Source: a virus. From it: 47,503 bases of DNA. Where the stretch lies: the IMG/VR virus record IMGVR_UViG_3300030061_003397, positions 1 through 47,503 of that record. One strand, given 5' to 3'. Below the pieces are notes generated by a model. The model ran no database searches. It saw nothing but the letters and a program-made list of their open reading frames with translations, and had not been told where the DNA came from. The translations under genes were made by a program, and so were the position numbers. Below, in pieces: positions 1 through 47,503 of this stretch (positions are counted from its first letter, which is position 1; each line of letters opens with the position of its first letter).

Positions 1-1
1 T

Positions 2-787
2 GGAGCACTTGAATACGATGATGATGGAAATGTTGTTGGTGAAGTCAAGGGAAGTGCTAGAATGTTAGCTGGTATGATTAAACAAGTCAATCAGAATGTA
101 CAGAAAAAGTATAATATCGGAAAACCAAACTTTTTAACAGTTCCTAAAACACAAAACTTTGGTACAAAGAAAAGACAATACTTAAGTAGATTGAATAAAT
201 TACAGAAGGAATATGGTTTAAAGGATAACGACACATTGGGTAAGTATCACCAAAGTTATTGGGAAGAATTTATATTCAACGCGGCAAAACAATACGGATT
301 TAAAATACCGGCCACGAAATTAAAAAACTTGACTAAGAGATGGGCATTCTTTGATAAGTCCTATAAGATACCACAGATAAGAAAAGATTTTAAAGACCAA
401 CCAAAGTTTTTAGATTGGGTATTGACTACAGACAAACAAGACCAAGCAAGAATGGTCAAAGAAAATATGAAACCATTTGAAGTATTGTTTTTTGATGTTG
501 GAGCCGAAATAATGAAGAATGTAAGTGGTTGGTTGGCAGCATCACCTGATAAAGCAGTACAAGGTATCAAGAAAAGACTTGACGCCGCAATAAAAGATGT
601 GAGAAGTAAAAAAGATTTGAAAAAATTAAACAGATTAAAAATACAATTAGACCGATTAAATGCTATTGGTGGGTTAAACGCGATTGTACCAAGTGAAGGT
701 ATTGTTTTTAAATACAAGGGAAAGACATACAAATTTACTGGAGCATTCGCACCAATCAATCAAATTACTGGTCTAATGACATTTTAG
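2..787 (+). CDS. DUF6267-like nucleotidyltransferase/ligase-like protein, C-terminal part (5' end outside window)
   Basis: The reading frame is open to the left edge, so this is the C-terminal ~261 residues of a longer protein; the first Met at base 62 is probably internal. The end carries EGIVFKYKGKTYKFTG then AFAPINQI, which I recognise as the conserved tail of a marine-phage family (DUF6267-like) whose N-terminal half has a K-x-D-G motif reminiscent of DNA/RNA ligases and other nucleotidyltransferases. EGIVFKY would fit a ligase motif IV-like strand. Its middle part is Lys-rich and helical. The next gene follows after 9 bases with a GGAG site. The family assignment is from memory of conserved motifs, and no catalytic activity is proven. 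An N-terminal fragment of the same family lies downstream at 1399-1647. Confidence 0.6.
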   Translation, partial: GALEYDDDGNVVGEVKGSARMLAGMIKQVNQNVQKKYNIGKPNFLTVPKTQNFGTKKRQYLSRLNKLQKEYGLKDNDTLGKYHQSYWEEFIFNAAKQYGFKIPATKLKNLTKRWAFFDKSYKIPQIRKDFKDQPKFLDWVLTTDKQDQARMVKENMKPFEVLFFDVGAEIMKNVSGWLAASPDKAVQGIKKRLDAAIKDVRSKKDLKKLNRLKIQLDRLNAIGGLNAIVPSEGIVFKYKGKTYKFTGAFAPINQITGLMTF

Positions 788-796
788 GAGTAGGTT

Positions 797-1393
797 ATGA
801 GTGACAGTATATTATCATCAAATCATCGAGAACGAGCAAGACAGATAGACAATATTAGACGAGTGGCTCGTGGTGATAAAGTTGAGAAAAAGATTTATGT
901 TCAAATGGAAGATTTGGATGAAAAGAAAAAACGACAAGAACAGATTGTAAAAGAACGACAAGAAACATTAGATAGGACAGATGCTCTTAAAGGTGCAAGA
1001 ACACCTTGGTTCTGTCCTAAATGTAAAAAGACAATGAAGAGTCATTTAGACGATAAAATGTATAGATTGCATGACCATTGTTTTGATTGTCAAGTTAAGT
1101 TTGAGGCTAAATTAAGAGCAAATGGTACATATAAAGATTGGGAAAGAAAAAAAGTATTGAGTAATAAATTAGCTTGGATTAAAGACCAACGAAGTGGAGT
1201 AGAAGACTGGCGTAAAGAAGCATCTAAGCCGATTGAAGTTCATGACCAAGTTGGTGTAAAAGAATTAGAATTACAAACAGAAAAGTGGAGTCAAAACACA
1301 GAACAGGTAGAAAAAATGGCTGACGAGGCGTTAGCAGAATTTGATAAGATGGAACAAGAGACTCAAGAAGAACTCGAAACTATAGAGATTTAA
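797..1393 (+). CDS. Zinc-ribbon protein of unknown function
   Basis: A 198-residue, highly charged protein. Around residues 73-103 it has a four-cysteine cluster, FCPKCKK then about 22 residues then HCFDCQ, which should bind one zinc ion. The flanks are predicted long helices: an N-terminal Lys/Glu/Gln-rich segment and an acidic C-terminal tail with many Glu. An AGGAG site with ATG at 797 supports the start. Similar zinc-ribbon/coiled-coil proteins occur near terminase genes of marine T4-like phages. A role in nucleic-acid or assembly-complex binding is plausible but not shown. It sits between two pieces of the DUF6267-like family. Confidence 0.6.
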   Translation: MSDSILSSNHRERARQIDNIRRVARGDKVEKKIYVQMEDLDEKKKRQEQIVKERQETLDRTDALKGARTPWFCPKCKKTMKSHLDDKMYRLHDHCFDCQVKFEAKLRANGTYKDWERKKVLSNKLAWIKDQRSGVEDWRKEASKPIEVHDQVGVKELELQTEKWSQNTEQVEKMADEALAEFDKMEQETQEELETIEI

Positions 1394-1398
1394 TATTT

Positions 1399-1647
1399 AT
1401 GAATATGAAAAAGGATAAATTTAGTCCATTAACAAAAGAATGGTGGGATGACATGGTCAAAAGAGAACTACTCAATGAAGGCGGTGCTTATGGACATATG
1501 GCTCATCCATTTGATGATAAGGATTTAACATTCGGTGATTTGAAAAAGATTATTGAAAATGGACTTGGTGGAAAATTAAGTCGTGAGGATAATGTTACTG
1601 AAAAATTAGATGGTCAAAATTTAATGATAAGTTGGAGAGAAGACTAA
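1399..1647 (+). pseudogene. N-terminal fragment of a DUF6267-like (ligase-like) protein
   Basis: An 82-codon ORF whose residues 28-38 (GGAYGHMAHPF) and 65-74 (NVTEKLDGQN) match the start of the DUF6267-like family. The K-L-D-G at 69-72 is the presumed nucleotidyltransferase motif I. The frame stops eight residues after that motif, so the rest of the enzyme is missing. The matching C-terminal half is upstream at 2-787, separated by the zinc-ribbon gene. This could be a partial duplication, a remnant, or a free-standing small protein. Residues 23-28 (ELLNE then GG) also look like a prohead-protease cleavage site (L-x-E). There is no strong ribosome binding site; a second ATG is at 1405. The stop overlaps the next start (TAATG). 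Confidence 0.5.
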
Positions 1648-1928
1648 TGCCTATTACAATAGATGTAAGTATTGGAGATACCATATTGGGTGGTAAATTC
1701 AAAAATAAAAAAATTAAAGTAAAAGAGATTGGTAAAGATGAACATGGAATGCCAACAATTAACGGAAGAAAGGTTGTTAATTTTAGAATAAAAAAAGTTG
1801 AAGAAAAAGTCACTCGTGATAAAGACGATTTTGCAAAATACAAAAAACCAGATGATAGTGATTTTGACCAACCACATAAAACACGAAATGAATCACAATA
1901 CAAAAAAATGATGGAGATAATAGGATGA
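1647..1928 (+). CDS. Small conserved phage protein, unknown function
   Basis: A 93-residue protein starting at the ATG that overlaps the upstream stop codon (TAATG), so it is probably translationally coupled; an in-frame TTG at 1632 is a less likely start. The N-terminal half (ITIDVSIGDTILGGKFKNKK and on to NGRKVVNFRI) looks like a small beta barrel of the SH3-like kind. The C-terminal half is hydrophilic. I have the impression that similar short proteins occur in marine T4-like phages, but I cannot assign a function. The stop overlaps the next start (ATGA). Confidence 0.6.
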   Translation: MPITIDVSIGDTILGGKFKNKKIKVKEIGKDEHGMPTINGRKVVNFRIKKVEEKVTRDKDDFAKYKKPDDSDFDQPHKTRNESQYKKMMEIIG

Positions 1929-2197
1929 TTATTAACTGGATTAAATCACTTTTTCATAAAACACCTGATGAAATTGTTAAGTTGAAAGAAATAATAGAAA
2001 ATCAAAAACAAGAAAAAAAACAATTACAAAAAGATTTAGATAAATTGTTGGGTAGAAAAAGAATTAATAAAAAGGTCGTAGCAAACGCCAAAAGAAAACT
2101 TACAAGAACTAAGAATGAAATTAATAAGATGGTAGAAGTATTTGATAACGAAGATGTAGATGATGCAGTCAAATTCCTTCGTAAGTTTTCAAAATAG
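1925..2197 (+). CDS. Small coiled-coil protein, unknown
   Basis: A 90-residue, strongly basic and acidic protein with one long heptad-like helix (about residues 14-75; many Lys, Glu, Leu). The N-terminus (MIINWIKSLFHK) is a short amphipathic hydrophobic segment and could touch membrane or another protein. The start overlaps the stop of the preceding gene (ATGA), preceded by TAGGATG, so coupling is likely. It lies two genes before the large terminase, where some T4-like phages carry the small terminase gp16, but it is shorter than gp16 and shows no recognisable gp16 motif. Confidence 0.5.
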   Translation: MIINWIKSLFHKTPDEIVKLKEIIENQKQEKKQLQKDLDKLLGRKRINKKVVANAKRKLTRTKNEINKMVEVFDNEDVDDAVKFLRKFSK

Positions 2198-2230
2198 TAA
2201 TAATTATATACATATATATAGGAGAAAATA

Positions 2231-2500
2231 ATGGGAATAGTCGGTAGAACACCCCCAAGTGTAAGAGGTAATCTCGGTACTTACAATAACTCGACAACAG
2301 TGGCTTCAAGTACAACCGTAGCTTTTAGTGGTTCAAATGAAGGACGAGCATTTCTTGTAGGAAACGCAAGTAATGTTGTTATTCATTGCTCAAATGGTGG
2401 AACAATTGATGCTGATGGATTATTGGCAGGTACATTTTATCCGATTGGAGTTAAAAAGGTAGCAATCGGTGCTACTGGTGTAATATATGTCTTGAGATAA
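2231..2500 (+). CDS. Small beta-rich protein, possible virion component
   Basis: An 89-residue protein rich in Gly, Ser, Thr and Val with alternating hydrophobic strands (for example FLVGNASNVVIHCSNGGTI) and almost no charged residues. This composition is typical of small phage structural or decoration proteins. A good ribosome binding site (TAGGAG, 6 bases) precedes ATG 2231. Its stop codon directly abuts the ATG of the terminase gene. I do not recognise the family. A structural role is inferred from composition and position only. Confidence 0.5.
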   Translation: MGIVGRTPPSVRGNLGTYNNSTTVASSTTVAFSGSNEGRAFLVGNASNVVIHCSNGGTIDADGLLAGTFYPIGVKKVAIGATGVIYVLR

Positions 2501-4075
2501 ATGTCTGAAGCTAAAATCAAAGAGGTAATCAAACAAGAGTATTTAAAATGTGCAGTCGATCCTGTGTATTTCTTAAAGAAGTATGCAGTGATTCAACATC
2601 CACTCAAAGGTAAAGTTCCTTTTGCTCTATATCCATTTCAAGAGGCTTCCCTTAAAGATTTTAAAGAAAATAATTATAATGTCATCTTAAAGGCTCGTCA
2701 GTTAGGTATATCCACATTAACTGCAGGATATGCATTATGGATGATGACATTTCAAACAGATAAAAATATATTGGTAATTGCTACCAAACAAGATACCGCT
2801 AAAAATTTAGTTACGAAAATTCGAGTGATGCACGCAAACCTACCGAGTTGGGTAAGGTCAAAGTGTGTTGAGGATAATAAATTATCACTTAGATATTCAA
2901 ATGGTTCTCAAGTAAAGGCGATATCAAGTACCGAAGACGCAGGTCGTTCAGAGGCACTATCCTTACTCGTAATCGATGAGGCAGCATTCATCGACAAGAT
3001 TGATACAATATGGACTGCTGCACAAAGTACACTATCTACTGGTGGACAATGTATTGCACTATCTACTCCTAATGGTGTGGGTAATTGGTTTCATAGAACT
3101 TGGGTAGGGGCAGAAGAAGGAAGTAACGATTGGAATATGATTAAACTTCATTGGACTGTTCATCCTGATAGAAAACAAGAGTGGAGAGATGAACAAGATA
3201 AGTTGTTAGGACCATCTGAAGCTGCACAAGAATGTGATTGTGACTTCATCACTTCAGGTCAAGGTGTGGTTGACCCAAGAATTTTAGAAGAGTATAAGAT
3301 TAAACACATAGAAGAACCATTAGAGAAGAGAGGATTTGATAGTAATCTGTGGGTTTGGAAATCTCCGAATTATACTAAAGATTATGTTTTAGCGGCTGAT
3401 GTTGCTCGAGGAGATGGAAAAGATTTTTCTGCATTTCATGTGATAGATGTAGATAGTATGGAACAAGTGGCAGAATATAAAGGTAAGATTTCAACCAAAG
3501 ATTTTGGTAACTTGTGTATGAATGTAGCTCAAGAATATAACAATGCATTATTGGTTATTGAGAACTCAAGTATTGGTTGGGCAGCCATTCAACAAGTGAT
3601 AGATAGACAATATGATAATTTATTCTATACCTCAAAAGATTTACAATATGTAGATGTAGCAAGGCAAGTAACAAATAGATATAGAAATTCAGATAGACAA
3701 ATGGTACCTGGCTTTAGTACTACATCTAAAACGAGACCTTTAGTTATTGCTAAATTAGAAGAATATTTTAGGGAAAAGTCAGTAATAGCTAAATCTTCAC
3801 GATTAATAGATGAGTTGTTTGTATTTATATATAACAACAATAGGGCCGAGGCGATGCAAGGATATAATGATGACCTTATCATGAGTTTAGCTATCGGACT
3901 ATGGGTACGAGATACAGCCCTCCGACTTAGAGCCGAAGGTATGGCTTTGCAAAAAGATGTATTAAATAGAATGATAGACTATGAAGCAGTCTACATACCA
4001 AGTGAAAATAAAAAAGAAGGTTGGACAATGGATGTTGGTGATAAAAAAGAAGACCTAACTTGGTTAATAAAGTAA
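2501..4075 (+). CDS. 17: Terminase large subunit (gp17-like)
   Basis: This 524-residue protein is the packaging motor ATPase and nuclease that cuts concatemeric DNA and pumps it through the portal. The Walker A-like segment is KARQLGIST (residues 64-72), Walker B with catalytic Glu is LLVIDE (155-160), and the coupling motif is ALSTPNG (186-192). The RNase H-like nuclease has AADVARGDGKDFS (298-310, Asp300), VIENSSIG (352-359, Glu354) and NDDLIMSLAIG (456-466). Gene order terminase then portal, length and motifs agree with T4 gp17. The start abuts the upstream stop with only a weak GAG as ribosome binding site. No small terminase is recognised in the window. Confidence 0.97.
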   Translation: MSEAKIKEVIKQEYLKCAVDPVYFLKKYAVIQHPLKGKVPFALYPFQEASLKDFKENNYNVILKARQLGISTLTAGYALWMMTFQTDKNILVIATKQDTAKNLVTKIRVMHANLPSWVRSKCVEDNKLSLRYSNGSQVKAISSTEDAGRSEALSLLVIDEAAFIDKIDTIWTAAQSTLSTGGQCIALSTPNGVGNWFHRTWVGAEEGSNDWNMIKLHWTVHPDRKQEWRDEQDKLLGPSEAAQECDCDFITSGQGVVDPRILEEYKIKHIEEPLEKRGFDSNLWVWKSPNYTKDYVLAADVARGDGKDFSAFHVIDVDSMEQVAEYKGKISTKDFGNLCMNVAQEYNNALLVIENSSIGWAAIQQVIDRQYDNLFYTSKDLQYVDVARQVTNRYRNSDRQMVPGFSTTSKTRPLVIAKLEEYFREKSVIAKSSRLIDELFVFIYNNNRAEAMQGYNDDLIMSLAIGLWVRDTALRLRAEGMALQKDVLNRMIDYEAVYIPSENKKEGWTMDVGDKKEDLTWLIK

Positions 4076-4084
4076 GAGGATAAA

Positions 4085-5923
4085 ATGGCCGAATCAAAAT
4101 TAAGAGCAAGATTAAAAAGATTATTTTCCACAAATGTAATCGTAAGACATGCAGGTGGAAGAAAATTAAAGATTGCAGATACAAATAGATTACAACAGGT
4201 GTCTAAAGATAATCTTGTAGATAGATATTCAAGATTATATAGTAATTTAGCAACTGGTGGATATGGTAAATCTCAACAGATTACATTTCAATCTCAAAAA
4301 ATAGGATTGTTTAGAGATTATGAAGAAATGGATAACGACGCCATTATTTCAAGTGCTCTCGATATTTACGCTGATGAATCAACCATGAGGTCAGAATATG
4401 GAGAAGTATTGACAATTCAATCTGATAATGAAAATATTTATGATATTTTACATAATTTATATTACGATATATTGAATGTCGAGTTCAACCTATGGCCTTG
4501 GGTTCGTAATTTATGTAAGTATGGTGATTTTTACTTGTATTTAGATATTAAAGATAAGTATGGTATTACAAATGTGGTTCCCCTTTCTACATATGATGTA
4601 ACAAGAATAGAAGGTCAAGACCCCTCAGAACCTTACATGGTAAATTTTCATGTACAAGATGCTGATAATAGACATTCTAATCAGAGAAGTGAAAAAGAAT
4701 TTCAAAATTATGAAGTAGCACATTTTAGATTATTGAGTGATTCAAACTTTTTACCTTATGGTAAGGGTATGATTGAAGGAGCCCGTAAGATTTGGAAACA
4801 ATTATCTCTTATGGAAGATGCCATGTTAATACATCGTATTATGAGAGCACCTGAAAAGAGAGTGTTTAAGATTGATATTGGAAACATACCACCAGCAGAA
4901 GTTGAAAACTTTATGCAAAAGATAATCAACAAAATGAAAAAGGCTCCAGTTATGGATCAAGATGGTGATTACAACTTAAGGTATAATATACAGAATTTAA
5001 CAGAAGATTTTTTCCTACCTGTTCGTGGTGGAGATAGTGGTACTCAGATAGAAGGACTGCCAGGTTTAACCTATGAGGCTACGGATGATATTGAATATTT
5101 GAGAAACAAGTTAATGGCAGCATTAAAAGTTCCCAAAGCATTCTTAGGATATGAAGAATCACTTGGAAGTAAAGCAACATTAGCAGCTGAAGATGTAAGA
5201 TTTGCTAGAACGATTGAAAGAATACAGAGAATTCTTATTTCTGAGTTAACAAAAATTGGTATTGTACACCTTTATTCACAAGGATATACAGATGAAGACT
5301 TGGTCAATTTTGAACTAAACCTTACAAATCCATCAAAAATATATGAAGAAGAAAAAATTGAATTGTGGAATTCAAAACAATCTCTTGGACAATCCATGAT
5401 TGATTCTAAAATGGCATCTACTGAATGGGTATATGATAATGTATTCAAATTTACTGAAGAACAAAAGAAAAAAATGAGATTAGAATTAATAGCAGACCAA
5501 AAACGAAAGTTTAGATGGGATCAGATAGAACAAGAAGGGAATGACCCAGTACAAAGTGGTCAGGCCATGGGAACACAAGGAGCCATGATGGGTGGAACGG
5601 ATGACATGGGTGATATAGGTGGTGATGTTCCTCCTGAAGGTGGGGATGGAGAAGAACCAAACATTGGTAGAACTGGTAAAGAAATCGGTGGAAGACCAAA
5701 AGAAGGTGGAAAGTACGGAAAAGATAGTGGAGCTCGTGGTAGAGACCCATTAGGAAGTCATGATAGGAGAAAGCAGTATGGAATAGCACTCTCACATTAT
5801 GACGCCATGAAAAAAGATTTAAAAAAACTAAGTAGAAACGATAGAAAACTTTTAGAAGAGACGATGGATGTTGAAAAAGAATATTCAGATGATGTTAATT
5901 CTTTAAATGATGATTCTAAATAA
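4085..5923 (+). CDS. 20: Portal protein (gp20-like)
   Basis: A 612-residue protein. It forms the dodecameric ring at the packaging vertex, initiates prohead assembly and docks the terminase. Recognisable T4-type portal stretches include YADESTMRSEYGEVLTI near residue 100, LIHRIMRAPEKRVFKIDIGN near 260-280, the segment with LPVRGGDSGTQIEGLPG near 313-329, and LKVPKAFLGYEESLGSKATL near 348-367. The last ~110 residues after about 485 are a low-complexity Gly/Met/Asp-rich linker followed by a charged helix, which T4 gp20 lacks in this form. AGAGGATAAAATG gives a good start just after the terminase stop. Confidence 0.95.
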   Translation: MAESKLRARLKRLFSTNVIVRHAGGRKLKIADTNRLQQVSKDNLVDRYSRLYSNLATGGYGKSQQITFQSQKIGLFRDYEEMDNDAIISSALDIYADESTMRSEYGEVLTIQSDNENIYDILHNLYYDILNVEFNLWPWVRNLCKYGDFYLYLDIKDKYGITNVVPLSTYDVTRIEGQDPSEPYMVNFHVQDADNRHSNQRSEKEFQNYEVAHFRLLSDSNFLPYGKGMIEGARKIWKQLSLMEDAMLIHRIMRAPEKRVFKIDIGNIPPAEVENFMQKIINKMKKAPVMDQDGDYNLRYNIQNLTEDFFLPVRGGDSGTQIEGLPGLTYEATDDIEYLRNKLMAALKVPKAFLGYEESLGSKATLAAEDVRFARTIERIQRILISELTKIGIVHLYSQGYTDEDLVNFELNLTNPSKIYEEEKIELWNSKQSLGQSMIDSKMASTEWVYDNVFKFTEEQKKKMRLELIADQKRKFRWDQIEQEGNDPVQSGQAMGTQGAMMGGTDDMGDIGGDVPPEGGDGEEPNIGRTGKEIGGRPKEGGKYGKDSGARGRDPLGSHDRRKQYGIALSHYDAMKKDLKKLSRNDRKLLEETMDVEKEYSDDVNSLNDDSK

Positions 5924-5942
5924 CGAATTATTAGAAGTTTTT

Positions 5943-5950
5943 ATATTTAT
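5943..5950 (+). promoter_or_regulatory. Candidate late promoter element ATATTTAT
   Basis: ATATTTAT followed by ATAAGAGAT lies in the 62-base gap after the portal gene, 35 bases before the next ATG. The same 8-mer recurs in most of the larger intergenic gaps (13534, 17835, 22217, 27530, 30491, 30911, 33565, 35214). The core resembles, but is inverted relative to, the T4 late promoter TATAAATA. Promoter function is inferred from recurrence only. Confidence 0.4.
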
Positions 5951-5985
5951 ATAAGAGATATTATACAGAGAATTGGAGTATATAC

Positions 5986-6858
5986 ATGAGTAAACGAGCT
6001 AAACACTCGAAAATTAAGAATACAGGTATTCTTTTCGAGTTGTTATCAAGACAAATTACACAAGACATCATAAGTGATGACACCAAAAGTAAATCAATTG
6101 ATTTGCTCAAGAAGTATTTTAACGAAAAAACTGAAATTGGAAGGGAAAATCAACTCTATCAAATTTTAGTAAAAACAAATTATAACTCTACTGCTAAAGC
6201 ACAGAGACTAATTGAGGCTGTTTTAAAGTCTCGTTCTAAGATAAACAGTAAAAAAATCAAAAACGAAAAATATAATTTGATAAAGTCTATAAGTGAAACT
6301 TACAAGACCGAAGATTTTTTCCGTTCTCGTATACCAAATTATAAAGTTCATGCTTCAATTTACAAATTATTCCTATCAGAATCAATCGAATCTCTTAATC
6401 CATTAGATGAAGTGGATAGTAATTTTACTATTATAGAACACATTACTGGTAAAAAGATGTCAACGGGCATCAAGAAAGATAATGAAGTCATAAAAGAATT
6501 TAAAGGTCAAGATAAAGACCTTAGATTATTATCATATCAACTAATGGTTGATAATTTTAATAAAAAATATAAAACTCTGAATACTCCACAAAAAAATCTC
6601 TTAAAAGAATATATAAATAATATCTCTAACACCAATTCTCTAAGAGAGTTTGTCAATGATGAAGTAAAAACAATACAAGATTCCTTAAATTCACATCTAC
6701 CAAAAATTGATGATGATATAACGAGAATAAAACTCCAAGAGGCAATCAATCAAATGAATAACCTTACCAAAGGTAGTATCGTCAAGGACAAACAAGTTAT
6801 TTCTCTAATGAGGTATTACGAACTCATTAAGGAGCTTGACAATGTCCGCTCAAAGTAA
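5986..6858 (+). CDS. Conserved helical protein between portal and protease genes, unknown
   Basis: A 290-residue, mostly helical, Lys/Asn/Ser-rich protein. It lies where T4 carries the small prohead core genes 67 and 68, between gp20 and gp21, but is much longer and I see no gp67/gp68 motif. The N-terminal block (HSKIKNTGILFELLSRQITQ) is the part I find familiar from marine T4-like phages, where such proteins are labelled hypothetical. TTGGAG eight bases before the ATG supports the start. The end overlaps the next gene by 17 bases. A prohead or core function is inferred from position. Confidence 0.55.
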   Translation: MSKRAKHSKIKNTGILFELLSRQITQDIISDDTKSKSIDLLKKYFNEKTEIGRENQLYQILVKTNYNSTAKAQRLIEAVLKSRSKINSKKIKNEKYNLIKSISETYKTEDFFRSRIPNYKVHASIYKLFLSESIESLNPLDEVDSNFTIIEHITGKKMSTGIKKDNEVIKEFKGQDKDLRLLSYQLMVDNFNKKYKTLNTPQKNLLKEYINNISNTNSLREFVNDEVKTIQDSLNSHLPKIDDDITRIKLQEAINQMNNLTKGSIVKDKQVISLMRYYELIKELDNVRSK

Positions 6859-7315
6859 ACTCGAAGAGTTTATAAGAAGGCTCATTCAACAAGAGTTAGA
6901 TGAGGCAACTTCTACTGCATCAGTAGGTAACGATTCTTATAAAACACCCTTCGCATTCTCAGATAAAAGAAAAAAAGGTAAAAAGAAAAAGAAAGCTGGA
7001 TATGATGGTGGACATACAAATCCCACCGTATCCACCGACAATTTTCATGCCAACGACCCAAAGTTGAGAAAAGAAGGTAAATATCATGATTTTCGTAATG
7101 ACGACTCATTGACAGCAAAACAAAAAATTGGAATGGCAATGAGAGAATCTCGTGATAGTTTGAAAAATTTAGAAAAGACAATCGATATGAATTTAAGATT
7201 AAAGAATGAATTAAATGTTGATTCAAGGGATTATTGGAAAAACACACATAAAGCACTCAAAAAAATTAGTGAGAGGTTAGTAAAGTTAGCAGGTAAGGTC
7301 GGTCAACTAAGATAG
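6842..7315 (+). CDS. Putative internal head protein with GYxTPxAF-type motif
   Basis: A 158-residue basic protein. AAGGAG at 6829-6834 sits 7 bases before ATG 6842, better than the in-frame TTG at 6836. The N-terminal helix (SKLEEFIRRLIQQELDEA) ends in LDE21-A22, a good match to the L/I-x-E cleavage rule of T4-type prohead protease. Right after it comes TASV then SYKTPFAF (32-39); a similar DEAxxTAxV and GYQTPLAF pair occurs in the protein at 12841. A Lys run (KRKKGKKKKKAGY) follows and the C-terminus is a long helix. I infer a head-interior, DNA-contacting protein processed by gp21. No enzymatic motif is seen. Confidence 0.55.
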   Translation: MSAQSKLEEFIRRLIQQELDEATSTASVGNDSYKTPFAFSDKRKKGKKKKKAGYDGGHTNPTVSTDNFHANDPKLRKEGKYHDFRNDDSLTAKQKIGMAMRESRDSLKNLEKTIDMNLRLKNELNVDSRDYWKNTHKALKKISERLVKLAGKVGQLR

Positions 7316-7319
7316 TCCC

Positions 7320-7505
7320 ATGTCGTTTGAAGAAAACAAAAAGTCTTATATGGACTCTTTGTATGGAATTTCCACCTTGTTGAAAAGATGGCATACAGAG
7401 ATACATAAAAAAGATGTAACAAAGAATTACTTAATTAATCGCCTTGATAATTGGATTAGGAAACTCCAAGAATTAAGGCATGAAATAATGATGAGGAAAA
7501 GTTGA
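7320..7505 (+). CDS. Small helical protein, unknown
   Basis: A 61-residue basic, helical protein with Trp at residues 24 and 45 and a C-terminal RKLQELRHEIMMRKS helix. It starts 4 bases after the preceding stop and its TGA overlaps the ATG of the protease gene (TGATG), so it is within one tightly coupled translational unit. Position next to gp21 matches small prohead core proteins, but no family is recognised. Confidence 0.5.
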   Translation: MSFEENKKSYMDSLYGISTLLKRWHTEIHKKDVTKNYLINRLDNWIRKLQELRHEIMMRKS

Positions 7506-8116
7506 TGAAAGACTTAATAGTAGATTACATACCATTCGAAATTTCACCTGAACAGATAAACGAATCCATTTCACAAAATGGTGGTAAGTTAATAGTTCAT
7601 GGTGTACTACAAAGGGCTAACGCAAAAAACCAAAATGGTCGTGTGTATCCTCGTGAAATTTTAGAAAGAGAAAGTCAAAAGTACACAAAAGAATTTGTTG
7701 TACAAAAAAGGGCTTTAGGTGAGTTAGACCATCCTGATAGTTCTGTAGTAAATTTACAGAATGTATCCCACAATGTTACGGAAATGAATTGGGAAGGTAA
7801 TAACTTGGTTGGAACCGTTGAAGTTTTGGGAACACCAAGTGGTAATATATTGAAAGAATTATTTAAGGCTGGAATCAAACTTGGTATTAGTTCTCGTGGT
7901 ATGGGTTCCGTTGAACCTATGCAAGAAGGTGATGGACAACAAGTAGGACAAGACTTTGAATTAATTGCATTTGATTTTGTATCAAATCCTTCAACACACG
8001 GAGCTTTCTTATACCCTATGAAAGAAAGTGTTGGAAATGAAATACCAACAGGTAGAACTTGTGGTGAATATTGTAAAGTTGAAAGTATCATAAACGACAT
8101 AATCAGAGAGGGCTAA
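7505..8116 (+). CDS. 21: Prohead core maturation protease (gp21-like)
   Basis: This protease degrades the scaffold and trims capsid and internal proteins in the prohead before DNA packaging. The 203-residue protein carries RVYPREIL (46-53), GELDHPD with His76 (72-78), GISSRGMGS with candidate nucleophile Ser129/130 (127-135), and FDFVSNPSTHGAFLYPM near 155-171, as in the T4 gp21/S78-like family. Near its N-terminus is QINE20-S21, a possible self-cleavage site of the I-x-E type. I chose ATG 7505, overlapping the upstream stop, over the in-frame TTG at 7502. It is surrounded by proteins bearing possible gp21 cleavage sites. Confidence 0.93.
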   Translation: MKDLIVDYIPFEISPEQINESISQNGGKLIVHGVLQRANAKNQNGRVYPREILERESQKYTKEFVVQKRALGELDHPDSSVVNLQNVSHNVTEMNWEGNNLVGTVEVLGTPSGNILKELFKAGIKLGISSRGMGSVEPMQEGDGQQVGQDFELIAFDFVSNPSTHGAFLYPMKESVGNEIPTGRTCGEYCKVESIINDIIREG

Positions 8117-8520
8117 TGAAAAAATTAAAAGATTTAATAAAGGAAAGTAAGTATCTCGAAAGAGAATTTGGTGATGCATTACCCACATTAGATAGTGTGA
8201 TGAAACAACACCAAGATTCTAAAGAACCTATCAAAGAAATTTCAATACCTCAGTTTAAAAAATCAGATGATGTATCCTATTATTATAGAGATTGGGGAAA
8301 AATATTTGACAAGTTAGAGAGATTTGATGATTACGGCCCAAGAGAATCTGATATGTATGATTGGAATGATAGAAGTCTTTATGATAATGTAACGAAAGAA
8401 TTTCACTCACATATGGAAAAAATAGGAAAGAAACTCAATTCTGCAGTAAAGGACATGGAGAATTCTTATAAAGTATGGGATAAAATTTTAAAGAAATATC
8501 GTAGTAAAGACAGAACTTAA
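8116..8520 (+). CDS. Putative capsid-targeted internal protein with ~41-residue leader
   Basis: A 134-residue protein directly after gp21 (TAATG overlap). The N-terminus MKKLKDLIKE10-S11 has the form of a capsid-targeting sequence ending in an I-x-E site. Residues 18-33 (FGDALPTLDSVMKQHQ) match FGEPLPTLEDTMKAHQ in the protein at 12316, and both leaders end in a second site, here PIKE41-I42. The C-terminal domain differs: it is acidic/aromatic and helical (KSDDVSYYYRDWGKIFDKLE), with no known motif. I infer targeting into the prohead and removal of the leader by gp21, leaving a 93-residue mature protein. Confidence 0.55.
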   Translation: MKKLKDLIKESKYLEREFGDALPTLDSVMKQHQDSKEPIKEISIPQFKKSDDVSYYYRDWGKIFDKLERFDDYGPRESDMYDWNDRSLYDNVTKEFHSHMEKIGKKLNSAVKDMENSYKVWDKILKKYRSKDRT

Positions 8521-8792
8521 TGATTAGTTTAAAGTCATTATTAAGAAATGTCCGTGAGGCAAAACTAACTCCACCAAAAAAAGGAGTAGAGACACCATTA
8601 GATGCAAAAATACAGATTCAAGGGTATGGTGTGATGACGAGAAAACAACTACAGAAAAGTATTGAAAGGATTACATATGAGGTCTACAAAGACTCTAAAA
8701 AAGGTAATCATAAAAACATTTTAAGTTCTCTTTATAAGAGAAGTGTATTAGAAAGATTTTTGGAAACGGAAATCCAACATAGTGGAGAATAA
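8520..8792 (+). CDS. Small putative capsid-targeted protein
   Basis: A 90-residue basic protein. The ATG overlaps the stop of the previous gene (TAATG). The N-terminus MISLKSLLRNVRE13-A14 fits the shared L-K-x-L-L leader and ends in V-R-E followed by Ala, the preferred residue after T4 gp21 cuts. The remainder (PLDAKIQIQGYGVMTRKQLQ and on) is a short alpha/beta segment with a basic helix. No function is recognised. The leader and location suggest a head-interior protein. Confidence 0.5.
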   Translation: MISLKSLLRNVREAKLTPPKKGVETPLDAKIQIQGYGVMTRKQLQKSIERITYEVYKDSKKGNHKNILSSLYKRSVLERFLETEIQHSGE

Positions 8793-8794
8793 AA

Positions 8795-9067
8795 ATGGGA
8801 ATGAATCCTAAACAACAAATGGATATGGAAAATAAGTGGAGAACTTTTCGTCTTGAAGAAGAAATAAATGAAGAAGAAAAAGACGCATTTGACGCACCAA
8901 TTCCATCACAGATAAAAAGATTTATGAATAAATTCATAGATGCTTTACAAAAAGGTAATTTGAACAGAAAAAGAAAATTAGCTATTCTTGGTCAAGTGGT
9001 ATCTAATCTTGGTATAGAACCAAATGAGTTAATGAAGTATGTTCGTTTAGTTAAAAAAGGATTATAA
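8795..9067 (+). CDS. Small conserved phage protein with I-N-E site
   Basis: A 90-residue protein. Residues 20-26 (LEEEINE) form an I-N-E site identical to those that punctuate the modular protein at 9887. After it comes a conserved-looking helical unit (DAPIPSQIKRFMNKFIDALQ, then NRKRKLAILGQVVSNLGIEP) which I think recurs in marine T4-like phages as a hypothetical protein. Start at ATG 8795 follows GGAGAATAAA. Function unknown; head cargo is possible. Confidence 0.5.
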   Translation: MGMNPKQQMDMENKWRTFRLEEEINEEEKDAFDAPIPSQIKRFMNKFIDALQKGNLNRKRKLAILGQVVSNLGIEPNELMKYVRLVKKGL

Positions 9068-9068
9068 G

Positions 9069-9815
9069 TTGCCAGCTAAATCCCAACAACAACAGAAGTT
9101 TATGGGATTGGTACATGCCTACAAGAAAGGTGAAGTACCAGCTAGTAAGGTTAGTAAGGCCGTAAAAGACGCAGCAAAGTCAATGAGTAAGAAGTCCGTT
9201 AAGAAATACGCTAAAACAGACCACGATGACTTACCTAAAAGGGTAAAGGAAAGTAAAACCTCTAACATGATGAAAGCTATTCGTAAACACGGAACTGCAG
9301 GACCTTGGAGTATTATTGTAAGTAAAAATAATAAAGTAGTAACACGAGTATCTGTAAAGATGTTGAAAGAGATTCCAGCATACTTAATTTCTTTGAGAAA
9401 AAAGTATCCAAATCATAAGTTTGGTATAGAAGCCAAAAGTGGTAGAATAGCCTATAGAGAAGAAAAAAAAGGATGTGTATGTGAGGCTTGTCAAAAAGGG
9501 TACAAGACTCATCCTAAAAGAAAAACCAAAATTATGTTTGGTAAGAGATATAGAAATTGTATTAAAGCAGAAGCTATATCCGATAAGATGTCAGTTATCA
9601 TGACCAAGTTAGCCAAATCATTAGGTGTAAAATCAGTAGTGGATATGGCAACTGGTAGTGGAAGTCTAAGTTACTTCCTCGATGATAAGATGGAAGCAAA
9701 AAAATTAGCTATGATGTTAAAGAAAACATTTAAAAGAGTAAGAATTATACCTTTGGATAAATCAAAAGGTGATACAGCCAACTTTGTAGTTGCAGCTGAT
9801 ATGATTGGATTATAA
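9069..9815 (+). CDS. DUF3008-like modular protein
   Basis: A 248-residue basic protein starting at TTG 9069 (AAGGA about 8 bases upstream). The N-terminal block (PAKSQQQQKFMGLVHAYKKG, then KVSKAVKDAAKSMSKKSVKK) is the DUF3008-type module of T4-like phages. A boundary RVKE61-S62 resembles a gp21 site. Further modules follow: an alpha/beta unit GTAGPWSIIVSKNNKVV (75-91), a Cys-containing unit CVCEAC with KTKIMFGKRYRNCIKAE, then a small unit around MATGSGSLSYFLDDKMEAKK that looks like an alpha/beta ferredoxin-type fold. The last unit contains the words ATGSGS but no full methyltransferase motif set, so I do not call it one. It is a mosaic of small phage modules. Confidence 0.55.
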   Translation: MPAKSQQQQKFMGLVHAYKKGEVPASKVSKAVKDAAKSMSKKSVKKYAKTDHDDLPKRVKESKTSNMMKAIRKHGTAGPWSIIVSKNNKVVTRVSVKMLKEIPAYLISLRKKYPNHKFGIEAKSGRIAYREEKKGCVCEACQKGYKTHPKRKTKIMFGKRYRNCIKAEAISDKMSVIMTKLAKSLGVKSVVDMATGSGSLSYFLDDKMEAKKLAMMLKKTFKRVRIIPLDKSKGDTANFVVAADMIGL

Positions 9816-9823
9816 TGAGTACC

Positions 9824-9868
9824 CACCACACATGACCATATAGTGGTGAAGAACACCCAGTTTGGGTG
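9824..9868 (+). promoter_or_regulatory. Two tandem hairpins before the modular polyprotein gene
   Basis: CACCAC (9824-9829) pairs with GTGGTG (9843-9848), and CACCCA (9854-9859) pairs with TGGGTG (9863-9868) with a 3-base loop. They sit between the stop at 9815 and the preferred ATG at 9887. No T-tract follows, so they are not intrinsic terminators; an RNA processing or translational control role is possible. The frame of the downstream gene is open through both stems from about 9836. Confidence 0.35.
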
Positions 9869-9886
9869 AAACATGAGGAAGAACCT

Positions 9887-12316
9887 ATGGACGATTATAA
9901 TAAAAGAATGAAGGAGTGGATAACCAACATGGTTAGAGAAGAACTCCGTGAGGATGAGGAATGGTGGAATAAAAAGTCAGCTGCCCAACAGCAGGACTAC
10001 ATCAGACAACATCCACAATCTCAAAAGGCCATAGATGCTAAAAAAGAAAAAGAGGATGATAAATCAAAGGGAAAAGTATCAGAAAAACCAGGAGGAGCTT
10101 CCCATATAAAATCAACTGGTGGTAATAATGTATTACTTGCAAAAGGTACAAGAGAACATATAGCTAGACACAACAAACCAGGTGAAGGTTCTGTTTTCAG
10201 CGATAAAATTAGTATAGATGATGTTCAAGGTGCTATAGGTGAAATACCTGAAGAATTTTATGAAAAGGGTGGTGGAGTACATACCACAACAGTTCCAAAT
10301 GCTGGATTTAATTTAGTACAAAAGGCTTCTGATATTGAAAAGAACCATCCAAACGCGAAAAAAATTAAAGTTAAGAAACAGATTGGATATGATAGAGAAA
10401 AAAATAAACCAATTATGAAAGAAGTTGATGCTTATATTATTGATGCTGACAAAGAAGAATTTTCAACCGACCAATTAAATGTAATAGTTAGACCATCCAA
10501 TTCAGATTTTATGGATGATGAGTTAAAAAGTGATTCTGATGTTCAACAAGATTTAAAAGATGGGAAATCACATTCTGTACTTACTTCATTTCCTGGTGAC
10601 CCGGATGTTCCACCAGCTCAAAATTGGGAAGAAAGTGGTCATGCGATAATTATACCAAATGGTGGTAAAGATGCTGATAAATCAAATTGGGTTACAGAAT
10701 CCGTTGAGGAAACAAAGAAACGAGACTATAAAGCCGAATACAAGAAATTTCAATCTTCTACAAAGGCCAAAAAGTATAGAGCAGAATTAAATAAGTACAA
10801 TCGTAAGAAAGGTACTTATGGAAATGGTGATGGTAAAGATGCATCACACAAAGGGGGAAAGATAGTGGGATTCGAAGCACAATCTAAAAATAGAGGTAGA
10901 GCCGAAAAGAGTAGGTTAAAGAAAGAATCCTTTAAAGAAAATAAGGATAAGGTTAAAAAGTATCTCATTAGTAAAGGTGATACCGAAAAGGATGCTACAG
11001 AAAAACTTAAATACTATGATTACATCAAAAAAACCTACAAGGGTATAACCCCAGCAAGAATGGCAACAATAATGGGTCATCTAGCAAAGATGGAATCCGT
11101 AAATGAACGCACAAAGATGAGACCACAAGTCAAAAAACTTTTAAAACAAAAGGGATACAATCCTATTTTTGGTGCGATAGATAATTCCAAACGACAATTA
11201 AAACAGATGAGATACTCACGAGGTGAAATACAAGATACATTGATTAGTATGTTTGGTGATGAAGACCCAAAAATACTACAAAAAATTAAAGAATCTATAA
11301 ATGAGAAGAAAGGAGATTTCCTTGATTCTCTGTTTCCAAAATCAAAAGTCGATAAGGCAGTTAAGATAGCTCAATCAATGGGTGGTGATATGACTGGAGC
11401 AGTCAAGAAGATTGAGAAGTATTTCAAGGGAATATCATTACATTCCAAAGTTAAAGATGCACTTCAACAAGCTAATGAATCCATAAATGAAGAAATGTAT
11501 TTCGACCCTAAAAGTGAATTTAAGAAATATATGGATAAAGTTTTTAAACAATCCAAAATAAAAGTGATAAAATTTAATCGTATGAAACAAAGTTTTCATA
11601 ATGGTGCTTGGGGTGGATTCTATACAGTTAAGTCAAGTAATAAAGTAGACATAGGTGGTAAACCAGTCAAAAGAGGTTCAGCTGTTCTACCAGTATACAT
11701 TAGTAGAGTAGGTGAAATTGAGTTGGGAGTTAAAGCCGGTGGTTTTCATATAGGTAAAGTTGGTAGTTCACAAGTGGTAAAGAACCTAAAAGATTTTAAG
11801 AAAGGTGATTTAGATGAATCCGTAAATGAAGATGTATACGCTATCGTGGATAAATTCAACCAAAAGAAACAAGATTATGACCAAGTCTATTTCAAGGACA
11901 ATAACTTAAATAAAGTTAAGAAACATATGAAGAAGATGGGTAAGAAATATGGAAAAATGAATCTTATAAAAGTTAAAACCAATGGTAAGATGAATTTGGT
12001 AGAATCTGTTTCTAAGTCACAAGCTCAAGAAATAATGAGACAATTGGGTGGTAGAAAATTTGAAATGTTGATGGGTGTGAAATCTAAGGGTGTTGGTAAG
12101 GATGGATTGATTCTACACATTGGAAAAAACCCAAAAAGGATTTCTCATATAATTATTGATATCGATAGAGGAAAAGATTTATACAACTTGACATTTGGAA
12201 AGGTATACAAGTATCAATGGAAAGTTACTAAGAAACTCAAAGGTATATATGTAGACCAATTACATGATATGATTGAAAAGTATACTGGAAACCTTACTAC
12301 ATTTAGGAGTAGATAA
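9887..12316 (+). CDS. Modular polyprotein-like protein with repeated ES[VI]NE junctions
   Basis: A ~809-residue protein from ATG 9887, preceded by GAGGAAG at 5 bases; an in-frame GTG at 9866 would add 7 residues. Counting from 9866, ES[VI]NE occurs at residues 410-414, 476-480, 538-542 and 651-655, with variants ESVEE at 278-282 and ESVSK at 713-717. Each junction ends in V-N-E or I-N-E, the L/I-x-E form cut by T4-type prohead protease. Between them lie unrelated small modules: a long N-terminal acidic domain with an EWWNKKSAAQQQDYI opening, a degenerate HNH-like unit (DGKDASHKGGKIV), a unit with PKSKVDKAVKIAQSMGG, a beta unit (NGAWGGFYTVKSSNKVDIGG), and a C-terminal unit with IMRQLGGRKFEMLMG. 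I infer a head-cargo polyprotein. The enzymatic roles are unknown. Confidence 0.6.
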   Translation: MDDYNKRMKEWITNMVREELREDEEWWNKKSAAQQQDYIRQHPQSQKAIDAKKEKEDDKSKGKVSEKPGGASHIKSTGGNNVLLAKGTREHIARHNKPGEGSVFSDKISIDDVQGAIGEIPEEFYEKGGGVHTTTVPNAGFNLVQKASDIEKNHPNAKKIKVKKQIGYDREKNKPIMKEVDAYIIDADKEEFSTDQLNVIVRPSNSDFMDDELKSDSDVQQDLKDGKSHSVLTSFPGDPDVPPAQNWEESGHAIIIPNGGKDADKSNWVTESVEETKKRDYKAEYKKFQSSTKAKKYRAELNKYNRKKGTYGNGDGKDASHKGGKIVGFEAQSKNRGRAEKSRLKKESFKENKDKVKKYLISKGDTEKDATEKLKYYDYIKKTYKGITPARMATIMGHLAKMESVNERTKMRPQVKKLLKQKGYNPIFGAIDNSKRQLKQMRYSRGEIQDTLISMFGDEDPKILQKIKESINEKKGDFLDSLFPKSKVDKAVKIAQSMGGDMTGAVKKIEKYFKGISLHSKVKDALQQANESINEEMYFDPKSEFKKYMDKVFKQSKIKVIKFNRMKQSFHNGAWGGFYTVKSSNKVDIGGKPVKRGSAVLPVYISRVGEIELGVKAGGFHIGKVGSSQVVKNLKDFKKGDLDESVNEDVYAIVDKFNQKKQDYDQVYFKDNNLNKVKKHMKKMGKKYGKMNLIKVKTNGKMNLVESVSKSQAQEIMRQLGGRKFEMLMGVKSKGVGKDGLILHIGKNPKRISHIIIDIDRGKDLYNLTFGKVYKYQWKVTKKLKGIYVDQLHDMIEKYTGNLTTFRSR

Positions 12317-12837
12317 TGATTAAATTAAAAAAATTAATGACAGAATCCGTTTGGAACAGAAAGTTTGGTGAACCATTACCAACACTTGAAGATACAATGA
12401 AAGCCCATCAAAAGAAAACTATTACAGAAGGAACTCGTTGGTTGGTTGGTATTGAACAACCTAATGGTAAGATTACATCCACTTATGGTCATTACGATGG
12501 TTATCCTGAATGGGCAGGAAAACATTTAAAAAAGTATTATAACAATCCTGCAAAAGCAAAAGAATTATTAAAACTCGGTAAATCAGGAATTTCCACAATC
12601 GGCCCAAAAATAAAAGGGAATAAAGACCATTCCTTTGAAAAACCTAACAAGGGAGTTACCGTATTCTATGGTAGAGATAGAGGTGAAAAAGGTAGAATGA
12701 CGAGTAATTGGGGTAATAGAGACAAGGTAAAATTTGATAGTGGTGAGGAATACGCTTACATTTATAACCTCAAAGAAAAACAATGGTATTATAAATCACG
12801 ATACTCTAATCCACAGGATTGGACAGAGTTAAAATAA
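12316..12837 (+). CDS. Putative capsid-targeted protein, leader shared with the protein at 8116
   Basis: A 173-residue protein starting at the ATG overlapping the upstream stop. MIKLKKLMTE10-S11 is the short leader; FGEPLPTLEDTMKAHQ (17-32) matches the leader of the protein at 8116; TITE38-G39 is a second L/I-x-E site. The mature part would begin GTRWLVGIEQPNGKITSTYG, a module with HYDGYPEWAGKHLKKYY that I associate with small phage/bacterial proteins starting MGTRS. So a known free-standing module has had a 38-residue targeting leader placed in front of it. The C-terminal half contains aromatic beta strands (EYAYIYNLKEKQWYYK). Biochemical role unknown. Confidence 0.55.
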   Translation: MIKLKKLMTESVWNRKFGEPLPTLEDTMKAHQKKTITEGTRWLVGIEQPNGKITSTYGHYDGYPEWAGKHLKKYYNNPAKAKELLKLGKSGISTIGPKIKGNKDHSFEKPNKGVTVFYGRDRGEKGRMTSNWGNRDKVKFDSGEEYAYIYNLKEKQWYYKSRYSNPQDWTELK

Positions 12838-12840
12838 TAT

Positions 12841-13533
12841 ATGTTAAAACTTAAAGATTTACTGAACGAGAAAAAAGACCACGAGGGTTCCATGGCTAAA
12901 TCTCAACTTGAGAGAAGTCAAAAATACGCTATGATGATTTATAAAATCATTCAAAATGTTGATAAGGATGGTGATGGTGAGGTTGAATTTCCAGCTTGGG
13001 TACAATCAAAGTTAACTAAGTCTATGGATTATTTACAATCTGTATATAATTATTTGGATGGTAAGGATGGATTAGATGATAAGTTCCAAGATGAAGCCTC
13101 AACAACAGCTTATGTACCAGGATATCAAACACCTCTTGCTTTTAAAAAATCTACAAAATCTGCCATTGATTGGGACGATGAAGATGATGATGATGAAATA
13201 TTAGGTGGATTAAAAGATGTTAGGGGTAAAAGAGTAAAAAGATTTGGTGAGGTAAATACTTTACCATATAGTTCAAAAGAAGCAAAAATACATATAGATA
13301 ATGATATTAGAAAAATGTCAAAACATTTAGGTAAGGCTTCACAACAAGTTATAAAGATTATGATGGATGGTGTTAAGGGTGGTAAGTATGATGCTATGGA
13401 TATCACACGAGGTATTGAAACAGGCCAGTTAAACAGAACACACGAGGGAGAAAGACCCTTTATGAAAATGTTATGGAGAAAGGTTCGTGATGGGTTTAGA
13501 AGGTATTCAAAGGACAAAAAATTAAGAAAGTAG
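12841..13533 (+). CDS. Putative internal head protein with leader and GYxTPxAF motif
   Basis: A 230-residue protein. MLKLKDLLNE10-K11 is the shared leader. Residues 15-34 (EGSMAKSQLERSQKYAMMIY) plus PAWVQSKLTKSMDYLQSVYN (51-70) form a helical module I find familiar from T4-like phages. Between them is DKDGDGEVE (41-49), which fits the first nine positions of an EF-hand loop, but position 12 is Ala rather than Glu, so calcium binding is doubtful. QDE85-A86 and GYQTPLAF (94-101) repeat the motif of the protein at 6842. An Asp/Glu run (IDWDDEDDDDE) and a basic C-terminal helix follow. Probably processed by gp21 and located in the head; inferred. Confidence 0.55.
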   Translation: MLKLKDLLNEKKDHEGSMAKSQLERSQKYAMMIYKIIQNVDKDGDGEVEFPAWVQSKLTKSMDYLQSVYNYLDGKDGLDDKFQDEASTTAYVPGYQTPLAFKKSTKSAIDWDDEDDDDEILGGLKDVRGKRVKRFGEVNTLPYSSKEAKIHIDNDIRKMSKHLGKASQQVIKIMMDGVKGGKYDAMDITRGIETGQLNRTHEGERPFMKMLWRKVRDGFRRYSKDKKLRK

Positions 13534-13541
13534 ATATTTAT
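13534..13541 (+). promoter_or_regulatory. Candidate late promoter element ATATTTAT
   Basis: ATATTTAT begins at the stop of the preceding gene and lies about 20 bases before the AGGAGAG/ATG of the next gene. See the recurrent element at 5943. Confidence 0.35.
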
Positions 13542-13561
13542 TTGTAATTAGGAGAGACAAA

Positions 13562-14389
13562 ATGTCAAAAAAATTAAAAGATTTATTAAGTGAAGATATC
13601 ACAACTATGGGTGGTGTGGTTTCAAGACCGGCATTCACCAACTTAGATATGGGTTTTAGAACTCAAAAGTCTACTAAGTTGACTAACATTGTTGAGGATA
13701 TGTATGGTGATTCAAAACCTAAAATCAATGTAAAGGAATTTGTACAAGAAATTGGACAATACAATTCCTATGGTAATGAAATTTATCGTGAGGGTAATTT
13801 AAAAGAATTAGCGTCTAAACTTTCAAAACTTGCAGAAACAGCAAAACAGCATACCTTACAAGAAACCGAAGATTGGTTCGATAAAATCACAGTAAATCGT
13901 AACATGAAAGAATTAACTGGTCTCTCAAATCAATTTAAAAAAGTAGCTTCTGAAGCACAATCTCTCCAAGAAAGAATGTCTACTTTATATGAAGATATGG
14001 GACACATTCTTGGTCGTTATTATGAAATAAATGGTGATAAAGATGATAGTGATGAAGTAAAAGAAGAATTCAATGGTATGGTTCGTGAAGGTGAGTATGA
14101 AGAATTCTTTCAAGCAGCCATGAAAAAATTTGGTATAAGTTCACCTGATGAATTAGACGATGATAAGAAAAAAGAATTTTTTAATTATGTGGATGATAAC
14201 TATTCCGCTAAAAATGAGGGTGAAGCAGAAAATAAGAAAGCCCAAATATTAAGAAAGCAATTAGAACCATTAAGATTGAAGATAGCACAAATAGAAAATG
14301 AACCTTTTGGTGATAGAAAAACACGAGGTTTAAGGATGAAGAGGGATAAGATTAAACAACAAATTAGACAACTCACAGGAAAAGAGTAA
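13562..14389 (+). CDS. Putative capsid-targeted helical protein
   Basis: A 275-residue acidic, helical protein. MSKKLKDLLSE11-D12 is the shared leader. A central block with VNRNMKELTGLSNQFKKVAS and LYEDMGHILGRYYEI (about residues 119-160) is a module I recall as hypothetical in several T4-like phages. The C-terminal third is a Lys/Arg/Glu-rich helix (QLEPLRLKIAQIENEPFGDR). AGGAGAGACAAAATG gives a strong start. It lies upstream of bS21 and the scaffold gene. A head-interior location is inferred from the leader; no enzyme motif is visible. Confidence 0.55.
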   Translation: MSKKLKDLLSEDITTMGGVVSRPAFTNLDMGFRTQKSTKLTNIVEDMYGDSKPKINVKEFVQEIGQYNSYGNEIYREGNLKELASKLSKLAETAKQHTLQETEDWFDKITVNRNMKELTGLSNQFKKVASEAQSLQERMSTLYEDMGHILGRYYEINGDKDDSDEVKEEFNGMVREGEYEEFFQAAMKKFGISSPDELDDDKKKEFFNYVDDNYSAKNEGEAENKKAQILRKQLEPLRLKIAQIENEPFGDRKTRGLRMKRDKIKQQIRQLTGKE

Positions 14390-14423
14390 ATACAAATTAT
14401 AGATAAAAGACACAGAGGTTTTT

Positions 14424-14681
14424 ATGTTAGAAGTAAAGGTTCGTAAGAACAATGTAGAACACGCACTACGAATATTAAAGCGTAAAGTAAAAGATAGTGG
14501 TTTGATGTTAGAATTAAGAGAAAGAGAATTCTATACCAAACCATCGGTTAAAAACAGAGAAAAGAGAAAACTAGCCAAAGTAAGAAATTGGATTAGACAA
14601 AGGGAAAGAAATCCTGATTGGTGTGGGGAACCACCTACACAATCACTAAAAGAAAAATATAAATTTTCTAAACAAAAATAA
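14424..14681 (+). CDS. rpsU: Ribosomal protein bS21 homologue (phage-encoded)
   Basis: An 85-residue basic protein. VKVRKNNVEHALRILKRKVK, then LMLELREREFYTKPSVKNRE, matches bacterial bS21 (E. coli: IKVRENEPFDVALRRFKR and LAEVRRREFYEKPTTERKR). bS21 sits on the 30S platform next to the anti-Shine-Dalgarno helix and assists mRNA docking during initiation. Phage copies are known in marine and other phages and probably replace host bS21 on ribosomes late in infection. After the bS21 core there is an extra tail, from about residue 53 to 85, containing NWIRQRERNPDWCGEPP, which differs from the cellular C-terminus. It lies among virion genes, consistent with late expression. Confidence 0.88.
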   Translation: MLEVKVRKNNVEHALRILKRKVKDSGLMLELREREFYTKPSVKNREKRKLAKVRNWIRQRERNPDWCGEPPTQSLKEKYKFSKQK

Positions 14682-14693
14682 CCGATTTTTCAA

Positions 14694-14811
14694 CTTGTAT
14701 ATACTTATATACACAAGAATATGTCATTAATCCTATATGACATACCGATGATAATGTAATCACATTATAGTTCCCAATAACTATACTAAATCCGTTGAGT
14801 ATAAACTCAAC
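14694..14811 (+). promoter_or_regulatory. Hairpin-rich leader upstream of scaffold gene
   Basis: The 150-base gap between bS21 and gp22 contains four inverted repeats in series: CTTGT/ACAAG with ATAT arms (14694-14717, with a bulge), TATGTCAT/ATGACATA (14720-14727 and 14737-14744), ATAATGT/ACATTAT (14751-14757 and 14762-14768) and GTTGAGT/ACTCAAC (14794-14800 and 14805-14811). The AAAGGAG ribosome binding site follows at once. None has a T-tract. I suggest a structured 5' leader or protein/RNA-binding site for the capsid operon. Confidence 0.5.
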
Positions 14812-14831
14812 AATCTCAAAGGAGATCAATA

Positions 14832-16076
14832 ATGGATGACCTTTTAAAAGACGCTATAGCTGATGCTAAAGCTGTCCGTGAAACGGCACTTGCTAACGCT
14901 AAATTAGCTCTCGAAGAAGCATTCACTCCACGCATTCAATCTATGCTATCTCAGAAGATACAATCTGAAATTGAAGATGAAGATGAAGTTGCTGATGAAG
15001 TGGCTGACGAAGTCGAAGATGCAGAAGAAGGTGAACATGAAGATGCACCTGAAGCACCTGAGGCACCTGAAGTTGCTGTAGAACCTGAAGAAGGTGAAGA
15101 AGTAGCTGATATCGCTGATGAAATCGAAGATGAAGACGAAATGCACCATGAAGTTGAAGACGAAGACGAAGGATACGATGAATCCAAAGTAATCGAAATC
15201 GATGGTGTTAAGTACGCTCCAGTAGTATCTGAAGAGGAAGAAGACGAAGATGAAGGAATGCATGAAGGTGAACACGGAGAAGAAGACGAGGACGAAGGAT
15301 ATTCTGAAGACCTTGACTTAGAAGCTGTGTTAGCTGAGTTGGAAGGTGAAACTGTAACCGAAGAAGAAGACGAAGATGAAATCGCAGAAGGCGACGATAA
15401 AGAAGACGAAGATGAAATAAGTGAAAACGATGTCTCATCTGAAATCGGTGCAGCTGACAACAAGTTAAAACCTGAAGCTGGTGATTCAACTAAGATTGGA
15501 CAAGGTCCTGAAGGTGAAGGTTCTGATAAACCTGCCGGTAAGGAAGATGAAAATTCAGAAATAGTAGACGATTTGAAAGAAGATATCGAAGTTTCTGAAG
15601 ACATTGACCTTGAAGAAGTGTTAAAAGCTCTCACAGAAGAAGAAGAAGACCCTAAAGACGAGGGTGATGATGAAGAAGATGTGAAAGAAGAAGTAAACAC
15701 TCTTAAGTCCGACTTAGAAGAACATAGAAATGTAGTGAAATATCTGCGTGGAAAGTTGAATGAAGTTAATCTTCTCAACGCTAAACTTTTGTTTACTAAT
15801 AAATTATTCCGTAATTTCGGTTTAAATAATGAACAGAAGTTAAAAGTTGTGGAGACTTTCGACAGAGCAACAAACCTAAGAGAAGTCAAGTTGGTATTTT
15901 CAACTTTGGCCGAATCTTTTGGTAACAAAGTGGCTAGCAAGCCAAGTAAACCTATTAAAGAATCAAAGGGTTCAAGTTCAAAACCTGTAGCTTCAACTAA
16001 ACCAAAAACTGAAGAAGTAATTTCTGAAGGATTTGATTTAAAAGAACGCTTTCAGAAACTTGCCAAGATTCTTTAA
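14832..16076 (+). CDS. 22: Prohead core scaffolding protein (gp22-like)
   Basis: The scaffold forms the core around which the prohead shell assembles and is digested by gp21. The 414-residue protein is extremely acidic: about residues 45-290 are mostly Glu/Asp with Ala, Val and Gly. The N-terminal helix (MDDLLKDAIADAKAVRETAL) and the C-terminal region (NNEQKLKVVETFDRATNLRE then VKLVFSTLAESFG) are typical of gp22 in marine T4-like phages. Position immediately before the capsid gene agrees. The middle is longer and more acidic than T4 gp22 (269 residues). AAAGGAG lies 6-7 bases before the ATG. Confidence 0.88.
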   Translation: MDDLLKDAIADAKAVRETALANAKLALEEAFTPRIQSMLSQKIQSEIEDEDEVADEVADEVEDAEEGEHEDAPEAPEAPEVAVEPEEGEEVADIADEIEDEDEMHHEVEDEDEGYDESKVIEIDGVKYAPVVSEEEEDEDEGMHEGEHGEEDEDEGYSEDLDLEAVLAELEGETVTEEEDEDEIAEGDDKEDEDEISENDVSSEIGAADNKLKPEAGDSTKIGQGPEGEGSDKPAGKEDENSEIVDDLKEDIEVSEDIDLEEVLKALTEEEEDPKDEGDDEEDVKEEVNTLKSDLEEHRNVVKYLRGKLNEVNLLNAKLLFTNKLFRNFGLNNEQKLKVVETFDRATNLREVKLVFSTLAESFGNKVASKPSKPIKESKGSSSKPVASTKPKTEEVISEGFDLKERFQKLAKIL

Positions 16077-16109
16077 TCAATCTTAAACAACTTAAATTGG
16101 AGAACTAAA

Positions 16110-17741
16110 ATGAGTTCATTTGGAAAAATTGAAAAGCTCATGGATTCTTACGATCCTGTTCGTTCTCGTTTGGCAGAAACCCAAAAATTAGTTCAAAAGT
16201 GGGAACCCACTGGACTTCTTGAAGGTATTGAAGACAATAACAAGCAACACGGTATGGCCGTACTTCTTGAAAATCAAGCCCGTCAGTTAATTGATGAATC
16301 ATCAAAAACTGGTGGTAGTGGTTCAGAAGAATGGAGTGGTGTTGCATTACCATTGGTTCGTAGAATCTTTGGTGAGTTAGCGGCTCAAGACTTTGTTAGT
16401 GTTCAACCTATGAACCTACCAAGTGGTCTAATTTTCTATCTTGACTTCAAGTATGGAACTGCACAAACAGCGAACCATAATAAAGGTGAACATATACATG
16501 GTAACACCTCAGCTTCAAGTGATGCAAGCGGTGGTTTATATGGTGCTGGTAAATTCGGATACTCTATCAATGATAATGTATCTAGCACTATTGTAAACTC
16601 AAACATCACAGAAGCATCTGCTTCTTGGAAAGAAGTAGAATTCGAACCAGACCTATCTGCATCTATTGCTACTACAGCAGCAGACCAGATAATCAAACTG
16701 ACTGTCACAAGGTCTAATTTCATAGCAGCTGCACCTAATGCAGATTTGAACGGAATTAGAGCTTTCGAAGTTAGTGGTTCTGATATCTCAGCTCACTATC
16801 CTGCTTACTCTTATTTCGACGCAGACAATGTGTATTTCTATGTGAAATCTACAGAAGGTCGTATGGACGCAGCTGGAATTGGTGTGAAATATCACAAGCA
16901 ACCTACTGAAGCTGTCAGAGGTGATTTCGAACAAAGTACATTTACAACACCTGCACCAAATAGTGCTGATGATGTGGATATTCCTGAAATCGATATCGCA
17001 CTTAGACAGATTTCTATTGTTGCGAAAACTCGTAAACTTAAAGCAGTATGGACTCCTGAGTTAGCTCAAGACCTTAACGCTTACCATTCTGTTGACGCAG
17101 AAGCTGAATTGACTTCTATGTTAAGTGAGTACATTTCAATGGAAATTGATTTGGAAATACTTGACCTATTAAAGTCTGAAGCTAACGCTAAGACTGAGTA
17201 CTGGTCAGCAAAGGTTGGATATGAGTTTGATTCAGTAACTTCCTTATTCTCTGAAGTTTCTGGTAATTCAAATGCTTACACAAAAGGAACTTGGTTCCAA
17301 ACACTTGGAAACAAACTACAAGCTGTAAGTAACGCGATACATCAGAAGACTCTAAGAGGTGGTGCTAATTTCATTGTTGTTTCACCTGAAACTGCAACTG
17401 TAATTGAATCCATACCTGGATACGCTGCTGATACTGATGGTAACGCAACTAACACATCATACGCAATGGGTGTACAGAAAGTTGGAGCATTGAATAACAG
17501 ATATACGGTTTATAAGAACCCTTATATGTTAGAAAATGATATCCTACTTGGTTTCAGAGGAAGTAATTTCTTAGAAACTGGAGCAGTATACGCACCGTAT
17601 GTTCCGTTAATCATGACTCCTCTTGTTTACGATCCTGTTAATTTCACTCCTCGTAAGGGTGTAATGACAAGATACGCGAAGAAGATGGTAAGACCTGAAT
17701 TCTACGGAAAAGTTGTTGTCGCAGACATCAACATGGTTTAA
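16110..17741 (+). CDS. 23: Major capsid protein (gp23-like)
   Basis: A 543-residue HK97-fold shell protein. The N-terminal propeptide should be removed by gp21; QLIDE63-S64 fits the L/I-x-E rule and lies where T4 gp23 is cut (after Glu65). Downstream, VALPLVRRIFGELAAQDFVS and VQPMNLPSGLIFYLDFKYG are the T4-type capsid signature near residues 77-115. The C-terminal part has FIVVSPETATVIESIPGY and the conserved end YAPYVPLIMTPLVYDPVNF. TTGGAG precedes the ATG. Ordered and terminated as expected for a highly expressed gene: scaffold, capsid, then a strong terminator. No separate gp24 vertex gene is seen here. Confidence 0.96.
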   Translation: MSSFGKIEKLMDSYDPVRSRLAETQKLVQKWEPTGLLEGIEDNNKQHGMAVLLENQARQLIDESSKTGGSGSEEWSGVALPLVRRIFGELAAQDFVSVQPMNLPSGLIFYLDFKYGTAQTANHNKGEHIHGNTSASSDASGGLYGAGKFGYSINDNVSSTIVNSNITEASASWKEVEFEPDLSASIATTAADQIIKLTVTRSNFIAAAPNADLNGIRAFEVSGSDISAHYPAYSYFDADNVYFYVKSTEGRMDAAGIGVKYHKQPTEAVRGDFEQSTFTTPAPNSADDVDIPEIDIALRQISIVAKTRKLKAVWTPELAQDLNAYHSVDAEAELTSMLSEYISMEIDLEILDLLKSEANAKTEYWSAKVGYEFDSVTSLFSEVSGNSNAYTKGTWFQTLGNKLQAVSNAIHQKTLRGGANFIVVSPETATVIESIPGYAADTDGNATNTSYAMGVQKVGALNNRYTVYKNPYMLENDILLGFRGSNFLETGAVYAPYVPLIMTPLVYDPVNFTPRKGVMTRYAKKMVRPEFYGKVVVADINMV

Positions 17742-17777
17742 TTGAGTTTACGAACTTAATTTAATCAATCTTACATT

Positions 17778-17806
17778 AAAGGGGGAGTTTTTCTTCCCCT
17801 TTTTTG
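17778..17806 (+). terminator. Intrinsic terminator after capsid gene
   Basis: AAAGGGG (17778-17784) pairs with CCCCTTT, followed by a run of Ts ending near 17805. It lies 37 bases after the capsid stop codon and is the clearest terminator in the window. Confidence 0.85.
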
Positions 17807-17834
17807 TGCCTATTCGAGATTTCTTGTATCTTTG

Positions 17835-17842
17835 ATATTTAT
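17835..17842 (+). promoter_or_regulatory. Candidate late promoter element ATATTTAT
   Basis: ATATTTAT in the context TTTGATATTTATATTAGAA lies between the capsid terminator and the gp13-like gene, 33 bases before its ATG. It is very like the copies at 5943 and 33565, including the following AT(A/T)AGA. Confidence 0.45.
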
Positions 17843-17875
17843 ATTAGAAGTAATATATCCAATTAGGAGAATTCT

Positions 17876-19030
17876 ATGGAAGCCATATGGCCAGGAAGTG
17901 GTTCCGCAGTAAGTGGAAATACACCATTCAATCTTTATGATACAGATTCAACATTTCAATCAGATGCACCTAAATTTGCAAGTTGGTGTGCTAAGAGATT
18001 GGGTTATCCAATTATGGCAATTGAAATGCAAGATTCACAATTTTATGCGTGTTTAGAGGAATCAATTAGTGAGTATTCATCTCAAGTAAATTCATTTAAC
18101 ATTAGAGAAAACTTAATTCATCTACAAGGACAACCGACTGGTTCATCTAATGATGTAACACACAAAAGGGTTACACCTAACTTTGGTCGTTCTATCCAAT
18201 TATCAGAACAATATGGTACTGAAGTAGGAGTTGGTGGTAGTGTTCAGATGAAAAGTGGTTCTGTTGATGTGGTTAGTGGTCAACAAGTTTATGATTTACA
18301 AAATTTATGGGGTGAAGCAAGTGAAAGTGGTAAGAGAATGGAAATCCAAAGGGTATTTTATGAGGCATCACCTGCAGTTGTAAGGTATTTTGACCCATAC
18401 GCAGGTACTGGAGCTGGAAGTTACAATATGTTGGATAGTTTTGGTTGGGGTAACATGACTCCAGCTGTTCAATTCATGATGATGCCAATATACGCAGACC
18501 TATTGAGAATTCAGGCAATAGAATTTAATGACCAAGTTAGAAAATCAGGTCATACTTTTGAATTAATAAACAATGAAGTTAGAATTTTTCCAAATCCAAC
18601 AGATAGTTACAAATTACATTTTCAATATTATCTAAAAGAAGATAAGGATACACCATTTCAAGACTCAAGTGGGTTAGGAATAGGGACTGTATCAGATAGT
18701 TCAAATATTCCTTATCAAAATATGGAATATTCTAACATAAATGATGTGGGTAAACAATGGATTAGGAAATATGGACTTGCATTATCAAAAGAATTATTAG
18801 GAATCATAAGAAGTAAGTATGGTTCAGTTCCAATACCAAATGCTGAAGTAAATTTAGACGGAGATACATTGAGAAGTGAGGCAAGTGCCGAGAAAGAACA
18901 GTTAATTTCACAACTAAGGGAAGATTTAGAAGCCGCAAGTCGTAAAAACATGATGGAAGCCGATAGTGAAGAATCTACACGACTTCAAGAAAAATTACAA
19001 AAAGTTCCCTTACCAATATTCGTAGGATAA
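17876..19030 (+). CDS. 13: Neck protein, gp13-like
   Basis: A 384-residue protein. In T4, gp13 and gp14 close the packaged head and receive the tail. Here the gene follows the capsid gene and precedes a gp14-like gene, and the segment FASWCAKRLGYPIMAIEMQD then ACLEESISEYSSQVNSF (about 34-74) is the helical connector-like start seen in marine gp13-like proteins. The middle is beta-rich and the C-terminus has a long charged helix (SQLREDLEAASRKNMMEADS). TTAGGAGAATTCTATG gives a strong start. Family assignment rests mainly on order and a modest motif; another connector protein is possible. Confidence 0.65.
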   Translation: MEAIWPGSGSAVSGNTPFNLYDTDSTFQSDAPKFASWCAKRLGYPIMAIEMQDSQFYACLEESISEYSSQVNSFNIRENLIHLQGQPTGSSNDVTHKRVTPNFGRSIQLSEQYGTEVGVGGSVQMKSGSVDVVSGQQVYDLQNLWGEASESGKRMEIQRVFYEASPAVVRYFDPYAGTGAGSYNMLDSFGWGNMTPAVQFMMMPIYADLLRIQAIEFNDQVRKSGHTFELINNEVRIFPNPTDSYKLHFQYYLKEDKDTPFQDSSGLGIGTVSDSSNIPYQNMEYSNINDVGKQWIRKYGLALSKELLGIIRSKYGSVPIPNAEVNLDGDTLRSEASAEKEQLISQLREDLEAASRKNMMEADSEESTRLQEKLQKVPLPIFVG

Positions 19031-19034
19031 ATAA

Positions 19035-19520
19035 ATGGCTGGTCGTTTTTTACCCCAAAGAGATAGAAATTTCTTAGAGAGAATCAACAAGGAGTTGGTT
19101 GGTGACCTTCGAACTGAAAACGAAGGAATAATCAATCAAAAAATTGTTATTTATAAGATTTCTGCCTATGATACCTCAACAAATATGTATGGAGAGGCCG
19201 TAGGTGGTAAAAACTTTAAACAAGGGGTTCAATTAGCGTGTATTGTAGAAGCACAAGACTTTGATTACAATACCGATGAATTTGGGCCAGATGCACAACA
19301 AGATTCTCAATTTCATATACTAAGACAGACGCTTTTAGACTTAAGTTTGACACCAGAGATTGGTGATATTGTAGAATGGAACTATGGATTTTTTGAAGTC
19401 AATGGGGTGTTAGAAAATCAATTGATTGGTGGAATGCAAGAGAATAATTGGAGTGTTACATTAAATGCACATTTATCTCGTCAATCATTTACAAACCAAA
19501 CAAGAATTAGGAGTATTTAG
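19035..19520 (+). CDS. 14: Neck protein, gp14-like
   Basis: A 161-residue protein 4 bases after the gp13-like stop. The features LTPEIGDIVEWNYGFFEVNG and VLENQLIGGM (about 116-145), and IYKISAYDTSTNMYGEAVGG (39-58), are those of gp14 neck proteins, where a P-E-x-G-D-I-x-x-W strand followed by F/Y-E-V and ENQL is conserved. With gp13 and gp15-like proteins it would form the head-tail joint. It is shorter than T4 gp14 (256 residues). Its TAG overlaps the next gene's start. Confidence 0.72.
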   Translation: MAGRFLPQRDRNFLERINKELVGDLRTENEGIINQKIVIYKISAYDTSTNMYGEAVGGKNFKQGVQLACIVEAQDFDYNTDEFGPDAQQDSQFHILRQTLLDLSLTPEIGDIVEWNYGFFEVNGVLENQLIGGMQENNWSVTLNAHLSRQSFTNQTRIRSI

Positions 19521-21043
19521 TGGCTGAAATTATAACATCACGAAAGAAACCTCAACCAAGAAGTACTCGTGGTAAACTAAATAGAGCAAGACAATATAAA
19601 GTTACTGAAGGTCAACCAAAAGACATATCAGTAACATTAATGGACATGGATAGTGCTATAATGTACTATTTTGAAAATGTTATCAAACCAACCGTATTCG
19701 AAAATGGTGAAACCGTAAAGGTTCCTACTATGTATGCATCACCAGAGAGGTGGCACTCAATACAAAAAACAGGATTTATGAGAGATTCCAAACGGCAACT
19801 TATCTTACCTGTTATAGCATTCAGAAGAACTGGTATGGAAAAAGATGATACGATAGCAGTTGATAAAATTGACCCATTAGACCCAAAATTATTTTACACA
19901 TTTGAAAGAAAATTTACTGATAATAACAGATACGATAATTTTTCAGTTCAACAAGGAATAGTTCCTCAGAGAGAATATTACAATGTTGCCGTACCTGACT
20001 ATATGGTATTGAATTATGATTTCATCATCTTTACCCATTACATAGAACAGATGAATAGATTGGTTGAGAGGATAAATTGGTCAGCTGGTAGTTATTGGGG
20101 TGAACCAGGTAAGATGAGGTTTAAAACCAACATCGAAAGTTACACAGATTCAACAGAATTAGCTGACAGAGATAGGGTTGTAAAAACAGAATTTAGTGTT
20201 AGTTTAAAAGGATACTTGATACCTGATTCATTCAATGAACTTCAAGGTCCTCATACCATGCAAAAATACTTAACTCCTAAAAAGTTAATTATTGGAGCAG
20301 AAACTGATTTAAGTGTGGCAAGTATCGTTCAAACTCCTGATGATGGTACAAATGTTACATTGACTACACAACGACAAGGTAGTGGAGCAAGTAATCTTTC
20401 CAACAAACATATTGTAAATGAAGGTAACGGAATTACCATAACAAATACTGGTATAGGATTTGATGGGGCAAATGAATTGATACAAACTTTTAGTCTTGAT
20501 GAAAGTTTTAGTCCTACTTTTGCAAATATAACCACAACTGGTAACATTACATCTGAGGGTGATATTATAGCAGTTGGTAATGTGATAGCAAAAAACTATA
20601 TAGTGAGTTCTTCGGTAACTCATATGACTCAATCATTCAGTAGTGGTTCAACCATATTTGGTGATTCGGTATCTGATACTCACCAATTTACTGGTTCGGT
20701 TAGTGTAAATGGTTCATTGGAAGTAAATGGTTCTGCTATAGGGTCAAGTGTAACAACATTCGACACTTACATCAGAAAAACATTTGTAAAAAAGGCTTCG
20801 AGTATACTTAATAACTCAACTGCTAGTTTTTCAGCCGTTACCGCGTCCGCACCAAGTGGGTTGTCATCAACTAACGAAGATGATTTTGTATTTTTTCTAA
20901 ATGGTCAATACATGGAACATGATGCATTAACAATTGAACAATCAAATGGTTCAACATTTTTACTTAAAGTGGATACCGATAGTATAGGGTACTTTTTAGA
21001 AAGTGATGATGAGATAATAGCACAAGGAAAATTTAATGCTTAA
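19520..21043 (+). CDS. 15: Tail completion/sheath stabiliser, gp15-like, with fibre-type C-terminal extension
   Basis: A 507-residue protein starting at GTG 19520. Residues about 55-265 match the gp15-like pattern: VKVPTMYASPERWHSIQ, a Leu-Pro-x-Ile strand, YDFIIFTHYIEQMNRLVERI and VVKTEFSVSLKGYLIP. T4 gp15 is a hexameric terminator at the top of the tail. After this domain the protein continues for ~240 residues into beta-rich sequence. Residues 375-393 (SGSTIFGDS to FTGS) are a fibre-cassette module repeated in the tail-fibre gene at 22489. T4 gp15 (272 residues) lacks this, so the extension may anchor collar or whisker-like structures. The end overlaps the HAD gene by 8 bases. Confidence 0.75.
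   Translation: MAEIITSRKKPQPRSTRGKLNRARQYKVTEGQPKDISVTLMDMDSAIMYYFENVIKPTVFENGETVKVPTMYASPERWHSIQKTGFMRDSKRQLILPVIAFRRTGMEKDDTIAVDKIDPLDPKLFYTFERKFTDNNRYDNFSVQQGIVPQREYYNVAVPDYMVLNYDFIIFTHYIEQMNRLVERINWSAGSYWGEPGKMRFKTNIESYTDSTELADRDRVVKTEFSVSLKGYLIPDSFNELQGPHTMQKYLTPKKLIIGAETDLSVASIVQTPDDGTNVTLTTQRQGSGASNLSNKHIVNEGNGITITNTGIGFDGANELIQTFSLDESFSPTFANITTTGNITSEGDIIAVGNVIAKNYIVSSSVTHMTQSFSSGSTIFGDSVSDTHQFTGSVSVNGSLEVNGSAIGSSVTTFDTYIRKTFVKKASSILNNSTASFSAVTASAPSGLSSTNEDDFVFFLNGQYMEHDALTIEQSNGSTFLLKVDTDSIGYFLESDDEIIAQGKFNA
20642..20698 (+). repeat. 57-bp fibre module, copy 1 (second copy 23425-23481)
   Basis: This segment of the gp15-like gene and bases 23425-23481 of the fibre gene encode nearly the same 19 residues, beginning SGSTIFGDS and ending DTHQFTGS, with silent differences. 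A weaker third relative (TILGNAVTDTHNI) is at about 27259-27300. Shared modules between a tail-completion protein and a fibre suggest recombination or a common trimeric fold. Confidence 0.7.
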
Positions 21044-21560
21044 GTTGGTAGATTTACTAACGGAGAAAAAACTTAGGGTATTTGATTTCGATGATACATT
21101 AGTTAAATCTAACTCTAAAGTATATGTGATTAATAAAGGTAAAAAGAAAACCCTAACACCTGGTCAGTTTGCAATATATAAACAAAAGTCAGGTGATGAG
21201 TTTGACTTTTCTGATTTTGATAAGGTGATTGAACCTAAACAGATTAAATCAATGTTTAAGGTATTTAAAAATATCTATAAGGCAAGTGGTAGTAGGAGAT
21301 TAACAATATTAACAGCACGGGCAGCTTATAAACCTGTAAGGCAGTTCTTAAAAGATGTCGGATTTAACGATGTTTATGTCGTTGCATTAGGAGATGCTAA
21401 CCCACAAAAGAAATCAAATTGGGTAAAGAGTCAGATAGAAAAGGGATATGATGATATATTATTCTTAGATGATTCACCAAAAAATGTAAACGCTGTAAAA
21501 AAATTAAAACAAAAATATCCAAATATTAAGATGGATGCAAGGGTGGTCAAATATGATTAA
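21036..21560 (+). CDS. HAD-superfamily phosphatase-like enzyme with capsid-targeting-like leader
   Basis: A 174-residue protein. HAD motif I is VFDFDDTLV (Asp17 nucleophile, Asp19), motif II is LTAR in the segment RRLTILTARAAYKPVRQF, motif III is probably the Lys in NPQKKSNWVK, and motif IV is ILFLDDSPKN. So all catalytic elements for phosphoryl transfer are present; the substrate is unknown. The N-terminus MLKLVDLLTE10-K11 is the leader seen on head-associated proteins near gp21, and a cut after Glu10 would leave the first HAD beta strand intact. The ATG overlaps the stop of the gp15-like gene (ATGCTTAA), with AAGGA upstream. Its end overlaps the PAP2 gene. Confidence 0.8.
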   Translation: MLKLVDLLTEKKLRVFDFDDTLVKSNSKVYVINKGKKKTLTPGQFAIYKQKSGDEFDFSDFDKVIEPKQIKSMFKVFKNIYKASGSRRLTILTARAAYKPVRQFLKDVGFNDVYVVALGDANPQKKSNWVKSQIEKGYDDILFLDDSPKNVNAVKKLKQKYPNIKMDARVVKYD

Positions 21561-22182
21561 ATTAAAAGAATTGTTAAAATTAGATGAGATGGTATTTTCT
21601 GATACTATTAAAGAAAGACACAATAAGAGGATGAAAAGAGAACTCGTTCATATTAGTGAGCCTATGGTTCCTCACAATCCACCACCAGATAATAGTAGTA
21701 AAGAAACATTAAAAGAATTACATTGGTTGTTGGACTACAATAATGGTAAAATATCAAATAGTGTTGTTATGAAAGGTGATGACATAAAAAAAGTATTTAA
21801 AAAGTATTGTGATGAAAGTAATTTAGAATATCCAAAAGAATATATTAAAGAGTTACTTAAGGATAGTGGTAAAATAATATATAAACTAAAGTATAAATAC
21901 AACAGACCACGACCATTTCAATTAGGTGAATTTTATAACATACCTGATTTCAAAATACATAATTTAGATAGTGCTAAAACTCCATCTTATCCAAGTGGTC
22001 ATTCCACACAAGGTATTTTACTTGGAAAAGTATTTGGAAAAAAATATCCACATCACAAAAAAAAGTTTATGGAGATTGGAAAAATGATAAGTAATTCGAG
22101 ATTAATGGCAAGAGCACACTATCCAAGTGATACCGAGTTTGGTGAAAAACTTGGTGAATTACTTTTCATAAACTTAAAATAA
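21553..22182 (+). CDS. PAP2-type acid phosphatase-like enzyme with capsid-targeting-like leader
   Basis: A 209-residue protein from ATG 21553, which overlaps the HAD stop (ATGATTAA); an in-frame ATG at 21535 is less likely. All three PAP2 motifs are present: K111-x6-R118-P119 (KLKYKYNRP), PSGH (147-150), and S182-R-x5-H189-x3-D193 (SRLMARAHYPSD). These histidines carry out phosphoryl transfer in class A acid phosphatases and lipid phosphatases. There is no signal peptide or membrane segment, so a soluble enzyme is expected. The N-terminus MIKLKELLKLDE12 resembles the shared leader. Substrate unknown: nucleotides, phospholipid head groups or phosphate salvage are all possible. Confidence 0.82.
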   Translation: MIKLKELLKLDEMVFSDTIKERHNKRMKRELVHISEPMVPHNPPPDNSSKETLKELHWLLDYNNGKISNSVVMKGDDIKKVFKKYCDESNLEYPKEYIKELLKDSGKIIYKLKYKYNRPRPFQLGEFYNIPDFKIHNLDSAKTPSYPSGHSTQGILLGKVFGKKYPHHKKKFMEIGKMISNSRLMARAHYPSDTEFGEKLGELLFINLK

Positions 22183-22216
22183 ATCCCTACTTCCACATTG
22201 GTTTTACCATCTACAA

Positions 22217-22224
22217 ATATTTAT
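22217..22224 (+). promoter_or_regulatory. Candidate late promoter element ATATTTAT
   Basis: ATATTTAT lies only 4 bases before the ATG at 22229, too close to leave a leader for that gene; if active it more likely serves the fibre genes that follow. No ribosome binding site is visible between it and that ATG. Confidence 0.25.
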
Positions 22225-22228
22225 TACT

Positions 22229-22501
22229 ATGAGAAAACGCCATTGGAATAACCGAAAAAATAGGCCTTGTCCTGATTGTGGTAAGATGTTAACCTACACA
22301 AGAAAGGATAGTTTCGATAGGGCGGTTGGTAATAATTCTGTTTGTAAGTCGTGTGCTCAAACCGATAGAAAAGTTACATTGGAAACTATTGAAAAAATGA
22401 AACAACCTAAGACTATTCAACATAAGAAAAAGATTTCAAAGTCAATTACTAATTGGTGGGAAGAACGAAAAGATGATAGAGAGAGTAAATGGCTAAGTTA
22501 G
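22229..22501 (+). CDS. Zinc-ribbon/NUMOD-like small protein
   Basis: A 90-residue basic protein. CPDC (14 residues in) and CKSC about 25 residues later form a likely four-Cys zinc site. After that, TLETIEKMKQPKTIQHKKKI with a SKSITNWWEE end looks like a NUMOD3-type DNA-binding helix found in homing endonucleases. No nuclease domain (HNH or GIY-YIG) is present, so this may be a remnant or a stand-alone DNA-binding protein. No ribosome binding site is seen; the end overlaps the fibre gene by 13 bases. The call is moderate at best. Confidence 0.45.
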   Translation: MRKRHWNNRKNRPCPDCGKMLTYTRKDSFDRAVGNNSVCKSCAQTDRKVTLETIEKMKQPKTIQHKKKISKSITNWWEERKDDRESKWLS

Positions 22502-25500
22502 GATTAAAACAATTAGATAGTATCCTATCGGGTTCATTACAAGTTTCTGGTAGTTCAGGTGTTACTGGTTCTCTGTCCATTACTGATAATATTAGTGTTG
22601 GACAATATATCTATCATAAAGATGATGCCAACACTTTTATTAATCTTACAGATGATAGACTTAGATTTAATATTGGTGGTATATCATACATAGATTTAAA
22701 CGATGCAGGTGCTGCTCCACACGATATTACATTCAATGATGGTGGTAATGATGTAGATTTTATCATAAAAGGTGATACTAATAATCCTTTATTTAAAACT
22801 GATTCTTCTACAAATAGAATAGGAACACATGGTAAAGGCTCACCAGAAGTCGCTTTCCATATAGGTGGTTCTGAATTAAGGGTTGATGGGGATATAAGTG
22901 GTTCATCAACTGGAACTGGTTCGTTTGGTCATGTGTATGTTTCTGGTTCAACTCTTTCTGTAGCTGGTGGAAGTTTAATATTAGGAGAAGAAGCATATTC
23001 TGTAGGTGCTAATTATGTAGGACTAAAAACTTCCTTCCATACAGGTTCAAATGATTATATGATAATATCTGGTAAATCAGATGGAAGTACTTACATATCT
23101 GCTAAAGATAATAGTGGTGTTGAAATTAGAGGCGGTGGTAATAGGTCTACTAATTCAATTATAGTACCTGATGATACATTTATTAAACTTGGTGGTAGTG
23201 CTACTACTTTATTGAGACCTGAAGATGATAATACGATAGATTTAGGTTCTTCCGCAAAACGATTCAAAGACCTCGTTTTGTCTGGTCATGTAACTGCTAG
23301 TGGAAACATAAGTGGTTCATCAACTTCAACTGGTTCGTTTGGTGAACTGATAGTTGCGGGAAATATAACAGCACAACAATATATAATATCTTCATCAGTA
23401 ACACAATTAACCACATTACAACGGAGTGGTTCAACAATATTCGGTGACTCAACTGATGATACACACCAATTTACAGGTTCAATTCTAATTAATAATGGTA
23501 CAATAAGTGGGTCACAATATTCTACGGGTTCATTTGGAAAACTAATTGGTGATGGTAGTGAAATAACTGGTATTACATCAGTTACTTCGGAGTCTATACA
23601 AAATTTAAGGGTTGGTATCGTAAGTGGTAGTGAGCAAGTATCATATGATGGAAACCGAAGGGTTTTAAATACCGACTTAGGAGATTTATTCGATAATAAT
23701 TTTAATCCTGGTACAAGTGGAAGTGTAGTTGATTTTCTAAATGCCGTATTTTATCCAAATACTCCACCAAGTATTTCAGGTAGTGAGTTCGACCTCAATG
23801 AGTTCGAAGTTAGTGGTTCATCCGTTGGTACGATAACAGCAACAGATTCGGAAGCACTTGCAAGTGAAATATCTTTTGCCGCACAGAGTGGATATAGTGA
23901 TAACTTTTTTAAGATTCATAGTGGTAGTGGGGTAATATCCTTAAATACAATGTCAACTGCTAGTATGAATACTACGGAAAGACCAAGTGATTCTGCACAA
24001 GCTCATCCATTTTTAGTTCAAGTAAGTGATAATATCACAACTTCTCAGGCAACAATTTTTATACGAGTAATACCAAATACAGCACCAAAATTTAGAACTT
24101 CAAGTGTTGGTGGTACAGTAATTACTGCCAATACTGGTAGTGTAAATGAAAATACAAGTGCTGGGACAACCGTATTGACAATGTTTGTGACAGATGATGA
24201 ATCAGATTCAATCACATTGTCACCGATGAGTCAAAGTGCAAACAATCACTTTAGTTCAAGCTTTACCGACATATCAGGTGGAAAACAATTATTATTAAAA
24301 ACCAACACAGGTAGTTTTGATTTTGAATCAATAAGTTCATATAATTTAGCCATAAGTGCATCAGACCAACATTTCGGTAGTACACAAAGTTCAAGTGCAT
24401 TTATTACAACTCTACCAATATTAGTTAATGTGACTAATAACCAAGCACCAACAATGGCAAGTCAAGTTTTTTCAATGAATGAAAGAAGTGGTAGTTTTCC
24501 TGATATTGGTTTGGGTTCAAATACTAATTCCGTAACAACAGTCGGAACCGTAACCACAAATGATAATGAGGGTGATACGGTAACTTTTACAGCACTTACA
24601 TTGGCAAGTGGTAGTGGTGGTGGAAATACAGCTCAGAGTGACCCAAGTAATAGTCCATTCCAAATTACAAGTGCTGGAGTACTACAATTAAAGGCAGGTC
24701 AATTTTTAAATGCAGATGTTTTTGATAGTTATCAATATCAAGCAACATATAAAGATAATTTTAATGACGCAAGTTCAAGTGGTGTACTCACGGTAAATAT
24801 AACTGATGATGTAATACCAAGTATAACAACTAATGTGAGTGGTAATAGTTTTCATATAATTGAAAGTGCACTGAGTGGTTCAAGTATCCGTCAAGGTACA
24901 AATGGTAGAACAGGAACTGTAGCAGATATAGGTTCAAATCAAACCGTATTATTTAATATAACTCCAAGTGGTTCACTTCCATCCAAAACAAAAGATAGTG
25001 GTTCTTTAGGTATCAGTTCGGTAGGTAATTTGTCCGTAGCATTCGATGTAAGTAGTTCAAGCTACAATTCCGATGTTGGAAATGTTGTTTCGGGTAGTGT
25101 GACCGTAACAAATGCTTTTGGAACAACCAATACTACAAATATAAATGTTAGTATGAGTATTAATAACGCACCAACACCTTCATTCAGTAATACAAGTGCT
25201 AATTTAAATACAAATGGAGCAAGACCAAGTAATACATTAACCACTATATCATTTAGTGATACGGAAAGTGATACATTAAACCATGATACATTTACATTCA
25301 CAGACCCAAGTGGTCAATTAAATACTTTAAAAGATGGTGATACCTATTTAGTTAGGGCGACCACAAACTTGAGTGGTTCAACAGACTATGAAATGACGGC
25401 CTCAATCAAGGACGAACATGGGTTCAGAACAGGAACTACAAAACACGAAATAACAATAGCAATGGCACCGATTGGTTCATTAACCACAAACGGAACATTT

Positions 25501-26679
25501 AGAATAATAGAAAGTGCTACAAATGGTAATAACATTGTTACAAATGCTAATGGTAGGACAGGAACTCAAGGAGATTTGGGTGTAACATATTCACCACAAC
25601 TAAATTCTGCAGCAGTAGCGTCATTCACATCGTCAAATTCAGATATTAATGTAAGTTCAACTGGAGCTTTAACATTAGGATTTAACCTTAGTGGAAGTGT
25701 TAGTAAGAGTGGTGATACATTAGGTTCCACAATTACATACAGAGACCAATACGACAATATCGGTAGTGGAAGTGTTACAATTAATGTCGTGACGAATAAC
25801 GCACCAAGTATATCATTTACACCAAGTAGTGTTACTTTGGCAGCTGAAAATGCAATTAGTGGTTCATTTGTAACAAGTGCGAGTTTTAGTGATACTGAAA
25901 GTGATGATATGCAGTTTGATACTTTTTCATTAACTGGTACACATGGTGATTTATTCAGTTCCCATCGTGTTGGTGATTCTGTTTTGATAAGAACAAATAC
26001 AGACTTATCAGCAAGTAGTTATTCCTTTAGTGCACATATTAATGATGAACATGGATTCAACGCCGCAACAAGTTCGTTGAGTATAACCGTAACACCTATG
26101 ATTTATTTTTATAAAAATACAAATGTATTAGTATTGGATGGTAGTGAATCGACCGCTATAACCCAACTTGGAGATAGTGGTGGTGATGATAGTGGAATCA
26201 CAAGTGGTTCATTTATGGGACATTTAAAGGTAGGAAATATCGGAGATGCAACAATTACCAATGCCGATGGTAAACAAATGATATTGGTAGCATCACAAAG
26301 TGTGAATCACTTAGCAAGTTCAGGAAGTGGTCATTCTACCGTAAGACAATTTGGTAATATTAATTTAAGTGGTAATAGTGATAATGGACATCAATTTATA
26401 CTATTGTATCCATCATCATCTCAAGTATTTCAAAAACCTGCAAGTTTAAGAGCTGGATTAGGTGGTAGTACGGTAAAAGAATTTACAGTATTTAATGATA
26501 ATGCATCAAGTGACCAAGCCGTAACTGCTGGTTTACATTACTTCGGAACCGATGCTGGAGTCAAGGTATTTGGTAACGATAGTTGGGGAATGATATTCGC
26601 TCTTGATGCAAGTACAAACCCAACACAATTCTATCATTTATTAAGTTCGAGTGGTTCAGCACCATCGAGTGAGGTATAG
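22489..26679 (+). CDS. Large tail fibre/appendage protein with cadherin-like repeats
   Basis: A 1396-residue Ser/Thr/Gly/Asn-rich protein. The N-terminal ~400 residues are short beta repeats of the type ISGSSTGTGSFG, including the SGSTIFGDS module shared with the gp15-like protein. From about residue 424 there is a series of ~100-residue beta domains, each opening with N-x-A-P or N-T-P-P (about 424, 530, 650, 892, 1103) and holding D-x-E/D-S-D motifs such as TDDESDSITL, which resembles cadherin/Calx-beta-type Ca-binding repeats. The C-terminal ~200 residues form a distinct domain and may carry receptor binding. There is no S74 chaperone here. Probable role: adhesion to the host surface. Confidence 0.75.
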   Translation: MAKLGLKQLDSILSGSLQVSGSSGVTGSLSITDNISVGQYIYHKDDANTFINLTDDRLRFNIGGISYIDLNDAGAAPHDITFNDGGNDVDFIIKGDTNNPLFKTDSSTNRIGTHGKGSPEVAFHIGGSELRVDGDISGSSTGTGSFGHVYVSGSTLSVAGGSLILGEEAYSVGANYVGLKTSFHTGSNDYMIISGKSDGSTYISAKDNSGVEIRGGGNRSTNSIIVPDDTFIKLGGSATTLLRPEDDNTIDLGSSAKRFKDLVLSGHVTASGNISGSSTSTGSFGELIVAGNITAQQYIISSSVTQLTTLQRSGSTIFGDSTDDTHQFTGSILINNGTISGSQYSTGSFGKLIGDGSEITGITSVTSESIQNLRVGIVSGSEQVSYDGNRRVLNTDLGDLFDNNFNPGTSGSVVDFLNAVFYPNTPPSISGSEFDLNEFEVSGSSVGTITATDSEALASEISFAAQSGYSDNFFKIHSGSGVISLNTMSTASMNTTERPSDSAQAHPFLVQVSDNITTSQATIFIRVIPNTAPKFRTSSVGGTVITANTGSVNENTSAGTTVLTMFVTDDESDSITLSPMSQSANNHFSSSFTDISGGKQLLLKTNTGSFDFESISSYNLAISASDQHFGSTQSSSAFITTLPILVNVTNNQAPTMASQVFSMNERSGSFPDIGLGSNTNSVTTVGTVTTNDNEGDTVTFTALTLASGSGGGNTAQSDPSNSPFQITSAGVLQLKAGQFLNADVFDSYQYQATYKDNFNDASSSGVLTVNITDDVIPSITTNVSGNSFHIIESALSGSSIRQGTNGRTGTVADIGSNQTVLFNITPSGSLPSKTKDSGSLGISSVGNLSVAFDVSSSSYNSDVGNVVSGSVTVTNAFGTTNTTNINVSMSINNAPTPSFSNTSANLNTNGARPSNTLTTISFSDTESDTLNHDTFTFTDPSGQLNTLKDGDTYLVRATTNLSGSTDYEMTASIKDEHGFRTGTTKHEITIAMAPIGSLTTNGTFRIIESATNGNNIVTNANGRTGTQGDLGVTYSPQLNSAAVASFTSSNSDINVSSTGALTLGFNLSGSVSKSGDTLGSTITYRDQYDNIGSGSVTINVVTNNAPSISFTPSSVTLAAENAISGSFVTSASFSDTESDDMQFDTFSLTGTHGDLFSSHRVGDSVLIRTNTDLSASSYSFSAHINDEHGFNAATSSLSITVTPMIYFYKNTNVLVLDGSESTAITQLGDSGGDDSGITSGSFMGHLKVGNIGDATITNADGKQMILVASQSVNHLASSGSGHSTVRQFGNINLSGNSDNGHQFILLYPSSSQVFQKPASLRAGLGGSTVKEFTVFNDNASSDQAVTAGLHYFGTDAGVKVFGNDSWGMIFALDASTNPTQFYHLLSSSGSAPSSEV

Positions 26680-26688
26680 GAGAGATAA

Positions 26689-27522
26689 ATGGCATTAAGT
26701 TTTGGTGAAAATTTAGGAGTCTTAGGAAACATCAAATTGACTGATGTGAAATTAGTTGCAGGTGCCTTTAGAACTGTAGCTAGTGGTTCAGATACGGGTA
26801 GTATAACCGTACAAAGGGTTGAAAACGGACAGATTATATACATTCAGTCAGAAGATAGACTAATAAGGGCAACCAAGAGTGGAGCATCTGTAAGTTGGAG
26901 TCCCTTTTTCTTCCCAAGTGCTTCAGCAGGTGCCGAAACTGCAGGAATATTCGTGGTAACGGGTTCATCTTTCAATACCACTCAAGATGTTGAGATAACA
27001 GGTTCATTGTTCTCAACCACATTAACTACTGGTGGAAATATAAGTGGTTCGTTGAGTTCGATTGGTTCATTTGGTAGTGTGTTTACACCATCTCATGTTA
27101 CCGCAAGTGGAAACATAAGTGGTTCAGCAATCTCAACTGGTTCATTCGGAATAGTACAAGCACAAGATGGTACATTTTCAGACCTACAAGTAACTGATGA
27201 TATGACAATCACCGATGATTTGGATGTAGGTGGAGTATTAACGGCAACGGGTGGAACTATACTCGGAAATGCAGTTACCGATACACACAATATAATAGGT
27301 CATGTTACTGCTAGTGGTCATGTAAGTGGTTCAAATACCTCAACTGGTTCGTTTGGAAAACTACTTGGTGATGGTAGTAGTTTGACAGGTATTACAACTG
27401 CAGACTTAGATAGTGTATTTGAAACTGATGGTAATGAAGATTTGATGCCATCAGAGGGTACAGAAGGATTGAGTGTTTTTTATGAATATGATTCTAATGA
27501 CGATATTATACCGAGAACTTAA
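26689..27522 (+). CDS. Tail fibre-family structural protein
   Basis: A 277-residue protein. The N-terminal ~85 residues form a compact domain (LGNIKLTDVKLVAGAFRTVA, then IYIQSEDRLIRATKSGASVS) distinct from its neighbours. The rest is built of fibre repeats: three copies of the SGSxxSTGSFG unit and a TILGNAVTDTHNI unit. It ends in an acidic stretch (FYEYDSNDDIIPRT). GGAGAG precedes the ATG, 10 bases after the preceding stop. It is probably a component of the same fibre or a connector; no chaperone or catalytic motif is present. Confidence 0.65.
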   Translation: MALSFGENLGVLGNIKLTDVKLVAGAFRTVASGSDTGSITVQRVENGQIIYIQSEDRLIRATKSGASVSWSPFFFPSASAGAETAGIFVVTGSSFNTTQDVEITGSLFSTTLTTGGNISGSLSSIGSFGSVFTPSHVTASGNISGSAISTGSFGIVQAQDGTFSDLQVTDDMTITDDLDVGGVLTATGGTILGNAVTDTHNIIGHVTASGHVSGSNTSTGSFGKLLGDGSSLTGITTADLDSVFETDGNEDLMPSEGTEGLSVFYEYDSNDDIIPRT

Positions 27523-27525
27523 AAA

Positions 27526-27537
27526 ATAAATATTTAT
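27526..27537 (+). promoter_or_regulatory. Palindromic ATAAATATTTAT, candidate late promoter
   Basis: A 12-base perfect palindrome containing both the recurrent ATATTTAT and its complement; it lies 20 bases upstream of the next ATG, with AGGAG in between. Because it is symmetric it could serve as a promoter core on either strand. Confidence 0.4.
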
Positions 27538-27557
27538 TTAAGATTAGGAGAATCTAA

Positions 27558-28841
27558 ATGGCAACAAAAAATATAGTACCAAGAGCCAACCTTGAAGGTG
27601 GTATAGGAACTACATCAAAAAGGTGGGGTTCTGGTTCTTTTCAATATTTAACAAATGCCTCCACGATTGGTGGTTCTCGTATTACTGGCTCATTTACTGG
27701 TTCATTTGTAGGTGATGGTTCAAATTTAACTGGAGTTGCTGCTGGTATATTTGTACAGACTGGTTCCCATTTTAATACCACAAGTGATTTACAGATAACT
27801 GGTAGTGTAACTGCAAGTGGTGGAATTACAGCAAGTTTAGCCAATATAGCAGGTAATCTCGAAGTTGGTGGTCAACTTAACGCATCTTCCATATCTGATG
27901 GATTTGCAGCTGTCGTGGTTGCCGAAATAGACAATGATGAAATACCAATTGCTAAATTAGCAGAAGATGCAGTAACCATTACTGCTGGTGATGGTTTGAA
28001 AACAGGTGGTAGTGTTACTCTTGGTGGTAGTGTTACCGTAGATGTTGATGTTAGTGATTTTGCTGGAACAGGTTTAAAGGATGAAGGTTCTGAAAATTTA
28101 GGAATAGATTTTTCAGATTCTACATTTGGAACAAATATAAGTGGTTCGTTTACAGCACCAAGTGCTTCTATATCAACGAGATTAACAACGGAAGAATCTA
28201 ATGTCGATACCTTACAGGCTAGGAATTTAACCGCAGGTGATGGTTTAAGTGGTGGTGGTACATTAGCCTCTGATAGAACATTTGCTGTTGAAGCGGCACA
28301 GACTACCATTACATCTGTCAAACACAATTCACTTGTGATTGGTGGTAATTCACAAAACAACACAATTGATTTTGGAACCGATGATGTAATTTTATTCGAT
28401 ACTGATAATACAGAAAGAATGAGAGTAGATGCGGGAGGAGTGGATGTTACTGGTGCACTTACCGTATCAACAAATCTAACGATAGATGGTAATTTAGTAG
28501 TAAATGGAGACACAACAACACTTTCTACAACAAATTTAGCAGTTGGTGACCAATTTATATTTACGGCAACTGGTTCTGCTAGTACAAATGTAGATAGTGG
28601 ACTAATTATACAAAGTGGGTCATCTGTAGATAGTGGTTCTGCAATATACCACGATAAAAATGACCAAAGATGGTCAGTAGCTAAAGGTATTAGTTCTATA
28701 ACGACTGCAGTAACACCTTTAGAGCATGTTGTAACAGTAAAGTCACTCGGTGATGATGATATACCAGTAGAAGGTGACAAAGAATATGGTGTTGGGGAAA
28801 TAGCCATAAATAGTGATGGTACTATTTGGATTTACTCATAA
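27558..28841 (+). CDS. Tail fibre-family structural protein
   Basis: A 427-residue fibre-like protein. It opens with IVPRANLEGGIGTTSKRWGS, a start seen in many phage fibre proteins where the T-x-x-K-R-W-G segment is conserved. It continues with VTASGGITAS-type repeats, a stretch LTAGDGLSGGGTLASDRTFA typical of lambda-type and marine fibres, and NLVVNGDTTTLSTTNLAVGD. The C-terminal part (IYHDKNDQRWSVAKG to the end EIAINSDGTIWIYS) is compact. ATTAGGAGAATCTAAATG gives a strong start. Probably part of the same appendage as its neighbours. Confidence 0.7.
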   Translation: MATKNIVPRANLEGGIGTTSKRWGSGSFQYLTNASTIGGSRITGSFTGSFVGDGSNLTGVAAGIFVQTGSHFNTTSDLQITGSVTASGGITASLANIAGNLEVGGQLNASSISDGFAAVVVAEIDNDEIPIAKLAEDAVTITAGDGLKTGGSVTLGGSVTVDVDVSDFAGTGLKDEGSENLGIDFSDSTFGTNISGSFTAPSASISTRLTTEESNVDTLQARNLTAGDGLSGGGTLASDRTFAVEAAQTTITSVKHNSLVIGGNSQNNTIDFGTDDVILFDTDNTERMRVDAGGVDVTGALTVSTNLTIDGNLVVNGDTTTLSTTNLAVGDQFIFTATGSASTNVDSGLIIQSGSSVDSGSAIYHDKNDQRWSVAKGISSITTAVTPLEHVVTVKSLGDDDIPVEGDKEYGVGEIAINSDGTIWIYS

Positions 28842-28863
28842 TTATATTTAAGGAGATAGGCTA

Positions 28864-30471
28864 GTGGCAAGTTGGAAAAAAGTAATAGTTTCGGGTAGTA
28901 CCGCAGAATTTAAACATATTTCTGCCAGTGGGAACATAGTTCCTATTGCAAACGATGGCTCTTCTCTCGGAACAGAAACAAGACAATTTAGTGATTTATT
29001 TTTAGGTGAAGGTGGTGTTATAAACTTTGATGGTGGAGACTTTACCGCAACACAAACAAATAATTTACTTGTACTTACTGGTGGTAATACAAGAGTAGAT
29101 AGATTAGAGATAGATGGAGCCAATAATTACATTGATGTATCTACTGATTTAAAGATAATATCGTCAGCAAATATTTCATTGGAACCAACTTCTGATATCC
29201 TTATCGGTGATAATAAGATTTCAGGTTCTGCAGTATCGACTGGTTCATTTGGTAGATTAGAGGTTACAGCAGACACGATATCTATTGGTGGAACAGAGAT
29301 TGACCAAACCGTGGCCGATAATATCACAAATTTAGACCAAGGTGTAAGTACAACAGATAAACCATTGTTTGCAGCAGTCACTTCAAGTACTCATGTTATA
29401 GGAAACATGATTGAAGTAGTAGAAGTTACAGTAGTTGATGATGGTGGTAACCATTACGCTTTCGAAGGGGCAACAACTCCTAATTTAGTTGTTAGTGAAG
29501 GAAAAATTTATCGTTTTGACCAATCTGATAGTACAAATGATAGTCACCCTTTTGTATTTAGTTTATCAGAAGATGGTTCTACATACACTACTGGTGTTAC
29601 CACGGTCGGAACACCTGGTACAAGTGGAGCTTATACTCAAATAGAAGTAACTAAGGCGACCGCTAATCGACTATTTTATAAATGTACTGCTCATAGTGGT
29701 ATGGGTAATCAAGGTAATATACTTAAAAATGATTTAGGTGCCTTTGGTGGAAATATAAGTGGTTCTCATGATACAACTGGTTCATTTGGAACTGTAAGGG
29801 TTGGTGATGGTACACAAGGTGTAGGTATTGGTGACGCCCAAGATTTAAAAATTTATCACGATGGTTCGAATAGTTACATTCAAGATGATGGAACTGGTAC
29901 AATATTTTATAGGTCAGGAACACAAACACTACAAAACGCCGCTGGTTCCAAAACAATGGCAGTTTTCAATGGTGCTAATTCAGTAGATTTAAATTATAAC
30001 AATAGTACGAGATTTCGAACCACTAATGCTGGTGTATCCGTAACTGGTGAGGTAAGAACATCTGCTGGAACAACTATAACTGGTAGTCTTTATGTAAGTG
30101 GTTCAATCGGTGGTAATGAAGGTGCAATATCTGCTAGTGGTGATATAGTAGCAGATGGTGATATAGTCGCATTTAACGCATCAGATGAAAGATTAAAGGA
30201 CAATGTTAAAGTGATTGAAGGAGCATTGGACAAGATAGATGGAATAAATGGTTATGAATTCGATTGGAATGATAAATCACCTGGTTGGGCACAACAAAGA
30301 GGACACGATGTTGGTGTTTTAGCCCAAGAAATACAAAAAATACATCCTGAAGTCGTTGCAGAAAGAAAAAATGGTTATTTAGGTGTTGATTATAAACGAT
30401 TAGTACCATTATTAATACAAAGTGTAAAAGAATTACGAGATGAGGTCGAAGAATTAAAGAAGAAAATTTAG
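28864..30471 (+). CDS. Tail fibre with cupredoxin-like domain and C-terminal S74 chaperone
   Basis: A 535-residue protein starting at GTG 28864 (AAGGAG upstream). The start MASWKKVIVSGSTAEFKHIS is a common fibre opening. Residues about 180-295 form a domain with HPFVFS (His228) and YKCTAHSGMG giving Cys274, His277 and Met280: the ligand set and Cys-x2-His-x2-Met spacing of type 1 copper proteins. Then come fibre repeats. From about 438 is an intramolecular chaperone/peptidase S74 domain: SDERLKDNV, GYEFDW, GVLAQEIQKIHPEVV, GVDYKRLVPLLIQSVKEL, ending in a coiled coil. S74 domains help trimers fold and then cut themselves off before the SD motif. Confidence 0.85.
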   Translation: MASWKKVIVSGSTAEFKHISASGNIVPIANDGSSLGTETRQFSDLFLGEGGVINFDGGDFTATQTNNLLVLTGGNTRVDRLEIDGANNYIDVSTDLKIISSANISLEPTSDILIGDNKISGSAVSTGSFGRLEVTADTISIGGTEIDQTVADNITNLDQGVSTTDKPLFAAVTSSTHVIGNMIEVVEVTVVDDGGNHYAFEGATTPNLVVSEGKIYRFDQSDSTNDSHPFVFSLSEDGSTYTTGVTTVGTPGTSGAYTQIEVTKATANRLFYKCTAHSGMGNQGNILKNDLGAFGGNISGSHDTTGSFGTVRVGDGTQGVGIGDAQDLKIYHDGSNSYIQDDGTGTIFYRSGTQTLQNAAGSKTMAVFNGANSVDLNYNNSTRFRTTNAGVSVTGEVRTSAGTTITGSLYVSGSIGGNEGAISASGDIVADGDIVAFNASDERLKDNVKVIEGALDKIDGINGYEFDWNDKSPGWAQQRGHDVGVLAQEIQKIHPEVVAERKNGYLGVDYKRLVPLLIQSVKELRDEVEELKKKI

Positions 30472-30490
30472 TTTTTGGGATTTCACATAT

Positions 30491-30498
30491 ATATTTAT
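30491..30498 (+). promoter_or_regulatory. Candidate late promoter element ATATTTAT
   Basis: ATATTTATTTAAAACTC lies in the gap after the S74 fibre gene, 31 bases before the next ATG, with AGGAG in between. Confidence 0.4.
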
Positions 30499-30528
30499 TT
30501 AAAACTCATAATATAGGAGATATAAGTT

Positions 30529-30867
30529 ATGGCAGTTACAGAAGAGTCTAAACTAGCAAAAAAAGTTGAAGAACAGACCTCTGAAATTAAGTTTACCGAA
30601 GATGAATTAAAGTCTTTGGGTGATTTGAATACAGGTTACACAACAAAGCAAACACAATTTGGTCAATTAAAAGTTCAAAAAATTCTTTTACAACAACAAG
30701 TTGAGGCCTTAGATGAGACCGAGATTCGTTTAGAAACAGAATATAAAGAACTTCAACAGAATGAACAAAAATTAGTTGCAGACTTAAATAAAAAATATGG
30801 GCCAGGTCAGTTAGACCCAAATACAGGTGTATTCACACCAACGGCTCAAGAAACAACTGAACAGTAG
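30529..30867 (+). CDS. Small coiled-coil protein between fibres and sheath
   Basis: A 112-residue acidic protein with a long heptad region (about 20-95, including QFGQLKVQKILLQQQVEALD) and a short Pro/Thr tail. Proteins of this shape occur beside tail genes in marine myoviruses and are labelled hypothetical. ATAGGAGATATAAGTTATG supports the start. It is flanked by a candidate promoter upstream and a hairpin terminator downstream, so it may be transcribed as its own unit. Function unknown; a virion or assembly role is possible. Confidence 0.6.
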   Translation: MAVTEESKLAKKVEEQTSEIKFTEDELKSLGDLNTGYTTKQTQFGQLKVQKILLQQQVEALDETEIRLETEYKELQQNEQKLVADLNKKYGPGQLDPNTGVFTPTAQETTEQ

Positions 30868-30873
30868 TCATTT

Positions 30874-30908
30874 AAATCCCTACGAAGCAATCGTTTGGGA
30901 TTTTTGGG
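30874..30908 (+). terminator. Intrinsic terminator before sheath gene
   Basis: AAATCCC (30874-30880) pairs with GGGATTT (30897-30903), with an inner ACGA/TCGT stem, and a short T run follows. It starts 7 bases after the stop at 30867. Confidence 0.7.
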
Positions 30909-30910
30909 CT

Positions 30911-30918
30911 ATATTTAT
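30911..30918 (+). promoter_or_regulatory. Candidate late promoter element of the sheath gene
   Basis: ATATTTAT followed by ATTTAAACA lies right after the terminator and 79 bases before the sheath ATG. The leader thus created contains the structured region at 30928-30975. Confidence 0.4.
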
Positions 30919-30927
30919 ATTTAAACA

Positions 30928-30975
30928 TTTTGGTCTCGTTAGGCCAAAACAATTATGTTTTATTTCATGAAATAA
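30928..30975 (+). promoter_or_regulatory. Structured leader of the sheath gene
   Basis: TTTTGGTC (30928-30935) pairs with GGCCAAAA (30942-30949) with one G-T pair. Then a 16-base perfect palindrome, TTATTTCATGAAATAA, spans 30960-30975. The TTGGGAG ribosome binding site follows. The elements may stabilise or regulate the mRNA or bind a protein. Confidence 0.45.
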
Positions 30976-30996
30976 CAATAAATTGGGAGATAAATA

Positions 30997-33426
30997 ATGG
31001 CAGAAAGAATCGTTTCGCCGGGTGTGTTTACTCGTGAGCGTGACCTTTCATTTCTTCCTCAAGGAATAGCAGAAATCGGAGCAGCAATTGTAGGACCTAC
31101 TATCAAAGGACCTGCTTTTGTTCCAACGATGATTTCAAGTTTTTCTGAGTTTGAAGAGATGTTTGGTTCCACGACCAAAGATTTTTATACACCTTACGCC
31201 GTTGAACAATATTTAAGAAGTGCTGGTCAAGTAACGATTGTCCGTGTTCTTAATACGGGTGGTTATTCAGCCGACTTTGTTCAAGTAAATATTACTGGTA
31301 GTGTTCAGAGTGGTTCTGAACAAGTAGCTGCTAGTGGTTCGGTTGGTTTCGTATTGGCACCATCTCGTGGTGGTACTAATGGAACTGTAAGATTAGATAA
31401 TTGTACCGTAACAAGTAACCCAACATTAAATGGTGGTGACTATGAAAGTTTCACATTGAATGTTAGTGGTAGTGACTTGACAGGTAGGGATTATCCGTTA
31501 TCGTTTAACACCTCAAGTGCTAACTTCTACGAAAATGTGTTTTCGAAAGACCCACAAGTTCAGAAGTCAGGATTAAATACTGTAGGTGTTTACTTGTACA
31601 AATCATTTAAACATAATGTTAGTAATTTAAGAACTTTGTACAATTACACAACTTTAGCAGCAACAACCGCATCAGTAGCAACTGGAACACATAGTGCTGT
31701 TGACTTCACAAGTGCAACTTTTAATAACGCATCAACACCATCCATACAATCACAAGTTATAGGTGGGGCTAGATATAACTTATTCAAAGTAAACACTCGT
31801 TCACACGGAAGTGATGTCAATAATAAATTAAAAATTGTCATAGTGGCAATCAAGAAAGCTGGTTCAATAGCAGGTAGTGATTATGGTTCATTTTCAGTAC
31901 AAGTTAGACAGACTGGTTTAAATGATAAAGGTTTGACAACTGATAATGTATTAGAACAATTTGATAATCTAAATTTCGATCCTGAAAGTACAAATTACTT
32001 TGCAAGAAGGATTGGTGATAGATTTGTCACAATTGACGCTGATGGTAAATTAACTTACAATGGTGATTGGGATAATCGTTCCAAACATATCTATGTAAGT
32101 GATTTTACTGAAATTGCTAATGGAGCTATTCCAAAGGTATTAGTACCAATGGGACACGCAGCAATAACTAATCCATCTGCAGGTGGAAGTTTAATTCCTG
32201 TTTGGCAGTTCAAGAGTAATCAGTTGAATACAAATGGAGCACCTGATGTAAATGTTCTTTATGGACATGATTACAAAAACGCTGATGCAGACCAATACTT
32301 ATCACCTTTACCGAATTCAGCTGGTAGTGGTGGTCATGTAACAATGAGTCTTGAAGACTTCAATGGTACAAATAGTATCAAACCTTCAACTGAAACATTT
32401 GCTGACGGAACAGAAGCAATCACTTTGGATAATTCACATATTGACCAAAGAAGATTTGTTGTTCCATTTCAAGGTGGATATGATGGAGACAATCCAGCTA
32501 ACCCACATTTGACAGCAGCTAATATCACTTCAACTAATACACAAGGATTTGATATTTCATCTACATCCGCAACAGGATATACCGCTTATAAGAAAGCTAT
32601 AAACGCTATAGGTAATCCTGACGAATTTGATATCAATATGTTAGTGGTACCTGGTGTGATTCATAATCTACACTCAAGTATTACCAATCATGCGATAACA
32701 AAGGCTGAGGAAAGAGGTGATGCATTCTTTGTATTGGATAGTGTTAAGTATGGAGCAAGTATTTCAGACGCTACTGCAGCAATCGAAGCACTCGATACAA
32801 ATTACGCAGCAACCTATTATCCTTGGGTAAAGATAAGGGATAGAAACACTAATCTACCTGTATGGGTTCCACCATCAGTAGTATTAGCTGGAACTATCGC
32901 ATTTACCGATAGGGTAGCTCATGAATGGTTCGCACCTGCTGGATTGAATCGTGGTGGTTTAACAACTGTAACAGAAGCTCAGACTCGTTTAACACACGCA
33001 GAAAGAGATACTCTGTATGAAGCAAGAGTTAATCCAATCGCATCCTTTCCTGGACAAGGTGTATGTGTATGGGGACAGAAAACCTTACAAGGTCGTCCTT
33101 CAGCACTTGACCGAGTCAATGTAAGAAGACTATTAATTAGATTGAAGAAATTTATTGCATCTTCTTCAAGATTCTTGGTATTCGAACAAAACACATCTGC
33201 TACAAGAAACAGATTCCTAAATATTGTGAATCCTTTCTTGGAGTCAGTACAAGCTAATAGTGGTTTATCCGCGTTTAGAGTTGTTATGGATGACACCAAC
33301 AACACACCTGATGTCATAGACAGAAATCAGTTGGTTGGTCAAATCTTTATTCAACCTACGAGAACCGCTGAGTTTATCGTGTTGGACTTCGTTGTCTTAC
33401 CGACTGGAGCAGCATTCCCAAGTTAA
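30997..33426 (+). CDS. 18: Contractile tail sheath protein (gp18-like)
   Basis: An 809-residue protein. The N-terminus ERIVSPGVFTRERDLSF followed by GAAIVGPTIKGPAFVPTMIS is the T4-type sheath start that interlocks neighbouring subunits. The C-terminal half contains WFAPAGLNRGGL, VNPIASFPGQGVCVWGQKTL, DRVNVRRLLIRLKKFI and a final FIVLDFVVLPTGAAF, all features of the conserved sheath core. The central part holds variable beta domains that should face outward. It is longer than T4 gp18 (659 residues). Contraction of the sheath drives the tube through the host envelope. The gene is separately bounded by terminators on both sides. Confidence 0.95.
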   Translation: MAERIVSPGVFTRERDLSFLPQGIAEIGAAIVGPTIKGPAFVPTMISSFSEFEEMFGSTTKDFYTPYAVEQYLRSAGQVTIVRVLNTGGYSADFVQVNITGSVQSGSEQVAASGSVGFVLAPSRGGTNGTVRLDNCTVTSNPTLNGGDYESFTLNVSGSDLTGRDYPLSFNTSSANFYENVFSKDPQVQKSGLNTVGVYLYKSFKHNVSNLRTLYNYTTLAATTASVATGTHSAVDFTSATFNNASTPSIQSQVIGGARYNLFKVNTRSHGSDVNNKLKIVIVAIKKAGSIAGSDYGSFSVQVRQTGLNDKGLTTDNVLEQFDNLNFDPESTNYFARRIGDRFVTIDADGKLTYNGDWDNRSKHIYVSDFTEIANGAIPKVLVPMGHAAITNPSAGGSLIPVWQFKSNQLNTNGAPDVNVLYGHDYKNADADQYLSPLPNSAGSGGHVTMSLEDFNGTNSIKPSTETFADGTEAITLDNSHIDQRRFVVPFQGGYDGDNPANPHLTAANITSTNTQGFDISSTSATGYTAYKKAINAIGNPDEFDINMLVVPGVIHNLHSSITNHAITKAEERGDAFFVLDSVKYGASISDATAAIEALDTNYAATYYPWVKIRDRNTNLPVWVPPSVVLAGTIAFTDRVAHEWFAPAGLNRGGLTTVTEAQTRLTHAERDTLYEARVNPIASFPGQGVCVWGQKTLQGRPSALDRVNVRRLLIRLKKFIASSSRFLVFEQNTSATRNRFLNIVNPFLESVQANSGLSAFRVVMDDTNNTPDVIDRNQLVGQIFIQPTRTAEFIVLDFVVLPTGAAFPS

Positions 33427-33444
33427 TAATAGGGAGTACATATA

Positions 33445-33476
33445 TAAAAAACCTCACTTTATTGTGGGGTTTTTTA
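33445..33476 (+). terminator. Intrinsic terminator after sheath gene
   Basis: AAAAAACCTCAC pairs with GTGGGGTTTTTT around a TTTATT loop; the right arm is itself the T-tract. It begins about 20 bases after the sheath stop. Confidence 0.8.
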
Positions 33477-33531
33477 TTGCCTTAAAATATTTATTATGGA
33501 GAGAAAAAACAAAAACTTCTAAAAAACTTCT

Positions 33532-33555
33532 AAAACACCATTTTGATGTTTTTTT
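33532..33555 (+). terminator. Second terminator-like hairpin
   Basis: AAAACA (33532-33537) pairs with TGTTTT (33547-33552), followed by more Ts. It is preceded by a short direct repeat of AAAACTTCT. Weaker than the first; together they insulate sheath from tube transcription. Confidence 0.4.
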
Positions 33556-33564
33556 GAAATTATG

Positions 33565-33572
33565 ATATTTAT
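33565..33572 (+). promoter_or_regulatory. Candidate late promoter element of the tube gene
   Basis: GATATTTATATAAGAATAG starting at 33564 lies after two terminator hairpins and 37 bases before the tube ATG. It is the copy most like those at 5943 and 17835. Confidence 0.45.
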
Positions 33573-33609
33573 ATAAGAATAGAGACATTCTTAATTTAGG
33601 AGAAATGAA

Positions 33610-34101
33610 ATGCCAGACTTATTAGATCCGTCAGAAATAATGTTCACACCGTTTGAACCAAAAACGAAGAACAGATACATCATGTACATCGAGGGTATCC
33701 CCTCTTATTTGATTAAGACGGCTAACAGACCAACCATAGCTTTCGAGACCATCGAACTCGACCACATTAATGTGAAGAGATACATAAAAGGTAAGGGAGC
33801 ATGGGAAGAATTAGAAATAACACTTTACGACCCAGTAGTTCCAAGTGGAGCTCAAGCCGTAATGGAATGGGTGAGATTATCTCACGAATCCGTTACTGGT
33901 AGAGATGGGTATTCAGATTTTTATAAGAAAGATGTAACCTTTAATGTATTAGGACCTGTGGGTGACAAAGTTGAGGAATGGACACTCAAAGGAACATACA
34001 TTACCAACGCAACATTTGGTGATTTGGATTGGGCAAACGCAACAGACCCAGTCGATATCACATTAACTCTTAGATTCGATTACGCAATACTACAATTCTA
34101 A
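33610..34101 (+). CDS. 19: Tail tube protein (gp19-like)
   Basis: A 163-residue protein, the same size as T4 gp19. It shows the tube fold pattern: an N-terminal strand KNRYIMYIEGIPSYLIKTAN, then PTIAFETIELDHINVKRYIK, ITLYDPVVPSGAQAVMEW, and the late strands WTLKGTYITNATFGDLDW and DITLTLRFDYAIL. Hexameric rings stack to form the inner tube. It follows the sheath as in T4, though with its own promoter-like element. TTTAGGAGAAATGAAATG gives a strong start. Confidence 0.93.
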   Translation: MPDLLDPSEIMFTPFEPKTKNRYIMYIEGIPSYLIKTANRPTIAFETIELDHINVKRYIKGKGAWEELEITLYDPVVPSGAQAVMEWVRLSHESVTGRDGYSDFYKKDVTFNVLGPVGDKVEEWTLKGTYITNATFGDLDWANATDPVDITLTLRFDYAILQF

Positions 34102-34207
34102 TCTTAGTATAGGAGTAAAAAAACTATAATAGGTCTGGCAACTTGTTATAAAAAAAGTGAGGTTTTAATCACAAACAAACTAATCAGTTTAATTAGGAGA
34201 AATAATA

Positions 34208-34987
34208 ATGGCTGAAGAGAAACGCAAGTTTCCATCAGAAGTCGTTGATTTGCCTTCTAAAGGCTTGTTGTATCCAAAAGAACATCCTTGTTCTAATGGT
34301 CAAATTGAAATAAAATACATGACAGCTAAAGAAGAAGACATTTTAACTTCTCGTAACCTTATTCAAAAAGGAATCGTTTTGGATAAGTTGATGGAAAGTG
34401 TTATTATCGATGATAAAGTAAAACTCGATGATTTACTTTTGGGTGATAAAAATGCAATAATGATTGCTACAAGAATACTTGGATATGGTAAAGATTACAC
34501 AGTTCAAGTTGAAGACCCAAATACAGGTGATAAACAAGAAGAAACTTTTGACCTAACCCAAATCAAGGATAAGAAACTTGATGAAAAGTTATTTAAAAAA
34601 GGTCAAAATGAATTCGAATTGGATTTACCAGCATCGAAAGTTAAAATAACTTTCAAACTATTAACTCATAAAGATGAAAAAGACATAGAAGTGGAGTTAA
34701 AGGCATTACAGAAGTTTCAGAAAGCAAGTGGAGTGACGAGTGAAATCACAACAAGGTTGAAAAAGGCAATCTTGTCCGTTGATGGAGACCAAACACCAAA
34801 ACGAATCAATGAATTCGTGGATTATGAACTACTTTCAAGAGACTCATTGGCATTAAGAGAATATCTAAAGGAAATAACACCTGATATAGATTTAACTTAT
34901 ACATTTATAAGTGAATCTACTGGTGATGAAACCCAAATGGATATCCCACTCAATGTTGAGTTTTTTTGGCCTGCGGGCAGAGGATAA
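34208..34987 (+). CDS. 26: Baseplate hub/tape-measure chaperone-like protein (gp26-like)
   Basis: A 259-residue protein. The opening FPSEVVDLPSKGLLYPKEHP, then IKYMTAKEEDILTSRNLIQK, and the end VEFFWPAGRG are those of the T4 baseplate (gp26-like) family of marine phages. Its position, after the tube and before the tape measure with an overlapping out-of-frame ORF at its end, also matches tape-measure chaperones of other phages. The last codons contain a T7 run (34961-34967) where a +1 or -2 shift would continue into the ORF ending at 35198. ATTAGGAGAAATAATAATG gives a strong start. The 106-base upstream gap holds only weak hairpins. Confidence 0.78.
   Translation: MAEEKRKFPSEVVDLPSKGLLYPKEHPCSNGQIEIKYMTAKEEDILTSRNLIQKGIVLDKLMESVIIDDKVKLDDLLLGDKNAIMIATRILGYGKDYTVQVEDPNTGDKQEETFDLTQIKDKKLDEKLFKKGQNEFELDLPASKVKITFKLLTHKDEKDIEVELKALQKFQKASGVTSEITTRLKKAILSVDGDQTPKRINEFVDYELLSRDSLALREYLKEITPDIDLTYTFISESTGDETQMDIPLNVEFFWPAGRG
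34948..34967 (+). other. Candidate programmed frameshift site (T7 tract with hairpin)
   Basis: ACTCAA (34948-34953) pairs with TTGAGT (34956-34961), followed by seven Ts (34961-34967). In the gp26-like frame the reading is GAG-TTT-TTT-TGG. Skipping one T, or slipping back two, enters the frame that reads GGC-CTG-CGG and on to the stop at 35198. The zero-frame stop is 18 bases downstream. The hairpin could otherwise look like a terminator, but the essential tape measure lies downstream. Confidence 0.45.
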
Positions 34988-35198
34988 GCCCGCGATACAC
35001 GACCAAATCTTCTCCCTTTGCTTTCACGGAAAGGGTGGTTTTCATTTTACAGAAGTATATGGTATGCCCACCTATCTGCGCCGTTTTTACATTAAAAAGG
35101 CACAACAATTTTATGATAGTGAGAAGGAACAATACGACAAGGCAAACAAAAAACAATCAGCTGGTATTTCTCGACCAGGTGTCTCAAGAGGCCGTTAA
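34953..35198 (+). CDS. Out-of-frame C-terminal partner of gp26-like protein (gp51-like / chaperone extension)
   Basis: This ORF, in the +1 frame relative to the gp26-like gene, encodes from ATG 34953 an 81-residue protein. It contains AIHDQIFSLCFHGKGGFHFT and EVYGMPTYLRRFYIKKAQQF, a pattern found in the small ORF after gp26 in T4-like phages (H-x-Q-I-F ... G-G-F ... Y-x-M-P-x-x-L-R-x-F-Y). No ribosome binding site precedes ATG 34953 or the GTG at 34911. Expression by translational coupling or by a frameshift at the T7 tract is therefore likely. It would act in hub or tape-measure assembly. A third-frame ORF (34966-35214) shows no such pattern. Confidence 0.7.
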   Translation: MLSFFGLRAEDKPAIHDQIFSLCFHGKGGFHFTEVYGMPTYLRRFYIKKAQQFYDSEKEQYDKANKKQSAGISRPGVSRGR

Positions 35199-35213
35199 TT
35201 TTTCCATAATCTG

Positions 35214-35221
35214 ATATTTAT
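35214..35221 (+). promoter_or_regulatory. Candidate late promoter element ATATTTAT
   Basis: CTGATATTTATTATTGAG lies in the 84-base gap before the 35283 gene, 61 bases upstream of its ATG. Confidence 0.35.
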
Positions 35222-35282
35222 TATTGAGTTATACCAACTAATCTAATCGATTTAAATATTAAATTATACAAAGGAGATGACA

Positions 35283-35543
35283 ATGGCCTCATCTAAAACA
35301 AAACTAACAGAAGCACAACTAATTGAAGGTATCATCGACAAGATGTTAGGTGCCATCATGAAAGGTAGGTTGAACAAAATAGAACCTATCTTAAAGAATG
35401 CGTCACCTGAACTAAAACGAGCCGCTAAAGAGGCAGATAAAGCCCGTCAAGAGTTTAGAAAGGCAGCAGACAAATACATGAAAGGCCTTGGTAAAAAGAA
35501 TACATCAACCAAAGACTTAAGAAAGCAAGGTAAGTTCTTTTAG
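35283..35543 (+). CDS. Small helical protein before tape measure, unknown
   Basis: An 86-residue basic, wholly helical protein (TEAQLIEGIIDKMLGAIMKG, then ELKRAAKEADKARQEFRKAA). AAGGAG ends 6 bases before ATG 35283, so I prefer it over the ATG at 35277 that abuts the ribosome binding site. It sits between the gp26-like pair and the tape measure and its stop is 8 bases from the next gene, so it may be an assembly partner of the tape measure. The family is not recognised with certainty. Confidence 0.55.
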   Translation: MASSKTKLTEAQLIEGIIDKMLGAIMKGRLNKIEPILKNASPELKRAAKEADKARQEFRKAADKYMKGLGKKNTSTKDLRKQGKFF

Positions 35544-35551
35544 GAAACAAA

Positions 35552-38500
35552 ATGACCTCAAGTAAATCCGATAAAATAATACTATGGGGTGGTAAAGAAA
35601 ACACCCTCATCCCACAGGCAAACACAAAAAAACTAAAGGAAGAGAATGCCCTATACGAAGCCCAAAAGAAGAATCAGGCAGAACGAGAGGTTATAGAACA
35701 AAAAATTGCCCAAATAAAGGAAAGAGGATTAAAAACCGACCAAGATGTAACGAAAGAACTAAAGAAGCAAGTTAAACTTCGTATTGAAATAGAGTCAAAG
35801 ATTAAGGAGACTGATGACAAGCTTAATGACATCACAGAAAAGTTCTCAGAATCAGCAAATCTATCATCCTTACAAGCAAGGTTACAAAAACAAATTTCAG
35901 TCGAATTTTCCAAACAAAATGGTGGTATGAGAAAGGCCACGATGGAATACTACAAGACAAACCAAATGGCACATGGTTTCTTGGAAACAATAATTGACAT
36001 ACCCCAAAAGCAAAAACAAATTGAAGCGAGTATTAAACCTGCCAACAATTTACTTACACATGGGAATGATATTTTAAAAGAACAAGGTAAGGATTACGAA
36101 AACCTAATAATGGGTAGTGGTGAAACCCTCGATTTAACGATGAAATTGGCAGAAAATTATGATGCCATCGGTACAAGTGATTTTACAAATATGACTGGTG
36201 ATGCTGAAAAGAATTTAAAACAAAGACAAAGGGAAGCCGACTACATAAAAAATACATTAAAACCTTCTATTGAGGCGGCATATGAAGCTGGTGAAATGGA
36301 TGCTTCAGAGTTTGGGATGGCATCAAAAGAATTAAAAAATATGTCAAGGTTTGCCAACAGAAATGTTAAGGAAGGACAGGCATTAGTCAAAACAACAAGA
36401 GAACAAAATATACATTCCAAACTTACCGCGGCAACCATAGATTATATGTCCAAACCTTTAAATTTCTTAAAGACAGGTATGGAAGCACTACCATTCGGTG
36501 GAGTGGCAAGTGAATTTTTAAACTTGGGTGGTATAATCGAAGATTTTCAAGGTGATATTACACAAACCATAGCTAACTCATTGGAACAGACCACCGAAAA
36601 TGGTAAAAAGGTCAATAATATGAACTTTGGACTTGCCGTTTCTAATGTTACCAAGTCCATGAACGATGCGATGGGTAGGATTAAGAAAGGTGTTGAGGGA
36701 ATGAGTGTGGCATTTAAAGGAATGAATAGGATGTCAAGTGGAGTGTTAGGGGCACTACTACCGATAGTTGCAATACTAGCAGTTGCTGGTAAGTTAGCAC
36801 AAATATTCTTCAAAGGTACGATGGAAACTCGTAAGGAAATGGGATTAACCTTTACGGAAGCCGCAAGTTTACAAAAAGTATTAAACACAACAACACTCGA
36901 ATTTCAAATGATGGGTGTAAGTGCAGAAGATGTGAAAGCAGGAGCACAAGGTATCATGGATAACTTGGGTGGTGTAAGTCAAGTTACGAAAGAAAATTTA
37001 ACAGCTTTTGCACAGATGAACTCCACATTGGGTATAAGTGGTGAAAACGCAGGTGTGTTAGCCGTCAACATGATGGCAGTTGGTGTGTCGAGTATGGAAG
37101 CAGTAAACTCACAATTACAAAGTGTTGCCGCTTTAGCACAGGCTAGTGGGGTAGCACCAGCGTCGGTTATGAATGATGTAGCACAAAACGCTGATAAGTT
37201 TGCAGAGTTTGCACAAGATGGTGGTGAAAATGTATTTAAGGCCGCTATTGGAGCAAGACAACTTGGTGTCAATATGTCAACCGTTGCAGGAGCTGCAGAT
37301 GCACTATTAGACTTCGAATCATCCATAAATGCTCAGATGGAAGCCAGTATGTTAACGGGTAAGATGATAAATACCGATAAGGCTAGAGAACTTGCATTGA
37401 GTGGTGATTTAGCTGGTATGCAAAGAGAAATTGTCAGTCAGATTGGAAGTCAAGCCGAATTCGACAAAATGAATGTGATTCAAAGACAGGCTATGGCCAA
37501 AGCTTTCGGTGTTAGTGTTCAAGATTTAGCAAAGATGGTAGCCAACCAAGAAAAACTCAACAACATGACAGAGGCACAGAAACAAAGACAAGATATGGTC
37601 GCTGGTGTGATTCAAATGGTTAATACTCTATTTGCAAGAATGGTTAAAAACTTGGAACCCTTGATTCCAATAGCAATAGCCATTTTATCACCTTTTATAG
37701 CACTCGTAACAATTTTAGCTGGTGCTGTAATAGCAATTGGTGAGATTGTAAATTTCATAATGGAGTTGGGTATATTGGGAAAGGTAATATTGGGTGTTGT
37801 GTCTGCATATGCCACATTTATATTTTACCAAAAACTATTCAACATGCAGGTTGGAAAATCAATGAAAGTTACTCTTGGTAAGTATATTTTAGATAGTAAG
37901 GTGGGTGAGATGTTAAAACTCAATACTGCACTTGAAAAGATTAAAAATGTTCAAACCATGATATCTAATAAGTTGGGTTTACAAGAGATGAAGACAAAAT
38001 TACAAAACTACGCGCAAAATAAAATTATCATGATACAAGAAAAGGCCGCTATAGTTATTGGAAAGTTGAAAAACGCCATGTCCTTAACTAACATCAAAAC
38101 AATGGCGGTAGAATCCTATGGAAGAGTGAAGGATATAGCACTTATGGGAGCACAAGCCGCTGGAAAATTTGGTTTGGCAATAGCTACTGGAGCTTTGACG
38201 GCGGCCACATTCATCGGTACTATGGCCATGGGAGCCTTTAACGCTGTAATGAGTGCTAATCCAATAGCCTTGGTGGTGTTGGGAGTTGTAGCACTGATAG
38301 CAGGTATAGTATTATTGGTAAAGAAATTTGGTCTTATGAAGGTGATTGGTTCAATACTTAAGGTAGCGTTCTTTCCTATATTCGGAATCATTGGTACATT
38401 CAAGTTGATTGGAAGTGCTATCGGAGGTTTAAAGGGTATGTTCGAGTTTTTTGGAAAGGCAGTCAAAGCTTACTTGAATATAGCTTTCGCCCCTTTCTTT

Positions 38501-38812
38501 TTAGCATATAAGATATTCCAAAAGGCAAAATCATTCGTAAGTGGTTTCTTCGGTGGTGGAGAAGAAGGTGGAACAGCCGAAGGTGAACAAAAAGTTACAC
38601 CTGAATCAAATGCTGGTAAGGGTGGTAAAGTAAGACAAACAGTTACATCGATGACAGTTCAAAATGGTCAAGTAGTAGAGTCTAAAAGTCAGACAAAAGA
38701 AATCACCATGAGATTGGATAAACTCAACAACACAGGTAAAGAAAATGTAGACGCCTCAAATAAAACTGCAGGTCAAACAAGAAGATTAAATAGTAGTATA
38801 TCAACTGGATAA
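35552..38812 (+). CDS. Tail tape measure protein (gp29-like)
   Basis: A 1086-residue protein. The N-terminal ~380 residues are helical and coiled-coil (KKLKEENALYEAQKKNQAER and on). Hydrophobic helices lie at about 395-420 (LGALLPIVAILAVAG), 703-760 (IAIAILSPFIALVTILAGAV and more) and 903-930 (IALVVLGVVALIAGIVLLV), as usual for tape measures that reach the host membrane. The middle has a typical Ala/Met-rich stretch (GVSSMEAVNSQLQSVAALAQ) and ARQLGVNMSTVAGAADALLD. It follows chaperone-like genes and precedes baseplate genes. It is far longer than T4 gp29 (590 residues), implying a longer tail or extra domains. The C-terminal ~100 residues are hydrophilic. Confidence 0.85.
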   Translation: MTSSKSDKIILWGGKENTLIPQANTKKLKEENALYEAQKKNQAEREVIEQKIAQIKERGLKTDQDVTKELKKQVKLRIEIESKIKETDDKLNDITEKFSESANLSSLQARLQKQISVEFSKQNGGMRKATMEYYKTNQMAHGFLETIIDIPQKQKQIEASIKPANNLLTHGNDILKEQGKDYENLIMGSGETLDLTMKLAENYDAIGTSDFTNMTGDAEKNLKQRQREADYIKNTLKPSIEAAYEAGEMDASEFGMASKELKNMSRFANRNVKEGQALVKTTREQNIHSKLTAATIDYMSKPLNFLKTGMEALPFGGVASEFLNLGGIIEDFQGDITQTIANSLEQTTENGKKVNNMNFGLAVSNVTKSMNDAMGRIKKGVEGMSVAFKGMNRMSSGVLGALLPIVAILAVAGKLAQIFFKGTMETRKEMGLTFTEAASLQKVLNTTTLEFQMMGVSAEDVKAGAQGIMDNLGGVSQVTKENLTAFAQMNSTLGISGENAGVLAVNMMAVGVSSMEAVNSQLQSVAALAQASGVAPASVMNDVAQNADKFAEFAQDGGENVFKAAIGARQLGVNMSTVAGAADALLDFESSINAQMEASMLTGKMINTDKARELALSGDLAGMQREIVSQIGSQAEFDKMNVIQRQAMAKAFGVSVQDLAKMVANQEKLNNMTEAQKQRQDMVAGVIQMVNTLFARMVKNLEPLIPIAIAILSPFIALVTILAGAVIAIGEIVNFIMELGILGKVILGVVSAYATFIFYQKLFNMQVGKSMKVTLGKYILDSKVGEMLKLNTALEKIKNVQTMISNKLGLQEMKTKLQNYAQNKIIMIQEKAAIVIGKLKNAMSLTNIKTMAVESYGRVKDIALMGAQAAGKFGLAIATGALTAATFIGTMAMGAFNAVMSANPIALVVLGVVALIAGIVLLVKKFGLMKVIGSILKVAFFPIFGIIGTFKLIGSAIGGLKGMFEFFGKAVKAYLNIAFAPFFLAYKIFQKAKSFVSGFFGGGEEGGTAEGEQKVTPESNAGKGGKVRQTVTSMTVQNGQVVESKSQTKEITMRLDKLNNTGKENVDASNKTAGQTRRLNSSISTG

Positions 38813-38815
38813 TAT

Positions 38816-41800
38816 ATGGCACTAAAAGATTTAATAACAGACTTATCAAATTTCAGATACACCGATTATGGTAGTGCTGGAAGTATAGAATCTCAGGTTG
38901 GTGGAAGACACGGAACACCTGATGTCCCTATAGATAATTCTGATTTTGATAATGGGGTTGGTTTTGGTGCAGACCCAAACTCAACACCTCAATCATTTAC
39001 GGTTCGTGGATATCAAATTACTGGAAATAAAAGATTTGTGGTAAATTATGGTGGAGATATACAAGATAACGATGGTTCTATTTATGGATTGGGTGAGTTT
39101 AACAACTTAGCAGGTATTGGTGGAATCGGTACAGCTTACTATTCTAATTTAAATCCAATCACCCCAAGAGGTTCGATATATCGTGATGATAGTGGAAATT
39201 ACAGAGTTCCACAAGAATTTGGTAATACAAATCCACCAGGTACCGAAAGTACAATAGTTGGATTCAACCAAACACAGAGAACTCATAACATTCCACAGAT
39301 AGTGTTGACAGGACCTTTTAGTGATACCTACCAATCATCTTTGAATACAGAACCAATATCACCTAACGCACATGGAAGTGATTTTTTCACATCACCACTA
39401 ACAAATTATACAAGTCAATTTTCGATAGATAATTTAAACACGAACATCAATAGTGGTTTTGACAGAGGTTCAATGTATATTGAGAATACAAACGAACCAA
39501 ATGAAATAATATTTAAACAATTTACTCGTGGTGATTCATCATTAAGAAGAATTACATTAACATCACCTAATTTTAATCCTTTTGTATTTGGAGATGGGTT
39601 ACCTTATGTAATACCACAACATACCTCAACAGGACCTACTGAGTTTACAATAAGTGGATTTGATGATACACAATTAATACCTAACCTACATGGTAGTGAT
39701 TTTATGACACAACCATCTTATACAAGTCAGATAGGTACAAATACTGCAACCCATAATGTTAGTATGATTAATCTAACAGGTCCTACCACACAAGATTATC
39801 AAACAACAATTAATCTCGATAGTGTTGCAGAAGGAGCACATGGAAGTGATTTCTTAACCACTCCAATAACAGCATTTAGTAGTAGATTTGCAAATCAAAA
39901 TCAATTTTTGATGGATTCCGTATTTGATTCAGGATTTAGTACGGATGATTTTTATGTGGATTCCTCAAACAGAGGCCCTACGGATTCAGGTACATTTAAA
40001 ACTTTTACAAAGGGTGAAACCTCACTAAAAACAATAAGTTTAGATTCACCAAATGTAGATCCTGATGGAAATAATTTCTACACATTTCCTGATAGAAAAC
40101 CATACGACATTCCAGCTAGAGACAACACAATATTTGGTTTTGACCAACCATTTATGTTGAAGGACATAGGAGACAAATGGGGTCCTAATGTAGAATCAAC
40201 ATTAGATGAGGGATTAGTCAGAGGTGGAATTGTAACATCAGTTGCAAGAGGTATAGCAGATGGACTCAGATTATCAAAATTTATTCTTACCCCAAAAGGT
40301 ATTTTATTCGCTGCAAAACAAGCAGCATTTCAGTTACTAAATCCAAGAACCGAAACAAGAGTTTGGAATCCTTTATCATTAGGAAGTGGTAATACAACAG
40401 CACTTGGAGTACCATTAAGATTAGAAAGACACTTAGGTGGTGGAACTTACTTAGATGCTATTGGTGGTTCAGATGGTGAGGATTCAATACTAACAGGATA
40501 TGGAAACGCAGTATCGGGTATCCAATCATTAGCAGGTGGTAAGATTGCATTTCAAACCGCAAGAAGATTTACATTAGCTCATTTAGCTGGATTGGTACCA
40601 GGAGCTGGTGGTCAAGTTTCATTTGGAGCCTTACCTGAAATATCATTTGATTTACTTGCAGGTGGTAGTGGAAATATCACATCACTTTCACCAAACACAT
40701 TTACTGATTCCAACGATATAGGATTTGATGTACCCGATAGAAATATTTACGGAAGGAATAACAAGTATCATATAAATACAGGACCTTCCAACTTAGAAAC
40801 CCTACCAATGTTAGGTCAAGGAACCGATGGTAACTCATTAATAAGAAGGGTGACTGGAGATGATATAGGAGCTCCTGAAGATTTTACCGATAACTACCCA
40901 ATACTTGCTGATATAAAAGCATTTACTGGTGTAGAGGATGAACCAACGATACATGGAGCTGGTGGATTAACAGGAATTGCTAGAAGAAATGGTGGATATA
41001 GTTTAACACTTGGTAGTTCTGATGCACAGAATACCATTCAAGGTATTCCAGCAGGTAACCTTTACGATGAGGGTGAGGAAACATTCCCTTATCAACAGAA
41101 ACACAATAAAGGAAGTGTAATACCGATTGGATTGACAGTTGGTGGTTATGGACAAGGTCCTAAATTTGGTTTAGCAAGTAGAGCTACAAAGGAAAGTATA
41201 TTTGACGAGTACGATGGTGAAGGAAAGGCATTTGAAATTGAAGGTGAGTTTGTTAATGTACCTGAATCACAACTAGCAGTAAGACAAGTTGGTATATTCG
41301 ATGGAGAAATGTTTGATATTCCTGATAGTCCTTATGTTGGTACAACACACCTACCATCAAGTAACTTTTTAGGTTCACCTGACGAACCACCTAAAGCTTT
41401 TATGATTCGTTCATATCAGAACTCCAACTCAACATTCAATCCGTTAATATCAGCAGATGAGAGGTCAACATTTCAACCTGGTTTAGCATCAACTATAGCT
41501 TATGAACCATTATCAGAGGAATATCCCGCACAACTTTCGTTGAGAAACAGAACTGGTGAGTTTTTAGGAGATACATATTCAAAGGACGAACCTTACGCAG
41601 ATAAACCAAGTATATTCATAGGTGATAAATCCATGTTGGTCATGGGTGGTAGTGATGTTAATACATTACAACTTGGTAGTCCATTATCAGATATTTTACA
41701 GAACAAGATTTCAATTGAAAAGAAATCAGCCTTTACACACGCTTTTGCGAACGATAGGGTTACGAGTGGTAAGGATTCCGTACTACCATACAATGAAGAT

Positions 41801-43453
41801 TTATTTTACGGAAATTATACATCACTTGATGGTGGTAAATACGAAACCAATCCTGAAAGATTCCAAGACGGACAACAAGATTCCTCATTAATAAAACAAT
41901 TAGGTGTGGTAGGTTCAGTTGGAGTTGATAGAACAACTCTTTTCGGTGGTGATACAAATAACACAGGTGGACGACCACAAGAACAAAAAGTATTTACAAC
42001 TTCTGATGCAGATACCAACCAATACTCAAAGGATAAACTTTATTTAGGAAGAATTGAGGTTGATGGGAAGAGTAATTTTAAATCTATATTTTTTAATTCT
42101 GATAGACTCAAGGGTGACCCAAAAGTAGATTTCAAAACACAATATGTGGATAGTGATAAATTTTCTCGTGGTGGAACAGCACCAGCACAAGGACCTTTTG
42201 TTAAGGATGGTGCTAAATTACAAGATTTTCCACGATTAAACGAACAAAATAGTGGTGGAAATTACGGAAATGAAGGACAAGCTTTAGGATTTCTAAAAGG
42301 TGGTTCGAGAAAAGATACTCATGATGGTTTAATCTATGGTACGGATGATGGAAGACAAGGTTTTGGTACATCCAAATATGGTGATGTTGTTAAATCAACC
42401 GATGACTCAAGTACAAAGTACGAAAAAAAGATTGTTGGTGAAAACCCAAAGGATACAAAAAACCTTAACTACCTACACAATGTAGAAGGAGTAGAAGAAG
42501 GTGTTATCGGTCAGACTCCAGTAGAAGCTAGTTTTCCTGCAAATGAAAACTTACCAGCTGGTGATATAAATAGATATAGAACTTTAGCTTATGGTGATTT
42601 ACCAACTAAAGGTGGTGATAATAAAGATAATAAATATGGTGAAAGAGTCAAGAGGACAGATAAGAATAGGCCAGTAGATTCTGAATTACCATTAGAGGTA
42701 GCACCTGTGTTTATAGATAAAGTAGGTTTAATTAAGGTATCGAGTAATCGAGGTGGTGATTTATTAGATAGGATAGATAAGTTGAATCTACACGAGTATG
42801 GTAAGGATAATAACGATGATTACATCAAATTTAAATTTTATGACACAATAAATAAAAAGTATATAATTTTTCCAGCAACATTAAGTGATATAAGTGATTC
42901 AATAACACCTGAATGGAATAGTGAAAGATATATTGGAAGACCTGATAATGTCCATGTTTATACTGGAACCGTAAGGGAATTAAGTTTTAGTTTTAAGGTT
43001 GGGGTATTTAGTAAACAACAACTATTAGTTTGTTGGGAAAAAATAAACTATTTAATAGGTATGACATATCCAACTTGGAAAAAGGTTGGTAATTCAGCAA
43101 GAATGGAAGCACCATTTATGGAATTAACCATTGGTGATATGTTCAATAAAACACCAGGTTACATAAATTCCCTATCTTATAATGTAGAAGGTACAACACC
43201 TTGGGATATAGATGATGGTACACAACTACCAAAGGCAATAGATGTTTCGGTAACATTTACACATATCGGAAAGCACAAATTAGCATCACAAGGAAAACAC
43301 TTTGATTTACCTTGGTTAAAACCTTTAGATTTTGGTATAAATCCTGATGTGAAAGATTCTGAATACGCCTTAGGTACAAGACCAGAAGGTTTCGATTCAA
43401 TATTTAATAATAATTCCACCGCACAGCCAGGTGGGACTCCAGCAGATGGATAA
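38816..43453 (+). CDS. Large baseplate/tail structural protein with tube-initiator-like C-terminus
   Basis: A 1545-residue protein immediately after the tape measure. Residues ~156-445 hold two copies of a ~130-residue unit marked by HGSDF(F/L)T-x-P. The middle is Gly/Asn/Asp-rich with few hydrophobic helices. The C-terminal ~200 residues are a compact domain: IIFPATLSDISDSITPEWNS, RYIGRPDNVHVYTGTVRELS, VCWEKINYLIGMTYPTWKK and MELTIGDMFNKTPGYINSLS. That pattern resembles tail-tube or tube-initiator (LysM-associated CIS) domains. The next gene is gp53-like, which supports a baseplate place. A ring joining baseplate hub to tube is my best inference; no enzymatic domain seen. Confidence 0.65.
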   Translation: MALKDLITDLSNFRYTDYGSAGSIESQVGGRHGTPDVPIDNSDFDNGVGFGADPNSTPQSFTVRGYQITGNKRFVVNYGGDIQDNDGSIYGLGEFNNLAGIGGIGTAYYSNLNPITPRGSIYRDDSGNYRVPQEFGNTNPPGTESTIVGFNQTQRTHNIPQIVLTGPFSDTYQSSLNTEPISPNAHGSDFFTSPLTNYTSQFSIDNLNTNINSGFDRGSMYIENTNEPNEIIFKQFTRGDSSLRRITLTSPNFNPFVFGDGLPYVIPQHTSTGPTEFTISGFDDTQLIPNLHGSDFMTQPSYTSQIGTNTATHNVSMINLTGPTTQDYQTTINLDSVAEGAHGSDFLTTPITAFSSRFANQNQFLMDSVFDSGFSTDDFYVDSSNRGPTDSGTFKTFTKGETSLKTISLDSPNVDPDGNNFYTFPDRKPYDIPARDNTIFGFDQPFMLKDIGDKWGPNVESTLDEGLVRGGIVTSVARGIADGLRLSKFILTPKGILFAAKQAAFQLLNPRTETRVWNPLSLGSGNTTALGVPLRLERHLGGGTYLDAIGGSDGEDSILTGYGNAVSGIQSLAGGKIAFQTARRFTLAHLAGLVPGAGGQVSFGALPEISFDLLAGGSGNITSLSPNTFTDSNDIGFDVPDRNIYGRNNKYHINTGPSNLETLPMLGQGTDGNSLIRRVTGDDIGAPEDFTDNYPILADIKAFTGVEDEPTIHGAGGLTGIARRNGGYSLTLGSSDAQNTIQGIPAGNLYDEGEETFPYQQKHNKGSVIPIGLTVGGYGQGPKFGLASRATKESIFDEYDGEGKAFEIEGEFVNVPESQLAVRQVGIFDGEMFDIPDSPYVGTTHLPSSNFLGSPDEPPKAFMIRSYQNSNSTFNPLISADERSTFQPGLASTIAYEPLSEEYPAQLSLRNRTGEFLGDTYSKDEPYADKPSIFIGDKSMLVMGGSDVNTLQLGSPLSDILQNKISIEKKSAFTHAFANDRVTSGKDSVLPYNEDLFYGNYTSLDGGKYETNPERFQDGQQDSSLIKQLGVVGSVGVDRTTLFGGDTNNTGGRPQEQKVFTTSDADTNQYSKDKLYLGRIEVDGKSNFKSIFFNSDRLKGDPKVDFKTQYVDSDKFSRGGTAPAQGPFVKDGAKLQDFPRLNEQNSGGNYGNEGQALGFLKGGSRKDTHDGLIYGTDDGRQGFGTSKYGDVVKSTDDSSTKYEKKIVGENPKDTKNLNYLHNVEGVEEGVIGQTPVEASFPANENLPAGDINRYRTLAYGDLPTKGGDNKDNKYGERVKRTDKNRPVDSELPLEVAPVFIDKVGLIKVSSNRGGDLLDRIDKLNLHEYGKDNNDDYIKFKFYDTINKKYIIFPATLSDISDSITPEWNSERYIGRPDNVHVYTGTVRELSFSFKVGVFSKQQLLVCWEKINYLIGMTYPTWKKVGNSARMEAPFMELTIGDMFNKTPGYINSLSYNVEGTTPWDIDDGTQLPKAIDVSVTFTHIGKHKLASQGKHFDLPWLKPLDFGINPDVKDSEYALGTRPEGFDSIFNNNSTAQPGGTPADG
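39281..40150 (+). repeat. Internal duplication in the large baseplate protein gene
   Basis: Bases 39281-39672 and 39749-40150 encode related ~131- and 134-residue units. Matching points are THNIPQIVLTGP / THNVSMINLTGP, AHGSDFFTSPLTNYTSQF / AHGSDFLTTPITAFSSRF, FKQFTRGDSSLRRITL / FKTFTKGETSLKTISL and STGPTEFTISGFDDTQ / RDNTIFGFDQP. The stretch between them (LHGSDFMTQPSYTSQI) is a partial third copy. Confidence 0.7.
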
Positions 43454-43456
43454 AAA

Positions 43457-43771
43457 ATGAGTAGATATAAAAGTACAGTAGTAAAAATAGATAAGGAAAG
43501 TGGTAATAGAGTATATGGTTTAACCCTTTACCCTCTCGTACCGATACAAGATGGTGATGAATTCATCTATCCATACGATGGAGAAAAGTTAGAAGGATTG
43601 GCATATAAATATTATCAAGACACATCATTGTGGTGGATTATAGCTGGGGCCAATAACATTAGAAATGGTAGTTTTGCACTTGACCCATCTGAAAAAATAA
43701 GAATTCCAAGAAATATACAACCAATTTTAGAAGAATTTCGGAGAATAAACGAAGAATTCCAAAATAGGTAA
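43457..43771 (+). CDS. 53: Baseplate wedge protein, gp53/LysM-like
   Basis: A 104-residue protein. The segment YPYDGEKLEGLAYKYYQDTS followed by LWWIIAGANNIRNGSFALDP and IRIP matches the LysM-like fold of T4 gp53 and related baseplate proteins: a start-up strand, a Leu-Ala-x-x-Y-Y-x-D helix, then W-W-x-I-A-x-A-N. In T4, gp53 binds wedges together round the hub. It is about half the length of T4 gp53 (196 residues), so it holds the LysM core and little else. The start is 3 bases after the preceding stop and the next gene follows after 5 bases. Confidence 0.8.
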   Translation: MSRYKSTVVKIDKESGNRVYGLTLYPLVPIQDGDEFIYPYDGEKLEGLAYKYYQDTSLWWIIAGANNIRNGSFALDPSEKIRIPRNIQPILEEFRRINEEFQNR

Positions 43772-43776
43772 AAGTT

Positions 43777-46722
43777 ATGATTAACTTAAGTCCAATAAAT
43801 AAAAAAGTTAGAGAAACATTAGCCAAAAGGTCTACATCACTATTAAGGGAAGGTTTTACAGACCCCCTTGCTCCTATAGACAATTTAGTCAACACCACAA
43901 GTCGAAGTATATGGGTAAAGATGTTCAGTCCTGTAATAACAAAGGACAATGGTAAAACAGTAGAAGGTGCTAGGATATTTGGTGGTGAAGTTTTCGAAAA
44001 AGATGATGGAAACTTTCCAATTATATTTGGTTATGGTCAGACATATGGTAGAGTAAAGAGTGAAACCCACGATGTAATAATGGATACCTCTTCTCAACCT
44101 TTAAAAAGACCCTTACCTGGTATCACTAATTTTGAATGTACTTACGAGGGTGGAATATCAGCAATCAGAATGGCAACCATAAATGTGGTGATTTGGAGTA
44201 TGGAAGATTTAGAAAGGTTGACACCAAACTTTTTTGCACACGGAAGAGGTGTTTTATTGGAATGGGGTTTTGGTTCAATTGAAGGTCTGGCTTCCACGGA
44301 GACAGTTACCGATGACCAGATGATTAATGGTGAGGGATATAATAAAATTAATAAAATTGTAATGGACAATGGTGGTCTCTATGATGGTATGGCTGGTGTA
44401 ATATCAAATTACTCGTATTCACTACGAGATGATGGTGGTTTTGATTGTGAGATAAAATTAGTATCAAGAGGTGTGAATGTTTTAAATGAACAATTGGATA
44501 ATAGTGATGCATCATTTAAGGCTAAAAGTGGTGATGATTCATCAGATAATGAAGTAGAGGCATGGCCGACACTTGATGAATTTTCTTCTGTTTTGGAAGA
44601 AGAACTACTATCCATCGCAGTACCTGGTACAGAATGGTTCACGAGTACTGAAACTATAGCTCTATCACCGAAAGACACGGCCTCGTGGGATGGGTCGACA
44701 CAACCACCTGGTGTATTTGTTTATCAAGATGACGCTACTTTGAGTATGGAAAAAAGAGCAGGACCTTATGTTACTTGGGGTTGGTTAGAAGACAATATTT
44801 TATCAAAGTGGGTAGGAAGATTTGACAAAAATAAAAAAGTAGTAAATCAATTTAGAAGTATAGAGCCCGTTATAGATACTGAAACAGGTGATTTTATTGC
44901 AGAAGATGGTGGTACTACAACAGATATTGAAAAGGCAAAATTTGAATCTGTAAAAATCAGTAATAACAAATATTTGGTTACACCTCACATGGATAGGTGG
45001 GTTTTACCAGGTCAATTTCCAGCAGACCAAAGAGTAGAAGAGGGGGGATTGGATATTTGGGATGCATTAGCTGTAGTTGTAACGGGAGGGTTAAAATTAG
45101 TTTCAGATTTGATTGATTATTTCCATACGAGTGGTGATGAATTTAGGAACAATATAGCAGCAGTCATCAATACTGGTGGGTTTTTCGAACATTTTCCAGT
45201 TGATGAAGAAAAAAGTGCTGGTTATCTTAGAAATATGTTGATATCCACAAGTATGATTCGAGATGCATTCAAAGGTGCTAAAACACTAAAAGAAGGTATG
45301 CAAAACTTATTTGATGATATAAATTCTGATGTAGATGGATTTTGGAGTTTTACAATTGTAAATGACCCATATTTAGCAGGTAATATTAAGGTCGTGGATA
45401 CCAAAAATACCGTTATCTCACCTGAAAAATTGTTAACCATTGAAAGAAAGAAGGGTAATCCTGAATCTGCACTTTATGTATTTGACTCATGGGGAGAAAT
45501 GAGTATCGTAAAGAAACAAGATTTAAGTGTTGAATTACCAAGTTCATTTGCTGTATCTGCAATGTACGCTGGAACAGCCAAAGAAGGAGCAGAAGAATCA
45601 GCAGGTGCAACAGACGAATCAACTTTTGCTAAAATGACATCCGCTACTGGCGAAGACCCATCACAGCCAGAGGTTGTAAAACCATCAAGAATAGAAGGTA
45701 GGTTTGGTTCTCAAAATCCCTATTTACTCGAAGGTGCAGGTGCATTACCATCTGCAGATAATAAACATTTCGGACCTGGTAAGGGTATTGGTTTCAAAAA
45801 GATAGATTATGTCCAATTGATGGAGATTATGGAAGAACAATTAAAAGGCCAAACTGAGGCATTAGAGGCTAATCAGCAGAAGGTACAGCAAGGTGCAGAT
45901 GATAATGTAGCTAAGTTAAATGAAACCATAGATAATTTTATTGATGCGGGTAAAAATAAGGCACTTTATGATTCGAAGGGTAACTTGGGTAAAGACTTAA
46001 AGTCAAAAATTAATCATAAGCAGGTTATGAACAATATTTTAAAAGGACAAGTAAATGTTGCCTCAAAAACTAAAATATCTAAAAAAGATTTAAGGGCAGC
46101 TCAAGATGCCAGTGATTTATTTCCTGTTGAATTGAGTATCGAAATAGATGGTGTAGGTGGTATCTTTCCTGGTAATTGTTTTCATGTGAATTACATACAA
46201 GAAAGATTTAAGAAATATTGTGTATTTCAAATATTTGGTGTTAGTCAATCCGTTAGTAAAGAGTCTTGGACAACCACATTGGTAGGTAAACTTAGAGTTG
46301 CAACTGGTTTGATATATAAAAATTTACCAACAGAATCTGCGTTCGGCCCACAACCTGCAACAAAAGACGATGACACTACGAAAAAAGAAGAAGGAAATGC
46401 AATACAAAGGCAAGAAGAAGAGGATAAAAATGACAAAATTGAATCATATAGTGCCAGTACTGTATCACAGCCCCCTAATGTAGTCACTTCAAAGGCACAA
46501 GTTACTGAGTTGTTTCCTGCAGGAAGACCTTATGGTATATATTCTGCTGTTGCGTATTCATATGACAAAAATAAACCTAGCGTAAAGGTAGCTGGAGAAG
46601 CAAAAATAGAATTTTTGATTGGAGACACAAGTGATGAGACAAGAAGGATGGCACAGGCAAGAAGTACTGCTGAAAACAATTCTCGAATAAATTATCAAAG
46701 AAAACATGGACAACAAAACTAA
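43777..46722 (+). CDS. Large baseplate hub-like structural protein
   Basis: A 981-residue protein. Residues ~106-170 (RPLPGITNFECTYEGGISAI, RMATINVVIWSMEDLERLTP, FFAHGRGVLLEWGFGSI) form a conserved block found in baseplate hub-type proteins of large T4-like marine phages. In these, a tube-like domain pairs with a line such as L-x-x-L-x-P-x-F-L. The C-terminal part has VELSIEIDGVGGIFPGNCFH and VFQIFGVSQSVSKESWTTTL, typical of gp27-like hub domains that mimic the tail tube. A coiled-coil segment lies near 690-715 (MEEQLKGQTEALEANQQKVQ). Its stop overlaps the next start (TAATG). The hub assignment is moderate. Confidence 0.6.
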   Translation: MINLSPINKKVRETLAKRSTSLLREGFTDPLAPIDNLVNTTSRSIWVKMFSPVITKDNGKTVEGARIFGGEVFEKDDGNFPIIFGYGQTYGRVKSETHDVIMDTSSQPLKRPLPGITNFECTYEGGISAIRMATINVVIWSMEDLERLTPNFFAHGRGVLLEWGFGSIEGLASTETVTDDQMINGEGYNKINKIVMDNGGLYDGMAGVISNYSYSLRDDGGFDCEIKLVSRGVNVLNEQLDNSDASFKAKSGDDSSDNEVEAWPTLDEFSSVLEEELLSIAVPGTEWFTSTETIALSPKDTASWDGSTQPPGVFVYQDDATLSMEKRAGPYVTWGWLEDNILSKWVGRFDKNKKVVNQFRSIEPVIDTETGDFIAEDGGTTTDIEKAKFESVKISNNKYLVTPHMDRWVLPGQFPADQRVEEGGLDIWDALAVVVTGGLKLVSDLIDYFHTSGDEFRNNIAAVINTGGFFEHFPVDEEKSAGYLRNMLISTSMIRDAFKGAKTLKEGMQNLFDDINSDVDGFWSFTIVNDPYLAGNIKVVDTKNTVISPEKLLTIERKKGNPESALYVFDSWGEMSIVKKQDLSVELPSSFAVSAMYAGTAKEGAEESAGATDESTFAKMTSATGEDPSQPEVVKPSRIEGRFGSQNPYLLEGAGALPSADNKHFGPGKGIGFKKIDYVQLMEIMEEQLKGQTEALEANQQKVQQGADDNVAKLNETIDNFIDAGKNKALYDSKGNLGKDLKSKINHKQVMNNILKGQVNVASKTKISKKDLRAAQDASDLFPVELSIEIDGVGGIFPGNCFHVNYIQERFKKYCVFQIFGVSQSVSKESWTTTLVGKLRVATGLIYKNLPTESAFGPQPATKDDDTTKKEEGNAIQRQEEEDKNDKIESYSASTVSQPPNVVTSKAQVTELFPAGRPYGIYSAVAYSYDKNKPSVKVAGEAKIEFLIGDTSDETRRMAQARSTAENNSRINYQRKHGQQN

Positions 46723-47503
46723 TGGCTATAAAGAAAAAAAGATTAAAAAATAAAAGGATAGTCAGACCTGTAAGTTTGCTTGATAAACTGAGTAAGTTGA
46801 AAGAAGAACCACCCTTTGAATTTGAAGATGTACCTACATTCATCGGTACAACCAAACCAAATGAATTCACTACAATGGATGGTACTATATTACCATCGGG
46901 TGTAACTTATTGTGTTATCTATGATGGTAAGAGTAAAACTGAATTATATTTAACTGGTAGAAAATGGACAAATGAATCCGTAACCATTAGTAGAATCAAA
47001 GGTGAAACTTCATTCGGTCAGTATAAAAGACTCAAGGGAAGTTTAAACTCACAAAATTACTTTACACCCTATAATTTTGAACCTCAAAAAAAAGATTTTA
47101 AAAGGGGATTTTCTTATAGATTTTTTGGAAGACAGAGGTTTGGTGATAAAAATGTCATAGAAATATCCGAGGTTGATTTTAAGAAAAACTCACCAATGTA
47201 CACCACGATTGAAACGAGATGGTATGTGGGTGATGAAAGAAAGAATAATGAAATAAAAAATTCTCAACTAATAGAGGATTTGGTAAACAAGGGGTTTATT
47301 GAATTGGAAACTATGAATCCAATGGAAGGTTATACAGGACCTTCTGATAACCTACAAGTATTGAGGAGTCTTGAACAATTATCATCCTCTTATACAATTG
47401 AGAAGAAAAAGAAGAAAATAAAAAAATCTTCAAAAAAGAAAAGAAGAGGAAGGAGCCAGTCCACTCAATCAACGACCACTCAGGCTCCATCTACTGGTGG
47501 AGG
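46722..47503 (+). CDS. Baseplate-associated structural protein (3' end outside window)
   Basis: The frame opens at the ATG overlapping the upstream stop (TAATG) and stays open to the window end, giving 260 residues of a longer protein. The N-terminus is very basic (MAIKKKRLKNKRIVRP). The body is beta-rich: TFIGTTKPNEFTTMDGTILP, ELYLTGRKWTNESVTISRIK, GFSYRFFGRQRFGDKNVIEI and TIETRWYVGDERKNN. A Lys-rich segment (KKKKKIKKSSKKKRRGRSQS) leads to a Thr/Ser linker at the edge. It lies in the baseplate block and has the look of marine-phage structural proteins, but I cannot name the family. Confidence 0.6.
   Translation, partial: MAIKKKRLKNKRIVRPVSLLDKLSKLKEEPPFEFEDVPTFIGTTKPNEFTTMDGTILPSGVTYCVIYDGKSKTELYLTGRKWTNESVTISRIKGETSFGQYKRLKGSLNSQNYFTPYNFEPQKKDFKRGFSYRFFGRQRFGDKNVIEISEVDFKKNSPMYTTIETRWYVGDERKNNEIKNSQLIEDLVNKGFIELETMNPMEGYTGPSDNLQVLRSLEQLSSSYTIEKKKKKIKKSSKKKRRGRSQSTQSTTTQAPSTGG

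What the first reader, a model, noticed from the sequence alone, without database searches (positions are those of the whole stretch)
8116..22182. A shared capsid-targeting-like leader on many proteins: putative head-cargo system
Seen: seven proteins begin with nearly the same 10-13 residues: MKKLKDLIKE (8116), MISLKSLLRNVRE (8520), MIKLKKLMTE (12316), MLKLKDLLNE (12841), MSKKLKDLLSE (13562), MLKLVDLLTE (21036), MIKLKELLKLDE (21553). Bodies after the leader are unrelated. Known: T4 internal proteins carry a ~10-residue capsid-targeting sequence (MKTYQEFIAE) removed by gp21 after L/I-x-E. Here the same length and end-point occur, the gp21 gene sits beside most of them, and the capsid protein itself has a fitting site (LIDE63-S64). 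Inference: this phage packages a diverse set of proteins in the head, tagged by one exchangeable leader, and delivers them with DNA.
Basis: partly seen in the sequence, partly recalled or inferred. Interest (0 to 1): 0.88.

Follow-up and report, generated by a model that had tools for sequence, protein, structure and literature searches.

The report
Plug-in cargo proteins in phage heads
Sea-water relatives of phage T4 appear to tag many different small proteins for packing into the virus head, and also string several of them into long chains with built-in cutting points that are swapped between phages like cartridges; the sequence evidence is strong, but packing, cutting and injection have not been shown in the laboratory.

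Summary
The leader is real, far above chance, and fits the T4 capsid-targeting rule (hydrophobic residues at 4, 7, 8; Glu at 10). The same pattern on a 49-kb T4 segment finds IPII, IPIII and gp24, plus one spurious hit; IPI is missed. In IMG/VR the MIKLKD form sits on 84 body clusters; 257 Gb of cellular genomes give 31 hits.

Related phages carry "cargo polyproteins": the window's 816-aa ORF (9866-12316) is a chain of small basic modules joined at (I/V/L)xE sites, mostly ES(V/I)NE. Individual modules recur behind a leader, behind a joint in another chain, or as free genes in other phages, whose N-termini fall at or within a few residues of predicted cuts. Homology breakpoints concentrate at the sites; the next residue is A, G or S in 49 of 81. 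Joint DNA is more conserved than the peptide requires.

Best reading: T4-type targeting extended to modular polyproteins cut in trans by gp21. Packaging, cutting and ejection are inferred. Two early junction tests were null or weak; leader/protease co-occurrence was inconclusive. Polyvalent phage proteins processed by a fused assemblin-like peptidase were proposed earlier (PMC5512222), so this is a variant.

The parts
7505..8116 (+). gp21-type prohead protease (Peptidase_S77); own N-terminal site EQINE|S ends at 7564
   Evidence: Pfam PF03420 1.5e-29; phrog_207 2e-53; site checked
8116..8520 (+). leader MKKLKDLIKE (cut predicted at 8145/8146), FGDALPTL spacer to PIKE (8238), then body
8520..8792 (+). 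leader MISLKSLLRNVRE (8558) plus 77-aa body
9069..9815 (+). probable second cargo polyprotein: N-terminal DUF3008 domain, VKE|S at 9251, further modules; no leader
   Evidence: PF11450 4.8e-9; the GSLSYFL module stands in another order in L003_4170
9866..12316 (+). cargo polyprotein, 816 aa from GTG (809 aa from the possible ATG at 9887). Predicted joints end at 10699 (VTE|S), 11107 (ESVNE), 11305 (ESINE), 11491 (ESINE), 11830 (ESVNE), 12004 (LVE|S)
10700..10930 (+). module C (phrog_6437); similar free gene in cyanopodovirus P-SSP2
12005..12313 (+). module A (phrog_9437); similar free genes in Ochrobactrum phage OC and Rhodobacter phage RcSpartan
12316..12837 (+). leader MIKLKKLMTE, FGEPLPTL spacer, second site TITE|G ending at 12429, then phrog_1987 body
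12841..13533 (+). leader MLKLKDLLNE (12870) plus two segments (DHEGSMAKSQLER and YSSKEAKI) found apart in relatives
13562..14389 (+). leader MSKKLKDLLSE (13594) on a conserved gene close upstream of the scaffold; possibly prohead core
   Evidence: 55 homologous ORFs among window and 82 loci, 24 of which fit the leader pattern used there
14832..16076 (+). acidic scaffold, gp22-type by position and composition (no Pfam or PHROG match), with C-terminal VISE|G ending at 16028
16110..17741 (+). gp23 major capsid protein, ARQLIDE|S ending at 16298
   Evidence: phrog_138 2.4e-72
21036..21560 (+). leader MLKLVDLLTE (21065) plus HAD/polynucleotide-kinase-like phosphatase body
   Evidence: phrog_415 6.4e-8
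21553..22182 (+). leader MIKLKELLKLDE (21588) plus PAP2 phosphatase body
   Evidence: PF01569 5.7e-10

Best explanation
This is a T4-type internal-head-protein system extended to modular polyproteins. Late in infection the phage makes many small, mostly basic proteins. Each starts with a 10-13 residue amphipathic leader that docks it in the prohead core. gp21 then cuts after the leader Glu and also after internal (I/V/L)xE sites. In the polyproteins these internal sites join several unrelated modules, so one chain yields several small proteins inside the head. DNA is packed on top, and the products leave with it into the next host, where they would act on host defence, metabolism or the cell wall. 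Because the joints share one short sequence rule, modules can be exchanged between genes and phages without breaking processing. Shown here: leader, sites, module exchange at the sites, basic charge, presence of gp21. Inferred: targeting, cutting, packaging, ejection, function in the host.
For: Leader far above chance. The pattern on a T4 segment finds IPII, IPIII and gp24 among 4 hits in 71 ORFs (annotation). Bacterial and archaeal genomes, 257 Gb: 31 stretches (complete), 10 of them where two or more ORFs match the phage loci.

Polyproteins: ESVNE heads the list of pentamers in excess in head-region over downstream proteins (57 against 0.6 expected). 81 ES(V/I)NE sites lie in 77 distinct downstream contexts. 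The next residue is A/G/S in 49 of 81 against 18.3% background, p=4.5e-17. Breakpoint fraction is 0.250 at these sites against 0.119 +/- 0.025 at random places in the same proteins (0 of 2,000); Asp and Lys controls are near random. In 11 module families chosen by me because joints had been seen in them, 121 of 173 distinct upstream contexts carry (I/L/V)xE at the joint against 14-32% at random. Free homologues start at the predicted cut (phrog_1987, exactly) or within 2-6 residues of it (modules A and C). In eight phrog_1987 proteins with different starts the Glu is invariant and homology begins right after it. 87% of 135 modules are basic against 21% of 362 downstream proteins.
Against: No virion or cleavage data. 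The first junction test was null (121 of 1,782 against 586 of 8,910 control columns) and the second weak or null; the positive design came third, and one of its own controls, E(N/T/S)(I/V/L), was high too (0.184 against 0.105). Two module families fit poorly at the joint (E 11 of 22, K 5 of 32; the K seed began inside the module). S77 on the same contig: 16 of 41 leader contigs against 4 of 16 for the Lys control, which does not separate them. The polyproteins 9069 and 9866 lack the standard leader, so how they enter the head is unclear. Some leader bodies are lysozymes or cell-wall hydrolases, which could also be tail or lysis proteins, although PMC5512222 proposes such domains as packaged injection aids.
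Confidence: 0.72

Rival explanations
1. The leader proteins and polyproteins are prohead core components: taken into the core by the leader, shredded by gp21 during maturation and mostly lost, as T4 gp67, gp68 and gp22 fragments are. They shape the head; they are not delivered.
For: 13562 carries the leader and belongs to a family conserved near the scaffold; modules are inserted in the conserved 6836-type gene; PMC9026906 says T4 core proteins are cut into several fragments.
Against: Modules vary from phage to phage and some match free genes in phages of other kinds; some leader bodies in other contigs are recognisable enzymes such as NUDIX, zeta-toxin-like kinase and RNase T-like exonuclease, and PAP2 in the window; modules are basic.
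Confidence: 0.18
2. The joints are primarily a DNA-level recombination seam (a dispersed 15-bp repeat). Modules are fused by recombination at it, and the fusion proteins work uncut.
For: Joint DNA is over-conserved: Val codon GTA 57 of 57 against 43% usage, Ser codon TCC 39 of 81 against 5%, AGY 0 of 81 against 34%; some contigs use a single version.
Against: All 70 distinct copies of GAATCNGTAAATGAA lie in open frames of 95 codons or more in the ESVNE frame, none in a longer antisense frame, though this is partly forced, because the 15-mer has stops in its other two forward frames. Joints of quite different DNA (TITE, TISE, LVE) behave alike. The A/G/S preference after the Glu is a protease-type signature.
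Confidence: 0.06
3. The leader is an ordinary amphipathic N-terminal helix (membrane or partner binding) unrelated to head packaging, and (I/V/L)xE at module edges only reflects linker composition.
For: The leader also occurs on lysozyme-like and OmpA-like proteins, and 8 of 803 ORFs far from the head genes carry it; 23 of 41 leader contigs show neither S77 nor gp23, though they are fragments.
Against: Glu against Lys contrast, recovery of T4 internal proteins and gp24, rarity in cellular genomes, next-residue preference, free N-termini at the cut.
Confidence: 0.04

Closest known systems
T4 internal proteins (IPI, IPII, IPIII, Alt) with capsid targeting sequence and gp21 processing (PMC9026906, passages read)
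   Same: About 10-residue N-terminal leader, hydrophobic residues at 4, 7 and 8, Glu at 10; L/I-x-E cut; small variable bodies; exchangeable between bodies; gp21-family protease in the same genome.
   Different: Up to five tandem leader genes in one locus (L013), many body families, and polyproteins with several internal joints. T4 gp21 cuts core proteins into several fragments, but a chain of separately encoded cargo modules did not turn up in the papers listed.
Polyvalent proteins of phages and conjugative elements (Iyer et al. 2017, PMC5512222; passages and the whole Peptidases section read)
   Same: Several unrelated domains in one chain, thought to enter the host with the DNA; compared by the authors with polyproteins. 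They already propose that a fused, C-terminal assemblin-like peptidase (the superfamily linked there to prohead proteases) processes some of them during virion assembly, and that peptidoglycan-cutting domains are packaged.
   Different: Processing there is ascribed to peptidase domains inside the same chain. Here the candidate protease is the separate gp21 acting in trans at repeated short (I/V/L)xE joints, the chains are made of small mostly unnamed basic modules, and the same modules also occur singly behind a targeting leader.
Giant-phage head proteins cut at A-x-E (SPN3US gp245, PMC10052503, passages read)
   Same: Protease of the same broad kind, cut after x-x-E, Ser favoured after the cut, several cuts in one propeptide.
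   Different: As described there, N-terminal propeptides are removed and mostly lost, leaving one mature product per gene.
P1 Dar system with N-terminal packaging signal on DarB (PMC9024508, passages read)
   Same: N-terminal signal sends a cargo protein into the head; anti-restriction cargo.
   Different: The paper found no consensus among Dar N-termini; no modular joints are mentioned in the passages seen.

Membership tests
T4-type capsid targeting sequence / internal head proteins | short N-terminal leader with hydrophobic residues at 4, 7 and 8 and Glu at 10, on otherwise different proteins | tested here: met
   77 of 1,421 ORFs against 2.55 shuffled; logo of 62 selected for this register; in the window Glu is at 10 in four, at 11, 12 and 13 in the others
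T4-type capsid targeting sequence / internal head proteins | gp21-type (S77) prohead protease in the same genome | tested here: met
   window 7505-8116, PF03420 1.5e-29
T4-type capsid targeting sequence / internal head proteins | leader found only with an S77 protease | tested here: inconclusive
   S77 in 16 of 41 leader contigs and 4 of 16 control contigs, fragments; of 14 with gp23, 12 have S77
T4-type capsid targeting sequence / internal head proteins | small basic bodies | tested here: met
   67 leader bodies, mean +3.4 and median +5.3 charges per 100 aa; downstream proteins mean -2.3
T4-type capsid targeting sequence / internal head proteins | present in the virion, leader removed after Glu | not testable with these tools
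   needs virion mass spectrometry
T4-type capsid targeting sequence / internal head proteins | ejected into the host | not testable with these tools
   needs infection experiments
Polyvalent proteins (Iyer et al. 2017) | several unrelated domains in one chain, encoded near virion genes | tested here: met
   window 9866-12316 matches two separate PHROGs; two of its modules match free phage genes and a third a segment of a phage C48C1 chain
Polyvalent proteins (Iyer et al. [quoted passage not shown]
   almost no module of the chains tested has a named Pfam or PHROG function
Polyvalent proteins (Iyer et al. 2017) | embedded peptidase (common there: about 36% carry a metallopeptidase; not universal) | tested here: inconclusive
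   no peptidase family over its Pfam cut-off in the window chain and no family at E 0.01 in six other chains; profiles can miss diverged peptidases

The most novel reading that the evidence does not exclude
A cartridge system: phage head cargo is encoded as modular polyproteins whose 15-bp joint does two jobs, as the prohead-protease cut site in the protein and as a recombination seam in the DNA. Whole effector modules can therefore be swapped in frame between genes and phages and still be released separately inside the head for injection.
Probability: 0.42. Interest if true: 0.88.

Novelty: new variant of a known kind. Interest (0 to 1): 0.74.

Why it matters
If true, an abundant group of aquatic T4-like phages carries a large, fast-changing store of injected proteins that can be listed by sequence alone: search for the leader and the joint, cut in silico, and read off the mature products. 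It gives exact predicted N-termini for mass spectrometry, explains many unannotated head-region genes as processed chains, and offers short natural tags and joints for loading proteins into phage heads.

Tried and rejected
Junction statistics were run in three designs. (all proteins; (I/L/V/F/M)xE within 6 of the aligned start in both): null, 121 of 1,782 against 586 of 8,910 control columns. It mixed in orthologues and tail repeats. (head-region proteins only, 85 clusters): weak or null, for example both sites within 4 residues 0.049 against 0.039, either 0.239 against 0.119, pentamer either 0.037 against 0.049. It failed partly because alignments run through the shared joint. (breakpoints against spanning alignments, same proteins permuted) was positive. 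The third design was chosen after the first two; searches do not depend on it, but the seeds were picked where joints had been seen, and of its 5 'free N-termini' at least one (window 12892) is a wrong start choice.

Filters: one search removed core homologues, 2 acidic proteins (added to gp22) and duplicates (409 to 341 head-region, 500 to 413 downstream). The downstream set still holds some leader and cargo genes.

Fold work: for 12316 only the best of five models was fair (mean pLDDT 69.7; the others 48-54) and its PDB search gave nothing. The 410-816 model (mean pLDDT 56.7) gave, for module A, weak matches to the T4 MotA DNA-binding domain (1kaf Z 6.4, 88 aligned, rmsd 3.9; 5jlt Z 6.3) among unrelated rows of similar Z. 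Profile comparison with T4 MotA and with PDB sequences gave nothing, so I do not claim it. BFVD gave no match at E 0.001. An alignment over the whole polyprotein misplaced fragments and was not folded.

Pfam and PHROGs name very few modules. ADP-ribosyltransferase-like bodies suspected by eye (YHFT motif) got no PHROG match and, in Pfam, only a sub-threshold Tpt1/KptA match for one (0.044).

Paper searches for phage polyproteins cut by a prohead protease, or for such leaders and joints in marine T4-like phages, showed no description in the rows listed (several lists capped at 12-20 rows; open-access library only). The nearest precedent is the assemblin-like peptidase proposal in PMC5512222, found late; it lowered my interest score from 0.76 to 0.74. 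No virion proteomics of immuto phages was seen in the rows listed.
Full report
What was checked. The window is a 47,503-base virus record with a T4-type head and tail module: terminase 2501-4075 (PF03237 8.1e-14) and portal 4085-5923 (PF07230 2.1e-70), S77 protease 7505-8116, an acidic scaffold 14832-16076 named by position (no Pfam or PHROG match), gp23 16110-17741. 8116 and 12316 share a longer start.

Leader statistics. In window plus 80 gp23-related IMG/VR loci a strict leader pattern fits 77 of 1,421 ORFs against 2.55 in shuffles. Locus L013 has five such genes in a row (5007-6634). The same pattern on T4 60-109 kb finds four of 71 ORFs: IPII, IPIII, gp24 and one cut fragment inside rnlB; IPI, whose start differs, is missed. 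PMC9026906 (passages) reports that in IPIII residues 4 and 7 govern targeting and 8 and 10 processing. The marine leader is hydrophobic at 4, 7 and 8 with Glu at 10.

Distribution. In ten contigs or genomes (the window, eight IMG/VR contigs and 150 kb of immuto) 24 of 373 ORFs within 12 kb of gp21-gp23 carry the leader against 8 of 803 elsewhere; within the gp21-gp23 interval itself it is 14 of 126 against 18 of 1,050. IMG/VR scan: MIKLKD-type leader with Glu, at least 120 stretches, 134 proteins in 84 body clusters; with Lys, 45 stretches, 38 proteins in 10 clusters. In 257 Gb of cellular genomes there are 31 stretches; 8 have open frames under 30 codons, and 10 lie where two or more ORFs match the phage loci, so probably phage contigs in bins. 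S77 is on 16 of 41 leader contigs and 4 of 16 control contigs (41 of 120 and 16 of 45 stretches were given). gp23 is on 14 of the 41, 12 of them with S77; 23 have neither. This test does not decide.

Polyproteins. The 816-aa ORF 9866-12316 matches phrog_6437 at 287-350 and phrog_9437 at 719-812, with repeated ES(V/I)NE motifs between them. In related head-region proteins ESVNE heads the list of pentamers in excess over downstream proteins (57 against 0.6 expected); the wider E(S/T/A/G)(I/V/L)(N/T/S/D/Q)E motif occurs 104 times against a shuffled mean of 3.85; downstream proteins have 65 against 7.0, some of them in cargo genes lying downstream of gp23 (seen in L004 and L007). Twenty-five head-region proteins of the nonredundant set carry two or more such sites, up to 1,052 aa and seven sites.

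Module exchange. The same body follows the leader Glu in one phage and an internal (I/V/L)xE in another. KKELGG follows MLKLKEILTE in L043, and TISE or QISE in L071 and L031. AKYKETY follows MVKLKELLTE in L004 and PLRE in L007. KDxxKAKK follows a leader in L049 and ESVNE, EVSE, IITE or NIQE elsewhere. Counting distinct upstream contexts in 11 module families, 121 of 173 have (I/L/V)xE at the joint; 14-32% is expected at random places in the same proteins. Families A, B, D, F and G fit at 11/11, 9/9, 14/14, 12/13 and 32/35; E (11/22) and K (5/32) fit poorly. The families were chosen because joints had been seen in them.

Free homologues. The phrog_1987 body of 12316 begins at G39 after TITE38. 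Cyanophage S-PM2 and SynMITS9220M01 genes start M-ATRSRIG and M-GTRSRIG, residue 2 aligning with G39. Rhodobacter phage RcSpartan_44 aligns so that its Met corresponds to 715 of the polyprotein, where the predicted cut is after E713; Ochrobactrum phage OC p058 would start near 707. Cyanophage P-SSP2's 78-aa protein would start near 276; the predicted cut is after E278. Phage C48C1 and Flavobacterium phage immuto carry chains of their own.

Cut signature. After ES(V/I)NE the next residue is A, G or S in 49 of 81 (background 18.3%, after any Glu 20.8%, after (I/L/V)(N/T/S)D 16.8%; (I/L/V)(N/T/S)E overall 36.7%, in downstream proteins 26.3%). Most gp23 and gp22 sites show the same preference. Breakpoint fraction at ES(V/I)NE is 0.250 (75 sites with alignments) against 0.119 at random; for (I/V/L)(N/T/S)E outside that motif 0.213 against 0.109 (0 of 2,000 each); Asp control 0.122 against 0.096 (202 of 2,000), Lys control 0.083 against 0.099. 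A reversed-order control, E(N/T/S)(I/V/L), was also high (0.184 against 0.105, 0 of 2,000), which I attribute to its overlap with ESV of the joint. Two earlier designs were null or weak.

Structure. For 12316 the best model has pLDDT under 50 over most of 1-37 and a mean of 88 in the block 41-50; the other four models were poor. For polyprotein residues 410-816 the five joints at 414, 480, 542, 655 and 713 all lie in stretches under 50, but 186 of 407 residues do, so this is weak.

Charge. Polyproteins carry +7.5 net charges per 100 aa, and 87% of 135 modules are basic; downstream proteins -2.3 and 21% of 362.

Joint DNA. Val is GTA in 57 of 57 (usage 43%), Ser TCC in 39 of 81 (usage 5%), never AGY (usage 34%). 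Contigs tend to use one version: same-contig Ser codon identity 0.53, between contigs 0.35. In a second set (L127 and up) Val is GTA in 25 of 26, but 5 of 35 sites use AGY. All 70 distinct copies of GAATCNGTAAATGAA lie in open frames of at least 95 codons (median 480) as ESVNE, none in a longer antisense frame; the 15-mer carries stops in its other forward frames, so the frame alone says little. Six MIKLKDILNE leaders have six different DNA codings. So the joint, unlike the leader, looks copied as DNA; recent common descent or a recombination role would both do it.

Spacer. The FGEPLPTL segment occurs in 37 distinct contexts, 36 with a site within 20 residues upstream and 30 with one within 30 downstream. 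It is perhaps a peptide released between two cuts, or a second docking element.

Mechanism and limits. The most economical reading is targeting to the prohead core by the leader, gp21 cutting at the leader and at joints, and delivery with DNA. No step beyond sequence is shown. Polyvalent proteins (PMC5512222) are the closest precedent: multi-domain, virion-packaged, and in some cases thought to be processed by a fused assemblin-like peptidase during assembly. What is new here is the trans-acting cut rule with repeated joints, the single-module leader genes built on the same rule, and the exchange of modules at it.

Noticed in passing
window 9812-9890; L003, L006, L152, L332-L367: Just upstream of the polyprotein start a short ORF M..HHT ends in TGA, and the same frame continues with PYSGEEHPVW(V/M)KHEEEP up to an NTG codon, mostly with a Shine-Dalgarno-like AGGA before it. 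All 21 distinct sequences examined, found with a pattern leaving that codon free, have TGA there. A downstream hairpin CAYCCA-GTT-TGGRTG shows a compensating change, C-G to T-A. Programmed stop read-through or a regulatory mini-ORF; undecided.
   Followed up: partly
window 14424-14681: Phage-encoded ribosomal protein S21-like gene (phrog_21469, 7.8e-11) between the leader gene 13562 and the scaffold; 59 homologous ORFs among window and 82 loci.
   Followed up: no
window 6836-7315; L013, L019, L023, L054: Cargo modules are inserted in, or added to the end of, conserved head-region genes (the AKFAV module inside 6836-type genes and at the C-terminus of the 13562-type gene in L019), mostly at (I/V/L)xE sites (9 of 12 contexts).
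   Followed up: partly
window 9069-9815; L019, L023, L033, L036, L065, L069: Several chains begin with a DUF3008-like SKxQQ(K/R)FMG domain instead of the leader; it may be another entry ticket.
   Followed up: no
L139, L191, L233: Leader followed by cell-wall hydrolase, M23 peptidase plus phage lysozyme, or lysozyme domains; PMC5512222 proposes such domains as packaged aids to DNA injection.
   Followed up: no
window 12005-12313: Predicted fold of the last module weakly resembles the T4 MotA DNA-binding domain, without sequence support.
   Followed up: partly

Follow-up and report, generated by a model that had tools for sequence, protein, structure and literature searches.

The stretch of viral DNA analysed here (the window, 47,503 nucleotides) carries a long polyprotein ORF on its forward strand (9887 to 12316). 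This encodes 809 amino acids from the ATG at 9887 and 816 from a GTG at 9866; residue numbers for the polyprotein count from 9866. Direct reading places a Shine-Dalgarno-like GAGGAAG and its spacer at 9874 to 9886 (+). The ATG is the likelier start because GAGGAAG precedes it, and the conserved KHEEEP codons ahead of the ATG are probably a ribosome-binding region. The ORF is also uninterrupted, at 86-89% identity, in three relatives (L005, L006 and L008), each from a separate IMG/VR metagenome record. The polyprotein has no Pfam match above cut-off and two PHROG matches, both to families without an assigned function. On these matches, homology to the T4 core proteins gp67 and gp68 was considered and rejected. 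AlphaFold modelled the full-length protein poorly (mean pLDDT 52), so that the model gives no support to any geometry of domains and linkers.

The ORF opens with a leader (MDDYNKRMKEWITNMVREELRE; 9887 to 9952, +) that ends in L-R-E and is proposed as a capsid-targeting propeptide. This leader (MDDYNKRMKEW..ELRE) is kept at the N-terminus of polyproteins that otherwise differ. It is of another type than the M.KLKDL[LI]xE leaders of neighbouring genes. Seven modules follow, all on the + strand. Module 1 (residues 30-282; 9953 to 10711) ends in a variant junction, ESVEE (10697 to 10711). Its residues 30-67 recur in L019 and L020 ahead of different sequence; relatives of the rest of the module were looked for and none was found. 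Module 2 (residues 283-414; 10712 to 11107) ends in ESVNE (11093 to 11107) and matches PHROG 6437, a free-standing family of 86 amino acids to which small genes of T7-like cyanophages and of Flavobacterium phage elemo belong. Module 3 (residues 415-480; 11108 to 11305) ends in ESINE (11291 to 11305) and has copies, 96-97% identical, in another gene of L009 and L013. Module 4 (residues 481-542; 11306 to 11491) also ends in ESINE (11477 to 11491). Module 5 (residues 543-655; 11492 to 11830), which ends in ESVNE (11816 to 11830), has homologues with other neighbours in L013, L014, L119 and L120. Module 6 (residues 656-713; 11831 to 12004) ends at a boundary, L-V-E/S, that overlaps an ESVSK (12002 to 12016; a slash marks a boundary here and below), and has other upstream neighbours in L012, L018 and L021.

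Module 7 (residues 714-816; 12005 to 12313) spans the whole of a free-standing PHROG of 98 amino acids (PHROG 9437). It is found as a lone gene of approximately 95-120 amino acids, outside the head gene blocks, in Agrobacterium phage Milano, Pseudomonas phage Paride, Rhodobacter phage RcMotherGoose and Pasteurella phage Pm86. Its AlphaFold model has a pLDDT of 86.7. A fold search with this module (12017 to 12313) gave no significant match to a solved structure; the significant matches were limited to uncharacterised viral models. Several of the top matches were to the C-terminal DNA-binding domain of T4 MotA (best E 0.08, TM at most 0.53), a non-significant likeness of predicted folds that is only a weak lead. 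Modules 2 to 7 are small (57-132 amino acids) and basic (pI 9.5-10), and module 1 is acidic.

The original prediction described small modules separated by ESVNE or ESINE at four places and by variants at two more. The four exact motifs are indeed present (ESVNE at 11093, ESINE at 11291 and 11477, ESVNE at 11816; residues 410, 476, 538 and 651), with variants at residues 278 and 713, and the proposed cut points after residues 414, 480, 542 and 655 agree with the sequence. The variants hold only in part: ESVEE (10697) and ESVSK (12002) both exist, but the latter has no Glu at P1. To judge from the residues present, any cut near 12002 is likely to fall at the overlapping L-V-E/S (residues 711-713), which reads SLVE/G and SLVE/A in relatives. 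The similarity claimed for the junction DNA was also borne out, all six sites starting with GAATC[CT]. All four occurrences of GAATCYRTNAATGA in the 47.5-kb record are within the polyprotein ORF, and the reversed pattern is absent.

The motif is strongly enriched in related phages. In 146 related loci (1482 non-redundant ORFs, 388,232 amino acids), ES[VI]NE was counted 131 times against 1.1 expected from composition. These copies are distributed over 70 proteins, 39 of which carry at least two. Permuted controls in the same ORFs gave one EN[VI]SE, three SE[VI]NE and no NS[VI]EE or EE[VI]NS. Head genes are mapped in 41 of the loci; of the 88 copies there, 87 fall in the interval between the portal and major capsid protein (MCP) genes (0.77 per 1000 amino acids inside versus 0.009 outside). 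The counts for these loci are not independent because several fetches of one contig overlap, although the outside region is affected equally.

The head block of the window includes the portal (4085), protease (7502), a scaffold-like acidic protein (14832) and the MCP (16110), in that order. Three genes close to the polyprotein also join a leader to a cargo. The leader of the first (8795 to 9067, +) ends at residue 26 in EEINE, as had been predicted together with an I-N-E near the N-terminus of the gp21-type protease, which is likewise present. Sequence related to this gene is found in L099 and L014: the part downstream of its leader has another leader ahead of it in L099 gene 13153 (MKISKSRIKEMIKEELESYMKE, identified by eye) and resembles part of a fused gene in L014. 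The second (12316 to 12837, +) starts with a leader (MIKLKKLMTES...), and L013 has its cargo as part of a longer protein. The third (12841 to 13533, +) starts MLKLKDLLNE/KKDHEGS..., and the same cargo lies behind an internal ESISE/ in L015. DVDKDGDGEVEFPAWVQ in this last gene is EF-hand-like (Pfam EF-hand_1, E 0.011, below cut-off). Inside the head block, 42 of 361 ORFs have a leader-like N-terminus, compared with 7 of 258 outside; in 34 of those 42, Glu occupies the position expected for P1. In sequence form, such leaders (M.KLKDL[LI]xE in the neighbouring genes) correspond to T4-type capsid-targeting leaders, which end in L/I-x-E. Two other genes deserve mention. The DUF3008 gene of the window (9069 to 9815) is itself modular: its residues 59-248 lie behind an internal ESVKE in L013, and the gene is split by an insertion in L017. 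An ORF of 1043 amino acids with a secretion-signal-like start (MKQILTPILFLLGLTCAAQ) lies between the protease and capsid genes of another locus (L100:11266-14394), which is unusual in a head block.

Module maps of the relatives show modules gained, lost and moved to other genes. Shuffling had been expected to show as modules on their own, in a changed order or behind the short leader, and all three situations were encountered; the outcome that would have refuted the idea, a fixed module order with poorly conserved junctions, is the reverse of the pattern observed. For example, modules 3 and 4 lie in a separate gene of L013 (DNA identity 95% and 85%), and module 4 is replaced in L005 and L008 by an allele only approximately 58-60% identical, the neighbouring modules being 87-98% identical. 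L006 lacks module 6 and reads DLDESVN-LVESVSK. Module 7 is preceded by module 6, by module 5 or by at least three other modules, and also occurs alone behind a leader. The richest case seen is a pair of adjacent polyproteins with six and five junctions (L187:7905-9908 and 10072-11355). Leader-like stretches also occur internally in some phages (MKITKSQLREMIREEIQKLNE in L187 is an example) and suggest that the chains may have grown partly through fusion of whole leader and cargo genes. In Pfam and PHROG scans of the other polyproteins, only DUF3008 and families of unknown function were above cut-off.

Exchange occurs at the junctions. When the ends of alignments of at least 70% identity were recorded with the motif masked, 30.5% fell within two residues of a junction; random positions gave 3%, and no more than 5.3% in any of 300 draws. 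With permissive alignments the test is noisy (13% versus 4% within three residues). Approximately 70% of breakpoints are more than a few residues away from the canonical motif. Many of those listed lie at variant boundaries (for example, ESAVNE, SENMNE or LGEE), although these were not counted separately.

The polyprotein could in principle be a scaffold or core protein like T4 gp22, gp67 and gp68, cut so that it can be cleared before DNA packaging, in which case the modules would not be cargo. Its gene does lie within the head block, and gp21 cuts T4 core proteins into several fragments (PMC9026906). In Flavobacterium phage immuto, moreover, the scaffold gene itself contains a module in duplicate, with VNE and NLEE at its borders. 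On the other hand, the sites fall between modules and not throughout the protein, modules can be missing and their set differs greatly among relatives, and the window has a separate acidic scaffold-like gene at 14832. Module 7, predicted to be well folded, is a lone gene outside the head blocks of unrelated phages. We regard a disposable core as unlikely, but it is the alternative that retains most weight. The immuto duplication (L022:6967-8208) concerns a segment starting with GFEQWLDSVSAQMD; as immuto is a cultured phage, it could be tested.

We prefer to see the polyprotein as head cargo. The gene at 7502 to 8116 (+) encodes the proposed cutter, a T4 gp21-type prohead protease (Peptidase S77). 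The original identification as gp21 is well supported by Pfam (PF03420, 1.5e-29), PHROG 207 (2e-53) and a structure profile (T4 gp21, 5jbl, 1.2e-25) in which the SRGLGS serine motif is aligned. Both the S77 domain and the portal-protease-scaffold-MCP block expected of a gp21-type protease are present. T4 gp21 cleaves according to the rule L/I-x-E (PMC9026906). The junction fits this rule, as had been proposed: P1 Glu and P3 Val or Ile are fixed and P2 is free. Variants of ES[VI]NE differing at one position greatly exceed expectation at P2 (84 versus 18) and P4 (91 versus 15, including in part the protease's own EQINE) and are near chance at P1 (22 versus 14), P3 (9 versus 8) and P5 (21 versus 14). 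The fixed P5 Glu is not accounted for by the gp21 rule alone. The MCP (16110 to 17741, +) has a gp23-type site, QLIDE/SS, and 33 MCPs of the clade have [IVL]-x-E there, reading Q[LI][IVL]xE/[SA] or close to it, so both Val and Ile are found at P3 in this clade. That the protease at 7502 accepts Val at P3 is an inference from these sites.

Junctions also take the place of leader processing sites. The same cargo can follow either a junction or a leader with [LIVM]-x-E at its end, as in LLNE/RMSKREAGEM and ESVKE/GVSKSQAQEIM, KLNE/DGHIDVPS and ESVNE/DGHTDVAS, or LLNE/KKDHEGSM and ESISE/LKDHEGSM, and a leader can itself finish in ESINE (MKKLSQLLESINE). A sister clade uses a second junction, EGKL[TN]E, with five copies in one 698-amino-acid protein of L099. 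The five copies lie in a DUF3008-led polyprotein (L099:11057-13150 and L176:8001-10094) with the DNA consensus GAAGGAAAACTTACAGAA. Both dialects bound the same module, at 90% identity (KLTE/DYKNN..GMRVIK/EGKLTE versus KLTE/DYKNS..GMRVVK/ESVNE), and module 2 can end in KSRLKK/EGKLNE or KSRLKK/ESVNE. Only the leading Glu and [VIL]-x-E are common to the two. No significant covariation was detected between junction dialect and the protease's own C-terminal site (Fisher p = 0.24).

These comparisons bear on whether ES[VI]NE might be no more than a flexible linker, left by recombination in a single intact virion protein that is never cut. The junction codons are conserved beyond the peptide, so that copying of the seam alone could spread the motif. 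Such copying does not explain why P1 and P3 stay fixed whereas P2 and P4 drift, why the second dialect shares just [LIV]-x-E and the leading Glu, or why junctions replace leader processing sites before the same cargo. We judge an uncut linker to be very improbable. Sequence evidence of this kind favours protease cleavage at the junctions over a simple linker and leads us to infer strongly that a gp21-type protease cleaves the polyprotein; neither virion proteomics nor mass spectrometry of these uncultured phages could be found.

The junctions are also conserved as DNA. In 110 distinct ES[VI]NE junction contexts, Ser is encoded by TCC in 52%, compared with 6% overall and 8% for ES pairs found elsewhere; GTA is the Val codon in 93% of Val junctions (42% overall). 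The bases on either side are not very informative. For the EGKL dialect, 27 of 34 Leu codons (79%) are CTT, versus 17% overall. The protease's own C-terminal EGKLNE has TTA in almost all copies, and its ESV(G)NE has mainly AGT, not TCC. Because the junctions share rare codons, mostly unlike those of the protease's own similar site, they were apparently copied as DNA, and on their nucleotide sequence they look like recombination seams. In L006, for example, the deletion of module 6 joins two seams at a three-base overlap (AAT). The recombination mechanism is inferred. A dedicated site-specific recombinase or endonuclease that targets the junctions, the protease match being secondary, is scarcely credible: GAATCCGTAAATGAA, with its rare codon, is the commonest single junction (40 of 110 contexts), but the sister clade has an unrelated DNA seam (GAAGGAAAACTTACAGAA) and the L006 deletion resembles homology-assisted or illegitimate joining.

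In T4-like phages, small injected proteins disarm host defences and are normally encoded by one gene each. A marine family of T4-related viruses appears instead to chain several small head-packed proteins with a cutting tag between them. We think it probable that the polyprotein is head cargo, cut at its junctions by the gp21-type protease and with modules swapped at the same junctions. In the scheme we infer, one N-terminal leader would carry the entire polyprotein to the prohead core, like the T4 capsid-targeting sequence. During head maturation the protease would cut after the Glu of each [VIL]-x-E (ESVNE, ESINE, L-V-E and ESVEE), freeing approximately seven small, mostly basic proteins. 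By analogy, these would remain with the DNA in the head, probably be ejected with it and act early in infection as effectors. Presence in the virion is likewise inferred, and support for packaging and ejection is limited to gene position, the leader and basic pI. Since every junction has almost the same short DNA sequence, it is at the same time a seam: complete modules come in, drop out, replace one another or change genes there, and frame, targeting and processing would be kept.

A broader reading, for which we would put the chances at about even, is that the junction is a dual-purpose cassette border, both protease site and DNA homology seam. Because the shared leader and border would supply targeting and release, any small gene could be captured as head cargo in one step, giving an expandable array of injected effectors with at least two dialects (ESVNE and EGKLTE). 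The border sequence is a search tag that could bring up many candidate injected proteins of uncultured marine phages, among them families without known function (for example, PHROG 9437 and PHROG 6437). The arrangement would also provide a natural design for loading several cargoes into phage heads, with new cargo added simply by insertion between two tags.

By protease and capsid, the nearest cultured relatives are Microcystis phage Mel-JY01 and Flavobacterium phage immuto (approximately 47-57%), and neither of these closest isolates has ES[VI]NE polyproteins. An ORF of Mel-JY01 (8401-9567) was considered as an Alt-like ADP-ribosyltransferase and rejected for want of Pfam or PDB support. Proteins with at least two junction-type motifs were found in 16 of 19 phages whose MCP is at least 60% identical to that of the window and in none of approximately 10 more distant phages; these counts are of distinct contigs, by eye, and concern the ESVNE dialect only. 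L099, one of the more distant phages, has the EGKL dialect. These are probably large myoviruses of which the window is a fragment, because L096 derives from a 216-kb contig. A flavobacterial host is only a guess, made because 6 of 22 protease matches in genome bins are in bins named Flavobacteriales or Flavobacteriaceae.

A search of a set of open-access papers for 'phage polyprotein' found none (subscription papers were outside the search). Among known systems, the T4 internal proteins IPI, IPII and IPIII and Alt resemble the present case in having a short leader ending in hydrophobic-x-E, a gp21-type protease and variable basic cargo that differs among relatives (PMC9026906, PMC12373910). 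Once injected, T4 internal proteins inhibit type IV restriction enzymes (PMC12373910), and they are basic, like modules 2 to 7 (PMC9026906); for the modules themselves, an anti-restriction role would be an analogy only. T4 internal proteins have a single cargo and a single leader per gene. Here this rule is not met: up to seven modules share one leader in multi-module ORFs with repeated internal junctions. T4 gp22, gp67 and gp68 also have several gp21 sites and are cut inside the prohead (PMC9026906), but the T4 cuts destroy and clear the core whereas the present ones would fall between shuffling modules also known free-standing. The inner-body and ejection proteins of phiKZ and SPN3US are head proteins packed with the DNA and cut after x-x-E by a gp21 relative, some at several sites, but where a single protein is cut more than once the sites are in its N-terminal propeptide, and the motifs are A-x-E or S/A-x-E; modular shuffling, as seen here, is not described in the accessible parts of the two sources (PMC10052503, PMC9026906). 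The parts are thus known ones (T4 internal proteins, a targeting leader and gp21), and what is new is their arrangement as a swappable cargo polyprotein.

Follow-up and report, generated by a model that had tools for sequence, protein, structure and literature searches.

A T4-type capsid-targeting leader proposed for HAD and PAP2 phosphatase-like proteins of an uncultured Far-T4-type phage

INTRODUCTION

The internal proteins of bacteriophage T4 are a diverse cargo that has only a capsid-targeting sequence (CTS) in common (PMC3012670, PMC9026906). For the internal protein IPIII, 10 residues suffice, of which positions 4 and 7 act in targeting and positions 8 and 10 in processing; the protease gp21 cleaves T4 leaders after L/I-x-E, and an aspartate at position 10 prevents processing yet leaves targeting intact (PMC9026906). 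The ADP-ribosyltransferase Alt is likewise carried in the head and injected, and its propeptide is cut by gp21 (PMC9026906). Enzymes predicted to enter the cell together with DNA are also known among the polyvalent proteins of phages and conjugative elements (PMC5512222), and in phage RNA repair, polynucleotide kinases are known to work together with HAD phosphatases (PMC7824862).

Here we analyzed a stretch of viral DNA of 47,503 nt (IMG/VR record IMGVR_UViG_3300030061_003397, hereafter the window), in which two overlapping genes for a HAD-type and a PAP2-type phosphatase-like protein lie within the tail region and share an N-terminal leader. Among open-licence papers, we found no literature report of this leader in Far-T4 phages.

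RESULTS

Structural genes and phage lineage

Profile matches to T4 head and tail genes identified the window as the structural module of a T4-superfamily myovirus. The terminase gene starts at position 2501, the gene of the portal protein gp20 at 4085 and that of the tail sheath at 30997. A prohead core protein serine protease of the S77/gp21-like type, which is the predicted leader cutter, is encoded at 7502..8116 (plus strand; Pfam E 1.5e-29; PHROG 207, head maturation protease, E 2e-53), and the major capsid protein gp23 at 16110..17741 (plus strand; Pfam E 3e-75). The latter contains a candidate maturation site, G-L-L-E|G, and this GLLEG is kept across its relatives. Because gp23 was closest to proteins of uncultured phages, Microcystis phage Mel-JY01 and Flavobacterium phage immuto, and then of RM378, it falls in the Far-T4 neighbourhood, and on this affiliation we class the virus as an uncultured T4-like phage of the Far-T4 type. 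Aquatic members of this group have been connected with hosts among the Bacteroidetes (PMC4360716, PMC7198788). The window also contains, at 1399-1647, an apparently truncated 82-residue ORF with a KLDGQN nucleotidyltransferase-like motif and the N-terminus LLNE|GGAYGHM.

The HAD gene and its leader

The first of the two genes (21036..21560, plus strand) encodes a HAD-superfamily phosphatase-like protein of 174 aa with an N-terminal leader, as judged from its motifs, a structural model and a match to PHROG 415. Motifs I (D17-F-D19-D-T), II (T93), III (K126) and IV (D145-D146) were all invariant among 34 relatives, and the motif set of HAD-superfamily phosphatases (DxDxT, T/S, K, DD) is thus present in full, as had been read from the sequence alone. 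The protein begins MLKLVDLLTE|KKLRVFDFDDT, in which the bar marks the place, behind codon 10, where the prohead protease is predicted to cut (L-T-E|K; leader at 21036..21065, plus strand), assigned from positions 4, 7, 8 and 10 of the T4 CTS. In the AlphaFold2 model (pLDDT 86.7), leader residues 1-10 are poorly ordered (mean 54) and beta 1 comprises residues 11-17, so that it begins directly after the predicted cut; the arrangement is even tighter than the distance of five residues between cut and catalytic strand that had been proposed earlier. A direct sequence comparison with solved structures gave no convincing match, and in reference phages there was no annotated homologue and only one unannotated huge phage that has one.

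T4 IPII and IPIII begin with MKTYQEFIAE|A. The leader MLKLVDLLTE|K has the same length, agrees with it at positions 4, 7, 8 and 10, and carries an acidic residue at position 6 as in T4. Both proteins of the window start with M-[IL]-K-L-x-[DE]-L-L, and both have hydrophobic residues at positions 4, 7 and 8 of an N-terminus of ~10 residues. The L/I-x-E at positions 8-10 is present in the HAD protein (LTE|K) and invariant in its closest relatives (class A, see below), and the S77 (gp21) protease at 7502-8116 is encoded by the same phage.

The PAP2 gene

The second gene (21553..22182, plus strand) encodes a soluble PAP2/class A acid-phosphatase-like protein of 209 aa, as indicated by Pfam PAP2, a PDB profile and a structural model. 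Whereas the coordinates of the pair otherwise hold, the start of this gene is ATG 21553 and not ATG 21535, which gives the longest ORF; we rejected the latter, since its six extra residues lie inside the HAD gene and homologues begin with M-[IL]-K-L-K at 21553. The motifs K113-X6-R120-P121, P147-S-G-H150 and S182-R-X5-H189-X3-D193 were invariant in 19 relatives, which confirms that the PAP2 motifs are complete. The Pfam PAP2 match (E 6e-10) lies above the curated cut-off, profile comparison with acid phosphatases of the PDB gave E-values down to 6e-17 (7f17), and the AlphaFold2 model (pLDDT 93.8) has the all-helical soluble acid-phosphatase fold, with Z up to 17.1 against PDB acid phosphatases (2.7 A over 176 residues). 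Motifs and soluble fold are therefore both those of class A acid phosphatases, and motif and model together place the protein in the soluble acid-phosphatase branch. At the N-terminus there is a charged leader, MIKLKELLKLDE, in place of a hydrophobic signal peptide; we therefore filed the protein in the PAP2 superfamily with a class A-like fold and not as a secreted class A enzyme. A lipid phosphatase was also considered and rejected, because the membrane PAP2 enzymes (5jki, PgpB, LPP1) scored below soluble acid phosphatases and no transmembrane stretches were seen by eye.

That both genes begin with the leader is accurate in full for the HAD protein and in part for PAP2, the N-terminus of which (MIKLKELLKLDEMVF) contains the targeting half, MIKLKELL (21553..21576, plus strand), without E at position 10. 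Among PAP2 relatives the targeting half is kept and E10 is not, position 10 being mostly L, as in the window protein. A possible alternative site, L-D-E at 10-12, is present in the window, and an L/I-x-E at these positions was otherwise found only in L001, L089, L091 and L005; the PAP2 of L021 has a canonical INE at 8-10. Lacking the L/I-x-E at residues 8-10, the window protein was not filed as a processed member of the system, only as a carrier of its targeting half. Because D at position 10 in T4 stops processing and not targeting, a PAP2 protein that is targeted yet uncut is plausible by analogy. The leader helix was modelled with fair confidence (pLDDT 82) and could thus belong to the fold, which counts against the reading of PAP2 as cargo. 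Part of the larger PAP2 set was obtained with leader-containing patterns, which biases it in this respect; four loci found without such patterns carry the leader too.

Distribution of the leader

In 16 related loci, the strict form of the leader occurred at 42 of 302 gene starts compared with 2 of 2400 internal start codons, and hence exceeds chance; these loci were picked because HAD or PAP2 is present in them, and they include near relatives, so that the 14% is not a genome average. The strict form was represented by 40 distinct genes from 20 loci. K3, L4 and E10 are invariant in these but were required by the search pattern, whereas D or E at position 6, which the pattern did not require, is present in 31/40; position 9 is free. 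The leucine codons of the leader vary among the 40 genes (TTA, CTA, TTG, CTT, CTC and CTG), which argues that the constraint acts on the protein.

Four further genes of the window, all on the plus strand, carry the leader, and all sit between the protease and gp23: MKKLKDLIKE|S (8116..8520), adjoining the protease; MIKLKKLMTE|S (12316..12837); MLKLKDLLNE|K (12841..13533); and MSKKLKDLLSE|D (13562..14389), upstream of a probable scaffold gene. Elsewhere, leader genes encode NUDIX and Zeta/AAA_33 kinase proteins, and one ART-PolyVal and one zincin were indicated by weak matches only. The former of these weak matches concerns a gene of L107 (1602-2246), two genes upstream of a leader-bearing HAD, and echoes T4 Alt.

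Other N-termini were noted in passing. In the cultured Flavobacterium phage immuto, gp087 (L106, 2958-3557), annotated as a 5'-3' deoxyribonucleotidase, has the leader-like start MKKVMGNLADLLLE|ES. A second recurrent N-terminus, MKITKTQLREMIREELLNE, is found on several adjacent small genes of L019 (7783-9563) and may be another targeting tag. Three neighbouring genes of L103 (9800-11061), a phage with a distant PAP2 relative, bear a leader of another type, MKKVKLFEEFISE. The string 'FGKVY' was considered as a second leader and rejected, since it lies inside a few other leader proteins and is not a common N-terminal leader.

HAD relatives and their genomic settings

HAD relatives were sought with leader-free patterns, which yielded 561 sequences, of which 80 were kept. 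The closest of them (class A, ~59-91% identity) all have M/V-I/L-K-L...E before the enzyme. The class A gene occurs in at least seven genomic settings, and the leader is present in every one; the names of neighbours given here are sequence readings, only some of which were tested. It is found in the tail slot (window, L001, L003 and L025), beside RuvC-like and gp47-like genes (L004, L008 and L009), following a poly(A)-polymerase-like gene (L007 and L010), following baseplate-like genes (L011), next to core genes (L013), within arrays of leader genes (L014 and L019), and next to genes for small membrane proteins that precede replication genes (L020 and L021).

Two more distant HAD sets have other N-termini, one an extension of ~35 residues that ends in [ILVM]-x-E and the other mostly M-I-A-R-S-L-F-T-E. 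Across the distinct HAD N-termini, hydrophobic-x-E lies within 8-14 residues of FDFDDT in 61/61. The phages of the distant sets have gp23 proteins that are 59-64% identical, and S77 proteases where found; their HAD genes neighbour glycosyltransferase, APS-kinase-like, IscU-like and ferredoxin-like genes. It had been stated beforehand that leaderless homologues in metabolic clusters would speak against delivery, and this applies in part, since distant HADs without this leader do lie near glycosyltransferase and metabolic genes; they retain hydrophobic-x-E just before the enzyme. For these distant relatives, delivery is no more than a possibility. A leader common to whole genomes of the distant groups was looked for in two large phage genomes and rejected: class A leaders head only a few of their genes and no other gene has the leader of the HAD, and a general leader swap is therefore not proposed. 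The giant HAD proteins of L110-L115 gave no Pfam PolyVal match. On a Flavobacteriaceae contig with cellular-looking neighbours, a leaderless HAD homologue starts with MKVKKLRVFDFDDT, almost exactly at the predicted cut, and is one natural control.

The cargo slot and its junctions

As had been described, the two genes lie between a gp15-like tail sheath stabilizer gene (19520..21043, plus strand; Pfam T4-gp15_tss E 7e-6) and a very large, repetitive cadherin/fibre-like gene (22489-26679). Comparison with relatives delimits a slot between the gp15-like gene (sometimes with a fibre-like gene) on the left and a zinc-ribbon gene (22229..22501, plus strand) on the right, the latter border being kept in L001, L003, L025, L083 and L090-L092. 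The slot holds HAD and PAP2 in the window, L001 and L003, PAP2 alone in L083 and L091, PAP2 with further leader genes in L090 and L092, and NUDIX and HAD among leader genes in L025. A slot with variable leader-bearing genes explains the position in the tail region without a tail function. The zinc-ribbon gene, which flanks the slot in all tail-slot relatives, shows CxxC and a NUMOD-like tail by eye without a Pfam match, and may be part of a homing-type element.

An obligate pair of HAD and PAP2 was rejected, since no HAD gene adjoins PAP2 in L083 and L089-L097, and L004 and L007-L011 have HAD but lack PAP2. The earlier term 'pair' was too strong, as only some genomes have the two genes side by side and others have them apart.

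Each of the two genes is joined to its predecessor by an overlap of 8 nt of the form ATG(A/C)TTAA, where the start codon of the second gene overlaps the stop codon of the first: ATGCTTAA (21036..21043, plus strand) for HAD and the gp15-like gene, and ATGATTAA (21553..21560, plus strand) for PAP2 and HAD. Such 8-base overlaps precede 22/66 leader genes compared with 7 of at least 288 others, an enrichment that suggests exchange at gene junctions.

Possible enzymatic functions

The HAD protein matched PHROG 415, 'polynucleotide kinase', with E 6e-8, and its sequence resembled T4 Pnkp (PseT) weakly (hhalign probability 28%). Its fold neighbours were tied (Nir2, Z 9.8; T4 Pnkp phosphatase, Z 9.7; MDP-1, Z 9.4), and together with the PHROG match they are not decisive for an end-healing enzyme. 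The company of kinases is a stronger clue to function. A leader-bearing Zeta/AAA_33-type kinase is encoded directly upstream of HAD in L008 and L009. In L113 and L114, both Aliivibrio MAG contigs, the HAD cap beta-hairpin of proteins of >1300-2190 residues contains an inserted P-loop kinase that belongs to this family and matches PHROG 505 polynucleotide kinase at 2e-13. We therefore regard a nucleic-acid end-healing phosphatase, working with a separate or fused P-loop kinase, as a candidate function for HAD that is tentatively held, at about one chance in three; PAP2 might tentatively be a broad phosphomonoesterase. The substrates suggested by the sequence-only reading, (p)ppGpp, lipids or scavenged phosphate, gained no specific support, as PAP2 is nearer to soluble class A enzymes than to lipid phosphatases and HAD is linked to polynucleotide kinase/phosphatase. 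The leader-family P-loop kinase of L014 (near 1797-2450), L015 and L016 has an apparent intein-like block in Walker A, ...NNNHNYYVGKSEVNVHN|SGKT.

DISCUSSION

We propose, with a probability of roughly two in three, that HAD and PAP2 are cargo of a T4-type capsid-targeting system. The leader M-[IL]-K-L-K-[DE]-L-L-x-E would bind the assembling prohead core, and the protein would thereby be drawn into the head. The S77 prohead protease would then remove the HAD leader by a cut after E10 (L-x-E|), so that the mature enzyme begins with its first beta-strand, while PAP2 would be drawn in by the same targeting residues and would probably retain its leader in most relatives. Both proteins would be packaged with the DNA, probably enter the host at infection and act there before phage transcription; more tentatively, HAD may take phosphate off nucleic-acid ends together with a separately encoded or fused P-loop kinase. 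The place in the tail region would be a slot for cassettes, with gain and loss of leader-bearing genes. Judged from sequence, we consider packaging likely and injection probable. The proposal that the hydrolases are delivered with the DNA is accordingly well supported for HAD, by the CTS anatomy, the S77 protease, the leader kept throughout class A and the leaderless bacterial homologue; it is weaker for PAP2, in which the cut site is not kept.

Other explanations of the leader can be weighed against these observations. The leader might target the core, but the proteins could function within the capsid, in assembly or head maturation, and not as host effectors. The four other leader genes of the window would fit this, since core genes of the T4 type would be expected at their location between protease and gp23; however, the intact catalytic motifs of HAD and PAP2, the variable slot and the NUDIX and kinase enzymes among the other leader genes make such a role unlikely. 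The distant HADs that adjoin glycosyltransferase, APS-kinase-like, IscU-like and ferredoxin-like genes could instead point to ordinary, late-expressed intracellular phosphatases of nucleotide or phosphate metabolism, whose shared N-terminus goes back to duplication or cassette recombination and plays no part in targeting; the 8-nt start/stop overlaps, which suggest recombination at the leader, are compatible with this. Yet unrelated proteins keep the leader with synonymous codon variation, the functional positions of the T4 CTS are matched and the bacterial HAD homologue does without it, and we regard this explanation as quite unlikely.

A leader as short and amphipathic as this one, kept by PAP2 without the cut residue, might also be an amphipathic helix for binding to a membrane or protein complex, unrelated to the head. 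The invariant E10 with a free position 9 in the HAD set and the L-L-E|G of gp23 point to the prohead protease instead, and a helix of this kind appears very improbable.

If HAD and PAP2 are indeed capsid-targeted cargo, the leader would mark injected proteins in a way that can be read from sequence, in an uncultured phage lineage that is widespread, and injected effectors could be listed from metagenomes alone. The T4-type internal proteins, so far small inhibitors and one ADP-ribosyltransferase, would come to include phosphatases, kinases and NUDIX proteins, among them candidate immediate-early counter-defence enzymes; the tagged phosphatases suggest that such viruses bring enzymes besides DNA into the infected cell. 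A broader and more speculative picture, which we think doubtful as a whole, is that Far-T4-type phages of aquatic bacteria use plug-in cargo, with one ten-residue tag on about one gene in ten, or more, of the sampled regions and with arrays of tagged enzymes, including a split end-healing kinase and phosphatase acting at entry, that are swapped via start/stop-overlapping cassettes.

The described systems each share part of this arrangement. T4 IPI, IPII and IPIII have the same 10-residue leader with positions 4, 7, 8 and 10, the L/I-x-E cut and an S77 protease, but the T4 cargo consists of a handful of small proteins, among them the nuclease inhibitor IPI*, together with Alt, whereas the window phage and its relatives have a different leader sequence on many genes, including those predicted to encode phosphatases, NUDIX and kinase proteins. 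Compared with T4 Alt, the enzyme classes are others, the ADP-ribosyltransferase match being weak and confined to one leader gene of L107. Polynucleotide kinase-phosphatases such as T4 PseT and phage HAD end-healing enzymes share with the HAD protein its fold neighbours, the PHROG 415 label and the association with a P-loop kinase; however, sequence similarity to PseT is weak, and the kinase is separate, or cap-inserted in relatives, and not N-terminal as in T4. The class A acid phosphatases (PhoN, PhoC and the E. blattae enzyme) have the same full K-X6-RP/PSGH/SR-X5-H-X3-D motif and soluble all-helical fold as PAP2, which differs from them in a phage leader in place of the secretion signal and in an identity of ~20%. 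With polyvalent proteins the leader proteins share the predicted co-entry with DNA, and some weakly match PolyVal domains, but here there is one enzyme per short leader-bearing chain in place of giant multidomain chains; HAD (174 aa) and PAP2 (209 aa) are single-domain proteins and so fall outside the multidomain polyvalent type. The principle is thus known from T4, and what is new is a lineage-specific leader and an enzymatic cargo.
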